A DNA stretch of 64,000 bases from Aphrophora alni (Eukaryota > Arthropoda > Insecta > Hemiptera > Aphrophoridae), in assembly GCA_963513935.1 (NCBI GenBank), contig OY740770.1, positions 86,339,267-86,403,266 on the forward strand, written 5' to 3'. Numbering within the stretch: position 1 is the stretch's first letter; every line of letters starts with the position of its first letter. Below are positions 1 to 64,000 of the stretch, in pieces. The notes below the pieces were generated by a model that was given only the letters and a program-made list of their open reading frames with translations, was not told the origin of the DNA and made no database searches. A program made the translations under genes and the position numbers.

Positions 1-110
1 AGGGGGAGGGGCAAAGGGGGGAGGGGCAAAGGGGGGAGGGGCAACGGGGGGAGGGGCAAAGGGGAGGGGCAAAGGGGAGGGGCAAAGGGGAGGGGGGAGG
101 GGGGGGAGGG
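1..110. repeat. G-rich minisatellite, cut by the window edge
   Basis: About four 15-bp units of the type GGGGGGAGGGGCAAA are followed by two 13-bp units and a run of G blocks split by single A bases. One strand is almost pure purine with many runs of four or more G, so G-quadruplex formation is possible. The array starts before base 1, so its full length is unknown. Confidence 0.95.
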
Positions 111-3100
111 GTCACGTGGTACAGCCGCCATGTTGGATCTAAACTGTCCCAATCTCTACTTATAAAAGAAACAAATTAGAGAACAAGTAAAATTAATCTA
201 CATGTGCGTTTACATGAATGCACATGAACAACTTCAAAAACTTTGTTATGTGGATAAAGAAAAACACTGTTATAATCTACAATTTTTTTATTTATCACAC
301 AACTAGTTACATCAATTCATGTTTGGAACTCTTTTATCAGAACAACCGATACACTCTATATAAACATCATAATATTTACTTATTAATGATTTTAATTCAA
401 TTTTAACACCTCATATATTGTTATCATATATTATTGGAGTTTTAAATTTTATTAAATATCTTTCAAGTAATAAGTTAGTTAGACACACTTTTGTGTAATG
501 TTCAGATAATTTTAATAAAGAAAATGGAATTATAATGAACATTATAAAATAGTTGATGTACATAGAAAAATAAGTTAAATAACAATATTTTAAATAATTC
601 CATAAAATTAATGTTGTTATTTGCCGTGCTTTGATTGCATTACAAATTTTTTGCTTTGAAATTAGGTTCTCCATTCTGTTCTGCTTTAATTTAAGGATAT
701 ATTTTTCAACAGGTAGCATCCATTACATATATGTTAAGAATGTCATTGTAATACTTTAATCTCTGAGATATTTTGATATAATATTTAACAATTATTTAAA
801 TTTACGTTTAAGTCACACACAAATATTGATAACTGGACTGGGATTTCTTTCCAAAATCAAAAAAATATATATATTGAAAAAATAATGCTCTAAACTATAG
901 CTTTGTGTTGTAATTTGTTTGTCTTTCGGGGGGAGGGGAGACAGTAGGCCTACGTAATGTGTAGACTATGCTTTTGTAAATTCATTCTTTGTATATAATA
1001 AACAAAACTAAAGTTACAAATAAATTTTGGGACCTATTTTTTGTAATAAACTCAAATTTAATTATTTTAACCTTTTGTTTGCACTCACCTAACTTTTTAA
1101 TCTTACGATAATAATTTACAACCATGTTTATTTGTTGGTATACTAAAAGAGTAGAATTTTGTACGACTTTGGTAAATATGAAGCCTTGGTAGTACAAGAT
1201 CTAGTTTTTGTTGTTATTACACTGGTTACTGTGGCTGCAGTACTTATGAAAAATGTAAAAGTAAATATTTTGGGAAGCAAGAATCAATAAATCAACATAA
1301 TATTTTTCTCGACAATTACCGTCCAATTCAAGATCTAATACGTACAGTTACAAAATAATAAGCTGTTCATAATTAAATTTTTAATTCCATTTCAAAGATT
1401 AAAGAAATTCTTCTAGACTGTAATTTGAGTTTTGGTTAAAATGAAAATAGTATGTGGCTAATGTTGATAGTTCTAACTTTTTATTTTTGGAAATAACTAA
1501 GTTAACATTTTACTTTTAGCTTTGTAGCAGTTGTGTATAAAATTTAATTTATTGAAAACATTTACAGTAAAACTATTAAAGAAAAAGATGAAATAAAAAC
1601 ACGGAGAAGTTTTTTAATTTTTTTTTTTAAGAAATCCATAAACATTATTATTTTTTGTTGTTGTTCATACCATTCCACTTGGTTACATTTTTCTTATTGG
1701 TTAATACGAAATGATTTTTTTAATTCATAAAGTGTTAACACAGTTGACAATATCTTAATCAAAACATTTGTCAGCCTTTTAAAAATCATTTAAAAGATAC
1801 TTACTTTTAATTATATATTTTTATTTGATATAAGTTTTTATGATTTTATTAGAGTAGTCCAGGAAGCCGTTGATACAGTCTCATTTAAATTTCGTATGTA
1901 AAGGTCATGCAAATTTAATACTTAATAGAAAACTCCCATATTATTCTTTTATTTTAATATTGTTTATAATAACTTTACGTTAAATGCTTAAATTTCCTCA
2001 AATTTATAGAACCAGTCTCTTAAATATGGGAGAAAATAAATCACTGAAGTTATCCAAACAAGAAAAAAAACACGCTACAATTAATTTAAAATGTTTAAAA
2101 CGATTTTACCTATGAAGGATATGTAAAATGACATTTAGGGTAACAACGGGAGTCAATACAATTACCAGTACAGAGGAAGGAGTTGCATCTAGACAGTAAA
2201 TTTAAAACCTTTAAAAACAAGGTCGAAGATGAAAATCTATTATTTCAGGGAAAACTAGGACAGTCGTTTATATTGTCAAATCTTCGATGTTTGTTTAGTT
2301 TTGTTTTTTTAGATAAATCTTTGCAATATTGTTATTAACCCAATATGTACTTCCAACTATTGAAATTGAGAGGAGGTCTATACCTTAATTTTGAAAAAAA
2401 TATACTCAAATAATCAGAGAAATCTCCATACAACATTTGATCTGATCCTCCACCCAATATGTCGGCCTTCTAAGGTTAAAAATATCACAATCTTATTGTG
2501 GTCATGTTGAAATGGTAATGTGAATAAATTTGTTTCACCCATAATATGATCAATTTGTCAACAAAATATATTTCTAACAAGATGTCAATCTGTAACTATT
2601 CATTAGACATACAATACTAATTTTAATAAAGAATAGGGAGATGAACATGATTTTCATATAATGTTCATTTGAACTAGGGTTGGATTTGTAAGAAAGTATT
2701 TCTATGAAAAAGTAAAATACATATTATCACAAAATAAAATTGGTATACTAAGCAGTTTAAACGACAATTTCGCTATCCACTAGTATAACCAAAAAATTAT
2801 AACTAACCAATATTTTCGTAGTATTATTAATCCTTATTCAACTTTCTGCTTTGTTCGTGTGTAGTTCTGTTGACTTAGTATTTTGTCAATATAGTTTCAA
2901 GTTCCGCTCTTAGGTTTCTATTTTTAGTTTTAGATTCTAACATACTTCGAGGCTATTAGATTTTGTTGGTCCTGCTCATGTTTTATATGTACTACATTTA
3001 ATAAGTGCAATCCACGATCTTGGAGTGTCAGTTATTAATTTTATATACACAATTTATACCAAATATCATCTTAATTATTGCAATATTAAGTAGTCAAAAT

Positions 3101-4084
3101 GTATGGTCAGACAACAATTGGAAAAGGAAGAATTGTAATTTTATAGTTTAACGTTCATGTTATACCTTTGGGAAATGACTTTTGCCCAATGTTGTATTCT
3201 AATGTAAAGAGACATAATATTTCCAAAACTTTGGTTAGTACTTTTTCAGAGAAAATCAATCAAACGAGAAAGTGTGAAATTCATACCGATGTTAGTACTA
3301 TTTATTACAAAAAATATTCGTAAACGATGTCAATCATATTAAAAAATGTTCAAGTCAAATAGGCAAGCTGACATACAGTAACGTAATGTCTAAAAGAAAG
3401 TCCAATATTTTAGATCTTACAGTAGAGTAACTGAAAAGTTATTTTTCTAATATATTAAGGGAAAGAAATTATACTAAAATACTACAAATATTATAGGTAT
3501 CTAATGTAGAGGGTGATTACGTTACTTTATTTAGCTGCAAAGCACAGAACTTCCTTTTGAGTAACGTAATGAAATGTTGGTATATCCCCCTTGCTTTTAT
3601 TTTGTCGGGTCTAAAACTTTTTGTTTAAATGGACAACGGAAATCAAGCTTTAAATCTACTTGAAATGAGAAAAGTTAAAAAAAAAACCTGCAATATTCGG
3701 GTAAGCCTTTCGCTTTAACTTCAAGTCATCAAATATGCTGACGGATATAACGTTGGGAGGTTTTAGATTTGCTCAGTGTATAATTTTCCCCCTTTCCCCA
3801 GTTAAATGGACGTGAAAAGGAGCAATGTTTTTTGTTTGCTTCTAACCTGCAAATGTTTGTTTAATATTTTACATGATGAATGTTTAATACATTATAAGAT
3901 GTATGAGTTTTTTTGAAATATTTTACATTGAAATTTTGTATAATATTCATAAATATATATCAACCAAATAATTTTTACAATTAAATTAAATAAACTGCGA
4001 AAAAGGTGACTTTATTTTTAATATTGGAAGAATCCGGATCTCAAGACTGTGTTCAATGATATTTCTTCGCCAACGGTAGGCAGA
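111..4084. other. AT-rich stretch without recognisable genes
   Basis: I read no coding region, RNA gene or mobile element here. Open frames are short and low-complexity. The only local structure is a recurring GTAACGTAATG-like word around 3378, 3516 and 3561, and a G-rich patch near 929-940. The sequence just right of the minisatellite (125-131) holds a CCGCCAT word. Confidence 0.7.
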
Positions 4085-6500
4085 CATCAGTAACGTATAA
4101 ATATTTTTTAATCTATTAGCTATGGGTGGGATTATCGCATGTTTGTGATGAAAGCATAACAACTTCTCTAAAACTGTATTTAACGCAGCTGCAGCTAATG
4201 TTCTGTTATTGGAATTGCCTAAGCCATTCCCCAATGCTTATAATCCACCCGGTTTTCATCATAATTTAGAACAGGAAAGTCTAGAGAGTAAATAGGTAAT
4301 ACAAACCTTAAACCAAGATGAATTATATACACCATAGTATTAATAACACACAGTCAAAACACTCGTTCCTACAAAAATTTTACCCCACCCTCTCTTTAAT
4401 GTGCTCAAAATATATTTTTCTTATTTTATATTTTAGATACTCTCCAAAATCAGATAAATCAGGTTATTCCTCATTTTAAACTTTTGTGATAGTACACCAT
4501 GTTTTAAATTTATATATAGCAAATTATTTTCGTTGAACAAGTCGTTGTATCATTGTTGTATTACTTTAATTATATCTGGTACAATATGATTACTAGAAAA
4601 AAATTATTCATATTGGTTTTTTTCTAATTGCACGTTTAAAATATCAATAAATATATAAATATTCCAAATAGGTAGTTTTTAGTTATTTATTTGACCTTTA
4701 TTTAGAAGAGAAAAATAATGATATTTTAAAAGTAATGTCATTGAGCGCTGTAATCAACGCTTATTACCATTTTAATTTCAAGAATATTTTGATATAACTA
4801 AAATATTGTTAATAGTTTAATTAGATAATCTGAAGTTAACGTTTAATTGAAGCTGATATAATAAAGTCACAGTTAAAAGACATTACAGTTAAGACAGAGT
4901 TAATAAATTGAACATGAACATAAGTATAAATATATGTGAAATATTAAGGGAGTAGAATAAAACAAACAATAAAATAAACAATTTATATTAGTTCCGTTGT
5001 ATTTATTGTCGTTTATAAACTGACTGCAAGTATAATGTTTCTTAATTTAAATAAATAACACAAAAGTAAAAACTAAATGGTTATAAACCTACACTAATAA
5101 ATATTATAAATTATCATAATCAAGTTATAATCAAATATATACTATCAAATTATAGGTAATTATTGACTAAAGCAATTTATGAACATAAAGCTTAGTGAAA
5201 CTTTAAAATAACATTTCCATGAAAATAAAAATTACGAAAGTTACAAAAGTTGTTACTCAGAACTAATATAATGATTACACGTAGAATATTTAAAAATAAG
5301 ATACTTAAAACCGTAATATACGTAGAAAAAAATGTGACAGGAAATATAACCAGGAATAAAACAAAGTGACAGGTAATTAACAGTGTCAAATTCAACCAGT
5401 TTAAAATTTATTTTTAAATGAAATTCAACAAGAAAACCAGTTTTAAGGTGACTTTTATCTTGATCTTAAACGAAAAGTAACCTTCATTGAGTTCCCAAAA
5501 TAAACAGGGAAATAAGCACTATTCATCCCTACTTCCATACTATGACCTCAAAATGTTACAGAACGAAAGTGACTTCTTTCATATGAAGGTGATTTAACTA
5601 ATACCAATATTAGAGTATTATTAAGAGACATTTTTTATTGTAAGTTCTAATTTCAATATTTTGAATTTTCGATTAGATAATTAATTTTCACTATTAGTTA
5701 TATAGAAGGATGTCGTAAATCAAATCATTTAAAGTTTGATATCTATTGAATCTAGTAATAAAGACACAGGGTTACAATTCAATATTTTAAACTTCGTACC
5801 CATTTCAGGAAAAGAAATGTTTATAAAAAATGTCAATTGTAATATGTAACCGAACTGTTATTATAAAATTTATGAATATATTTTATAAAAAAGATTAATT
5901 GTGGTAGAAATTTACTTACTTCTGGGACAATCTGGGAATGTAAAATAATTCGATCTGTAATAAATTCCTATTATTCAATTTGGAGAAGTGAAATTTACAT
6001 CGTATTTAGTTGGTAATACAGATAAACTGAACGTATTTACAAAAACAAAAGCTAGGCACATAATTCAACCTGAAACAGAGAGAACCACAAAATTATAGAA
6101 CCGAGATTTTAACAAGAAAAGTAGGCTAAAAAGATTTTATTTTTTTTCAATAACTACAGCAACAACAATAACGCGTAAAAATATGTACACTATTAGATAT
6201 TAAATATACAGACAAATAACAAAAATCGAGAAAGAAATTTAATTATCTTTGTTAGGTAATAGAACAACCTTCACCTTTAACCAGTCCTGAAAGTTCAGTT
6301 GGGGATGACAATTAAATAATGAGACAAGACAGCGATAGGGGAGGGGAGATCTAGTCCAGCATCCCTTGTTTATTAAAGTAGAGCTAAAGATTTATTGCAG
6401 TACTTTATCAGCTGGAGTTAATACTAATCTAGCAGTGTACAAAGGCTAGGGAATTACGAAAATTAGGATAAATGAGTTTTGATTAAAAGGTTGTGAGTTT
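4085..6500 (+). repeat. Long dispersed repeat A, copy 1 (about 2.4 kb)
   Basis: This segment matches 23577-25850 in the same orientation. The clearest blocks are 4115-4290 (with CTGTATTTAACGCAGCTGCA), 5955-6010 (AGAAGTGAAATTTACAT) and 6275-6465 (GATTTATTGCAGTACTTTAT). The offset stays near 19.4 kb across all blocks, so both copies keep the same internal order over about 2.3-2.4 kb. No conserved reading frame runs through it. It may be a large non-autonomous transposon or an old segmental duplication. The stretch near 6425-6455 (CTAATCTAGCAGTGTA) loosely resembles, from memory, a short interspersed repeat of horseshoe crab genomes; that is weak. Confidence 0.75.
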
Positions 6501-9500
6501 TATTTCCGAGTATCATGTTATTCTGAAATATATTGAAAAGACTAAGTAAAAGACATCACTTCATTCTATGAAAACCTTTATAATTATAAGAGTTCAGTCT
6601 ATGTTTAAGTTCATCTATTATGTTTAACCTTATCACACACACAACTGATCAAAATATAATTTAAGCGAGAGGAAGGGTGTTACTCACATTTAGTGTATGT
6701 TACTCATCTTGCTGCTTGGAATGGTTAAAAATAATTTCAAACCATAATTTGAATTATCGCAAATTGTACCTAATAATTTATCTCTTTGCAAGGCAATAAT
6801 TTTTAAAGATAGAATATGAACATTTAAGTGTACAATTACAATTATTTGTTTGTTAATTGCCTTACTGATTCAATAATTAACAAATATGGGTATAATTTTG
6901 TCGAAAATTTGTCATAGTTTGTCTACATAACATTAATACATGATATTTCAAGAGTTTGGATAACATGTTGTTATCAAGTAATAAACCTGTTACAAATAAA
7001 ACAATATAGCCTAATATTCTAGAACTATATTAGAAACTAAAGTAAAAGCACTGCACCAAGACATAGCACCAGAGTTAAAGCAGAGTGTGAGCGGTCGAAA
7101 ATGTTAATGGTTATCACGAAAACTACAAGTCAACGAAACTATATATATCAACATATGAAATCTCAAGTGACCTAGCTGAAACGACCTCATACGTTAGTCA
7201 ACTGAATAAAGAAGTGTGTCAACGGGGTAGTTGCGTAACGGTTTTCTTCGGTTACACCTATCGTCTCCTATCTCAAAAATTTAACACAAATTAAATCGGC
7301 TATTAATTGAATTTAAAATATTGCAATTTCCTAAATCAATTTTAATAGTAATAAGAATCATCTATAGTTGAAAAAATAATTAAAAATCAAATATGAACTA
7401 ATTTTGATAGTTGTGTCTTGTTTTGTAGTTTTATACCATAGAACTGCAATTGGTCAAATTATCCCCCAGGGGCTAAATTACTCACGGGAGGATGGGTATA
7501 GATTTCCAAGTTACTCTAGCGAGATCTACATCTTTCTTCATATAGTCTTGGGTTAGTCCTTTTTTTAAAATTTTCCTATCAGGTTTTTTTTGATTAACCC
7601 ATGTTCTGTTTCGAGCCCGATACCATTAACATGTTCGAAGGCTAGCGGTCTCTATTTTATGGTTTTTTATTTTTATTTATTTAAGATGATGATAACCTAG
7701 ATGTTTTTCGCCTTTAAAAAATAAGGAAAAAAATAAATCGGGTACTTTGTATGTATCAAGCTTTATTAGTTTATGGACTCGTTTTTAGCTTTGTTAAAAT
7801 TGATATTGAGAATATTTTGTACTATAGAAACAGTCACAGGGTGACAACTCATTAGAATTGTCCCCTGAAAATTTTTATTGGGGTAGAATACTTTTGATCG
7901 GTTTCCAATTCAACGTGATGTTAAGTCAGATGGTTATTTTTTTAAATTTGAATTTACTCTTCATATTCTTCATTTTGGGACTGGATGGAATAGGTGCTTC
8001 TTATAGGGAATAAACTTTTTTTCAAAATAAACCAAGAACAAATTATGTCCATGTTTCTAACGAACTGATTTGACAAAATTCTCCAAACAGTAAAGTTATA
8101 TACAATAATAAAAATCAGATTAATTTTTATCAAAAAAAATTAATAAAAAAAATAAAAATATAAAAAAATAAAAAAATAAATAAATGTAACCTCTATATCA
8201 AGAACTATAAAAATTCTTCTTTTGTTAAGGATTTTAAATTTATCCCATCACACTGTGTATGTATTCTATTGTTTCACATTCAACAAGATTGTTCAAACAT
8301 TTTAAAGCGTACAAACTTATATGACTAGCATAATTTATTAGTTAAATAATAAGAAAGCACGTGCAAACATGATAAAATATTAATGTTAAGTAATAGAAAT
8401 ATCACAATCACATAAAGAGATATAAAATAAACTATAGAATTACTATACTAAAGAGTAACTATTGGGTTGTTTAAAAAGTTTTAACGGTTTATAATAAAAC
8501 AATACTGACCAACGATAGACGATTTGATGAGATAAACGAGTGACCTAGTTTTCCCTTGAAATAATGGCTTTCTATCTTTGACCAAGCTTTCAAAGCCTTT
8601 AAATTTACTGTCTCGATGAAATCCTTTCCTGTCTATCGGTAATTTTCTTGATTGTAAGTTGTTGCCTTAAATTACAATTCATATATCCTACACAAATAAG
8701 ATAGTTTCTTCCACTAAATACAATAATACTCAGAAAGATGGACTATTGTTGTAATAATTTTCTTAAAGCAACATTTAAAATTACTTTTAACGCATTAATT
8801 CGTAATTATTTTAAAATAGAGTTAACATTATAATATGTAATTGCGAACGATTTCCTAACCTAGATCAATTAATAGTCATAGTAACCATGGAAAACATAAA
8901 TAAATTCCCGGACTACAGATCCTCAAAATGCTTATTGAATTGATGGCGGCAATGGATTTATCTAATATCAAGATACAACTTGAACGTAACTATGCCGTTA
9001 ACTTATCTAATAACAATCTAAATAGTAGATAACACTGTTCTGTGCCTAAAATACCATATACAAGATAACAATATTCATCAAATTTATCTACCTTCGAGAA
9101 GGACATATATAAAGAAATTTCCTGAGCAATGTACAATTCCCTTTTTTATGTATATATTACATATTGTAGTCATGACATACCGATATTTTCCATAAGAATA
9201 GAATCTTTCATCAGAAAATAGGAAATATCTGCATTATCTGCATAATTAATATTTTTTAAATATTGGTCCAAAAGATATAGAAATTTAGTACGGTATTATT
9301 CCAATATTTTAGACCATTTATGATAAGAATAAAAATCTAGTATGCCTTGCCATATCTTGAACAAGTTCAAAACTTAAACGTTCCTTTTAATCATGTTAGC
9401 AAGAGAGTTTTCTAACAGTATAGAGACTTCTGACCGTATTTCGAAATTTTGTTCTATTATTGTTTCATGTTGAGAAGAAAATTGTAAATAGGGCTTATAA

Positions 9501-9534
9501 TTTAATAAAAACAAAATCTATCAGAGTGATAATT
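6501..9534. other. AT-rich stretch without recognisable genes
   Basis: No gene seen. It holds a GC-richer patch at about 7080-7265, another near 7455-7550, and an A/T simple-sequence run at 8136-8185. A GATGGCGGCAATGG block (8942-8955) contains one of the recurring ATGGCGG words. Confidence 0.65.
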
Positions 9535-9890
9535 TTGGTTGAGGAAAATAGTTCTCATAAGGAAGTTTCTAGATCGTTTGGAGGCAACCACACGAATCTT
9601 GGAGAAATTACGAGATTTCTTTAAGCAAGAATGGGCAGGGTAGTGCAAAGACAGGACCGATATGGAAGAACGAATAAATGCTGAGGAAATTTTTGATGGT
9701 CAACGCATTCAGAAGGAGAGCAGCAACGTGCATTGCGCTCCAGTTTTTCATCAGACAGGTTCAACATGTCCACTTTTCCAGACAACAAATACAATGATGT
9801 CTCTTAGAATCTCAACTAATTTTGAAACTGATATAAGCTCTTTCATCACTAGTCACCCAGATTCAGATTTATCCGATAACTTGTAAATAG
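9535..9890 (+). pseudogene. Probable Tc1/mariner-like transposase relic (N-terminal part)
   Basis: Short pieces in different frames follow the order of a Tc1-type transposase N-terminus. First comes a helix-turn-helix-like piece (HKEVSRSFG, about 9563-9590), then a GRP-linker-like piece (GRVVQRQDRYG, about 9633-9667), then a piece with RRRAATCIALQ followed by HFSRQQI (about 9710-9790), like the family's usual RR..TA..LQ and VSRQTI blocks. Stops and a frame change separate them, and no DDE catalytic part follows, so it is dead and truncated. The 74-codon open frame at 9662-9886 is mostly an out-of-frame shadow. This is read by eye; a chance match is possible. Confidence 0.35.
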
Positions 9891-9937
9891 ACTTTAGATG
9901 ACAGAAAACTAATAATCTTTCAACTTACGAGCCCAGA

Positions 9938-10095
9938 TGACTAAAGTGTGTGGAGATAGCGTAGGGGTAGATTCTCAGAGGTCTACATTTCGCCCAGAGG
10001 GCCCTTTGAGCGTGGCTCACTTATATTTTGAAGAGTAGAAGCTACGAAGCTCGCGTAGTCTTAGTGACTGCGCCTAGCCCCTCCTCTAAATGCCC
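9938..10095. other. GC-richer patch, possible SINE fragment
   Basis: About 150 bp of much higher GC than its surroundings. It has a loosely tRNA A-box-like word (ATAGCGTAGGGGTAG, 9957-9971), but I cannot find a convincing B box or a poly-A tail, so the SINE reading is weak. It lies just downstream of the transposase relic. Confidence 0.3.
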
Positions 10096-13066
10096 AACAA
10101 TACATTCAAATATCCTAGAAGAGCCTGCAGTGTCGTTTACAATCTTCATTGATTCAAAATTTCTAGTAATACAATGATGACGTTGGAGATTATACTGAAA
10201 ACTAGGAAATCATCGAAGACTTAAGGAATAAAGTTTATACCGTTTTTAAATAATTAGTTTAAATGTATTGAAAATATTGTGTTTTAAATTTTAGCCAAGA
10301 CGAAAAAAAAAAGTTTGATCGTTAATTTTCCAGTTATCCCTAGCTAAATAAAAGATACACAATTTTAGAATTGTATTTTTATTTACGAAAATGTATACGA
10401 AATTAAAATACTAGGTAGTGCATTAATTTTGTCCAGGGGTGTGCTAAACATTTCATGCATACTTACTATGTGTGCATAGAAATAATACACTTTATTTACA
10501 CATAGACAAAACGACAACATATTTAGGAAACGTAAATAATTTATCTCGACATCTTAAACAATTTAAGACAAGAGCAACAATGAAGCATTAAAAGAAAGCG
10601 TTAAAACTGCAAAATAAAATATCCCTTTATTGTTATAAACAAAACTAATTAAATCGGTTTTATTGTTAACGTTGTCGTTAAAGTCAACAGAAATGCCAAT
10701 GTTGAGATTGGTAGAACGACTTTTAGTGCGACATTAAACTTTTCAATTTTGTCACGAATTTATAAAATAAGAATGCAATAAACAAATCAAAATCACCAGG
10801 ACAAGTATAATTAACTTTATTATAACATAACTATATAAAAGAAGATACTTTAATTTTAAATATGTTGTATGACTTTAATAATTATTATATTATGTTTAAA
10901 ACGCCTTTAACCACTCATTTATTATAGCCTAATGATGAACATTATTTCTTAGGTTATATGAAGTAGGCAAGTAAATTGTCCTCATTCATAAAATACCAAT
11001 TCCACAGTTACCAATCAGAAAATGAAACGGAACCATCATGTTGCCACAACTTAAATAAAATTTTTGAAAAAAAAAATATAAAGAATGTTGACGGATACTG
11101 TGTTTTTTTATTTATTTTTTTTTAGAGAGTAATAAAAAAGTAAAGAGAAAATTAGAAACCACATAAATAAAAATAAATGCATCAATAGTTTCTCAAATTA
11201 TAATAATGATATACAATTTTTAAAACAGTAATACTCGGATCAAAATGAAGTGAAGACTATTCTGAAAATTAGTATACCGTATTTAGAAAACTTTCTTGAA
11301 ATAAACAAATACAAATATTTTGTAAAACCCTAAATGTGATTTTTGAAAAGTCCCCTAAATTAAACAGTAGCCTTATGATAAAAAAATATCCGTCTGACGA
11401 AAAACAGAACAAATATAACTGCTGTTCTTGCAATAAACCTATATGTGACATTCTTGAACTAAATACATAATGTAAGGATACGGAGCTTGCTCATCAACTT
11501 ATTATGATATATGTCAATCTAGTGGACATTTATGTAAGGTAGAATCATTCTCTCAACACCTAAATTAAGTTTACTTTAAAAATTGTCACACGTTAATTGT
11601 TATTCAAAGAAAGATTTTGATATTAAAATGTACTTTCTGTAAGTACATTTTTTTAACTTCAGTTATATACCTGTACTCTCTATTTTTTAGTAACTGATGA
11701 AAGAGTCGAAATATCCTAATTGAGTGACAAAGTTTACTTTTATTTACTGTCAGTTTAATAAATTTGTAAAATGATTGACAATTTTGCTCAACACATGTTC
11801 GTATGAATTTCATAATCGAGTTCCATACCTGAAATTAAAAAAAAATGGGTTACACGGTTAATTAAATTTACAACAAGCTGCTAATATTATTTGAAAATAG
11901 TTAAATATTTAATGTTGACATACGAGTAGGGACAAATTTAACTGAACTTATCACTTTAAATTCTTTTATCAGAATTATAGAGATAACGGATATTTTAGTA
12001 TAATTATAACTTAACAATATTTGTGGTACGAGAAAAAAAAATGTGTAAAATGTTATTTAAATGATATTTTTAAAAAAGATAGCACGTATCTTAGATCGTA
12101 TTCATGGAAAAAGTTCAAAAACATGATCTGAACAAACATACCTTCTGTGACCAGGTATTAAAAAATAATAATTATGTAACTATATTAAGTGTAATCTTAA
12201 GTAATGATTGTGTATTATTAAATATTTGTCTAAATATGTTTCAATAAATATTTGGAGTAAGCTGCTGTTATCTTGCTCTGATTAACTTTCAAGTAACTGC
12301 TCTAAGTAAGTGACTGAGAAACTCGTCTTTTTACTTTTGTGGGATTTCTCATTTAAGAGACATGTTGCTGAGATAGATAAAAAGACTTTGAAAGCAAAGT
12401 GACAATTTTTGTACTGTTTATCTGGTGCATGTACCAGCATCGTAATATCATTTTTTTTGCAATGTGGTAAAAAAATAGGAAGATTTTTTTGTCCTTGGTT
12501 TCTTAAAAAAAAAAAAAAAAACTACATACTACATTTTTGTTTATGCTATCAAAATATACTCAAAAGCAAAAACCACAAAAAGGGGAAAATACTAAAAAAG
12601 AAACAAAAAAGATAAAATCAACACGAGGATTGCTCCACCTCCAGCGCCTCCGACTTATTCGTTGAATGTAATTTTCTGTGCAAAAAAAAAACAATAAAAA
12701 AGGAAATAGTTGTATATTTTTGGCTTAATGTTCAATTAAGGGAATCATTTTACTCAAATTTACGTTTCTGCAGATATCGTCAAAACTCTTTTTGATTTAA
12801 AATATCAAAATTAAAAAAAGTAAAATAAAATAACATAAGATGTCGAAGGTAATTTAAAAAGTATATAACATGTGTATTATAATAAATACGTAGTTATAAT
12901 AGGAAATATAATAGATCATTAAATTGTTAGAAATGATAACAAAATAGCTGGACCGGAAAACTGTTGTTGGAGTTTTACTTTGACATCAAACCAGATTAGA
13001 TGGCGATCCTTCTTTAATGTTTACAGTATATTTAATGTTACCTATTGAAAATAATTGTTGGTATTA
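10096..13066. other. AT-rich stretch without recognisable genes
   Basis: No gene or mobile element recognised. A 17-base poly-A run lies at 12505-12521. All open frames are short and low-complexity. Confidence 0.65.
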
Positions 13067-13397
13067 TCATCCATCTATACATCCACTCCAATAACCATAT
13101 CCAATTTATCTTCCCATCCATTCATCCACCCATACATTGATCCATTAATCAATCCGGCCGTCCATCCTCACTTCCAAACATCTGCCCACCCATTCATACA
13201 TCCATACAACCATCTGCCTTCAATCAATCCACCAACCATCCTTCCACTCACTATCCATCCATTCTTACAAACATCCATTAATCCCTCCTACATCAACCCT
13301 TCACTCCATTCATCCACCTATCCCTCTATCCAATCTTCCAAGAAGCTCCCTATCAATCCATCATTCTACTTGTCTATCCATACTGCCATACTCCATT
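13067..13397. repeat. Degenerate ATCC/CATC tetranucleotide array
   Basis: About 330 bp made of imperfect CATCCATC words mixed with AATC and ACAT variants. A 114-codon open frame crosses it (13055-13399) and reads as repeats of HP, NP, PSI and IHP, as expected from translating a CATC-type repeat. There is nothing else to suggest a protein. Confidence 0.9.
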
Positions 13398-13924
13398 AAA
13401 ACTGTCTTTGTAAGTCAAACTGTGTCTATTTTCGTTTTTTGCTAGGAAACAAAATTATTAATTAACTTTTTCAAAATGTCTGCGCATACATTCACAAATT
13501 TAACTAGTCACATCGCTCATACAAGTTTAAAGTGTTTTGAATCCTACCTTTTTTAAAACGGTTGCCACTCAATTTATGGATACCATTCAAGCAAAAATCT
13601 GTGGGATTCCATTCTGAAAGTAATCACTAAAAAAATTTGAGAAACTGATAGCCCTTACGCTACAATTATAGAAAATAACCATCCAATTTTCAGCCACAAA
13701 AAATTTTAAAATGTTGTTTCTAAATCGAATTTAACAAAAACTTTGTTCACTATTTAAAAGGATATCTTAAAACTGAAGTAAAAAAAAACTCAAAATTTAA
13801 CTAATAACAGTATGATAAATTCATAAGGCTTTGCTTCAACTTGGTTATATTGGATTTATTGAACATAAGAATAACATTAAACTTCAAACGTTGTGCTGAA
13901 GCTATTTTTCACCTCGAAAGTATA

Positions 13925-17403
<3,479 letters not shown>

Positions 17404-17541
17404 TTGTAAAGTTGGTAGATGGGTGTCAAAAGCTCAATTGCAACATTTGGGAGGTGTTTTTAGTGGGTCTACCCCCATACTACTGGGTCTTACGGGAGTT
17501 TTAGTGCCTGTTGCAGGTTGTCACCTACCCTCCAAGAATTA
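17404..17541. other. GC-richer patch of unknown nature
   Basis: About 140 bp rich in short G and C runs (GGTAGATGGGTGTC at the left, GGTTGTCACCTACC at the right). The two ends are loosely complementary, so it may be the remnant of a small foldback element. No reading frame or known repeat recognised. Confidence 0.3.
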
Positions 17542-20500
17542 AAAATTAATATTATATAAAAATATATACACTTGATAATTTGTGCTCGGTCTCTGATGTT
17601 TTAGTTAAAAAAATATTCTCATTCTAGTTCATGTACCAAGAATATGATTTACTAAAGTTACATTTAACCAGGATGACAAATATATATATGTCATATGTGT
17701 CATATATGTCCTACTTGGTTAAGTAGGAATTATTTATTTTAAACATTAATGTATAAAAGAATCATACCGAATTGATTAATAATATAAAATATCATTTATC
17801 TGGAAAAAACGTACGCAAGCAAGCAAAATTAGTTGCACGTTAGGCAAAAATTTTATAATGAATTATCTATTATTTAAATCTATTATTTGTATTAGTAATT
17901 ATCATTTAATGAAGTTTTGTTTTGTATTACAAAATAAGTTTGACACTGGAATATTGGTACGTATTTGTTACGAATCTACCACGTATTATATATTTACTGA
18001 TGGAATATATAATCAATATACATACATACCACTAGTAGAATAATAAAAGCTAAATCAAAATGAAATTATTATTGTTATAATAATTAGTTTTCATCGATTT
18101 TCTGTAATGGTGTTTCTATTTTCTACACAAGAATTTTTCAAAGTAAATGAGTAGTTTTAATAATTTCAAAAAGATAAAAAAAAAAAAAAAAAAAAAAAAA
18201 AACATATCAATACAGATAACAAGTAAATATGTTTCTAAACACCAGAGTAGCAAATGAAATGCCGCAGAGAACGTTTTCTTCTTTCAGAATGTCTGCCAAC
18301 AATAGAGGAAATATTCTCAACACAAAATAACATTCAACCGGCGTACAACACAGAGAGTGAAGTTTTTCCTCGGAGAGTATAGAAATTCAATTGAGGAATA
18401 TAATTTCCATTCTCCGTGAGAATATGTAACAGATATAATATAATAAATATTATAATAAAATGTATATTATATAATGTGTAGCGAAACCCATTCACTTAAG
18501 AAAAAAAAAGTTTATATAATGACGAAATTTATTCTTTTGAAGTTTTTTTTCTTATCCCAAGTAGTCTCATTAGACATTATATATAATATACCATTGCAAT
18601 TCCGAATTTCGTGATGTAAAATAACTAAAGTCTTTTACATGTTACATTCAAAGCTAAAATTGAACAATGTCTATTGAAACGCTTTAGAGCCGTTGAGTTT
18701 TGTATAATGAGACACACTTGTGTATGGAAAATAAAAACGACTAAACAAATTTTCGATTCATTCCAAGAAACGTGGATTATTTTCTTCCTCTTTTCACAAT
18801 GATTTTAAAACACAAATTGTAAAAGAAGCCAGTATATATAAATATATACATTAGGAATATCATCATTATGGCTCCAATTCTTGATTTAAATTTATTTTTA
18901 ATTAATAGTAACGATAATTGTATAGTACTTGTTGTTATAACTAGGCTAAGTTACATTTATTTTGAATATTACATCTCCATAAAAAAAAAGACAAGAAATA
19001 TGTTTGTCAGATGAAGCAAGCCTACATCCATTAAAGGCTGTATAGCCTTTTTCTTCTATTTTTCAGCTATGTAAATATCCGATTCTCAATTTTTTTTTAT
19101 TTAGAATAACTGAAGCCATTTGTATTGTACTTTAAAGGGTAAAATCGAACGAAGACTACTGTAACGTGTAAGAGCAGTTGTGCTTTGATTTTATAGGAGA
19201 TTTTGAGTCACGACAATTATATTTAAATTGCATTATTAATAATATCATTTATGTTAATAATGATATAATGTAAAATTGAGTTCCGTTTGTATTTCTTGGG
19301 CGGCAGCGTTGAGATCGCAGTTCGTCCAATACGTAGTAATTGCTTTGAATCAAGGAGAAGGAGATGACGTCATTTTGACTTCCATGTTTGTTGTTTACGC
19401 TTTGTAGTGTATGTTTAGAATGACGAAATTTATTGAAAATACCGCTCCTTGTGAGATTAGAATCTGTAATTCCTTTTCTGAAGGAATAATACAAAACCAA
19501 TCGACAAATGCGATGAGTGATTCAATGATAACATGATTCATGGGTCCGTGTGTTCAAAGAAGGATGTGATCAATGTAATGGAAGAAATGTTTCCTAAAAT
19601 AATAAACCATTTGTTGTGAGAGTCCTCTCAGGTGCTGTACGTGTTTCAGGCAGAGTTGGTTTTCACAGACGGAAAAGGCCTTCGTTTGGTCATAAATCAT
19701 TTTGAAATTATTATCTAGCGACATCCAAAATATTAAAAATGCTGCGTCTCGTCAAAATTGCATATAAACACACTGAGATATTTCACAGCAATTCTGAACT
19801 GATCTAAATTCTAAAATTTTAATACCTCTAAGATATCTTCACGGATAGAGTTTTTTAACTAAATGAGAGGCCAATATTTAATTATCTGTAGGCAAACATA
19901 AGAAGCTACCATATGGCATCGGATGATACTACGTAATAAATTAGTCAAAAGGTAATAACTTTCGATCAATCTTTAGAAAAATATTATAATTAATGTTGAC
20001 TTGCGTATTTGGTCATATTTCCCCGAGTTATTGTAGGAACTACGAGTGAAACTGTTAAACAGTACACAGTTCATATTTGTAAGGAAATTCGTTGTTTTTA
20101 CAATGAAAATTTTTATTTGTATAAGGATTTTAAAACTTTAAAAAATCCCCATTGTGTAATTAAAAATAATTTGTTTATTTATTTATTTTTTATTTCACAA
20201 ACAATATATTCCAAATGTCATGTTTGTATTTTAATTATCTAGAAGAAATTGTCCACAAACACACACATTCTTGTTTACAATCACTTATACATATATTCAC
20301 TTACTATAGTAATGTACATGGTTTTGCATATTTTGAGTCCCATGATGTAATTATAAAACACTAAATGTATGCTATATCATTCTGGGCTGTACTTAAATTT
20401 GGAAATATTAAGACTTCAAATATAAAGTGTCACCTATAAGGAATCTCAAAGAAACTCTGATGTTCAGACATACAAGAAGTATATTTTATTTATAAAAATA

Positions 20501-22778
20501 CTTATATAATTGAGAATTAATAACACCATGGTAATGAAATTAATAAATATATAATTTAAGTTAAATAATAAAGGAGTACATAAATAACATAGGCCTATTT
20601 ATCATATTAAAAAACAATTTTTCGTATACTTTATGAATAACAAATAATTCATATTATAAATATTACTTCACTAATGTACACAAATAGGCAAGACAAATAA
20701 AATAAAAAAATGGTTTTGCACTGAGCAGAGGCATTACTTGTTAAAACTACATAAAACGATTTTCATACCAATATCTCCACTTCCAATGATTTTTGTTGTG
20801 AACAAACAAATATTCACAATATTTTTTGTTGTGTAAGCTAATGTTTATTAGCCTCGATGTATATAAACTATCAGTTCCCCATAAATTTAAGAAAATTCTC
20901 CTTTTGTGACATTTTCCAACATGGTGGGAGACCTCTCACGATGTCAGTCAGGATATGCTAAACGCCTATATTTCTTCTCTTGTAAAATTGGCTTAGTTTT
21001 AGTATGTTACGTGTTACAACAAATATAATTTAATTTCATAGATGTAATGGCTTTTGATATCAGAGTAGGTACATTGAATTAAAAAAGAGTACATTATAAA
21101 CAAAATTATTTTAGGCAGAAACACAATTTTAAAATAAAAGGATAGATATGAATACAAAATAATGGATATATCTATATAGATGAAAGAATTGCATAAATTT
21201 GTGCTAAAACTTCCGATACATAAATGACAATAATAAAACGTGCAGAGAAAAAAAGCCAAGCAGAAGAAAAAACAATAAAGATGTTACGCCAGATGAATAC
21301 TACATGGAACAAATACAAAGAAGGTAATGTTGCTAAAGTTTTATAAAAGTATAAACCTGATAATGCACATTATCTATCAGAAGGACAGATGTGTGCTGAG
21401 ATTGAATATAGAGATGGAAGAACGAAACAAAGCCATAATCCCAGCACAGCACTGAATATAAAATTTATATTAAAAGAACAGGTGCTTTAATAATCATCGT
21501 CTTATACTTTAAAAAGTGACATAAAAAGAGGAGCAAGTAAAAAATAACAAATAATAAATCGACGACAAGTTTAATGATACAAGTGCTTTAAAGTTTATTA
21601 TGCAACAAAGTTGTCATTAAACATTAATTTAAAAAAGAAAGAACATTTTTTTTTATATTTTTTATAAACATATCTAGTTTCATAAAACTTACCTAGTTAT
21701 TGAGAACGTTTTGAATTTGTTTTCATAAATTTTCTAAACACTGCAAATATATTAATAATCGGAGACATAGCTTAGGTAATTAATACCATGATAATACGTC
21801 ATTGTTAGGATGTTTTCATCGGAAATACAACTAGTGCATCCACCAAGGAAGCAAAGGTGATACTCAAGATTATAAAATAAACACTCCTGTCAAAACATAT
21901 ACATCACCCAATATAAATTATAAGGCATAGAGTGTTCCAGAAAATATCCATAAACATATTTTGTAATAAACCTTGAGATATAAAATAAAATAATTTTGAA
22001 CTAAAAGAGACTATTGTTGAATTCAATAAATTTAGATTTTATCAAGTTATATTATATAGTTATTATCAGATTTTACAGTCATCTTATTTGCAGACGTGGA
22101 ACTTGAACGTGCACTATCATGCTCCCTAAAATATTATCGTTTACATTTTTAATCTATATGTCCTCGATAGTCGTGCATTTATTTGTTTTTTTTTTGGATG
22201 TTAACCAAATTTGATGAAGTCTGCTAACAAGAAAAATGGTTAGTTAACATCGAAAGTCCTTTTTTAGTTGATTTTTAAAATTGTCTACTCTAAGATTACC
22301 AATTATTTGATGTATACCAAACGTAGTGTAGCATTTATGATGGGCTCTGGCATGCTTTTCGACAACAGTTTATTCAACTGTATAGATTGATATTCATACA
22401 TTTACAAGTCTAAAACGTTTGATTTCATAAGATGAGTAATGACTACCTTTAAAACTCTGCTAATTCTTAACATAAGAAGTAAAGTTGTTTCATAGATATT
22501 CGTTTAGAATTAACAGAAATTAGACATGTAATAGCAGATTTACACACTAGTTTAATTTTTAGGAATGAAAATTCAATTTGAAACCCAACATTATATTTAC
22601 AATGGATGAATTTAGAATTTAAGATTTTTGACTTTATTTGTAATCTTAAAAGATCCTAATCTCAAGTCAGTGCACATTGATTTACATTATTTTACTCCGT
22701 ACTCAAATATGTAAATGTGATAGAAAGTTTTTGACCTCTTTCTTACTTTTACATTTTCCTAAGGAGATGCTTGTCAAA
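17542..22778. other. AT-rich stretch without recognisable genes
   Basis: Contains a run of 27 A at 18176-18202 and an imperfect short tandem of TGTCATATG words at 17689-17710. The patch 19280-19480 is GC-richer and includes an 8-bp TGACGTCA palindrome near 19374. An 83-codon minus-strand frame at 19249-19500 has no similarity I recognise. No gene supported. Confidence 0.65.
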
Positions 22779-22902
22779 CTTGAATAATTCCGCATTATCT
22801 ATACTCTGCATCAAACATAAATATTTTGGCCGCTACGTCTTCCTAGCAAAAAGCTATAAGTTTTGGCGATACCTCTCTATTCTTTCACAATTTTTACTCC
22901 CA
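22779..22902 (+). repeat. Short dispersed repeat B, copy 1
   Basis: About 125 bp align with 24411-24530 in the same orientation, through blocks such as AATAATTCC, ACTCTGCATCAAA and CTCTCTATTCTTTCAC against CTCTCCATCTTTTCAC. The second copy lies inside copy 2 of long repeat A. Confidence 0.65.
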
Positions 22903-24337
22903 CTCCCTTTAACGATTGAAATCAAAATATATTTTTCTTGAATGGGTCACTCATCCCCTCTCCAAACTGTGAAATTTTTATCCAAGGCCAACTCTACTCG
23001 TGGCAACATAAATACCACACCCGGGATCAGTCCGAAAATGGAATATTAAGTTACTAAACCCTAATCAATAAAATTATTTGATGGTGTTAAAATTATTTAG
23101 TGTTGAGCACGAGAAGGATGGAATATGTCGTATCGGAAGTTTTGTACCATCACAGCAATTCTGGTAAAACTTTATAGTTACAAAAAATGTTATGACAGTA
23201 TCTTTTATAATAGTTTCACAAAATAGATTTATTAATTATTTTTTACACAATTTTTATTCATATTTTTTTGGAACTTCCAGGCCATTATAATAAAACAATT
23301 TGACTTAATGAAATATTTTGAGAGACCAAAAATATGTATTTGTATACATTAAAAAATTTAAAATAAAATATCGATTCAATTATAATTTTCTATATCTCAG
23401 TATTGATTTTTTAAATGTGTAATTTATTTTAAAAAGTAGGCGATTTTTAAACACATAAAAAAGTTATATAATAATTTTAAATTACAACACGCTTATTATT
23501 AAAATATATTTGAATGCTTTCCAAAACACCAATGTTTATGTTTCGACAAACTGTATTACCGCTATACATTTCCTTGCCAGTAAACTGTAAATACTTTATA
23601 ATCTATAAGCCATGGGATTACTGTATGTTTGCAATGAAAGCATAAAACCTTCACTAAAACTGTATTTAACGCAGCTGCAGCTAATGTTCTGTTATTGGAA
23701 TTGCCTTAAGCCATTTCCCAATGTTTATAATCCGTTGAGTTTTCATCATAATTTAGAACAGGAAAGTATGAAAGGAAAATACGCAACACAAGCCTTAAAA
23801 CCACAAATTAAATATACTTTACTCCAAATAGAAATACACTCATCATATATTTAATAACCATAATGCTCTCTCTATTCATTGTAATTTACAGTTAAAACAC
23901 CCACTTGAAGACAAATTGATTTATAATGCTCTCAACTAAAATATATAACTTTGTCATATAAACATCATCTGATATAAACAAACAAGGTAAATTTGGATAT
24001 AAAACAATTTTATAAATTCACATTTTTAATAGATCCTCTAAAATTTGACTTTTTCCGACCTTAATCTTTTACGTTTAGTCAGTGGTGAGCGTTAATATTT
24101 TTCACAGTTCTTTTAGTCATTTTCAATTTTTTTCCAATCACATTGATTAGTCCTTGGCAGGATTAAAATTTTACATAATACACTTAAATAGAATATTCTA
24201 CCTTATTACTGTTGGCGGCTAAATATTCTAAATTAAACTATTTTATCTTACAATGTTATTAAGCACTCTAGGCATACATTTAACGTTATTACATAAATAA
24301 TTTTTGTAGATAGAATAAGATAGGAAAATTGTCAGAT

Positions 24338-24341
<4 letters not shown>

Positions 24342-24389
<48 letters not shown>
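24342..24389. repeat. (TA)n microsatellite
   Basis: Pure TA dinucleotides, about 48 bp, inside long repeat A copy 2. Confidence 0.97.
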
Positions 24390-24392
<3 letters not shown>

Positions 24393-24410
24393 AAATAAAA
24401 ACATTGTACA

Positions 24411-24530
24411 CTTAAATAATTCCTTATAATCTAAACTCTGCATCAAATATCAATAACATTTGGACTTTCGTTTTTGAAATAAGGTTTAGCTATTGATGTT
24501 GACTCTCCATCTTTTCACTATTTTACCCTA
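24411..24530 (+). repeat. Short dispersed repeat B, copy 2
   Basis: Aligns with 22779-22902 (blocks AATAATTCC, ACTCTGCATCAAA, CTCTCCATCTTTTCAC). It sits directly right of the (TA)n run. Confidence 0.65.
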
Positions 24531-25850
24531 CGTACGTACACACGCACAAAGACACCGATACACTGACCCTTAATTACAAAAAATAACAACTGAAGAAAAA
24601 ACCTAACCGTTAAAAACATATAGAAATAGATTAAAATAATAAACATTATATTGAGTTAACGTAAAAATTCTATTACATAAAAATACACAATGATGAAAAA
24701 GAACGTTAGACGTATTCAGTTTAATTTCATTCCTCCGTAATATTAGTGTCTTGGAAAAACTATCGAAATTAGCTCTGAAAGTACGTTGGTGAACTATGAA
24801 TGAAATGTTTTGGAACGTTTTATTTACTGTTCTATATCTGGAAATATATAGAAGTGAATGGCAGCAATGTTTTCAGACGAAAATTTTGTAAAATGATTAA
24901 ATTTTATGAGAAAACCAGCTTTAATATGTCAAAAAAAGAAAAGCAAACAGTCAGCAGATCCTCCAAAATATTTATCAAATTAAACCAATTTTCTTTTAAT
25001 AATGTCACTAACAATGATTTTATGTAGAACAATTTAAAACTAGGGATTTATAGGGTACAATTTTTTGACGTTGATTGCAAGACTAATTTTGGTTTTGGTG
25101 CTGAAAATTTACGATAAGAATTATCGTTGATATTAATGGTTGGGATGGATAAAATTATCATAGATTTAGATTTTTTGGGAATCCAGATATAAAAAATATA
25201 GGGTTACACATAAAAGCGTAGACTATTACTCATTTAAAAATGTGGGTTCGGCACAGACAATTTTCTTTGATAATATGAAAATGAACTTCTATTACATTTA
25301 TTTAAACAAACTTATTCAACTATAAAGTAAGTGTACATCTAGGATACATGAATATTTCTAGTATGCAAGTTTCAAAATTGTTAAATCCTTACTATTCAGT
25401 TGGTAGAAGTGAAATTTACATGGTATAATATTTATAACGTAGATAAGTTAATACGACATTGAGATGTGTACGTTATTACATAATATACGAAGTTAAAAAT
25501 AAATCGATTACTTCGAGCAAGTAAAGCAATACGAACAAGTTCAATCAATATTAGATGTTAAAAATAACTGCAAATAATTAAGTGATAAAACAACCTACAT
25601 CTTTTCCTCCATGATGACAACTTTGTTCCTGTCCTGAAGGTTCAGTGCAGACATTAAATAGGGAGACAAGGCAACAATGGGAGAGGGGAGAGGAGAGATC
25701 TAGTCTAGCGACCCTTATTTATTAAAGTCGTGCTAAAGATTTATTGCAGTACTTTATCAGCTAGGGTTAAGACTAATCTAGCAGTACACAAAGGCTAGAA
25801 ATACAAAAAATTAGGATAAATGTATTTTATTTTCAAAGGTTTCGCATCTT

Positions 25851-28382
25851 ACTCCAGGCCAAGTTGTTAACTATTTTGGAAGGATCTCTTTTGAACATAT
25901 TAAACAGCTAAATAAAACGTTTATTTGACATCAATTTGTAATAAAAGCTATCCTAATTTGTAGAGTTTATTCTGTTTTACATTGATTTATTTTTTTTCCT
26001 TAAAAGCACCCATAAATCAATAAAAGAAAATGTAACCTAGCCGAATGGATGTTGATACTGATTTACAGTACTTGGTGTTGTTGATGATAACTTACTGGTT
26101 GCAATGTTAAGCTTGATTTATAACAGTAATTTTTATTTTGAAAAATGTATACATTTTTGTTATTGTTTATAAGATATAGTTCGATATTTAATATTAATAT
26201 ACGATTACTTATCGTCGACCAATACAATAAATTACGAATTAGGATAATATTTTTTTCTGGAAGTTATTCTCTTAATGAATATGAAGATAATATGTGATTT
26301 CAATATTTGTTTTCTTAAGTATTGCTTAGAATAGCTATATTTATAAACTCAACTTGCAGTTAATAAATTTACGTCTTTGCGTGTGCATTTTTGTCAATAT
26401 TCTTCAAAATGTTTGATGCGCTCTATCTTGGTAGTAGTACACGAAAATTGCACAAATTTTGTTAAAGAAGATTTTTAAGCCGTTTTATACACCGCCATTT
26501 TAAAATAAATATGTATTGAAAACTAGTTGTCTAGATACCTCTACGAAACTAAAGTCTAGTTTGACTGTCTTTGCATTACGTCAGACGTCCATTTGTAGGC
26601 TGATTGGGGTTATCTTTAACGCATTGAATAAAAACCTAAATGTTCTTTTTAGATTAACTTAACCGGCGTTTGTAATGTAATTTAGCTTCTACATTGCCTC
26701 TTAGCTCCTAATTAATTAGGTTGTAGTTGTAGTCTACGTAAAATATTAACGGTGCAAAAACATTTAATTAATTTCTTCACAAATCCATATGAAAGCCCTA
26801 AATTCATATTAGTTGTTATTTTCATCATGGTGTCCCTAATACTACTAAAATTAAAAGTGAGGAATAAAATTAAAATTATAGATAATTTAATACGGATAAA
26901 GTAAAACAATCATAAAAAAAAGAATAACTATTTAATGTTAACAAACTTTCAAGCATACTATATTAAAATCGTTTTGACAAAACTTAATGAAATGTCGTGG
27001 AGAATTGGGATTTATAGAGTGTAACAAAAACAATAGAAATAGACTCAATAGTCGTAAAATCTCAGAAGAAATATCCATACGACAAATCAAAAAATGTTCT
27101 AGTGATGTTGTTCATTCATGACAATGACAATGACTACAAATATGGAACATTGATAAATTTTGAAAAAAAAAGAAGAAAAAAAAAATTTAGCCTAAAAATC
27201 TTCTTTTTTAACCTTTTTAGTAATATATTTATAAATACTATTTCATAATTGTATAGCAAAATATTTCCAAGAACGTCTTACCTTTTTAATTAATTTAATG
27301 TTTAAGATGATGAATGCATTGTAAAAAGTTAAATACATTGTAATTTGCAAGCTAATGGCATACAACGAGCTTTACATTTTTTATCTCCATTTAACTATGG
27401 AAAGAAACAAAGTAATTTAATATGAATAAAAAAAACAATTTCCTCGTTACATTCGTCAGCATATTAATGACGTGCAGTTCAAGCGAATTGCTTACACGGT
27501 TATTGCAGGGGTTTTGTTATTTAACTTTCATATTTCCGAGATTTATAGCTTGATATCTTTTATCTACTTTAAAACATGTATAGACACGAGATAAAATATA
27601 CCGGTATTTATTCCTTTTTTTATTAATTTTTTTAGGGTATTTCATTTTGTCATACGAAGAAAGTTTAATAAATGAAAGGATTAATGAAATTAAACCATCC
27701 TGTAGACCATATTTTAATATAACTTTAAGAATAATGTTATTTGTTTCGTTTAGTTTAAAAAATAACATAAATTAACTCCCACAATATCGTTCCAAAAACT
27801 GTGTCAACTATACTGTAACTGTCCAATATGTAGGACTGTATTTTTGACAGGATTTGTCTGGATACCTGTATTTTAATCAGCTATTAGAAAAATTCAAAGA
27901 TATTTTACACTAATAATATTACTCATACAATTTCTAAACATTCTTGTTTAATTGATTTTATCTTCCAAATCCGTAAAAAATAAACGTGATAAAATATTGT
28001 TTTTGATACAACATATTAATTACTGTAGAGAAGAGTTTTTAACTTAGACCTATAATTGTTGTTCTATTCAATTATTGTATAATCAACTGATAATCTTATG
28101 ACAAATTACACGAAGTTTAGCACATACTCTGGGAGTAGACAATTTTTTTTCTGACATCTTTTTTTAGTTGTTAAGATGAACAAAATAATTTAATATAGAC
28201 TGAAAACGATTTATAGGTAAGAAGAAACTTCTAGAAATAATTTCAAACTTCAATATTTGAAACCATGGCTAGCTTATTTTTAACGAACAAACATCCTCAA
28301 CTAATAATAAATCACAACTTACGTGACAAACTTAATGAAATGTAACAATTTCATACTCGGCCTACAAACAGATATAATTACA
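25851..28382. other. AT-rich stretch without recognisable genes
   Basis: No gene recognised. Minus-strand frames at 26712-26909 and 27517-27768 are low-complexity and rich in Ile, Leu, Asn and Lys. A CCGCCAT word lies at 26492-26498. Confidence 0.65.
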
Positions 28383-28428
28383 TAGAATAAAACTCGAACA
28401 CAAGATCTCACAAAAATTACGTTTACTT

Positions 28429-28470
28429 AATTAAACGCGTTTCAACGACAAAGTCGCCATCCTCAGTGAT
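28429..28470 (-). ncRNA. Hammerhead-ribozyme-like motif, family 1, well preserved core
   Basis: On the minus strand: CTGAGGA (28460-28466), one extra U, stem II GGCGAC/GTCGTT closed by a TTT loop, then GAAA, the palindrome ACGCGT as stem III strand, and U as the base at the expected cleavage position. The core fits the hammerhead consensus CUGANGA...GAAA...UH. The extra U before stem II departs from the textbook form, and I find little stem I pairing, so catalysis is uncertain. Confidence 0.55.
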
Positions 28471-28527
28471 ACATGAGCTACAATAACTAAACTATAACAG
28501 TTATAGTTTAGTTATTGTAGCTCATGT

Positions 28528-28570
28528 ATCACTGAGGATGGCGACTTTGTCGTTGAACAGCGTTTAATTA
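28528..28570 (+). ncRNA. Hammerhead-like motif, family 1, damaged mirror copy
   Basis: Mirror image of the left-arm motif. CTGAGGA (28532-28538) and stem II are intact, but GAAACGCG has become GAACAGCG, which breaks the GAAA core and the stem III palindrome. Probably inactive. Confidence 0.5.
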
Positions 28571-29231
28571 AGTAAAAGTAATTTTTGTGAGATCTTGTGT
28601 TAAAGTTTTATTCTATCTAATATTATCTCACAAGTCAAACTCAAAATTTATTAATAGATATAATTACAGTTATTTATTTTTATTTTTAGGTATTATAAAC
28701 TAACCCATCAATTTGTTGCATTAAAATACACTTTTGGCGATTGGTGAATGTAAATTTTAATGTATAAGATATTTAACAGCTATTGTTGTTTGTGTCTTAA
28801 TAATATCAAGTAAAGCTAGCAAAAAAAATCTGTCAATAATTGTATAATTGTAAACATTAGAGCTAGCGGTATTATCTATCATATAATACATATAATATGG
28901 AAGAACACTGAAGAACTCGGGTGTTTTTAAAACATAGTGAGTGGTTTTTTAACATTATGGTAGCTGAACTAACTTATTTTATGATGGATGCTTCTTTATA
29001 ACAAATAAATGTTATTGTTTTTAGTTAACTAACTCCCATTTTTGTAAAATAATTTATATTTGTAAACGTTTCTACTATATTCACTAATTTTTAAATTAAA
29101 ATATATTGAAAAAATCCTAAACAAGTAAGCATTTTTATAATTGTGTTATAAATTATAGCGATATGTATATATTAGGCTATATATTTTCCTTCCATATTAA
29201 ATTAACCTTCTTAATTCGTTCATTATAACTA

Positions 29232-29310
29232 CATGAACTACTTTTTAATAACTAAGTAAATATCCTCAGTTGCTACATACACACAACCCTGATGACAGTC
29301 GTGTCTTGTA
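29232..29310 (-). mobile_element. Decayed element end related to the 60.8 kb hammerhead-like family
   Basis: The plus-strand text CTCAGTTGCTACATACACAC (29266-29285) followed by AACCCTGATGACAGT matches 60790-60819 (TCAGCTGCAACATGCACACA, then ACCCCTACTGACAGT). On the minus strand CTGAGGA (29263-29269) is followed by a degenerated stem II (ATTTAC, TTA, GTTATT) and AAAAAG in place of GAAACG. It is a mutated single copy, with no inverted partner seen nearby. Confidence 0.5.
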
Positions 29311-32300
29311 TTTGTATTAAAGTGGGTTCACAGAAGGTAGAATCAGTTTCAGATTTTTACGTAACCAAACCATTAAATGTACCTATCCCGATACCATCAC
29401 CAGGACACCTTGGATGTAAATCTAGTTTTACTTGATAAACTCAAACTATTGAACAGATTTTAAAAATAAATACTCTATATCATGCCAAAAATCTTGACTA
29501 ATCCTATTAATACTTGCACCATCGTATTCGAAAACGTCGCCTTAAACATGTCTATTGACAATTATCTTTGGAAATAAATCGATGCTATTAAACACGTGAC
29601 ATAAGAATTGTTCACTATCATTCGGGATTGATTATTGAACGTCCCTCAGAGGCAGCTCATTATTTTCAGTACAAGTGTGGAAATCCCGAGGTCTACAAGT
29701 TTCAAATCTGGTTTCTCTTTACCAACTTTTGTTCTTTTCCGACTCTGATGCTATTAAATTATGCCAGAAGTAGAAGTTTTATTTTATGTTCTCTTCTCCC
29801 TACTATAACATAAGGCGATAATGACCGAGTGCTTTTTCGCCTTTAATCAACGTAGGAAAACAAGAATATGGATTAGAGACTTTTGTTAAAATCTTTTAAA
29901 ATAGCTTCACTTTTACTTCTCAGTGATTTAATCCAAAATATTTACTTTTGTGTTATTTATTGCCTCTTTTTTGCCCCTCAGATAATTGAATGTATATCTA
30001 CCAGCAATTATATAAAATGAAATACTTATTGATCATAAGTAATATTTAAAAAATGTTGTTTAATAATAAAAGTAGTTTATTTTGTCGTTGTTCTATATAT
30101 ATATATGTCTTTACGTATGTATGATTTGTTGTTCATGTATTATTGTTTAATCCTTTGTATTACCATATATTGTTTAAAATTAAACTGTACATTAATTTAT
30201 TTGTTTTCACCCTAGGTATGTCTGGTGATGTTCATCTCAAATGTGTGAGTATTTATAAAATAAATATAACGTAACACAGACGTATATATGGGAACAAATT
30301 TTAAATTTTGATACTCCATACTTTAACCCACAAAATTGAAATTTCAATATGTAAAATCTTATTAACAGAAAAATTTAAGTATTTCCTTATTGTGAAAAAT
30401 TGTATTATGGAGCTAAAAAATATGTAAAATCTTTTGTATTATTTGTATGCATCATTGTAAAGAAAAAAAAAATTAAAAAACGAATGTGTATTCGTGGAGT
30501 TTTCTTTTTAAGAATTTTTTTTTTCTAACAAGCCAAATATAAATCTCCCTAGCAACGTGTATCAGCATATCGGTAATAAAAGTCATGGCCCACAGTAAAA
30601 TAATATTGGTTATTTATCAAGATTTGAATATATTTTAATTGATCATTCTTTCCTAATAAAAAGATAAGTTACACAATTATGTCAACCACATTTAATATTA
30701 TATCATTTTTAATGCCTATATTTTGAGACTGAAACTGGAGTAGTTTAGATTTTAGGACATATAGTATATTTTGAACATTTTAGTTAATAAATAATACCAA
30801 AATAAGGATTTAAAATGCAAAAAAAAATTATAAATTTCTTGAAATATTTAAATTATATAATTATATTTGATTGATAATTATAATTGATTATAATTGATAA
30901 ATAATTATATTTATCATAAGCATAATGTACGTGTATACTTCTATAATGTTAATCTTAGTTACATACAGTGCCTATAATAAATCTGCATTACATGAGTAAT
31001 ATAATTTATCTAAAATAGAAGAGAAATGTTTAGCAATTGAAGTTCTACTTCCTACAATATAAAATTTAATTAGAAAGGTTGATCGTGTGAATATGGAACA
31101 ATATTGATTTTCATGAATTATTTCAATATTTTCTAAAGATAAAGAACTGGAGCTATACCTTTTTACTAATTGATAATTTAATTTCATCCGTTGCCATATG
31201 GCGACCACTTCTGTTTAACTAAAGTGCCACGTGCTAATGTAGGTTAAACATTGTGCTTACGTAATTTAGCAAAATGTTAGAGGTATTAAAATAACCTAAA
31301 ATTCACATGTAGATATTTTTATTCATGAAAAAACAATCCCTGCCGAATCATTTACTTATTTTTAAAGCGGTTTTGTTGAAATTCTGAAACCTAATGATTT
31401 TGAGACTGAGTAACAAGAATTTGTTATTATTATTCGCATCTAAACCAAAACCTTTGTATCTAATAAGATCAGTGGCAAGCAGTAAGAAGGCCGGGAAGAA
31501 TTATATAAGCTGAGTGGTCGCTTTCACAAAAAACTGTTCAATATTTAAAGTCCATTATAACAGCAACTATATTGTACTTAAAACAGGGGTATGGTTCTTC
31601 CATGAACCCAAGTAAATAACGTCTGGTTTTCGTAAATAATTTTGCTTTAATATTTCGCTAGCAATGAAATACAACAAGTACAGACATAGATGACGCTCGG
31701 TTTTAAGGTATTCATTAAACAAATTGTCATATTATTCTCCAATTGATTACATGCAAATTGTGTTTACCGTTAGAATTATTTGGATTTTAATTACATTTGA
31801 AGTTCTACATGTTGTATGAAAGAAATTTAATTATATTGTGATTAAAATATATTTAATGTTTTACCATTATTGAAATGATATATTCGTTAATTATAGTCAT
31901 ATAACGTAGTGTTTTTTTTTAAATAATTTAAGAGAGGAGGAAATGGTTTTGTCTGTCAAGATAAATTTTATATTCAAGTACAGTTGTAGTTTACGCAGTG
32001 TGCACTAAGAAACATTTTGATGGTCATCTCCAAACAAACGAATTTGTAAGTGATTCATATTTTAATTGTTGTTTCAAGTTACTCCTTTTATTTCCTTTCC
32101 ATCAGTTTCTTAGTGAAGCATACCTAAATTAATGTGAAGGTTTATAGATCTGTTTTAGGTGAATAAAAATATTTCACTCCTTACATTTATCTTCTTTTGT
32201 TGTTCGTAGGTTTGTACGTCCGTCACGTCCGAGTTTTAAAGAAAACCTTTAAACTGATATCATTCAATTTGATTTTTTTATTAATTTTATTTTTTTAGCA

Positions 32301-32814
32301 GGATAGATTCATTATAGTAATAATATATTTAATATATAGTAGTGGTTGACTCCTCTCTTTGAAGTTTGATTAAACATTGCTAAATTCCAGCTGTTTACTC
32401 CATGGTGCCAACCAGGTTTTCTAGGATTAAAGCTATAAAAACCTATATACCTAATAGGAGATTTTCTTCCATTTTCTGCAGTTTGTCACAACTAACCACT
32501 ACCTTATTCCCATCTTTTTACAATCCCAGATGTGATAAATATCAACTGAAGGGAGCTTCAGCCCTACACATGTACTAGTAATCTCATTCTACCTTCATTT
32601 ATATTTGCTGTAAATTGAATATAAAAATACTCTGTCCAGTTTTATCTCTCAAAGATTTAAACTGAATTGTATCTTTTCCTTAAACAAATATCAAATCGTA
32701 AATGTATTGCTTGAAAAAACATAAAATCATAATTACGTTGTAATTATCCAAACTTATTGCAACAAGTAAATATCACCTGAATATGTGGCAATAATTTAAA
32801 ATGAACAACGGCAA
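29311..32814. other. AT-rich stretch without recognisable genes
   Basis: A slightly GC-richer patch lies at 29590-29830, with a 61-codon plus-strand frame of no recognisable family. A short (TA)n is at 30096-30107. Nothing else is supported. Confidence 0.6.
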
Positions 32815-32957
32815 AACTTGTTTCACTTACACTGGTAACATTTTAAAGTTGACACGTAACACATTATTAGAATAATAAATGGGTAATTAATTACCTCATT
32901 TCTCACCGTCAAGCACTCTAAATATATCCTGTCGGATTACCGGTTTCGGTGGTAATT
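32815..32957 (-). mobile_element. Penelope-like element 3'-terminal fragment, minus strand
   Basis: Nearly identical to 36273-36415: TTACACTGGTAACATTTTAA, GACACGTAACACATTATTA and GGGTAATTAATTACCTCATT occur in the same order. It therefore belongs to the Penelope-like family at 36.3-37.8 kb. On the minus strand it keeps only the 3' half of the hammerhead-like motif (CACC, GAAA, the palindrome ACCGGT, then A) and breaks off where stem II would begin. It carries no coding sequence. Confidence 0.75.
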
Positions 32958-34192
32958 GAAAATGATAATGATATGTATTTTTGTTTCTTACAATGTAGTC
33001 ATAACACAAACTAATTTCACTCTTTTTTCTCTATTTTTTGCATAGATTTATTTCTTTTCTTTATGCTTTGACTAAGTTGTAAATTATAAGTATAAATACT
33101 CATTCTGTGAATTAATTGAATAAATTTAATGAAATATTTGTAACCTGTTGCGATTTCCTTAGAATGAAGTTATAGAAGTTATATATAAGTGTGTGTGTGT
33201 GTATTCACGATAATGTTTGTGTCAGATATTTTTATAACAAAACTTGTGTTGTTGTGTTGTTAAAATATTGTGAATAATAATCCTTATTTCGCAGAATTAA
33301 AAATAAAATACTTAGCAAATGACTTCAGCCCCCCCCTCTCCCCAACGTGTATGTACACATTGTAGGTATCTAATATATTTATACTCATTTTTCTCCTTCT
33401 GTATTCTCCTAAGCAATTGTATTTTCATTCTCCGTGAGGCAAACATTTCTCCCTGTACTATGCTATATTTGAATGTTATTTGCAATAAAAGTATTATTTC
33501 CTGTATTGTTAGCAGGCATGCTCAGAAAAAGATAACCGTCTCTGCGGTATTCTATTCCGTTCTACAATATTTCTACTTTAGTGTTTGGAACATGTTGCTC
33601 GTTATCCGTATTGTTAGAATACAATTGTTACAGTTTAGTTTTGTTTCTTGTTTTTGTTTCGAGGAATTCTTGTTTTCCTTATTGTGTATATCGTCACAGA
33701 GTTAATGGATATTTGATAATATTTTGGCTTCAGAGAAACGGATATTTTGACAACTTTCTTTTCTAACTCTAATGATTTAGTTAGGTTTTCAAAGTTATTT
33801 TAAATATTTTTCAGTTAAAAATGCATCAAAATTGTCTTCAAATTATTTTAGATCAACTTATTTTACTGTAAACACTAATTCTTATGCTTTATTTCTTTTC
33901 CTTTATTTTCCTGCAAATCAATTGAATTTTCTGCTTTTCTGAAGATGAATTTATTAACTATGTGAATTATTTATTTCTGTTTGTTAAAAAAAAATGGAGA
34001 AAGAAGATAATAATTCCGTTAAATTATCTTACTTTAGTATTTTTATTACTAAATTTATTTCTGTGAACATTAATGGTTTTATTTATGTGTGTGTTGTTAA
34101 TGCTTAGATTTTAATGCATTATAATAGAAATTATTAATTTCCATCCAAGAATCCATTGCAATAATTTTCAATGATGAAAAGAAACTCATTCT

Positions 34193-34193
34193 G

Positions 34194-34267
<74 letters not shown>
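34193..34267. repeat. Compound (CA)n(TA)n microsatellite
   Basis: About 17 bp of CA dinucleotides run directly into about 58 bp of TA dinucleotides. Confidence 0.97.
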
Positions 34268-34268
<1 letters not shown>

Positions 34269-34571
34269 GATAACCATCTTTATGTTTCCATTATAAATCT
34301 AGTAATCAGTTGTAATCAGACTATAGGCCTCAATAAATGACGCTATGATACGATGTTTCCTTAGTCTGTGGGGATAATTTGTCTTTTGAGTTGCAGGAGA
34401 ACTAACATTTAATTAACTAACCTAACCTTTAATTAAAGCATTCAACAATTTTAATGCATTTATTGTTGCATTTCACTCCTTATATTCGATATCGCTTGCT
34501 TAAATGTTCAAAGAAGTTAATTTTGCTAGTACATATGGAATAATAATGACTAATAAAAACGATTTAGAATT

Positions 34572-34585
34572 CCCCCCCCCCCCCC
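34572..34585. repeat. C14 homopolymer
   Basis: Fourteen C in a row in otherwise AT-rich DNA. Confidence 0.95.
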
Positions 34586-35970
34586 GTTTGGGTTGGCAAG
34601 AGGTTTCTATTGTTCGTTATCCTAATAATCTTCAAGATAATTTATATACGGATAACCTACATATTTACAGACTTTCACACATAACGTTTTGCTTTCAGAA
34701 TGTATGAATTTATCATTCTGAAACAGTTTATCTTAGTTTCTTATGCATTTTGACGTAAACTAGATGTGAAACAAAACCAAGAGATGACATGACATATATA
34801 AAGAACAATATAACAGCTGAGACACCCCACTTGTTCCTCGCTTATGCATTAGTTTTGATTAACTGCAACAAAATATTTGATGTTGTTTCTTTCAAATTAA
34901 TTTGCTAAGTGTTTGTTTTGAGTTTTCGAAAGTCATTTAAAAATAGCTTTATATTTCGTAATCATGAATAAACGTATTTTATTTAATGTTTAGATCATAT
35001 ATTAAATAAAACACAACTTATAGTGTTAGGTTTTAAATACATAAATGATTAAATCAATAAATATTTTTATTTCACCATCGGTTGTTTCAGTAAACGGGCA
35101 TTATAAATTGTTTACCTAAGGTAACAATGCCTTATACCATTTGTTAGTCGCCATTCCGAATTTTGATATATTAAATAATAAATGTAAGACTTACCGTCTA
35201 CAATATTCTGATTTTGTCATTTATACGACAGCCGTTACAGCTATTCCGCCATTTTCATGTTATTTTTTTCAATACCATTAATAAGGAGGTGGGTAGTTTA
35301 GGAGTAGTATATTGTAAAACGAAATAGCGTAAAGAAAAGAAAGATATAGTTAGAAACGTATAGTAGCTTAGTTGTAATTCAGAGTCCACCTTGGACATAT
35401 GTGCAATCTATGTGAAATTAATAATTAAACCAGACATACTGGTTTAAAACCTAATTACAAAAAGAATGACTAAATATACCTATATTATGTCTGAAATTTT
35501 ATAATCTTCTTTTTTAGTGAGATAGTGAGTGTAGTATATATACAGTTAACTTTAGTTTTAATTAACAACGGATTTTAAATATTTGGATGTTTATTCAATT
35601 TTAATTTTATTTAAAGGAAAAAGCTTCAGTAACTAATGAGGAAGTAGTTTACTTTATATAAGGAAAGTTTCAAATAAACTATTGTTAAACCAGTCTATTG
35701 AAGTTCTATTTGCAATAGTTTTGTTCTTCATTATGTAAAATGTTTTCAAAGTTGTGTCATAAAGTACAACGGAATCTAAAAGGTTTTGCTCTTTGTAGTT
35801 AGCAGATAGTAATAAATTTCGATCTAAAATAGATGCCCTTTACTGTTTTGTTAAACATTACTCCGAGAAATATATTTTGCTGAACTCTTTTCAAATTATA
35901 TTTGTGTAATATAAAATACAAAACTTTACTAATATTTTATCCACAATTAACATCTTTTCAAGTGATAGCA

Positions 35971-36101
35971 AACTTAGCGAAATATGAAAGCCAACTTCTA
36001 AACTTAACCCCTTCATATTATCCGTTAGGCAAACACTCTACTTCTCTGTCATTTACTACACTTGTAATACATGTAATACAAACTTGTATTTTCGCTAAGT
36101 T
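35971..36101. repeat. Small inverted-repeat element, about 130 bp
   Basis: AACTTAGCGAAA (35971-35982) is the exact reverse complement of TTTCGCTAAGTT (36090-36101). The interior includes CCCTTCATATTATCCGTTAGG (36008-36028) within a stretch that also appears, diverged, at 51165-51230 (CCTTCATATTGACCGCTAGG). It is probably a small non-autonomous element or a fragment of one. Confidence 0.45.
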
Positions 36102-36271
36102 ATAACTTGCGCATATATAGTTAAGGAGGTGGAAGTAAAATTCTAGATATAATTATACTCTTATGTTTAAGATAATCTGTGTTAGAACTGAGGCTAAGTG
36201 TAACTATATAAATACCATTAGTCGATAAACACTTGAGTGTTATTAAGTAGTTTAAGTGCTATTAGTAACAC

Positions 36272-36811
36272 TTGTTTCTCTTACACTGGTAACATTTTAA
36301 AGCTGACACGTAACACATTATTAAAATAATAAATGGGTAATTAATTACCTCATTTCTCACCGTCAAGCACTCTAAATATATCCTGTCGGATTAACGGTTT
36401 CAGTGATTCATTTTACCATCATCGGATCAACCTTAAAATATGTATTTCATTCCTCTGTTAAGGAATACGTCGTAGAAATACACAAAACTAATACATAAGA
36501 CACTAATAATACACAATTACTCGAAAACATGTACTGTGTTACAATAATAAAAAAAAGACATTCCAAGGTTTAAAATCAATCTGTGATTTGAAAACTTAGT
36601 TAAAACCTATGTTACTTTGTGGAGAGTATGTGTACAACTGGAGTTTTGTACAATTTTATGTAAGAGATAAGGATGTTCGATCATGGAGTTAGTTGGGTAA
36701 TATTTTATCTCTCAACAGGATAGATGTGTTAAATAATTCGTTAGATGAATAATTACGTTTACCATTTAATACATTATGTGGATCACATTTTGAGGCAGTT
36801 GAAATTTCACA
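36272..36811 (-). mobile_element. Penelope-like element, 3' fragment on the minus strand (left half of a back-to-back pair)
   Basis: Reverse complement of 37345-37811. The shared part covers the last codons of the endonuclease frame (36690-36811 against 37345-37463), the 3' untranslated part and the terminal sequence with the hammerhead-like motif. Long shared words include CAATTTTATGTAAGAGATAA and GGATGTTCGATCATG. Its 3' end extends about 50 bp beyond the region shared with the plus-strand copy, to the same sequence seen at 32815-32870. Its 5' truncation point (about 36811) abuts directly the start of the plus-strand fragment. Confidence 0.85.
36385..36432 (-). ncRNA. Hammerhead-like motif, family 2, mutated copy
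   Basis: On the minus strand the core reads CCGATGA (36424-36430), one change from CTGATGA, then UGGT..., then GAAA, ACCGTT and A followed by ATCC. The flanking GAT and ATC can pair as the start of stem I. The core change at U4 and the broken ACCGGT palindrome suggest loss of function. Confidence 0.45.
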
Positions 36812-37464
36812 TCGACTACTCAGCATACATCTAAATTATGATAACTTCAAATTGGAATATAACATAATGAAACACAAAGCCCTAGCAAACGGTTATGAAC
36901 AGGGATTAATTGACAGACTTATTACAAGACAAAAAAGGAAAATGGATAACAAAAACAATGCCATAACCCCAGAGAAAACACTTATATATCCATTGAATAT
37001 AACAAAAAATATATAATTTGACGTAAGGAAAAAGAAGAAAATATAATGTCATGTATATATATATATATATATATAATAAATATAAACATGTCAGATGTAT
37101 ATAAAGATTACATGTAGTGATAGTCCTAAATTTTATATCGGCCAAACTGGAAGCTTCATCAAACGGTTTAAGAAACATCTGCCTAGACCCCCATTATATG
37201 AACAGAAATCCAATTTCATCAAACATCTTACTGACTTTGACCACAAATATATCAAAGGTCCATCAAACAAAGGTTTGGTTCATAACAACCTATAAATTCT
37301 TCTCGCATGCAGAGAAGGCTTTATTGTCATCCCTGGAGGAATTCGAAATTTACACTGCTTCAAAATGTGATCCATACAATGTGTTAAATGCTAAACTGAA
37401 TTATTCATCTTACGAATTATTTAACACAGCTATCCACTTGAGAATTAAAATATTACCAGAATAA
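36810..37464 (+). pseudogene. Penelope-like retroelement ORF fragment: RT tail, linker and GIY-YIG endonuclease
   Basis: Codons from 36810 read HRLLSIHLNYDNFKLEYN and continue through HKALANGYEQGLIDRLI to a stop at 37014. This is the conserved end of the reverse transcriptase and linker of Penelope-like elements (family pattern HRLLSIPL, then I..A..NGY...LID.LI). After a (TA)n insertion (about 37052-37075) the frame resumes at 37095 with the GIY-YIG endonuclease: YIKITC, then FYIGQTGSFIKRFKKHL, then FIKHLTDFDHKY. A frameshift near 37270-37290 moves to another frame (FFSHAEKALLSSLEEFEIY to a stop at 37462), matching the usual domain end. The catalytic RT domain is missing, so this 5'-truncated copy is dead. 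In an intact element the protein copies RNA and nicks target DNA. Confidence 0.9.
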
Positions 37465-37811
37465 CGTCATGATCGAACATCCTTATCTCTTACATAAAAT
37501 TGTACAAGACTCCAGTTGTATACATACTCTCAACAAAGTAACATATGTTTAACCGAGTCTTCACGTAATATGTTGATTTTTAACCTTTGAAATGTTTTTA
37601 TTATTTTCATAGTCTACATGTTTTCAAGTGATTGTGTATGTGTTAGTTTTGTGTAGTTTTAACGTCGGGTTCCTCAACAGTGGAGTGAAATACATATTTT
37701 GAGGTTGATCTGATGATGATGGCATGAACCACCGAAACCGATAATCCGACGGGATATATTTAGAGTGCTTGACGATGAGAAATGAAGTAATTAATTACCC
37801 ATTTATTATAA
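37465..37811 (+). mobile_element. Penelope-like element 3' terminal region
   Basis: Follows the endonuclease stop codon. It is the inverted match of 36323-36684 and carries the hammerhead-like motif about 246 bp after the stop. It ends in GGTAATTAATTACCCATTTA; homology with the minus-strand copy stops near 37811. Confidence 0.85.
37706..37752 (+). ncRNA. Hammerhead-like motif, family 2, near-intact core
   Basis: CTGATGA (37710-37716) is followed by TGATGG, a short interior, CCACC, then GAAA (37734-37737), ACCGAT and A. The palindrome ACCGGT of the related copy at 32.94 kb is altered by one base here. GAT before the core and ATC after the cleavage position can pair as stem I, with a partial extension (GGTT against CGAC). 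The copy has three extra bases (TGA) after the core compared with its sister at 36.42 kb. Confidence 0.55.
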
Positions 37812-37984
37812 TCATTCATTCTTGGAAGATAATAATATAATGTTTACATTAGTAGAACTAAATTACCCTCAGGCAGACACTGAAACACTGATATAGTTTT
37901 AATCAATTAACACTTAAAGACTTATTATTATAATTTCGTACTAATGTACACGTAAATGTTAAAATTGTTTAAAAAGCCATCCCG

Positions 37985-38022
37985 TCTTAACTGTGCGTTT
38001 CGCCTTCAGTCTCAAGGTTATC
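37985..38022 (-). ncRNA. Hammerhead-like remnant downstream of the antisense Penelope relic
   Basis: On the minus strand CTGAAGG is followed at once by CGAAACGCAC, so stem II appears deleted. It lies about 230 bp downstream of the minus-strand GIY-YIG relic (38235-38800), the same spacing as in the plus-strand element. Position more than sequence supports it. Confidence 0.35.
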
Positions 38023-38170
38023 TAGATGATGACTTAGGTTTACTTTCATAGAGATCCCAAGAGTTCAAAATTCTTCTATATGTTGGTTTGGATATAACTG
38101 TGTCATATATAGAATTAGATGTGAAGTTTGAATTTACGTTTAGTTAATTGTCATGGTTACTTTTAAAATG

Positions 38171-38172
<2 letters not shown>

Positions 38173-38222
<50 letters not shown>
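38173..38222. repeat. (TA)n microsatellite
   Basis: About 50 bp of pure TA between the antisense Penelope relic and its terminal motif. Confidence 0.97.
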
Positions 38223-38227
<5 letters not shown>

Positions 38228-38234
38228 TGATATT

Positions 38235-38800
38235 TAAATATCTACTTTTTTTTTCTTTTGTGAGGAATATATCCATATGCGTAATGGCGGTGCCATATGT
38301 ATGTTTGGTTGATATTAGACGCTCTGAATATGGTGCGTTTCTATTGTACGTGTTCTTTGAAAAGGGTTTTTAATGTTCTGCCCGTTTGGGAAATGTCCTA
38401 CCCTTGTTTGCAATCGCTGCACTATAATTTGTAAACATCTATCCATTTTGTAATGACTTACGGTGAAATGAATTATTCATGTAATCCTGTATGCTTCTAT
38501 TGTTGGTTTTTAGTAGATTGATTTTGGACGGGTGTTCTAAAATGAAGTTGTTGTTTTTTTTGCTGACACAATTTGTATATCTCCATCGGTTTTATTAGGA
38601 GACTGTAGGTTTATTTATCCAATTGTTTTGTTTGTTTGTATAAACATTTGTTACCAATTGATTATCCATAGCCCTGTGTTATGTTTTTGATATATGTATT
38701 TATTTTTCAAAATCTGTTAGATCTAAACGTAAGAGATGGGTGGATTTTATTTAGATAATTATTGAAATTTCATAGTTTGTAAAACCGAAAATAGTCATCC
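38235..38800 (-). pseudogene. Second Penelope-like relic: RT end, linker and GIY-YIG endonuclease, minus strand
   Basis: Translated on the minus strand in several frames, the order of pieces fits a Penelope-like C-terminus. First NNYLNKIHPSLTFRSN (about 38770-38720), like the family's LNKIHPSIKF block; then TNVYTNKQNNWIN (about 38640-38600); then a linker with LEHPSKINLLKTNNRSIQDY (about 38545-38480); then CSDCKQG, a YIGQTG-like SQTGRTLKTLFKEH (about 38415-38345) and a weak C-terminal tail. Stops and frameshifts are frequent, so this copy is older than the one at 36.8-37.5 kb and from another lineage (QTGRTLKT against QTGSFIKR). No intact domain remains. Confidence 0.75.
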
Positions 38801-39133
38801 TAATCCGACCTTAGTGTTTTGAATATTTCAATTTTTCCCCTAAAATAACTATTTTGTTTGTTTTAGACTAAATAAATATACTAACATTATTACTTTTCTA
38901 AATGAAAATGTTTGTATTTTACTCAAAACCTATGCATTTTCATAAAAGAATACCGAAATTAACAATTATTGATGGCAGGAAAGTTGAGAAATTTGAACTT
39001 TTCATCGATAAGCCTATATTTAAAAATAGTAAAAAATGTAAAGTAAAATGGAGAGATTTTTTTCCTAGACAGAGGTTCTATTCGTACAGTGTGTATTCTT
39101 TCCAAAACATTTAGACACTAGGTATCACTTATC

Positions 39134-39136
<3 letters not shown>

Positions 39137-39177
<41 letters not shown>
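39137..39177. repeat. (TA)n microsatellite
   Basis: About 40 bp of TA repeats, followed by more TA-rich sequence to about 39205. Confidence 0.95.
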
Positions 39178-39785
39178 TTATTAGTTGTATATATAATATA
39201 TATATAGTGTATAAATACATGGTCTTAGATTTGAAGAAACTCCATTTTCTGCATCTTTATTAGAGAAACATTTGCTTGCCAAATTGTAATTCTCCTGCTT
39301 TATTTGGAAATTAATTAATTACTTATTCAAAACGTGTATGAAAACTTTGGTTAATCTACAAACTTTTCTCTCCCTGGTCGTCATACAACGTACGTATAAA
39401 ATATCAGTAAATATACATAGGGTAATCGAAGCTAGAATTATGTAATCGAGCAAACCGATATATCTTATATTACAATTAGGAATCTGGTATTGATAATACA
39501 ATTTACACTAATCAGTTATCATATTTCCGTTTTAAACAATAATTCATGAACATAATTTTTAGATAAGGGTCTTAACAAGATTATAAAAAAATTATTAATA
39601 TTAATTAATGGAAATGAACGTTTTATTTTTTTAGGCAACTCAATTATGTTTGTATTTCGACACAAATTCCTATGAATATTACGCTTAGTAGTAATTTCCT
39701 TTAACTAAAATTTTTTGTCTTAAAACACGCTGATATTAATAATATAAATACCTTTAGCCGGAAGAAGGTCTTTCTTGCTCATTTT

Positions 39786-39824
39786 TTATTAGCAACAGCT
39801 GTTTCGTCTCTCACTGCTAACACA
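39786..39824 (-). ncRNA. Hammerhead-like remnant with palindromic stem III
   Basis: On the minus strand GTTAGC, AGTGAGA, GAC, GAAA, then the palindrome ACAGCTGT, T, then GCTAAT. The outer strands GTTAGC and GCTAAT pair fully as stem I, and ACAGCTGT is self-complementary. The CUGANGA box is not intact and stem II is missing, so this is a decayed or divergent form of the type seen at 57.08 kb. Confidence 0.4.
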
Positions 39825-39894
39825 AATCATATTATTTGAAATACATCATACCGAGATGTTGAACAACTTATATTTTAATTAGTTTAAAACGCAA

Positions 39895-40330
39895 AAAGTA
39901 AGAACCTAAAAAGACGAATTAAAGAACGCTGAAATGTTTTTCAAATAAGTAAATAATAAAACATTTTAAATCCAACGTTTTGACGTTCTCATGGAAATAA
40001 TTCTACCCTTAGTTACACAAATTATTTTATAGTTCCACTGTAAAATGCAGTGAAGCAGAAATGCTTTCACGAAAAAAGAAAAATGGATTAATAAATTGCC
40101 AGCAGGTGAAGACGTATGCTATGTTTATGACATAGTTCACATTAGTTATAGCTATAAATGTTCAACCGAGTATTTTATAAAATATTAAATCTTTCATTGT
40201 TACTTTTAAACTTTCTTTAGTAAAATTGGATTTGAAGATACTTAATTTAATTTTCAATTACATTTGTAAATACTATAATGTGCTTGAATAGACTGAAAAT
40301 TATTTTATTTGTAATTATTATATATTATTT
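39895..40330 (+). repeat. Dispersed repeat C, copy 1
   Basis: Aligns in the same orientation with 58545-58890. Shared blocks are TTTGACGTTC, GTAATAATTCTA (here GAAATAATTCTA), TTTCATAGTT against TTTTATAGTT, and CATAGTTCACAT against CGTAGTTCACAT. A shorter diverged piece recurs at 40630-40740 (AGCAGGTGAAAACATATACT). No reading frame. Confidence 0.6.
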
Positions 40331-43300
40331 TCAAAATTAGAACGATTTCTACTTTGGAATTGATGTCTCTCACAGTATTCTGTCAATTTATACAACTTAA
40401 AAAATAAAATGATAGTATGAGAGTTCTATCTCTTCATACTGGCAATATAACTGTATTTTTTTTAAATGTATTTATTTATAGTTATTCTCAAATATGGTAA
40501 TGAAACTAAAACCTAACGATGCTAAGAGTTATTTCAATTAATATACCTAATAATTACAAGGTTTTCTTTGTTACTTCAACGAGTGAATTATTAAAACGGA
40601 AAAAACTTTAAATATTAAAATATCAATTTATTTCTAGCAGGTGAAAACATATACTGCTTATAGTATATAATTCATATTATTTATTGATATAAATGACCAT
40701 TCTCAGTAGGGCCTATATTATAATGAATAAAAATGAAATTTAATATTTCACGTTTTACTATTTAAGGTAATTCCATAACTCTATGCTATTCTTACCCTAA
40801 CTAAAATTTTCATTATTATTAATGTATATCTTCTTTAATATATTGTTGTGTTCAGAACATAAATAATTATAATATAAAACAAATTAGCAAATGATAAATA
40901 ATGGAAGTAACCACAATTTTTTTATGAAGGAAAAAAAAGTTTGTAATTACTTCATCCGTTTCTAAACTATTATTTTATATCGTTATCTTTGCTAAAAATT
41001 ACCAATGTCGTTTTCAAAATCTTAATTCATCTAAACTTTTTTTTATCCAGTATCATAACCAAGTGTTTAAGAAATATTTCATAAACAATTATGTTGTATG
41101 ATTGAGATTGTAAGGTTTGAAATCTTTAGTGACTGTGGATAATATTCTATATCTATTTCTTTATCAAAACAAGATTTATGTAGAAATGGAAAATTTTAAC
41201 TAATCCAATAATCAAATTTATGTCAATATTCATATTGCATATTGTATTTATTTTAAACTTGTATTAAAATATTTACAATATTGTATTTGTATTAAAAGTT
41301 TAATCTACAGAATGATACTAAAATTAAATTACTTCATTAGTAATTCAGATGTCACAATAGATTGCAAGCTATATCTCAGTAATACAGACTTGATTCATAC
41401 CCCCCTCCCATCCTTCTTGAATAGTATAGTTTTGTCTGACATTATCTATGATAATGAAATCACTGGAAAAATTTCCTCTTTAAAGAGTTTTCTGTTAGTC
41501 CCTTATAGTATTTTATATTGCATAGCAATTATAAAATTTAATTAAAATTTACATTTTTATATCAGTTTACCGATTTCAATGTATTTGTTAAATAATATAA
41601 AAATGTATGTTAACTAAGAATAAATTCAATAGGTTTTAGATAATGATTTTTTTCTCATTTAAATATATATATTTAAATACTAGGCACTCAAAAGGTAGGA
41701 ACAAACACAAGAATTACCCCCGAGGCTCTTAATCTGTTAGGGGATTTGTGTGTATACCTACAACTCTCCCTAAATCTACACATTATTTACATAAATATAT
41801 AGACGTACAAAAGTTATAAGTAGAATCTGAAGTTGTGAGTGCAACTCAAAAATTATAAATTACAAATATATAACCTTTATCTAGATTTGTTCGTTATTTA
41901 AAATTCTAAACTAACAATTTTATCTTTTACGGATTACTTTTGAGTAATCTTGTCAACAATATTATTTATGTTTTATTTTAAATTTATTTGGAATTTAATA
42001 TTGCCATGTTTCCAACGGTTTAAATAAATAATATACATATATAACATATTTCTTGCCTGTTAATTTATATTTTAAATAAAACTGTTTGATGAAATAATGA
42101 TGCACTTATTTTATTTAATGACGTACATTTTAGTGATTTCTCATCTTTTTTTCAAATTTCTCACATTTTTTTTTTATAAAATCATAATTTCGATACAGCA
42201 AACTCGTATTTTCGTATCTTCTTATAGTTATTTAAAGAAAGCTGAATGAATAAAGGTTTTAATTTATTTCTCTTAAACTCTTTGCTTAAAAAAAAGTAAA
42301 TTTAACCATTTACGCAGAATACATTTGGTTTTAGTGTTTTTGCTTTGTTTGTTTGTTTGTTTTTAAGTATCTCACCTTTGTTTCTAAATGAATAATAAAT
42401 GTAGTTTTAATTTCATATTTATTAATTAATATTAATGTATTAAACAACAAATTATAAAACACAATAATAGATTAGTTATTAACCATATATAACAGATAAA
42501 TTTAAATTTAGGTTATGTTCACCAATTATATCCCAGAGTATGTATATTATCATAATATAAACCAGAAGCATACAACTTTATGAATAACCAAGATTTTATG
42601 TGCGGAGAGCAGATAAGTTAGATAACAAGCAGAGCCCCCTTTCCCCACCTTTCTATAGACACATAACCCCCACATGTTCATTGTATATAGACGTGAAAGT
42701 TGGCATAATATGGTAATTAGGTTTGGGGAGGTCCAAAAATAGATTTCTATTATAAAAAATTATACAAAACAACATCAACATTTATATCTTAATTCATTCT
42801 CATTGATAGCACATTGTTCACGTTATATATCTATGAGGATGTGTAATACGCATTGTTAATACCTGTAGAGAATTATGTTTTGAGAGAAGTAATGTCATAC
42901 TAAGTTGTAACTTTTTGCTCTTCTTTTTATTCACTAGTCAAATACTTTTACTTCCATGTATTCGGAAATGATTGGCAAACCATTACAACTCGGAATAAAG
43001 TGATGGATATTTAACAAATCTTATATATGCACAGAAACATAAAACTAAGCTACAATATAACAATTATATTACTATGGATTTACCTTTGTTTTAGATTCGA
43101 GTTAATTGATTTATCTTAATATCCATCACACTGGTTGGTGTTTTTAACCTTTTCAATTCAACAAACTTGTATAAATAAAAGTTTGTCAGAGCAACCTTGT
43201 GTTTGGAAATATTTTTCATTCCTTTTTTTTCTTTTTTTTTCTTTTTTTCTTTTCATAAAAATGTGATCTAAATGAACCAAAATTATTAATTTTTTTATGA

Positions 43301-43730
43301 AGTATTTTTAATGCAGTTAAAAAAATTTACATTTTATTTTTATTATTATGACCAAAAATAAGCTTGTGTTTAAATATCGTCAAAAGGGTCTAACTGTTTC
43401 TTAGACATTTCGCTGACAGACTAACATATTTTGTATGTTTGCTTTGTGAATAAAATATGATAATAAATTAATAAAAATCTCATCATCGGCTTTTTTTCAC
43501 AATCACCTACTCTATCGTTGAACGAGATCATATAACCAAAAGAAAAGTTATTGTGGTTGATTACAAAGGTTATTCGCGTGAGTTTAGCTTATCGTTAATA
43601 ATTATTGTTTTGATAACCCCGTATGTATTCATTTAGATAAGCGACCCCCTTTATTTTATTTTAAGTGTCTATTCCATTCCTGGAAATTTCAAAATGTCTA
43701 TTTTATTAATAACGGATAATTTATTATTAA
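40331..43730. other. AT-rich stretch without recognisable genes
   Basis: Contains a short GTTT tandem (42347-42364), a GC-richer patch at 41700-41780, another at 42605-42680, and a C-T8 imperfect repeat at 43218-43254. No gene recognised. Confidence 0.6.
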
Positions 43731-44252
43731 CTAGCTCAATGCCCGTTCTTCGCAGCGGTATATTGTGTTATTTGTTTTTGGATAAACATGAGGAGGCTTA
43801 TTTTACTGAGACTTCCTTTAGTTGTTTACGTCCTTTAGTTTGCTGTAGTTGAATATTTACCCTGACTCCGATCGTGGGGCCACTTTCCCTTTGGGCTGAT
43901 GATTTCTCGAGAACTGTCCTTCGATAATAACACTGGCTGACGTAGGATGTGGTCAGTGATTGTTCAGGTCGCCTACCTGAATCTTAGGTATTAAATTGAG
44001 TTAAAAGAACAACAGGATCTAGGTTTAATTTGGGATCTTGTACAAGCGGGATGGTTAATTCAACGTATACATCAAAATAGCTATCTTCAAGGTTGTTTCC
44101 GGTGAACCTAAGTTTGCCAACTATCCAATTTACTGGTCCGACATTATGTAGACGTTCTGTGTTTTTATTATACTTCAAAGAGGTAAGGGTACAGTTCAGT
44201 AGCAGCAACCGGTTTGCAATTTCAAGCACAACGCTAGATATTAGGCATCTCT
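43731..44252 (-). other. GC-richer patch with an unknown open frame
   Basis: About 500 bp of clearly higher GC than either side. The minus strand is open from about 44252 to 43984 (roughly 88 codons) with normal-looking composition (VGPVNWIVGKLRFTGNN, then DSYFDVYVELTIP), unlike the low-complexity frames elsewhere. A possible splice acceptor AAAG lies at its upstream end. The left edge (CTAGCTCAATGCCCGTTCTT, 43731-43750) resembles the CCCGTTCTTCGC-type ends of repeats in many animal genomes. It could be an exon, a gene fragment carried by a repeat, or repeat DNA. I do not recognise the protein. Confidence 0.35.
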
Positions 44253-44559
44253 TTCAGCATGTAGTTGTTATACTGCCGGCTTTAGATAGTAATCTTAAAA
44301 CTCCACAAATTGGCATTTACATACAAATTTTAGTGATAACTCATATGATTATGGAATATACATGGAAAATAAGGTTACTGTAAATTGTTTTCTTCAACTT
44401 TCTATGTTAAATGCTTATTCTTATCTCAAAATCTAAACCTGAAAATAAGAATGTCTAAAAATAACTATGTCAACTAAAACTATTATATATTCTGTTTGAC
44501 TGTAAAAACAAACAATTTACAGTTTTACAAAAGTAAAAGATGTCCACAAGATTAAACTT

Positions 44560-44683
44560 TAAAAAAACACAACACACATATCTCAATACAACAGACAACA
44601 ATAGTTAAACCTCTTTGCAATATTTTTTTTTTTCAAAAATTATAAAATCAACCGCGTTCCTTCTTTTACTCCACATGATATTT

Positions 44684-44739
<56 letters not shown>

Positions 44740-46400
44740 AGCCTATGTTTACAGTAGTGAAATGTTGACTCCAATAAAGCCCACATAACTTTTAACTCCC
44801 CTATATTGTCCGTATTTTGACCGTAGATGAAAGAAAAAACACTTTCACCACACATACTTTTAGTAACTCTAAAATTCCTTCCCCTTCGCAATAACGCTTT
44901 CATCTCTACCTTTTATTACCTCTTAAAAATCAATTACGGTACTTACAGACACACCACTTTTTCTTTAAATTTAAGATCTTTCTATAGGTCATAAGGTTGT
45001 GTTTCCTTCTCCTGCAGTGTTTTGCCAAATTTCATATAAAATTTAACTAAACGAAATTATTTCAAAAAGTTTGTATTTGTTTAAAAATATGAACACTCTT
45101 TGTTTAAACATAAAGTTTTAAAAAATGTTGAAATAATAATATCACTCTACAATTATTAACTGAATAAAATTATGGAATATATCCTTGTTTAAAATAGAAA
45201 TTAAAAGAAATATTTAAATAAATGTTGAACCCACAAGAAAGGAAAAACCAAAGTTTCACTTACCTGAGTTCACTACAATTCGAAAATAAAAATTGATCGC
45301 TGGTATATGAAATAAATTATATATATTTTGGTTTTTAAGTTCGGATTTGTTTACATTATCTACAGAATGTAAATATAAAAATAACCACGATAATTTAAAT
45401 ATATTACTTATGTTATAAAGTAAGTACATTCGTTCGTCTTTATGAAGGGTTTTTTTTCCACAAATAACAGATGATTATCTCATATTCCAGTTTGAAACGC
45501 TCTTGTTGTTTTAATTTTAGCGCTCTTCTGTTTTACATCTTAATATTGCCTTTAAAATTTTCTCAAATATTTTTTCCAAAATCGATGAGCCAAAAAGTAT
45601 AATACACTTGTATAAAATATATATTTTTAATATTATTTATTGTTATTGACACTTAAACAATTTGTACAAGTATATTTTGTTTCGAAACATTTAAATTGTC
45701 GGAATATTAATTTTAAGAATTTACTTAAAATAATATCACAGACATTTTAAATGAAGCTATTAATTTTTTTTTTTTTTCGAATTCCATTTTTCAATACGAA
45801 GGATTTATTCTGTTTTCAATATTTCAACATTGTGCTATATTTCCATTATTATTTTTTATGATCTATTTATTATTATGTTTATTTTACATTCATTAGAATT
45901 ACTATATTTTTACATCAATTCAAAAAAGTTTAATTTTTTCGATGTTTTAACAGAGAGTATATTTTTTACTATACACCTGTGGATGAAATTATATTACAAC
46001 TGTCTGTTTTTCATTTTAGTATTATTTAATACTAAAGCTTTTCACTTCATCATCATATTTTATTTTCACTGTTGATTACCTAATCTAAAGTAAGTGAAAA
46101 TTAAATAACGATACGATACGACAAGCAAGAAACTAGGGGCTTAAGTTATAAGTTCCGTGTAAAGGCAATTTGTAGATAGATTAATAGTTAGAACATCTTT
46201 CATTGGTTTTTAATTACACCATGTCTCATCTCGGCTTTTTTATTCTCATGAAATAAAAACGTTTATAAGCCTAAAAACCACTTTCTTACAAGGATTGTTA
46301 TTAAAAGAAGATTAGACTTTCATCGGAGTATAACCAAGCACTGCTCTGTCAAGCAACTCTTTTTCGTATGTTTTGGCCTTCGCATTTAGTAAGCTTATGT
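44560..46400 (+). repeat. Long dispersed repeat D, copy 1
   Basis: Shares two well-separated blocks with 51560-54335 and 62206-63810 in the same order and orientation. The first block (44755-44950) has GTGAAATGTTGA, CCCTATATTG, AAGC/AACACTTTCACC and AATCAATTACGG. The second (46040-46380) has CATATTTTATTTTCA, GAAAATTAAATAACG, AAGCAAGAAACTA and TATGTTTTGGC. A (TA)n tract expands the copy at 44686-44738. No shared reading frame. Confidence 0.75.
44686..44738. repeat. (TA)n microsatellite
   Basis: About 53 bp of TA inside long repeat D copy 1; gives a spurious Ile-Tyr frame on the minus strand. Confidence 0.97.
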
Positions 46401-46823
46401 TATTTCTACAACAGAAAAAAATTGTTATTAATTAAAGAAAATGAACTCATATCTACATTAAATCCCTACTATCAGGATATCGTTAATATGACTAGATAAT
46501 TCTGAAGTTTCGAAACATGAAGAGACGCCCAAAATGTATTTGCAGGAAACTAAAAAACATGACATTACAATTAGAATATCTTTTTATAGAAATAATTTAT
46601 TGCATTTTCGGCATGTGTTCACAAAATTGATGTCCCTATTGTCTCTTTATTTTAAAAATAAACAATATGAACATCCAAACATAAGAAGAAGATTCTTTGA
46701 AATCAATGTTTAATTAGATCCATGATTTCGTCATGACTAATTATTTGCATTGAATATTTATGGAGGTTATATTGACAAATCTAACTAACAAAAGATATTT
46801 ATTACTTACTATATTTATTTAAC

Positions 46824-46863
<40 letters not shown>

Positions 46864-49484
46864 TTATTTAAAAAGAGAAAGTTTGTTGGACTGCAGCACT
46901 ATTGGGGTTGTCCTCAAATCATAAAATAAAAGGAATAGGATAGGATAGTATTAAATGAAAGGGGGGGAGGTGTTCCCAACAATAGCTGTCCCGAGTAGAA
47001 CCAAGAAGTTTCTTGGTATATGAATTGTCATTTCAAAGTGGCATCTAGAGGGCGGTTTTTACACAAATAAGTAGAAAATTATACAAATAGTGTTTTCTTC
47101 TGAAGTCGTCAATTTTTTTTCAGTAATTTAAAAACCAAGCACTATCAAAGAAACAAATCTGAGTTTCACAATAGACTTAACGGTAATAACATCTTCACAA
47201 GAGACGACCTGTGGGGAAGTGTTGTACCTTTACTGAGTAGCAGTAATGGGTATACTATTCCGTCATTTATTAACTCCCTAAACTTTTGCAGATGCTCGAC
47301 CTAAAAATCACCACGAACATCCCGTAGGCTGAGGGAAGATTGGGAATTCTTTGCTTTATGTATTTGATGTTATCTTATTTCCTTTTATATTGGGAATTTG
47401 AGAATCTTAGATTGTGAACTCAAATCTCAGCTCATTATCCTTCATCTCCTCCATAACAACATCCTTAAAAATTATGGTCTTCTCCGTGTTTCATCCTATG
47501 ATTCTCCAAGCAATTTGATAAACAAAAATGTATTTATTCAGTAGACAAACATTTTTACAAATAATTTTGAAATATTTATTTTTATTTATAGTTGTACATT
47601 TTATAGTTTTAAAGTTAAATATTGCGTATACTATGCACATTGAGAGAACCTTAAGACAAACTATTTGTTAATAAAATTTGATGTTATAATTGATTGTATG
47701 CAAACCAGTGGCAGTAGTACAACGTTTCGATTAATAAAATAAAAATTATTATTTCTGTAATTTCCCTCAGTTTAACGTTACTTTAAAGAAAAATCATTTT
47801 CATCATATAACAATTCAGCAGTTTTAAACATTCTTTTACCATTTTCATTAAATTTTCGTCATATTCTTTATTACTAAGTAACAACATTATTGCCCATAAA
47901 GTCATTCTCAAGATACTTATATTTAAAAGTAAATTCAACTTAATTTTGGTCAAAATATTAATTGGTTGAAATGTGCTATAAGGTACACAATAATTACCTA
48001 ACAACAAATTTAATTCTTCACTTTATGTGGTCAGAGATCGTTTACAGTATCAATAAATATTGAAATTTTCTCTCTATACGTACCTTACTTTTTGAAGAGG
48101 ACGATTAAACAGTATCTATTAAAGATAATTAAAATAATAACTTTTTTTTCTAACCGTAAGTCATAAAATACAACGCATTCACAGAAACTCACTCATAATA
48201 ATAACAAAATATGCTATTTTTTGTTACCTACACAAATAAATAATAAAAAATATTAAAACCATTCTTAAAGATATACGTCCCTTTATTAATCATATCAGTT
48301 CAATAAAAACTTACTATTTCGATACAGTTTTTACAAAGTGAGTAGGATCTAAATTTGTAGTCAATTTTTATAGCGGGATAAACACTGGATATTTTTTAAT
48401 GATATTTTAACTATCAAGCTATTCTAATAATTAAATGACATGAACAGAAATAAGAAAGATGTTTTATATTTTATTTGCCAATAAAACAAATAACGTAATA
48501 TTTATTTTCAGAACCGAGGTAGTTTTGGTGTTTCGAAAAGAACATAATTTTATATTTGTTAAGGTTTTTTATATGCTATTATATTTCGTTTGAAAAAATT
48601 TAGGTGTTGATAATGTGAAAACCTAATACTACGTGATATTCTTTTCATGTTAATTTATACATAAGAATATTATCTTTAATTTGAGACTAATTAGAACATC
48701 CTATCATTTATAATTAAAAAAGTTATTAAGCCAATTTTTTTTTTCACAATTATTATCAAAATGGGTTACCCATGGAGGGGGGGGGGGAGGGAAGCTTGGA
48801 TCAAAAAATCCAACTAGGATATATTGAAACATATAATCCTTATTATGGACAGAAATTTTGGTGGCTTTACATAATTTTGGTGGTAATTTTTGGCTCATAT
48901 AATTATAATGCTTCCAAAACGTGTAAATTTTTCAATTTTTTTAAACAGTTCAAAGTTTTCGTTAAATTATGGGGAAAATAGTAATTTTAGACAAAAAAGT
49001 TTAACTTTGAATATTTTTCGCAATATTTTTCTGAACATTTTAGACTTTTAAATATTATTATTGTTTTTTTTGTATCTCCCGTATTAAACGATATTTCCTG
49101 TGAAGAAAGTAAAAAAAAATTCTTCATCAAAATTAACCCTTTTATTGCTAATATCTCATTAAAAATATATATATTATTATTATTTTTTTTTTTTGCTGAA
49201 AATAAATTTGAATTTGAATTATTGGTAGATAATTACATTCTCTTTAAAATGCCTTTTTTTAAATTTGTCTATCTAAAACTAAAAATTTTATGGAAAAAAA
49301 AAATAAATAAATAAAAGGTAAATATTTGTTTACCAAAATACTAATATATTTTAGCGCGGGATCAAGTGTCGCGCCAATGAATAATCAATACTATATTATA
49401 ATTTACCGTTAGATGTCATTTTTATAACCATTTTTTTTTTAATAAAAGAGGATAGAAAACTATTATTATAGAATTATAAAGGTT
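46401..49484. other. AT-rich stretch without recognisable genes
   Basis: Holds a (TA)n at 46827-46859, an 11-base G run at 48777-48787 and a GC-richer patch at 47150-47350. In that patch the minus strand gives a broken frame with a piece EHLQKFRELINDGIVYPL that I cannot assign. No gene supported. Confidence 0.55.
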
Positions 49485-50151
49485 TTTTCAAGGATTTTCC
49501 TAATTCTGCAGAATACAATTTAGTTTTACACGCATTTACGGAATGCGATTCTACGTATGCATATTATAATAGGCCAAAAAAATGCATGAAAACTCGAAAA
49601 ATCAGAACATTTAATTGAACACGCGAAAACATTTACGTTGCCAAATCAGAGCGAAGAAAAATTTTGGAAACAGGAACTAAACTTATATTAGCATATTATA
49701 TTGCCACTTTTTTAAAATCTATAAATGCGTTCAGATGTAATTCTTAAATTACCGGAATAGCAAAAAATAACATTAAAAAAAAGTTTGAAATTATAATCTC
49801 TTATATACCAACTGAAGACGCCTGCTTCCAAAATTTTAAAAGTACATACTTGCAGGTACAAGCCTGGTTAGGTACCAACCTAGACCTTACTCAATTGGGT
49901 TGGGAAGTGAGAAATACAATATTATTTCCTGTTACAATTTACAATGCTGCGGCTCCTGAAGAAATGTTGGGTTCAGTATTTTGTACAACAGGATGCGGGC
50001 CTAGGTGTAGTTATCGAAAAAAGCTGTATTTTGTTCACCGGCTTGTTTAAAATGTAGAGAAATTGGCTGTACCAACATTCAAAAATCAATTATTAATATC
50101 AAAGGCGATGAAGTTGATGAAAATTTTGAAGACATGGAAGTTAATTTTTAA
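49485..50151 (+). pseudogene. Relic of a repetitive invertebrate gene family with a C-terminal cysteine-rich (tesmin/CXC-like) tail
   Basis: Pieces in three frames keep the family's order. FPNSAEYNLVLHAFTECDST (49496-49555) corresponds to the recurrent 'HAFTGCDTTSA' block. EKILETGTKLILAYYIA (about 49656-49706) matches the following hydrophobic block. YLQVQAWLGTNLDLTQLGWE (49848-49907) matches the VQ.WLG..L.P...GW block. Next come PVTIYNAAAPEEML and CTTGCGPRCSYRK, then after a frameshift FCSPACLKCREIGCTN and an acidic tail ending at a stop at 50149-50151. The Cys spacing resembles a tesmin/TSO1 CXC domain. I know this pattern from many multi-copy uncharacterised arthropod and cnidarian proteins, often repeat-associated. 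At least three frame breaks and several stops make it a pseudogene; exon structure was not resolved. Confidence 0.7.
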
Positions 50152-50334
50152 ATACTTTCAATTATTATTAATTAAATTTATATTTGTTATTTAAATAATG
50201 TTAAAGAAATAAAAAAGGTTTTTTTGTATTTTTTAGTATTTTTGTTATTTCAACTTTATAAAATACCATTTCCTTTTTCATTAACAATTATCCTTTCTGA
50301 GGGGTTTTGGGAATCTTTGTTTCACATAGGATTC

Positions 50335-50910
50335 AAAAATTCCAGTTTGTTAACTCAAAAAACATATCCATTGAATAAAAGCTGAAATATATTGACTTTA
50401 TAGACTATATTGGCAAAACCACCCTCTTAAGTGGTTGTTTTGCCAATTTAAATTTGTCGCAAAAGTTTTTAGCACAAGGGACCCGAAATTTGTGATTTCT
50501 GACCCCCAAAAAAAAGTATCCAGTGTACAAAAGCCTGTCCACATAGTGTTTATGAATTAAATTGGGAATTACCAATTTTAAGGGATTGTTTTTGCCAATT
50601 TAGGGATGTCGGAAAACTTTGCTGCACGCATGACTAAAAAATTCTATTTTATTGACCCAAAAAACATATCCATTGAATAAAAGCTTCAATATATTGACTT
50701 TATAGTGTATATGCGAAAACACCCCCTCAAGGGGTTGTTTTGCCAAAGTGTCCGTGTTGCAAAATTTTTCTGACTCAAAAAACGTAACTTAAGACTCGTA
50801 TATAAAGTATTGCCAAAATTACAAAAAGGGGTGTTTTTGCAAATTTATAGTGAATTCGTGTGTTCCAGCTCATGGAACCCCAATTTTCGGATTCAGCGAC
50901 CCAAGAAACG
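50335..50910 (+). repeat. Tandem array, unit about 150 bp, about four diverged copies
   Basis: The block GGTTGTTTTGCCAA (or GATTGTTTTTGCCAA) followed by a GTCG or GTTGC word recurs near 50433, 50585 and 50735, spacing about 150 bp. The block AACATATCCATTGAATAAAA recurs at 50361 and 50663, about 302 bp apart. Each unit has a GACCC or GACTC..AAAAAAC start and a CCCC/GGGG hairpin before the TTGTTTTGCC word. It begins about 180 bp downstream of the CXC-tailed pseudogene. Confidence 0.75.
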
Positions 50911-51559
50911 GATAAATAAATTATTTTTAACATTTTTTCTCTAGTATTAATGATTTTCTTAACTTACATAATTTTTCCCCCCTTTTGAGCCCTTAAAGGG
51001 GTACATTGTTACAAGCGGAAGTTAAAATTTTATCGAAAATGATGTACACACCCTAACGAACAATTTTCACTTTTTAAAATGAAAATATATTTGATAGATC
51101 TGATTTGATCGCTTTTCAAGAATTACGGTTTCAGACGCCATAGTAAGAAAGTCTACTCGTAACTCCTTCATATTGACCGCTAGGCAAATACTTTCACAGC
51201 CTTGTAGTTTATTACGTTTCTAAAATCATATTCAACATGTAGAGTGTTTAATGCATAAACATCGAACAAAATATTGCATTATTACAAGTGCACAGGCATT
51301 CTAAATTAAGCTTGAATATAATATTTATATTTAATAAAAATTCAGAATTCAATTATTTTTTTGCCAGTACTTTTACTTCCAACTTAGCATCCTTCTTTTT
51401 TTCCCATTAACCTTTGGAACCCAAACATTTGTATATTGTCGGTAAAACTAACATACTAATCAACTTTAGAACATTTATAGAATTCGAATACAAGATTTTG
51501 TTTTATTCTTTTCCATTGAGAGTTCGAGTTAATAAAAATTTATTTATTTAGTATGAACG
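50911..51559. other. AT-rich stretch without recognisable genes
   Basis: Includes 51160-51235, which is similar to the interior of the small inverted-repeat element at 35971-36101 (CCTTCATATTGACCGCTAGG). Nothing else recognised. Confidence 0.5.
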
Positions 51560-52971
51560 AAAATAGAAAGAAAAGAGAGTTAAACCTTTGATTAACATTT
51601 ATTTAAAAACAGTCAAATACAATTCCTTTTTCACTCAATCAGATTTTTTTTTAAATCAAGCAAGTCTGTGTTTTCATCAGTGAATGTTGAATTTAATAAA
51701 GCCAAAAGTCCTTTTATTTTCCTATATTGCCTATACTTTAACCTTAGTTGAAAGAAAAAGCACTTTCACCGCATAATTCTAATAACTGTAAAATTCCTTT
51801 TTCTTTATAATAATGCTTTCATCATTCTCTTTTAATAACACTTTAAAATCAATTACGGCACTTTAAAAACAGCGTATTTTCTTATATTACTCCTTTTATA
51901 AACTTTCTATGTGTCAGTAGCACCTAATGTACTTAGGTAATGTTTCCAACTCTATACTGTTTCTTCTTTTGCCAATGTACTTAGAAAATATATCAATGGA
52001 AATTTAGAGTATAAACAAATGATAATTTTATTAAGAAGAAAAAAAACGCAAATGTAACTGATCTCCTGATTAATTCGAAAATAAATAATTTTTTCTGAAG
52101 CTGTAATAAAAGTATTTACGGTTACTGTCTCAGAAATTCCCATTTAAATTCTCGTTCTTTTAAATAGCTAAAATATATTATTTCAGATTTCCACTTTATA
52201 GGAAAAACTATCTTTTATCTTTTTTTTGAATGTCTGATTTTGTTTTAAATGTTAAATAAATAAATATGACCTAATTATTAAAATGTATTACTAAGGCATA
52301 AAGGAAATTCGTTGTATAATTTTTTTTTGGTTTAGATCACGATCAAATCATTGTATATTGTATTACGCATTCTAGTAGGAAATTATTGTGGGGGAAAACA
52401 TTTTGGAGTAGTCATAGGTACATATTTTATGATTATAATCATATATCTTCACTATTATATCTTAATTAATTAAATATTATAACTTCTAATTAATGATCAA
52501 ATTTTACAATAGTCATATATATTTATCCATAGATACAAAATATTAATCATTTATAATTATTTAACACAAATCTCTCTTTAATCTTGGGTTAACTGATTCT
52601 AAACCTTTATATATACTTATTTATTTGTTTCATCCATCTTAAACTATTACATAGTAAATTAAATTATTTTATGGCTTGATATTTAGCTTATACAAAAATG
52701 GGTATTAGTCTTATGGTTTCTTAGTTTTTTAATTTTAATTTTTTTGAATAAAACACAAATCATGTTAACTTTAATTCAATCAATTTTGTCAAATGTTTTT
52801 CAAAACTGTTACTCAAGTTTTATTTTTACAATAAATTATCGTCTATAATCTTCTTTAGTCGATCAAAATATTGTTTTATGAATTAAATATATGTTTTGGT
52901 ACTGTTTCTTCCTTTTTCAACAACTAACTAAATCAAAGTATTCCATCTTAAAATATATACAAAATATAGAT

Positions 52972-53001
52972 ACCCAGGATCTATTCAGTTGGATCCTGGG
53001 T
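52972..53001. repeat. Short perfect hairpin, 10-bp arms
   Basis: ACCCAGGATC and GATCCTGGGT flank a 10-base loop. It is unusually GC-rich for its surroundings. Confidence 0.7.
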
Positions 53002-53757
53002 CAGTACTGTAATTGGTTTGTTAGTTAACAATTTTCCATTTAATATTCATTAATTCAGTCTCCATTGGTCAACTTTCATTTAACCTTCATATCTTTTAGC
53101 ACTGTCTAATTGAAATTTCACTTTAATAATTGTTTCAATTTTTACATACTCTTAATTAATTAATATTTATTCAAGCCAGATCATTATAAACAATATTTAT
53201 TATATTTCAATTTAAATATTCATCATTTACTTATATTAATAATATAACATATTTATAATATGTTTCTTTGTATTGACTAATTTATTATTTTCCCATTTGT
53301 ATCCCTTTAGTACATAAATTGTCCGTTAGGTGTTTAATTATATTTATACACTTCAATTAATTACACTATTCAATTTCGTCATAACCTATATTTGATTATA
53401 GATTTGTTTTAATTTCCACCAATTATTATTGTTTAAATTATTTTTTTATCTTTATCTCATTAAATATATTCCCTTCTATATTAAGTTTTATTTTCTTATT
53501 AATCATATCTTATTTTCAAGATAGGCCTACTCCGTGTGTACTTTAATTTAAGTGAACAATTTATTTATGTATTTATGATTCTATCTTCTTTATATTGACT
53601 ATTGATTCTAAGTTATTATAAATTTAGAATCATTCATTCTACTTCAAGTCTCCTATCAACATCTTTGATTATAACGCTCTACATCATTTCATTAGTAACT
53701 TAGGTATATTGTCAATCGTAACAATACATAATTTTGTATCTTCAATTTCATTTTTTC

Positions 53758-53758
<1 letters not shown>

Positions 53759-53805
<47 letters not shown>
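53759..53805. repeat. (AC)n microsatellite
   Basis: About 47 bp of AC repeats. Confidence 0.98.
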
Positions 53806-53809
<4 letters not shown>

Positions 53810-54685
53810 AATCATAATAATAAATAAAAATAATTAAAATGTTTTTTCTATTTATCTAATTTTTAACAGAGGTGATCGTATTTTTTCCGGACTAGACAAC
53901 TATGAAGAAAATTGTTGTTGTGTTTTAATTTAAAATTCCGCTTTTCATCATAGAACGAGTTTTTAATTACTGGAGTTTTACGCTTCATCGTATATTTTAT
54001 TTTCATTATATTGTTAATTGTTTAAACTAAACTTTGTGAAAATTAAATAACGAGAAGACAAGCAGGAAACTAGTTACAAGTTACGTCTAATGTAAATTTA
54101 TAGATCCATTAATAGAGTGAAAATATGCAATGCTTCGTATTTGTTTATGTTTTCAACCTGACTTTTTCCCTCTCCAGAAAAAAAGAGCTTATTAATATAA
54201 AAGTTTAATATAAAATAATTACAATGGGTTTGATTTTCGTCAGAATGTTGGTATTTTTGGTGTGCAACATATTCTCTTACGTTTTGACTTCACCCTTCAT
54301 AGTTTCATTATTTTATTGCCGAATTTCGTGTAGTAATGTAGTTATTCCAGCGGTCCATTGATAATACTGGAACCCGGGACCATAACTTATATATCACGTC
54401 TAACCTAAGGGCTTTACGATGACTTTGTAAAGCTATAGACTTCGTAAGACCTAAAGACTGCGATAGCTTATTTTGTAAAAACGATCGAAACATTTATCCC
54501 ACGAATTACATTTATATCACTTCCGGTTTCAAAATGTACCGTACATTTACAACTGACAAACCGACCAGAGTACATTTGTAAATAAATTTTTATAAAAGAA
54601 TCATGTTGATAGTATCCAAGTCACTATTGTTTTAACGAACAATTAAATTACATTTGGTTTCCGCCAGGTGACTTATTTTTTATAT

Positions 54686-54727
54686 ACACTTACGCGTTTC
54701 GAAGCGTACGCTCCATCTTCAGAGTTC
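54686..54727 (-). ncRNA. Hammerhead-ribozyme-like motif, family 3, best preserved in the window
   Basis: On the minus strand: ACT, CTGAAGA (54716-54722), extra U, stem II GGAGC/GCTTC closed by GTAC, GAAA, the palindrome ACGCGT, A at the cleavage position, then AGT. ACT and AGT pair as the first three base pairs of stem I. Every conserved hammerhead core base is present; the only deviation is the extra U between A9 and stem II. With so short a stem III, pairing between two copies through ACGCGT is the more likely active form. Confidence 0.65.
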
Positions 54728-54799
54728 TATTTTCTTTTTCACTCGGTTGAGATCGTTATACATTAAAATAACACATAAAATCACACGGACACTACATAA

Positions 54800-55228
54800 A
54801 AACCTAATGGTTAACGAGATTATAAGTGTTGAAGCAGCAATAAAATCAACCATTAGGTTTTTATTTGAATGTGGTAGATTTTACTTTAGACCCTTCTCAA
54901 GGATATTCATTTCGTCTTTACTAAATGAAACTGTGGTTAAGTTATTGACTCGTTCATAAAACTTATGTTTACATTGGATGATGTCCGATTTACAATATTT
55001 ATTTTTGAGGTATTGTAACTTTTTATTGTGTTTGTATATGTTATTTCGTAAGACGAATTTAATGTAATTATTGACATAGTACATACAACTAAACTTCTCT
55101 TCCAACACGATATACGACACTGCAATTAATGTCCAAGATAGTAATCTTAAATAAACATACAATAAATACGAGACGTTAGTTGTCCTAGGACGTTGATGTG
55201 ATACGCATCGCAAGTGTCGCGTTATCAT
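54800..55228 (-). pseudogene. Penelope-like element N-terminal region, decayed
   Basis: The minus-strand frame 55228-54881 (115 codons) ends in CKHKFYERVNNLTTVSFSKD and EMNILEKGLK. The SFS..E..ILEKGLKYNLP pattern is the hallmark N-terminal motif of Penelope-like proteins. Directly after EKGLK a stop (TAA, where the family has Tyr) interrupts the frame, which then goes on as NLPHSNKNLMVDFIAAST, the expected continuation. The rest of the protein, including the RT catalytic domain, is absent. The start of the 115-codon frame is probably not native, and the N-terminal 60 residues show no motif. Confidence 0.8.
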
Positions 55229-55327
55229 AAGCGATGTATAAATTTATAAACATATATATGTAGTGTCCGTGTGATTTTATGTGTTATTTTAATGTATAAC
55301 GATCTCAACCGAGTGAAAAAGAAAATA

Positions 55328-55372
55328 GAACTCTGAAGATGGAGCGTACGCTTCGAATGCGTAAGTGTATAT
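55328..55372 (+). ncRNA. Hammerhead-like motif, family 3, damaged mirror copy
   Basis: CTGAAGA (55333-55339), extra U and stem II GGAGC/GCTTC are intact, but GAAACGCGTA has become GAATGCGTA, which removes the GAAA core and the palindrome. Confidence 0.5.
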
Positions 55373-55417
55373 AAAAAATAAGTCACCTGGCGGAAACCAA
55401 AGGTAATTTATAAATTG

Positions 55418-56314
55418 AAACCGGATGGATATGGAAGTAATTAGTTGATTATAACTTTTGTTGTCTCCTTCGTACTGAATGTTTGACCTTGTTATACGGT
55501 TAAAACCTAACTTATTGTTTACAGTTTCAAAATGTTTTATACCCACAGTAATCAACATGGGTTTTCTGCTATAAATTAAGAAACACTAAGAAATGATTAA
55601 GAAAATTTGTAATTACCTATTTATTAAACTGAATATTAATTGGATTTCAGGCAAATTCGAAAGGTTTCGTTGTTGATTTATTACAAATAGCAGAAAAAAG
55701 GAATATTTTAGAAAAAAAATAGCCACCAAAAAACAAACTGTGATATAACTCTGAAAGTAGTTCCATAGCTAAAATAAACACACAGAGAGGTTACAAGTCT
55801 GGGTTTCTCAAGGCTTTGCAGTAAAATATATATCCATTAAAGACAGCACGCAATGAAAGATTGTACTTTAGTAAACATCAATAATAGGACACCTCGTCCT
55901 TTATTATTTCTACAGAATTTTGATCCATTATATATAATTTTGATGATTTTTGATTATATTATATCAGTACGAAATTTCGCAGGGAGAGATAATTTCAGAA
56001 CTCTTTATAGGTTAGCCTATATCTGCTTCGAGTGACTTATTTAATAAAATTATTTCCCATTTTATGAGAATTATAGATAACAAACTTTTAAACTCAAATC
56101 CGAAGCTAGTAAATATGCGCAATCCTTTTCTCCTCTATTAATATTTTATGCTTTGTAATCATATTTTTACCCCCGATTTAACCGTACATCCCAGAGAACA
56201 AGATTTCTATACCCTTACTACAATACTTAAAATATTTATTCAAAAGTTTTATTTCCATTACATAGATATTACTTAGTAGGCATATAAGTTATGTACATAT
56301 ATGCACGTCAACAA

Positions 56315-56320
<6 letters not shown>
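55418..56320. other. AT-rich stretch without recognisable genes
   Basis: No gene or repeat recognised. Short frames on both strands (for example 55853-56035) are low-complexity. Confidence 0.6.

Positions 56321-56354
<34 letters not shown>
56320..56354. repeat. (TA)n microsatellite
   Basis: About 34 bp of TA directly left of a hammerhead-like motif. Confidence 0.95.
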
Positions 56355-56356
<2 letters not shown>

Positions 56357-56365
56357 AAAAAAAGA

Positions 56366-56420
56366 TTAGGAACACAGGAAATATTTTAATATTTCGATTT
56401 AATCTTCTTCAGCTTATAAA
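56366..56420 (-). ncRNA. Hammerhead-like motif, family 4, weak
   Basis: On the minus strand CTGAAGA (56406-56412), an extra A, a possible 3-4 bp stem II (GATT/AATC), GAAA (TTTC at 56392-56395), then ATATT/AATAT able to form a five-pair stem III with a two-base turn, then UU. No stem I found. The AT-rich context makes chance pairing likely, so this is weaker than families 1-3. Confidence 0.35.
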
Positions 56421-56694
56421 AAAATATTAAAACAACAGAATGATGAAGAAAACAAGTTATCATATGATTACTAATATTAATTATTTAGATTATTGTTATA
56501 ATAAAACTGATGGTTATAGGAACCAGCCTATCAAGTTGTGAAAATAAATTATTAGTTTTTTTTTTACAAATTAAAACAATATTCTTAAGTAATGACCTTA
56601 AAACATTGGTTTTAACTACTAAAACACATTTTATACCTCTTGTTTAATCCTAATGGGAATTTTGAATGTAATAACCAATGGATGAATTTGTTCT

Positions 56695-56807
56695 GTTTGT
56701 TCAAACTATTATTTGCTTTGACCTTCTGGTAATTTATAAATGCCTTTAACAGTAAAACATTGATCAAACTTTTATTTGCTTTGACCTTCTAGTCATTTAT
56801 AAATGCG
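56695..56807. repeat. 63-bp tandem array, left remnant (about 1.5 units)
   Basis: Same unit as 57204-57604 (TTTGCTTTGACCTTCTGGTA, AATGCCTTTAACAGTAAAAC). It is cut off at the insertion starting at 56808. Confidence 0.9.
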
Positions 56808-57161
56808 GATAAAATAAGCACTAAGCTACAGTTTCAAATGTATTATAAATAATCTAGAATGCTTAGAAATAAATAGATCTATATTACATAAACCTACTTT
56901 TAATTTAAATGATCAAATTTTATTAAACTCTTCACCACTTCTTAAACCACTAGTGTAACATGTTAACCTTTCCCCTTCCTACCTGCTTGGGTTTTCCAGC
57001 TATCCCTTCCATTGTGTTACTTCCGGACCTGTCTCTCTGTACTGTTAACTTTGTTTAGGCTTACTATTACCATTAGCCCGTAGATGCCGCAAGGCGAAAC
57101 AATTGTAGCTAAATAAGTTAATAAATACATTTGAAACTGTAGCTTAGTGCTTATTTTATCC
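56808..57161 (+). mobile_element. 354-bp insertion with perfect 38-bp terminal inverted repeats
   Basis: 56808-56845 (starting GGATAAAATAAGCACTAAGC) is the exact reverse complement of 57124-57161. It interrupts the 63-bp tandem array, so it arrived after the array formed. The interior carries a GC-richer segment (56955-57070) and a hammerhead-like motif just before the right repeat. No coding sequence, so non-autonomous. The right inverted repeat is the sequence downstream of the ribozyme-like motif and the left one is its antisense copy, the same back-to-back geometry as the Penelope-like pairs. Confidence 0.8.
57072..57114 (+). ncRNA. Hammerhead-like motif, family 5, full three-stem fold with core substitutions
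   Basis: Stem I is formed by ATTAGC (57072-57077) and GCTAAAT (57108-57114), with at least five consecutive pairs. The core reads CCGTAGA, two changes from CUGANGA (U4 to C, A6 to U). An extra U, stem II GCC/GGC with a GCAA tetraloop, GAAA, the palindrome ACAATTGT as stem III strand, and A at the cleavage position follow. The fold is the clearest in the window, but the core substitutions suggest loss of activity. Confidence 0.55.
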
Positions 57162-57203
57162 TTATTATGGAGTTTCAACAAGTAGTTACTGCTGTTACAG
57201 TTA

Positions 57204-57604
57204 AATTTATAAATGCCTTTAACAATAAAACTTGATCAAACTTGCATTTGCTTTGAACTTCTGGTAATTTATAAATGCCTTTAACAGTAAAACATTGATC
57301 AAACTTTTATTTGCTTTGACCTTCTAGTCATTTATAAATGCCTTTAACAATAAAACTTGATCAAACTTGCATTTGCTTTGACCTTCTGGTAATTTATAAA
57401 TGCCTTTAACAGTAAAACATTGATCAAACTTTTATTTGCTTTGAACTTCTGGTAATTTATAAATGCCTTTAACAGTAAAACATTGATCAAACTTTTATTT
57501 GCTTTGACCTTCTGGTAATTAATAAATGCCTTTAACAGTAAAACATTGATCAAACTTTTATTTGCTTTGACCTTCTGGTAATTTATAAATGCCTTTAACA
57601 GTAA
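57204..57604. repeat. 63-bp tandem array, about 6.4 units
   Basis: Units start near 57204, 57266, 57329, 57391, 57454, 57517 and 57580. Two variants alternate at the left (a 62-bp form with AACAATAAAACTTGATC and a 63-bp form with AACAGTAAAACATTGATC), then only the 63-bp form continues. Because 63 is 3 x 21, the minus strand stays open for 104 codons (57344-57658) and reads as a 21-residue repeat (LKAFINYQKVKANKS core). I regard that frame as a by-product. Confidence 0.95.
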
Positions 57605-60600
57605 ATCATACGAAAAGGAAGGGGATTTGTTGTGAGGCAAATATAATCTTTGGGACAATTTTAGAAATAAGTTGAAACAAAATATTTCGCAGTTAATATT
57701 ACATTTTTATATGTATAGTAAAAGAACTTGTTCCAAATCCCTTCTAATAATGAAATTAGTATTTGGATAATTGTATAACGCCAAACAAGTCTTTGAAAGA
57801 GACTACATAACGTTAAGTCTAACAAAGTGTGACTCATTATTCCTTTTGTTGTCATTTTTGTTAAACATTCTTGAAAGCACATTCAAGTTTCAGTAGTTAC
57901 CCCCACCCCTTTAAAAAATAATTCTTTCCTGCCCTTTCTTTAAGCTCGTGCAAATTTTCAGATGCATCGCTTTGTAAATAAATTTCCATACACCAAATTC
58001 CACCTAAGGACCCCGTATTAACTTTTTTTATTTTTTAATGTTTAAAATTGACAAAATTCTTAATTTGAGTCTATGTGTAATGGTAACAATGAGAACTCTC
58101 CACACTAAAATATAATGGACGTTGCATCCAAAATTGTAAATTCATTCCCTAAATTCTGAATTAAGAAGATATTAATAAAAAATTGGTCTAAGTAAATATT
58201 ATAGATTGGTAGCAATATGAAAATATAATATATAATACTTAAGCTAATCGGCTTATTTTATACAATTAATTTACTGAAAATCTTTCATCTTCTTCTATGC
58301 ACACTTATTTTGAGTGTAATACAATTTTTTTCTTAATTAGCGTCTTTCCATGAATGCGCGCTGAACCAAGTTCTGTATAATTTTCTTTAAAATTACTTGT
58401 TTTCTGTCACTTTACGAATTACTCTTCCAGGTAACAACACTATTAATTCTTCTATTCCCAAGTAGATCTATCTGTGAATAACCATTCAGAGTTGCCCATA
58501 TTTAATTACACTTTTAATCAGCAAAAACTCAGTGGGAAATAAATTGGAACCAAAAATCGAGGTAGAGAAAGTTCAGAAAAATTAAAGAATGAACATAAAG
58601 CATTTTTAATTCAAACCTTTGACGTTCACTTGGTAATAATTCTATCCTTTGCATCGAAAATTGTTTCATAGTTGAACTGGAAAGTTTATTGGAGCAGAAA
58701 AGCTTTAATGATAGGAAAAACTCAACAAATTATAAGCTGAAAAGAACATAGGATGTTTACGACGTAGTTCACATAACTTCTAGAAAGAAATGTCCATTCA
58801 AGTGTTTTTGCAATAAGATTAAAAGTATTTTTAGTTAGTAGAATAAAACTTGCTTTGTTAAATCTTATAAGATGAAAATAAAATTTCTTTTTGAAAAACA
58901 TTTATTTTAGGGCCAACTATTATTGTAAACGTTGCTTGGATTTAATTTTAGTAGTAATTAGTTATTCTATTTGCTTATGGAAACAATTGAATTTCAGAAC
59001 GTGAAAATAAACATTTATATAACTTAAAACAATTAAACATATATAAAAACTAAACATATTTGTTTATTATAATAAAGTGGAATAGGTAAAAAACAACCAC
59101 TACTTCAGGACTATTCCTTCGTTGGTAGTTAACAATATTGTAAAACCGGTTTTTTTGACAAATAGATAACAGTTTTATCGAGTGTTTTCGGAGTGGCTGC
59201 TCTAAAATGAATTTCTCTATAGTCTATCAAGTTATGTCATTTCCAGATTTTCTATTATTTAAGTTACGTATTTTCCGTCTACTTCAAATAAGAATATAGT
59301 ATTTATTTTAGACGTTTTAGTTAATACAAAATCTCTGAGAAAATCCCCTAATTAAAAATACCTAGATCAAACATCGAATTTATTTTATAAATTGCCTAAG
59401 GCCATTTTATAAATTTATTTTAAACGTTGGTTGCATTAAAACTATAAAAGTATTAAAATTGCCATTTCTTAAAAATTTTAGACTTCGCTACCGAGTACTG
59501 GGGCACAAATCCTGTATTAGTCAAACATGAGTGTTCCACTCCTTCATACGGTATTAGCCTAATTTTTGTTGCCTTAATCCTAAAACCCTTTCCTTAACCA
59601 ATTCAAGAATTTTTTTCTTTTACTGTTATTCTGTTTTATTGTGTGTATTATTTGTTGTATGTACATCATCGACGAAAGTAATAGATTTGATGCTGTTTTA
59701 AACGTAACATTGTTTGTAAGATGTTTGTGTAGCCCTATATAATAAAATGAAATTAAAAAATGTATATTTTTTTTTCAAACCTAATGTTTCTATTAGGTTT
59801 TATTACGTTATAAAACTGGAAATTACATCAATTATTTGTATCTTACATTCTTACCCAATTTGCATGTAATTCTTAATTCATAATTAAACATTTTTACTTT
59901 GTACTGTTTTATTTTATTACCCTTCTTATAATTATTATGTTTGTCTCTTTGTATAGTTTTATTATTTTGTATAAAATATTTTTGCTAACTTTTAATTTTT
60001 ACTTTTAAATAATAGTTATTTTTGAGATATATTTCTATTTATTTATTTCATTGTCATTGGTTTTTACCCTTAATTTTGCACCTCACTGGTTCAAACTCGT
60101 AAAATTCAAGATGGAAATACTAATTTCCAATTCGAAAATTAAAGGTCAATATTATTTTCCTGAACAACAAATTATAAACCAAATAATGTGAAACACCTAA
60201 GTTCATTAAAACACATTAAAGCAGATAAACCCAGACATTTAAACTAATGTTCCTAGATTGTAATCATTTTTATAACAGAAAACTAAGTTTGTATTTTTTA
60301 ATGAGAGATCCAGTTTCGTTGCGAGTGAAGCAAGCAAGGGTTGCTTTAGCGCCTAGTACTACGTACGAAGAGAAGTTTTTATTACAAATCAGTAACTAAT
60401 TGTCAGGGATAATAATGTGAGTCAATTTCAGTTGTTTATACTTTATAAATGAAAAGCAAAACTATTGCATCTTAGAATAAAGAATTGGTTGATACACAAA
60501 GTTGAACAGACTATCTCAATTTACATATACACACACGACAAAACATTACGTTATGATATAGCATTTATATTTTTAAATAGTTTTCTACATAATATAATCA

Positions 60601-60754
60601 AAGATGGCGGTTAATATTTCAATTTTTCTCGATTACTTTTTCGTGTAATTATTATTACGTAATATACGATTATATACTTCTGATATTAATATACCTAAAT
60701 TTTAATAACGAAATAAATTTAAAAATAATTCCACAAAAAAAAAATTGTAAAAAA
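57605..60754. other. AT-rich stretch, mostly unannotated
   Basis: Apart from repeat C copy 2 (58545-58890) I recognise nothing. A GC-richer patch at 60310-60375 (GCGAGTGAAGCAAGCAAGGG) is unexplained. AAGATGGCGG lies at 60601-60610. Confidence 0.55.
58545..58890 (+). repeat. Dispersed repeat C, copy 2
   Basis: Aligns with 39895-40330: TTTGACGTTCACTTGGTAAT, GTTTCATAGTTGAACTG, GAAAAGCTTTAATGA and GTAGTTCACATAA. No reading frame. Confidence 0.6.
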
Positions 60755-60757
60755 TAC

Positions 60758-60797
60758 AAGATGACGTTTCAATGACTAAGTCATCATCGTCAGCTGC
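60758..60797 (-). ncRNA. Hammerhead-like motif, family 6
   Basis: On the minus strand CTGACGA (60787-60793), extra U, stem II GATGAC/GTCATT with a TTA loop, GAAA (TTTC at 60767-60770), then the palindrome ACGT and C, giving the classical GUC cleavage triplet. All core bases fit; stem I pairing is not evident. It is close in sequence to family 1 at 28.4 kb and may be the same lineage. Confidence 0.5.
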
Positions 60798-61031
60798 AAC
60801 ATGCACACAACCCCTACTGACAGTGGACTGTAACTGAATTGCGATTAGATGGTATATATTTTTGTATATCTGAATATTTACATATCCTATATTACTTTAT
60901 ACCTTAGGTTTTGTATCGTAGAATATATTGTGATGACATTGAACTTGAGGACGAGGTCAAACTTCTTCCTCTTGATATAGGAGTGAGGCTTTAGCTGTCA
61001 AAATCCACGGTCGGTAGAGTTTGAGCAAGTG

Positions 61032-61072
61032 GAAGCTGAGGATGATGACTTATTCATTGAAAAGTCGTTTTG
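61032..61072 (+). ncRNA. Hammerhead-like motif, family 6, mirror copy
   Basis: CTGAGGA (61036-61042), extra U, stem II GATGAC against TTCATT (one pair lost), GAAA (61059-61062), then AGTCG where the left copy has CGTC. Partly decayed. Confidence 0.45.
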
Positions 61073-61112
61073 TAAGTGTTTGCACAAATAAAGTAGTTTT
61101 TGTGGGAAAATT

Positions 61113-61813
61113 GTGTTTTCATTTAACTTGGTTATTTACGTTTCCACAAGTGTAGCTCATTACAGTTGATCAAAATTGTTATGTTATAAATGAAATTATC
61201 TAAGATCAATTCCTTTCAACATTTATTTCAATTTATTTATTTATTTTTACAAAATGTGTTTATTTTATGTTTGTTTATATTATCTGGACAACATTTGAGA
61301 AAACATTTATTTATACAGTATTAGAATCAATTTTCTGTAATATTTTAAATATCACAGTACTTTCCGCAAGATTTAGTGTGGGAAAGGAATAATGGTAAAA
61401 TTTTTGTCTTTTTTAGTTAAGTAAAGAAATATTTTTTTCCAAAATAGTAATTGCAGTATATAATAGCCTATAGTTGGAAAGAGTATTCGTTTAATTTTAT
61501 CGGTTTTTCAACATTTTTCATTAAAAAATCCTATGTAGATTTATTTAATTATCAACACCGTGTACAAAAAGATTGTGGTAATAAATAAATGTGTTTGTAT
61601 TACATATCCTACATCCTAACGTTTCTACCTACTTTAACATTTTTATATTATTAATTTCGAACCAAATATTATTGATAATTAAAGAAAAACACTAGATTAA
61701 AAAGTTTTTATGTTAGAAAATCTCTTACATCTTGAAGTAATCCACATATTGAAGTATTAATTTAAAATGTTAATAAGATAGAATTCATTGTAGCCTAATG
61801 GATTGTTATATTT
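61113..61813. other. AT-rich stretch without recognisable genes
   Basis: No gene, repeat or structured element recognised. Confidence 0.6.
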
Positions 61814-61946
61814 ATATATGAATAGTTATAAATACCTTGTTTGTCAAACAATCCTTATTTTTTTATTTTTTATAAATAAAATAATAAAATAAATTAAATA
61901 AATAAGGATTGTTTGACAAACAAGGTATTTATAACTATTCATATAT
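61814..61946. repeat. Perfect inverted repeat, 47-bp arms, 39-bp loop
   Basis: 61814-61860 and 61900-61946 are exact reverse complements by eye (TACCTTGTTTGTCAAACAAT in the left arm). The loop is pure A/T except for low-complexity AAAT words. The perfect arms in otherwise decayed DNA point to recent formation, gene conversion between arms, or a hairpin-forming miniature element. No target-site duplication is evident. Confidence 0.85.
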
Positions 61947-62205
61947 TAATAAGATAGTACAGAATATTTTCATTATTTCCTGTACCGTTTTGAAATCAAG
62001 TTTTTATCCATGTTTGTCGAGTATCAGTACTCACGATTTGGTTTTAACTGTTATTATTTGCACAGATTACATTTGTTTAATTTGTACAATTTTAAGAATT
62101 ACATGTTTTTGTTTCGTCCAGAGTTTTGTGTTACATTTTTAAAAAAAGTTGTAAGCTCTAGTATTCATTTTATTTACGACATAGAAAGAGAAATGATCTT
62201 ACTTT

Positions 62206-63810
62206 TAGAAATAAAACAAAACAGACAACAATAATTTAACCATTTGAAAATCTTACGTAAAAATAGTAAACCCTCTTTTGCTCAACCAGATTTTTTTTTT
62301 AAATCGTGAAACTCTGTGTTTGTAGTCGTGAAATGTTGAATCCAATAATGCCCAGAGACCTTTTAGTCCCCTATATTGCCCGTACTTTGACCTTAGATGA
62401 AAGTAAAAGCACTTTCACCGCACATAATTCTCGTAAGCCTAACATTCTTTCTCTTTTATAATATCTCTTTATTCCCTATATTTCTTTACTACTTCCAAAA
62501 GTTGCATTTTCCTCGTGTTAATAGATTTCGGTATTCTTCTATATTTCGTTAGTTTTGTAGGTTTTTTTTTTTTAATTATGTCATATTATAATAAAGTGCT
62601 AATAAATTGTAGGTACGAAATTCTAGAATTTAAACAAACGGAGTTCACCAAACTTCGTACGTGACAATTCGAACCTAAATTCCCTTATGTAAACTGTCTC
62701 CTATCTAACAAAAAAAAAGTATTGATCCTGGAGGAGGAGAGGGGAAGTCTTTATCATCACCATGTCGGTATTCACATATTAACTTGTAATTGTTGGTAAC
62801 ATTGTCTAGATGTTTTAGTATGTTAATTTAGAATAAAACTAGGTTTTTTGTTTGTTGTAAAGTCCGATTTTCTTCAGGATATGGAAGAAATGGGAACCAA
62901 AAATATAAATGTATTAATAAAACCATGAATATAACACAATTCTATTAATGAATGTAACATTTGATCTACGACTAAATCATATTGGATTCCCAACATTGTT
63001 GTAACGATCTTCCTGAAGTTGTCTCCAATAATTAAATTTAATTATATAATGTTATCTTTATTTTCTCCCAATACAGTCATATTTTTTTAAATATTCGTTC
63101 TATAAAATTACTAAACATAGCAGAACAATTCAGATGAAGCAGCAGATAAAGTCTTTCAAAAGTTTTTTTCCAATATGGCGGATTAAGCTTACACAAGTAC
63201 ATACTTCAGCAATTAGTTCTTGAAAACTACAAATATGTCTGACAATCTGTGACAAAAGAGTATCTTGTATTTTTTAGCTATACCATCCCAGCCGTTGTAA
63301 TTTTATATTCTCTGTACTACATTCTCAGGATTCACATTTTTTGTATGTTTTATCTTAATATTGAAAATTCCTTTAACATAAATTCTTTTTTTAATCTGAA
63401 AACGAATATTTAATTACTAAAGTTCTTGGGTTTATCGCCATATTTTATTTTCATTACAATGTTAATTGTTTTAGCTAATCTTTGTTAGAATTATAATTCT
63501 AGAAGACAGGCAGGAAACTACCTCCTTAAATTACACTTTTCGTATAAAAGCAATTTCTAGATCCATTAATAGGTTGAAAAACATTCAATGTTTCTTAATT
63601 ACAGATCATCATGGTTTCAAAGTTTTCGTTGTGGATTTTTCTTTCTCCTGAAATAAATACTTTAATTACTCTGAAAACCAAATATTTACAAGGAGTGTAA
63701 TTACAAGAGGATTAAAATTGCATCAGAGCATAACAAGACGACGTGTGTTTCCTCGTTCTTTCTAACAACTTATGTTTTGGCTTCATTATTTTAGTACCGA
63801 ATTTCCTTTC
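62206..63810 (+). repeat. Long dispersed repeat D, copy 3
   Basis: First block 62206-62480 (CAGACAACAATAATTTAACC, GTGAAATGTTGAATCC, CCCCTATATTGCCC, AAGCACTTTCACCGCA). Second block 63380-63805 (TTTAATTACTAAAGTTCTTG, CATATTTTATTTTCATTA, GACAGGCAGGAAACTA, AGATCCATTAATAG, ATGTTTTGGCTTCATTATTT). About 1.6 kb, the most compact copy. Confidence 0.75.
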
Positions 63811-64000
63811 GAAATATACCTTAAAACTGGTCCAGAACCACCTTTAGGACAAATCGGGGACAAAGCAATTTGTATATCCAAAGAATTTTAAATGTTCCAA
63901 AATGACAAAGCTTTACCAAGTTATATATCGAAAGAATATTAAATGTTTCAAAATATCGCCCTTGTTAGGAAAACTTTTATAGTCTAACCGATAGATGTCT
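63811..64000. repeat. Short tandem duplication near the right edge
   Basis: A unit of about 50 bp (TATATCCAAAGAATTTTAAA, then TGTTCCAAAATGAC) is repeated once with changes (TATATCGAAAGAATATTAAA, then TGTTTCAAAATATC) between about 63872 and 63955. The rest, to the window end, is unassigned. Confidence 0.6.

Follow-up and report, generated by a model that had tools for sequence, protein, structure and literature searches.

Introduction

Cervera and De la Pena in 2014 and Lunse, Weinberg and Breaker in 2017 reportedly described hammerhead ribozymes of the minimal type I in Penelope-like elements. Passages of two reviews (PMC6155905, PMC7761336) likewise state that these elements carry such motifs, and the features given there, namely a minimal stem III, pLTR-like ends, many copies per genome and a proposed action as dimers, are also those of the motifs reported here. 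For the Poseidon PAc hammerhead of Anolis, the relevant section of PMC11167929 places the start of the ORF where stem II begins and the cut site 26 bp past the start codon. According to part of PMC3846280, the Penelope pLTRs of Adineta vaga have palindromes and target duplications and are inverted, in many cases head-to-head. A section of PMC7229834 counts more than 6000 minimal or canonical motifs of type I in a coral genome, in 16 sequence families.

Here we analyse a window of 64,000 nucleotides from the genome of Aphrophora alni. Its sequence shows repeat families that have a common core with stems I to III, inverted arms, a single direct repeat of 13 bp and, in one element, a weak GIY-YIG remnant. 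We consider it highly probable that the motifs are hammerhead ribozymes of the minimal type I, and that they lie in the pseudo-LTRs of several Penelope-like retrotransposon families, which are old and for the most part broken.

A recurring motif in several sequence families

The recurrence of the CTGANGA / stem II / GAAA motif in the window is real and above chance. Four places in three families combine CTGANGA with GAAA and a stem II of 5 bp or more (28466 minus, 54722 minus, 60793 minus and 61036 plus, the last two forming one family) against a shuffle mean of 0.010, and none of 300 shuffles reached four. Relaxing GAAA to GAA followed by A, C or T gave six occurrences (shuffle mean 0.020), and lowering the minimum for stem II to 3 bp while keeping GAAA gave five (shuffle mean 0.090), the addition being 56412 minus; both counts were reached in 0 of 300 shuffles. 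The letters of CTGANGA can be arranged in 1260 orders, and among these the true order ranks first with four, while the runner-up has two.

Near matches lie at 28532 plus (GAAC), 55333 plus (a base lost after GAA), 37710 plus (CTGATGA and GAAA intact, one mismatch in stem II), 36425 minus (CCGATGA) and 57078 plus (CCGTAGA). The first-pass annotation of the window had proposed a dozen motifs in about six families that follow one plan. Our tally adds two items, one from the 60.8-kb family, decayed (29269 minus), and one from the 36.4/37.7-kb family, ending inside loop II (32951 minus), and comes to 13. It confirms the proposal in part: 11 items keep the layout, the copy at 32951 is truncated, and the item at 39.8 kb, which lacks stem II, departs from the plan. 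Part of the core is damaged or missing in 7 of the 13. There are seven sequence groups, or six without the 39.8-kb item, a number that depends on the grouping rule used.

The motif of family f1 (28434..28466, minus strand) consists of CTGAGGA, an extra T, stem II GGCGAC/GTCGTT, GAA, the palindromic stem III ACGCGT and T at H17; stem I is 1 bp in this copy, and a 4-bp run is found in 7 of 14 f1 copies sampled from the genome. On the other arm of its palindrome (28532..28564, plus), GAACAG replaces GAAACG. Family f2 (54691..54722, minus) combines CTGAAGA, an extra T, GGAGC/GCTTC, GAA, ACGCGT and A at H17 with a 3-bp stem I, ACT/AGT; its inverted arm (55333..55363, plus) lacks one base after GAA, and relatives lie at -81.7 kb, at -91.3 kb and at locus L250 on contig C1. 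In f3 (60760..60793, minus), CTGACGA and an extra T are followed by GATGAC/GTCATT, GAA, the imperfect palindrome ACGTCAT and C at H17, with a stem I of 5 bp including G-U pairs; it has an inverted arm (61036..61069, plus) and a decayed copy in which CTGAGGA is kept and GAAAC changed (29238..29269, minus). Family f4 (37710..37743, plus) shows CTGATGA, an extra T, GATGG/CCACC, in which one position is mismatched, GAA, ACCGAT, A at H17 and a 6-bp stem I with one bulge. Its inverted arm (36392..36425, minus) has the core CCGATGA and keeps the flanking GTTGAT and ATCCGAC, and the copy that ends inside loop II (32934..32953, minus) keeps GAA and the palindrome ACCGGT.

The f5 item (39789..39820, minus) has GAAAC, the palindrome ACAGCTGT and TTAGC/GCTAA, and, since stem II is absent, it falls outside the hammerhead plan. 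The weakest full motif is f6 (56380..56412, minus), with CTGAAGA, an extra A, a 3-bp stem II and an AT-rich, imperfectly palindromic stem III; related sequence with a decayed core lies at -80.3/-80.4 kb. Family f7 (57073..57112, plus, stem I included) reads TTAGC, the decayed core CCGTAGA, T, GCC/GGC, GAA, ACAATTGT, A and GCTAA, and its relative at -47.5 kb carries CTGATGA.

The Rfam hammerhead models, which the first-pass annotation had named as a check, gave no match in the window at gathering or permissive thresholds, and the search with RF00008 gave none in the whole genome or in 14 control genomes; the case therefore rests on structure. Rfam microRNA matches, located on AT repeats, on the f1 palindrome and on another hairpin, were set aside as not relevant. 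A cross-family MAFFT alignment of the motifs was unusable, and the 86 stretches found by pattern scans in viral contigs and at least 117 in prokaryote contigs (the latter with a wider pattern) were taken as chance.

Pairing of the stems and the junction base

The core CUGANGA and GAA occur in order, stem I pairs across the predicted cleavage site in the anchored tests of window families and flank clusters, and stem III has A15.1-U16.1 followed by H17. When the stem I strands of seven families were anchored at the junction and exchanged between families with one bulge allowed, only the true arrangement scored best (1 of 5040); without a bulge, 6 of 5040 arrangements did as well. Unanchored stem I duplex energies did not favour the families' own strands, since 406 arrangements of 720 in one set and 1727 of 5040 in the other were equal or better. 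For stem II the corresponding figure was 4 of 5040, which is partly circular because most families were chosen by a descriptor requiring stem II. A pattern that fixes stem III and the place of H17 and demands no pairing in stems I or II has 14,031 matches in the genome, and the first 30 of these supplied seven flank clusters on contig C1. Here the observed values were reached in 246 of 200,000 random permutations for the stem I run, in 1895 of 200,000 for paired stem I positions and in 31 of 200,000 for stem II, with the clusters being partly dependent on the window (f1 and f2 are among them, and L233 has letters beside the motif in common with f2).

These results bear on the reading that the letters of CTGANGA and GAAAC are kept by descent from one ancestral repeat end and not for a ribozyme. 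The similar layout, the extra U in most families and the lack of an Rfam match would agree with shared ancestry alone. However, the letters of stems I and II vary between flank clusters and yet pair inside each, for stem I also in the window test, while CTGANGA and GAA are common to them, and we regard this explanation as very unlikely. The chance tests and the anchored stem tests back a hammerhead-like structure, and the exchange of strands, in the window as in the flank clusters, bears out the earlier observation that stems differ between families and still pair.

Stem II does not close directly on A9; one base, U in most families, sits between them. The longest stem II is the one with exactly one base before it in all seven families (six of the window, one of the flanks), the 37.7-kb stem II having a run of only 1 bp at that spacing because of its mismatch, and one extra base precedes stem II in 8 of 8 strict matches within 264 kb. 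One viroid hammerhead reportedly has an additional nucleotide in its core, and our claim is therefore that the motif works like a hammerhead, or is a variant of one. In this base it may differ from the hammerheads described for Penelope-like elements. In f2, the AUG formed by A9, the extra U and G opens a 26-nt stretch that ends at the predicted cut, much as in the part of the Poseidon PAc report cited above. Unlike in that report, the corresponding AUG opens no frame longer than 38 codons in any of 30 sampled loci, and on this ground we rejected the idea that the extra U belongs to a start codon in use.

H17 is never G in the 30 sampled loci, a position the search pattern leaves free. Stem III is a perfect palindrome in f1 and f2 (ACGCGT), f7 (ACAATTGT), f8 (ACATGT), f5 (ACAGCTGT) and, in its 32.95-kb copy only, f4 (ACCGGT), and an imperfect one in f3 and f6. 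The short palindromic stem III of most families fits what has been reported for Penelope-like elements, namely minimal hammerheads of the dimer type. The minimum-energy structure of two co-folded f7 copies is a double hammerhead; among seven sequences co-folded, one gave the full double hammerhead, one formed stems II and III of it but also a hairpin that competes, and five gave other folds.

In the intact form, one direct-repeat transcript would carry two copies of the motif, paired through the palindromic stem III. The paired copies would form a double hammerhead and be cut after H17, such that tandem transcripts would be processed into units.

Inverted arms and a probable link to Penelope-like elements

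Ends resembling pLTRs are present, inverted in the arms of the window and in tandem in an array of f1. Four window families form inverted head-to-head pairs, and these probably represent self-primed insertions whose ribozymes are largely decayed. Among 100 genome matches listed, all nine inverted motif pairs less than 500 bp apart are head-to-head, and one pair 1.7 kb apart is convergent. The f1 palindrome (28370..28628) has two 129-nt arms, 94% complementary, with 1 nt between them. The 13-bp direct repeat AGATATAATTACA (28370..28382 and 28656..28668, both plus) is read as a target-site duplication; in a search of five elements it was the only such repeat, the other four having matches of 6-8 bp.

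Between the f4 arms lies an open frame (37086..37292, plus) with a remnant of a GIY-YIG endonuclease (PF01541; 18.2 bits, E 0.0032), which is found in one element only and does not reach the curated Pfam cut-off of 22.6. Two other open frames of the window matched no Pfam family and had no homologue in protein searches; in a PDB search one had no match and the other eight weak ones, mostly to designed or leucine-rich repeat proteins and phospholipases. The window holds no intact ORF, and none of the size of a telomerase-like reverse transcriptase.

Inverted repeats around four window families, the nearly back-to-back f1 arms and the direct repeat flanking them could also be expected of foldback or miniature DNA transposons with a hairpin inside their terminal inverted repeats. 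However, copies are also found in direct tandem, in units of 119 bp, some are truncated at varying break points, the f4 arms enclose the GIY-YIG remnant, albeit below the Pfam cut-off, and a plain hairpin leaves CTGANGA, GAA and the palindrome unexplained, so that we give this explanation hardly any credence. The link to Penelope-like elements that the first-pass annotation had drawn gains support from the weak remnant and the presumed target duplication, and it may extend to all families of the window. Inverted head-to-head pLTRs, palindromic junctions, truncated copies and, if the 13-bp repeat is one, target duplications are shared with the Penelope families of Adineta vaga, as far as these are covered in the portion of PMC3846280 concerned; by contrast, the word hammerhead is absent from that paper, and our window lacks an intact ORF.

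The f1 tandem array

At locus L254, f1 forms an array of 119-bp direct tandem units, with the motif start intact in five; among the matches listed it is the only instance to stand out of retrozyme-type short tandem repeats that each carry a hammerhead. The least expected observation is that f1, which accounts for 14 of the 30 sampled loci, also forms this array.

Sections of PMC7229834 and PMC7761336 describe metazoan non-LTR retrozymes as having type I hammerheads in short, non-coding tandem units, as f1 does; their units of about 150-300 bp with canonical hammerheads differ from the 119-bp unit and minimal hammerhead of f1. Instead of being the pLTR of a Penelope-like element with coding capacity, f1 might be a tandem element of the retrozyme kind, non-autonomous and dependent on Penelope proteins that move it in trans. 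This possibility, which we hold only tentatively, concerns one family and is compatible with our main reading of the motif. It is favoured by the array itself, by the share of f1 among genome loci (14 of the first 30 among 14,031 matches) and by the AUG frame, which in 8 of 14 copies is only 9 codons long before it closes. Against it, the array stands alone among the 100 matches listed, compared with the nine head-to-head pairs of all families, and its minimal stem III contrasts with the canonical motif reported for animal retrozymes in those sections. A more specific proposal, which strikes us as rather improbable, sees in f1 a mobile unit of 119 bp, arranged in tandem, whose hammerhead is of the Penelope type, minimal, active as a dimer and provided with an inserted U after A9. 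Such a unit would yield tiny circular RNAs copied by Penelope proteins and so bridge pLTRs and retrozymes.

Abundance and implications

One strict motif pattern alone has 14,031 matches in the 1.7-Gb genome, about one per 121 kb, as compared to one match for the reversed control. Four strict matches lie in the 64-kb window and four in 200 kb of flanks, a modest excess, and the window is not exceptional in the kind of motif it carries. The view that so many lineages in one window are notable is not supported, given these numbers and the more than 6000 coral motifs in the section of PMC7229834 cited above. With thousands of such motifs in this large genome, the motif is real, and its kind has been described before.

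A dedicated model that combines a reduced helix III with one base before stem II could change the repeat annotation of such genomes. The same model could provide many natural copies with which to study the function of the ribozyme in Penelope-like elements, a role that a passage of one review calls unknown (PMC7761336).

Results

A window scan with the descriptor CTGANGA, 0-2 bases, stem II and GAAA found a stem II of 5 bp or more at 28466, 54722 and 60793 (minus strand) and at 61036 (plus); these four strict matches come from three families, and 56412 (minus) fits with a 3-bp stem II. The strict count was never attained in 300 dinucleotide-preserving shuffles in 2-kb blocks (mean 0.010, maximum 1), and among its 1260 letter orders, itself included, CTGANGA ranked first with four, four others having two. 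Relaxed descriptors bring in 28532 and 55333 (plus) and other weaker matches, while family reading adds 37710 and 57078 (plus), 36425 (minus), a decayed member at 29269 (minus) and a truncated one at 32951 (minus). Of the dozen motifs on one plan described in the first-pass annotation, the strict matches exceed shuffles, several others have a damaged core, and the 39.8-kb item has no stem II.

Stem I was assessed by pairing the bases directly 5' of CTGANGA with those 3' of H17, the predicted cleavage position, in own versus other families, several stem III lengths being permitted equally for own and swapped strands. Own strands of six window families gave 26 pairs with one bulge permitted, a total that only the true arrangement attained (1/720). 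Without a bulge they gave 20 pairs (5/720). With a right-flank family added, the values were 1/5040 and 6/5040. Unanchored duplex energies, calculated across 14 bases, did not support stem I (406/720 and 1727/5040 arrangements). The 28.4-kb family, f1, has a stem I of 1 bp in the window; among 14 sampled genome copies, seven have a four-pair run, two have three and five have two or fewer. The added family (locus L215, ~78.2-78.4 kb in window coordinates) has the stem III ACATGT, and its head-to-head partial copy starts within the motif core.

Stem II with exactly one extra base, the flank family included, was reached by 4/5040 arrangements, a partly circular figure because most families were picked via a stem II descriptor; the 37.7-kb copy finds better partners in the 3' strands of f1 and the 60.8/61.0-kb family than in its own. 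The contig C1 clusters described below gave 31/200,000, and the proposal that stem II sequences differ between families yet pair is upheld.

The genome (1.70 Gb, 388 contigs, with the window on C5) was searched on both strands by exact matching for CTGANGATG, 8-20 bases and GAAACGYGT. This gave 7034 forward and 6997 reverse matches, about one per 121 kb, with two in the window (28466 and 54722, minus); the reversed control pattern gave 1 and 0. The first 30 loci, all on contig C1, fell by flanking sequence into seven clusters (14, 8, 3, 2, 1, 1 and 1), and H17 was non-G in all 30. With the first-listed member per cluster and H17 set by the pattern, 200,000 random permutations matched or exceeded the stem I run in 246 cases, its paired positions in 1895 and stem II in 31. 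This repeat is only partly independent, because two clusters are f1 and f2 (54.7/55.3 kb) and another locus, L233, resembles f2 beside the motif.

Strict matches with a stem II of 4 bp or more number eight over 264 kb, four in the window and four in the surrounding 200 kb. The window is therefore somewhat motif-rich and ordinary in kind, and the notion that so many lineages in one window are notable is not supported. The extra base is exactly one U in all eight. With A9 before it and the G of stem II after it, this U spells AUG, and the stretch from its A to the predicted cut is 26 nt long in f2 and 27 in f1, as counted on the sequence. The Poseidon PAc hammerhead of Anolis (PMC11167929) is described with its ORF beginning where stem II does and with the cut site 26 bp past the start codon. 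The AUG was rejected as the start of a long frame, none exceeding 38 codons in 30/30 genome copies.

Discussion

The covariance-model check proposed at first pass went against the motifs: Rfam hammerhead models had no match in the whole window at gathering score, in 28-62 kb with E allowed up to 10, or in slices taken from three families. The genome-wide zero for RF00008 is uninformative because all 14 control genomes gave none. According to PMC6155905 and PMC7761336, helix III is usually absent from published Penelope motifs, which may be why the models miss those in the window.

Four families, those at 28.4, 36.4/37.7, 54.7/55.3 and 60.8/61.0 kb, lie as inverted repeats. The minus-strand motif precedes the plus-strand one in all four, and by eye in 9/9 inverted pairs less than 500 bp apart among 100 genome places listed, so their motifs face outward; among the same places, five other close neighbours are direct, and one pair with 1.7 kb between its members is convergent. 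Head-to-head inverted copies are shared with Adineta Penelope, where PMC3846280 calls them the commonest form and ascribes them to self-priming at palindromes. A 13-bp direct repeat bounds the f1 palindrome (28370-28382 and 28656-28668) and is read as a candidate target duplication from insertion of the whole palindrome as one unit; four other elements have just 6-8 bp matches. The frame between the 36.4/37.7-kb arms holds a GIY-YIG piece (18.2 bits, under the Pfam cut-off). The suggested Penelope link is considered supported. A minus-strand frame at 54.9-55.2 kb may resemble Penelope N-terminal sequence, a likeness unsupported by Pfam and protein searches.

Several neighbouring structures were also seen. 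In the 36.4/37.7-kb element (36326-37809), 36603-36808 and 37345-37550 form another inverted pair, the 3' coding end being inverted together with the pseudo-LTR. A 63-bp satellite-like tandem repeat (6.5 copies; 57204-57609 and 56697-56806) adjoins the 57.1-kb motif, with identical 38-bp inverted arms (56807-56844 and 57124-57161). The hairpin at 61809-61951 (70-nt arms, 90% complementary, 3 nt between) looks like a miniature inverted-repeat element and has a weak microRNA model match. A mir-458 match at 28465-28533 (E 0.0002, under gathering score) was discarded as a false candidate from the f1 palindrome.

Inverted window pairs cannot place two sense motifs in one transcript. On co-folding two copies, the 57.1-kb family alone of seven sequences formed the full double hammerhead; f1 formed stems II and III plus a competing hairpin, and the remaining five took other folds. 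At locus L254 (C1:9570801-9572200), f1 occurs as 119-bp direct tandem repeats with reverse-strand motifs at 411, 530, 649, 768 and 1006. The motif start is intact in five units; a unit without intact CTGANGATG lies between 768 and 1006, and one end of the array carries an inverted piece. A cis dimer would need a direct arrangement of this kind. The motifs are best read as minimal type I hammerheads located at the ends of elements of Penelope-like families. Two such motifs would act as a dimer in direct-repeat transcripts, with cleavage predicted after H17.
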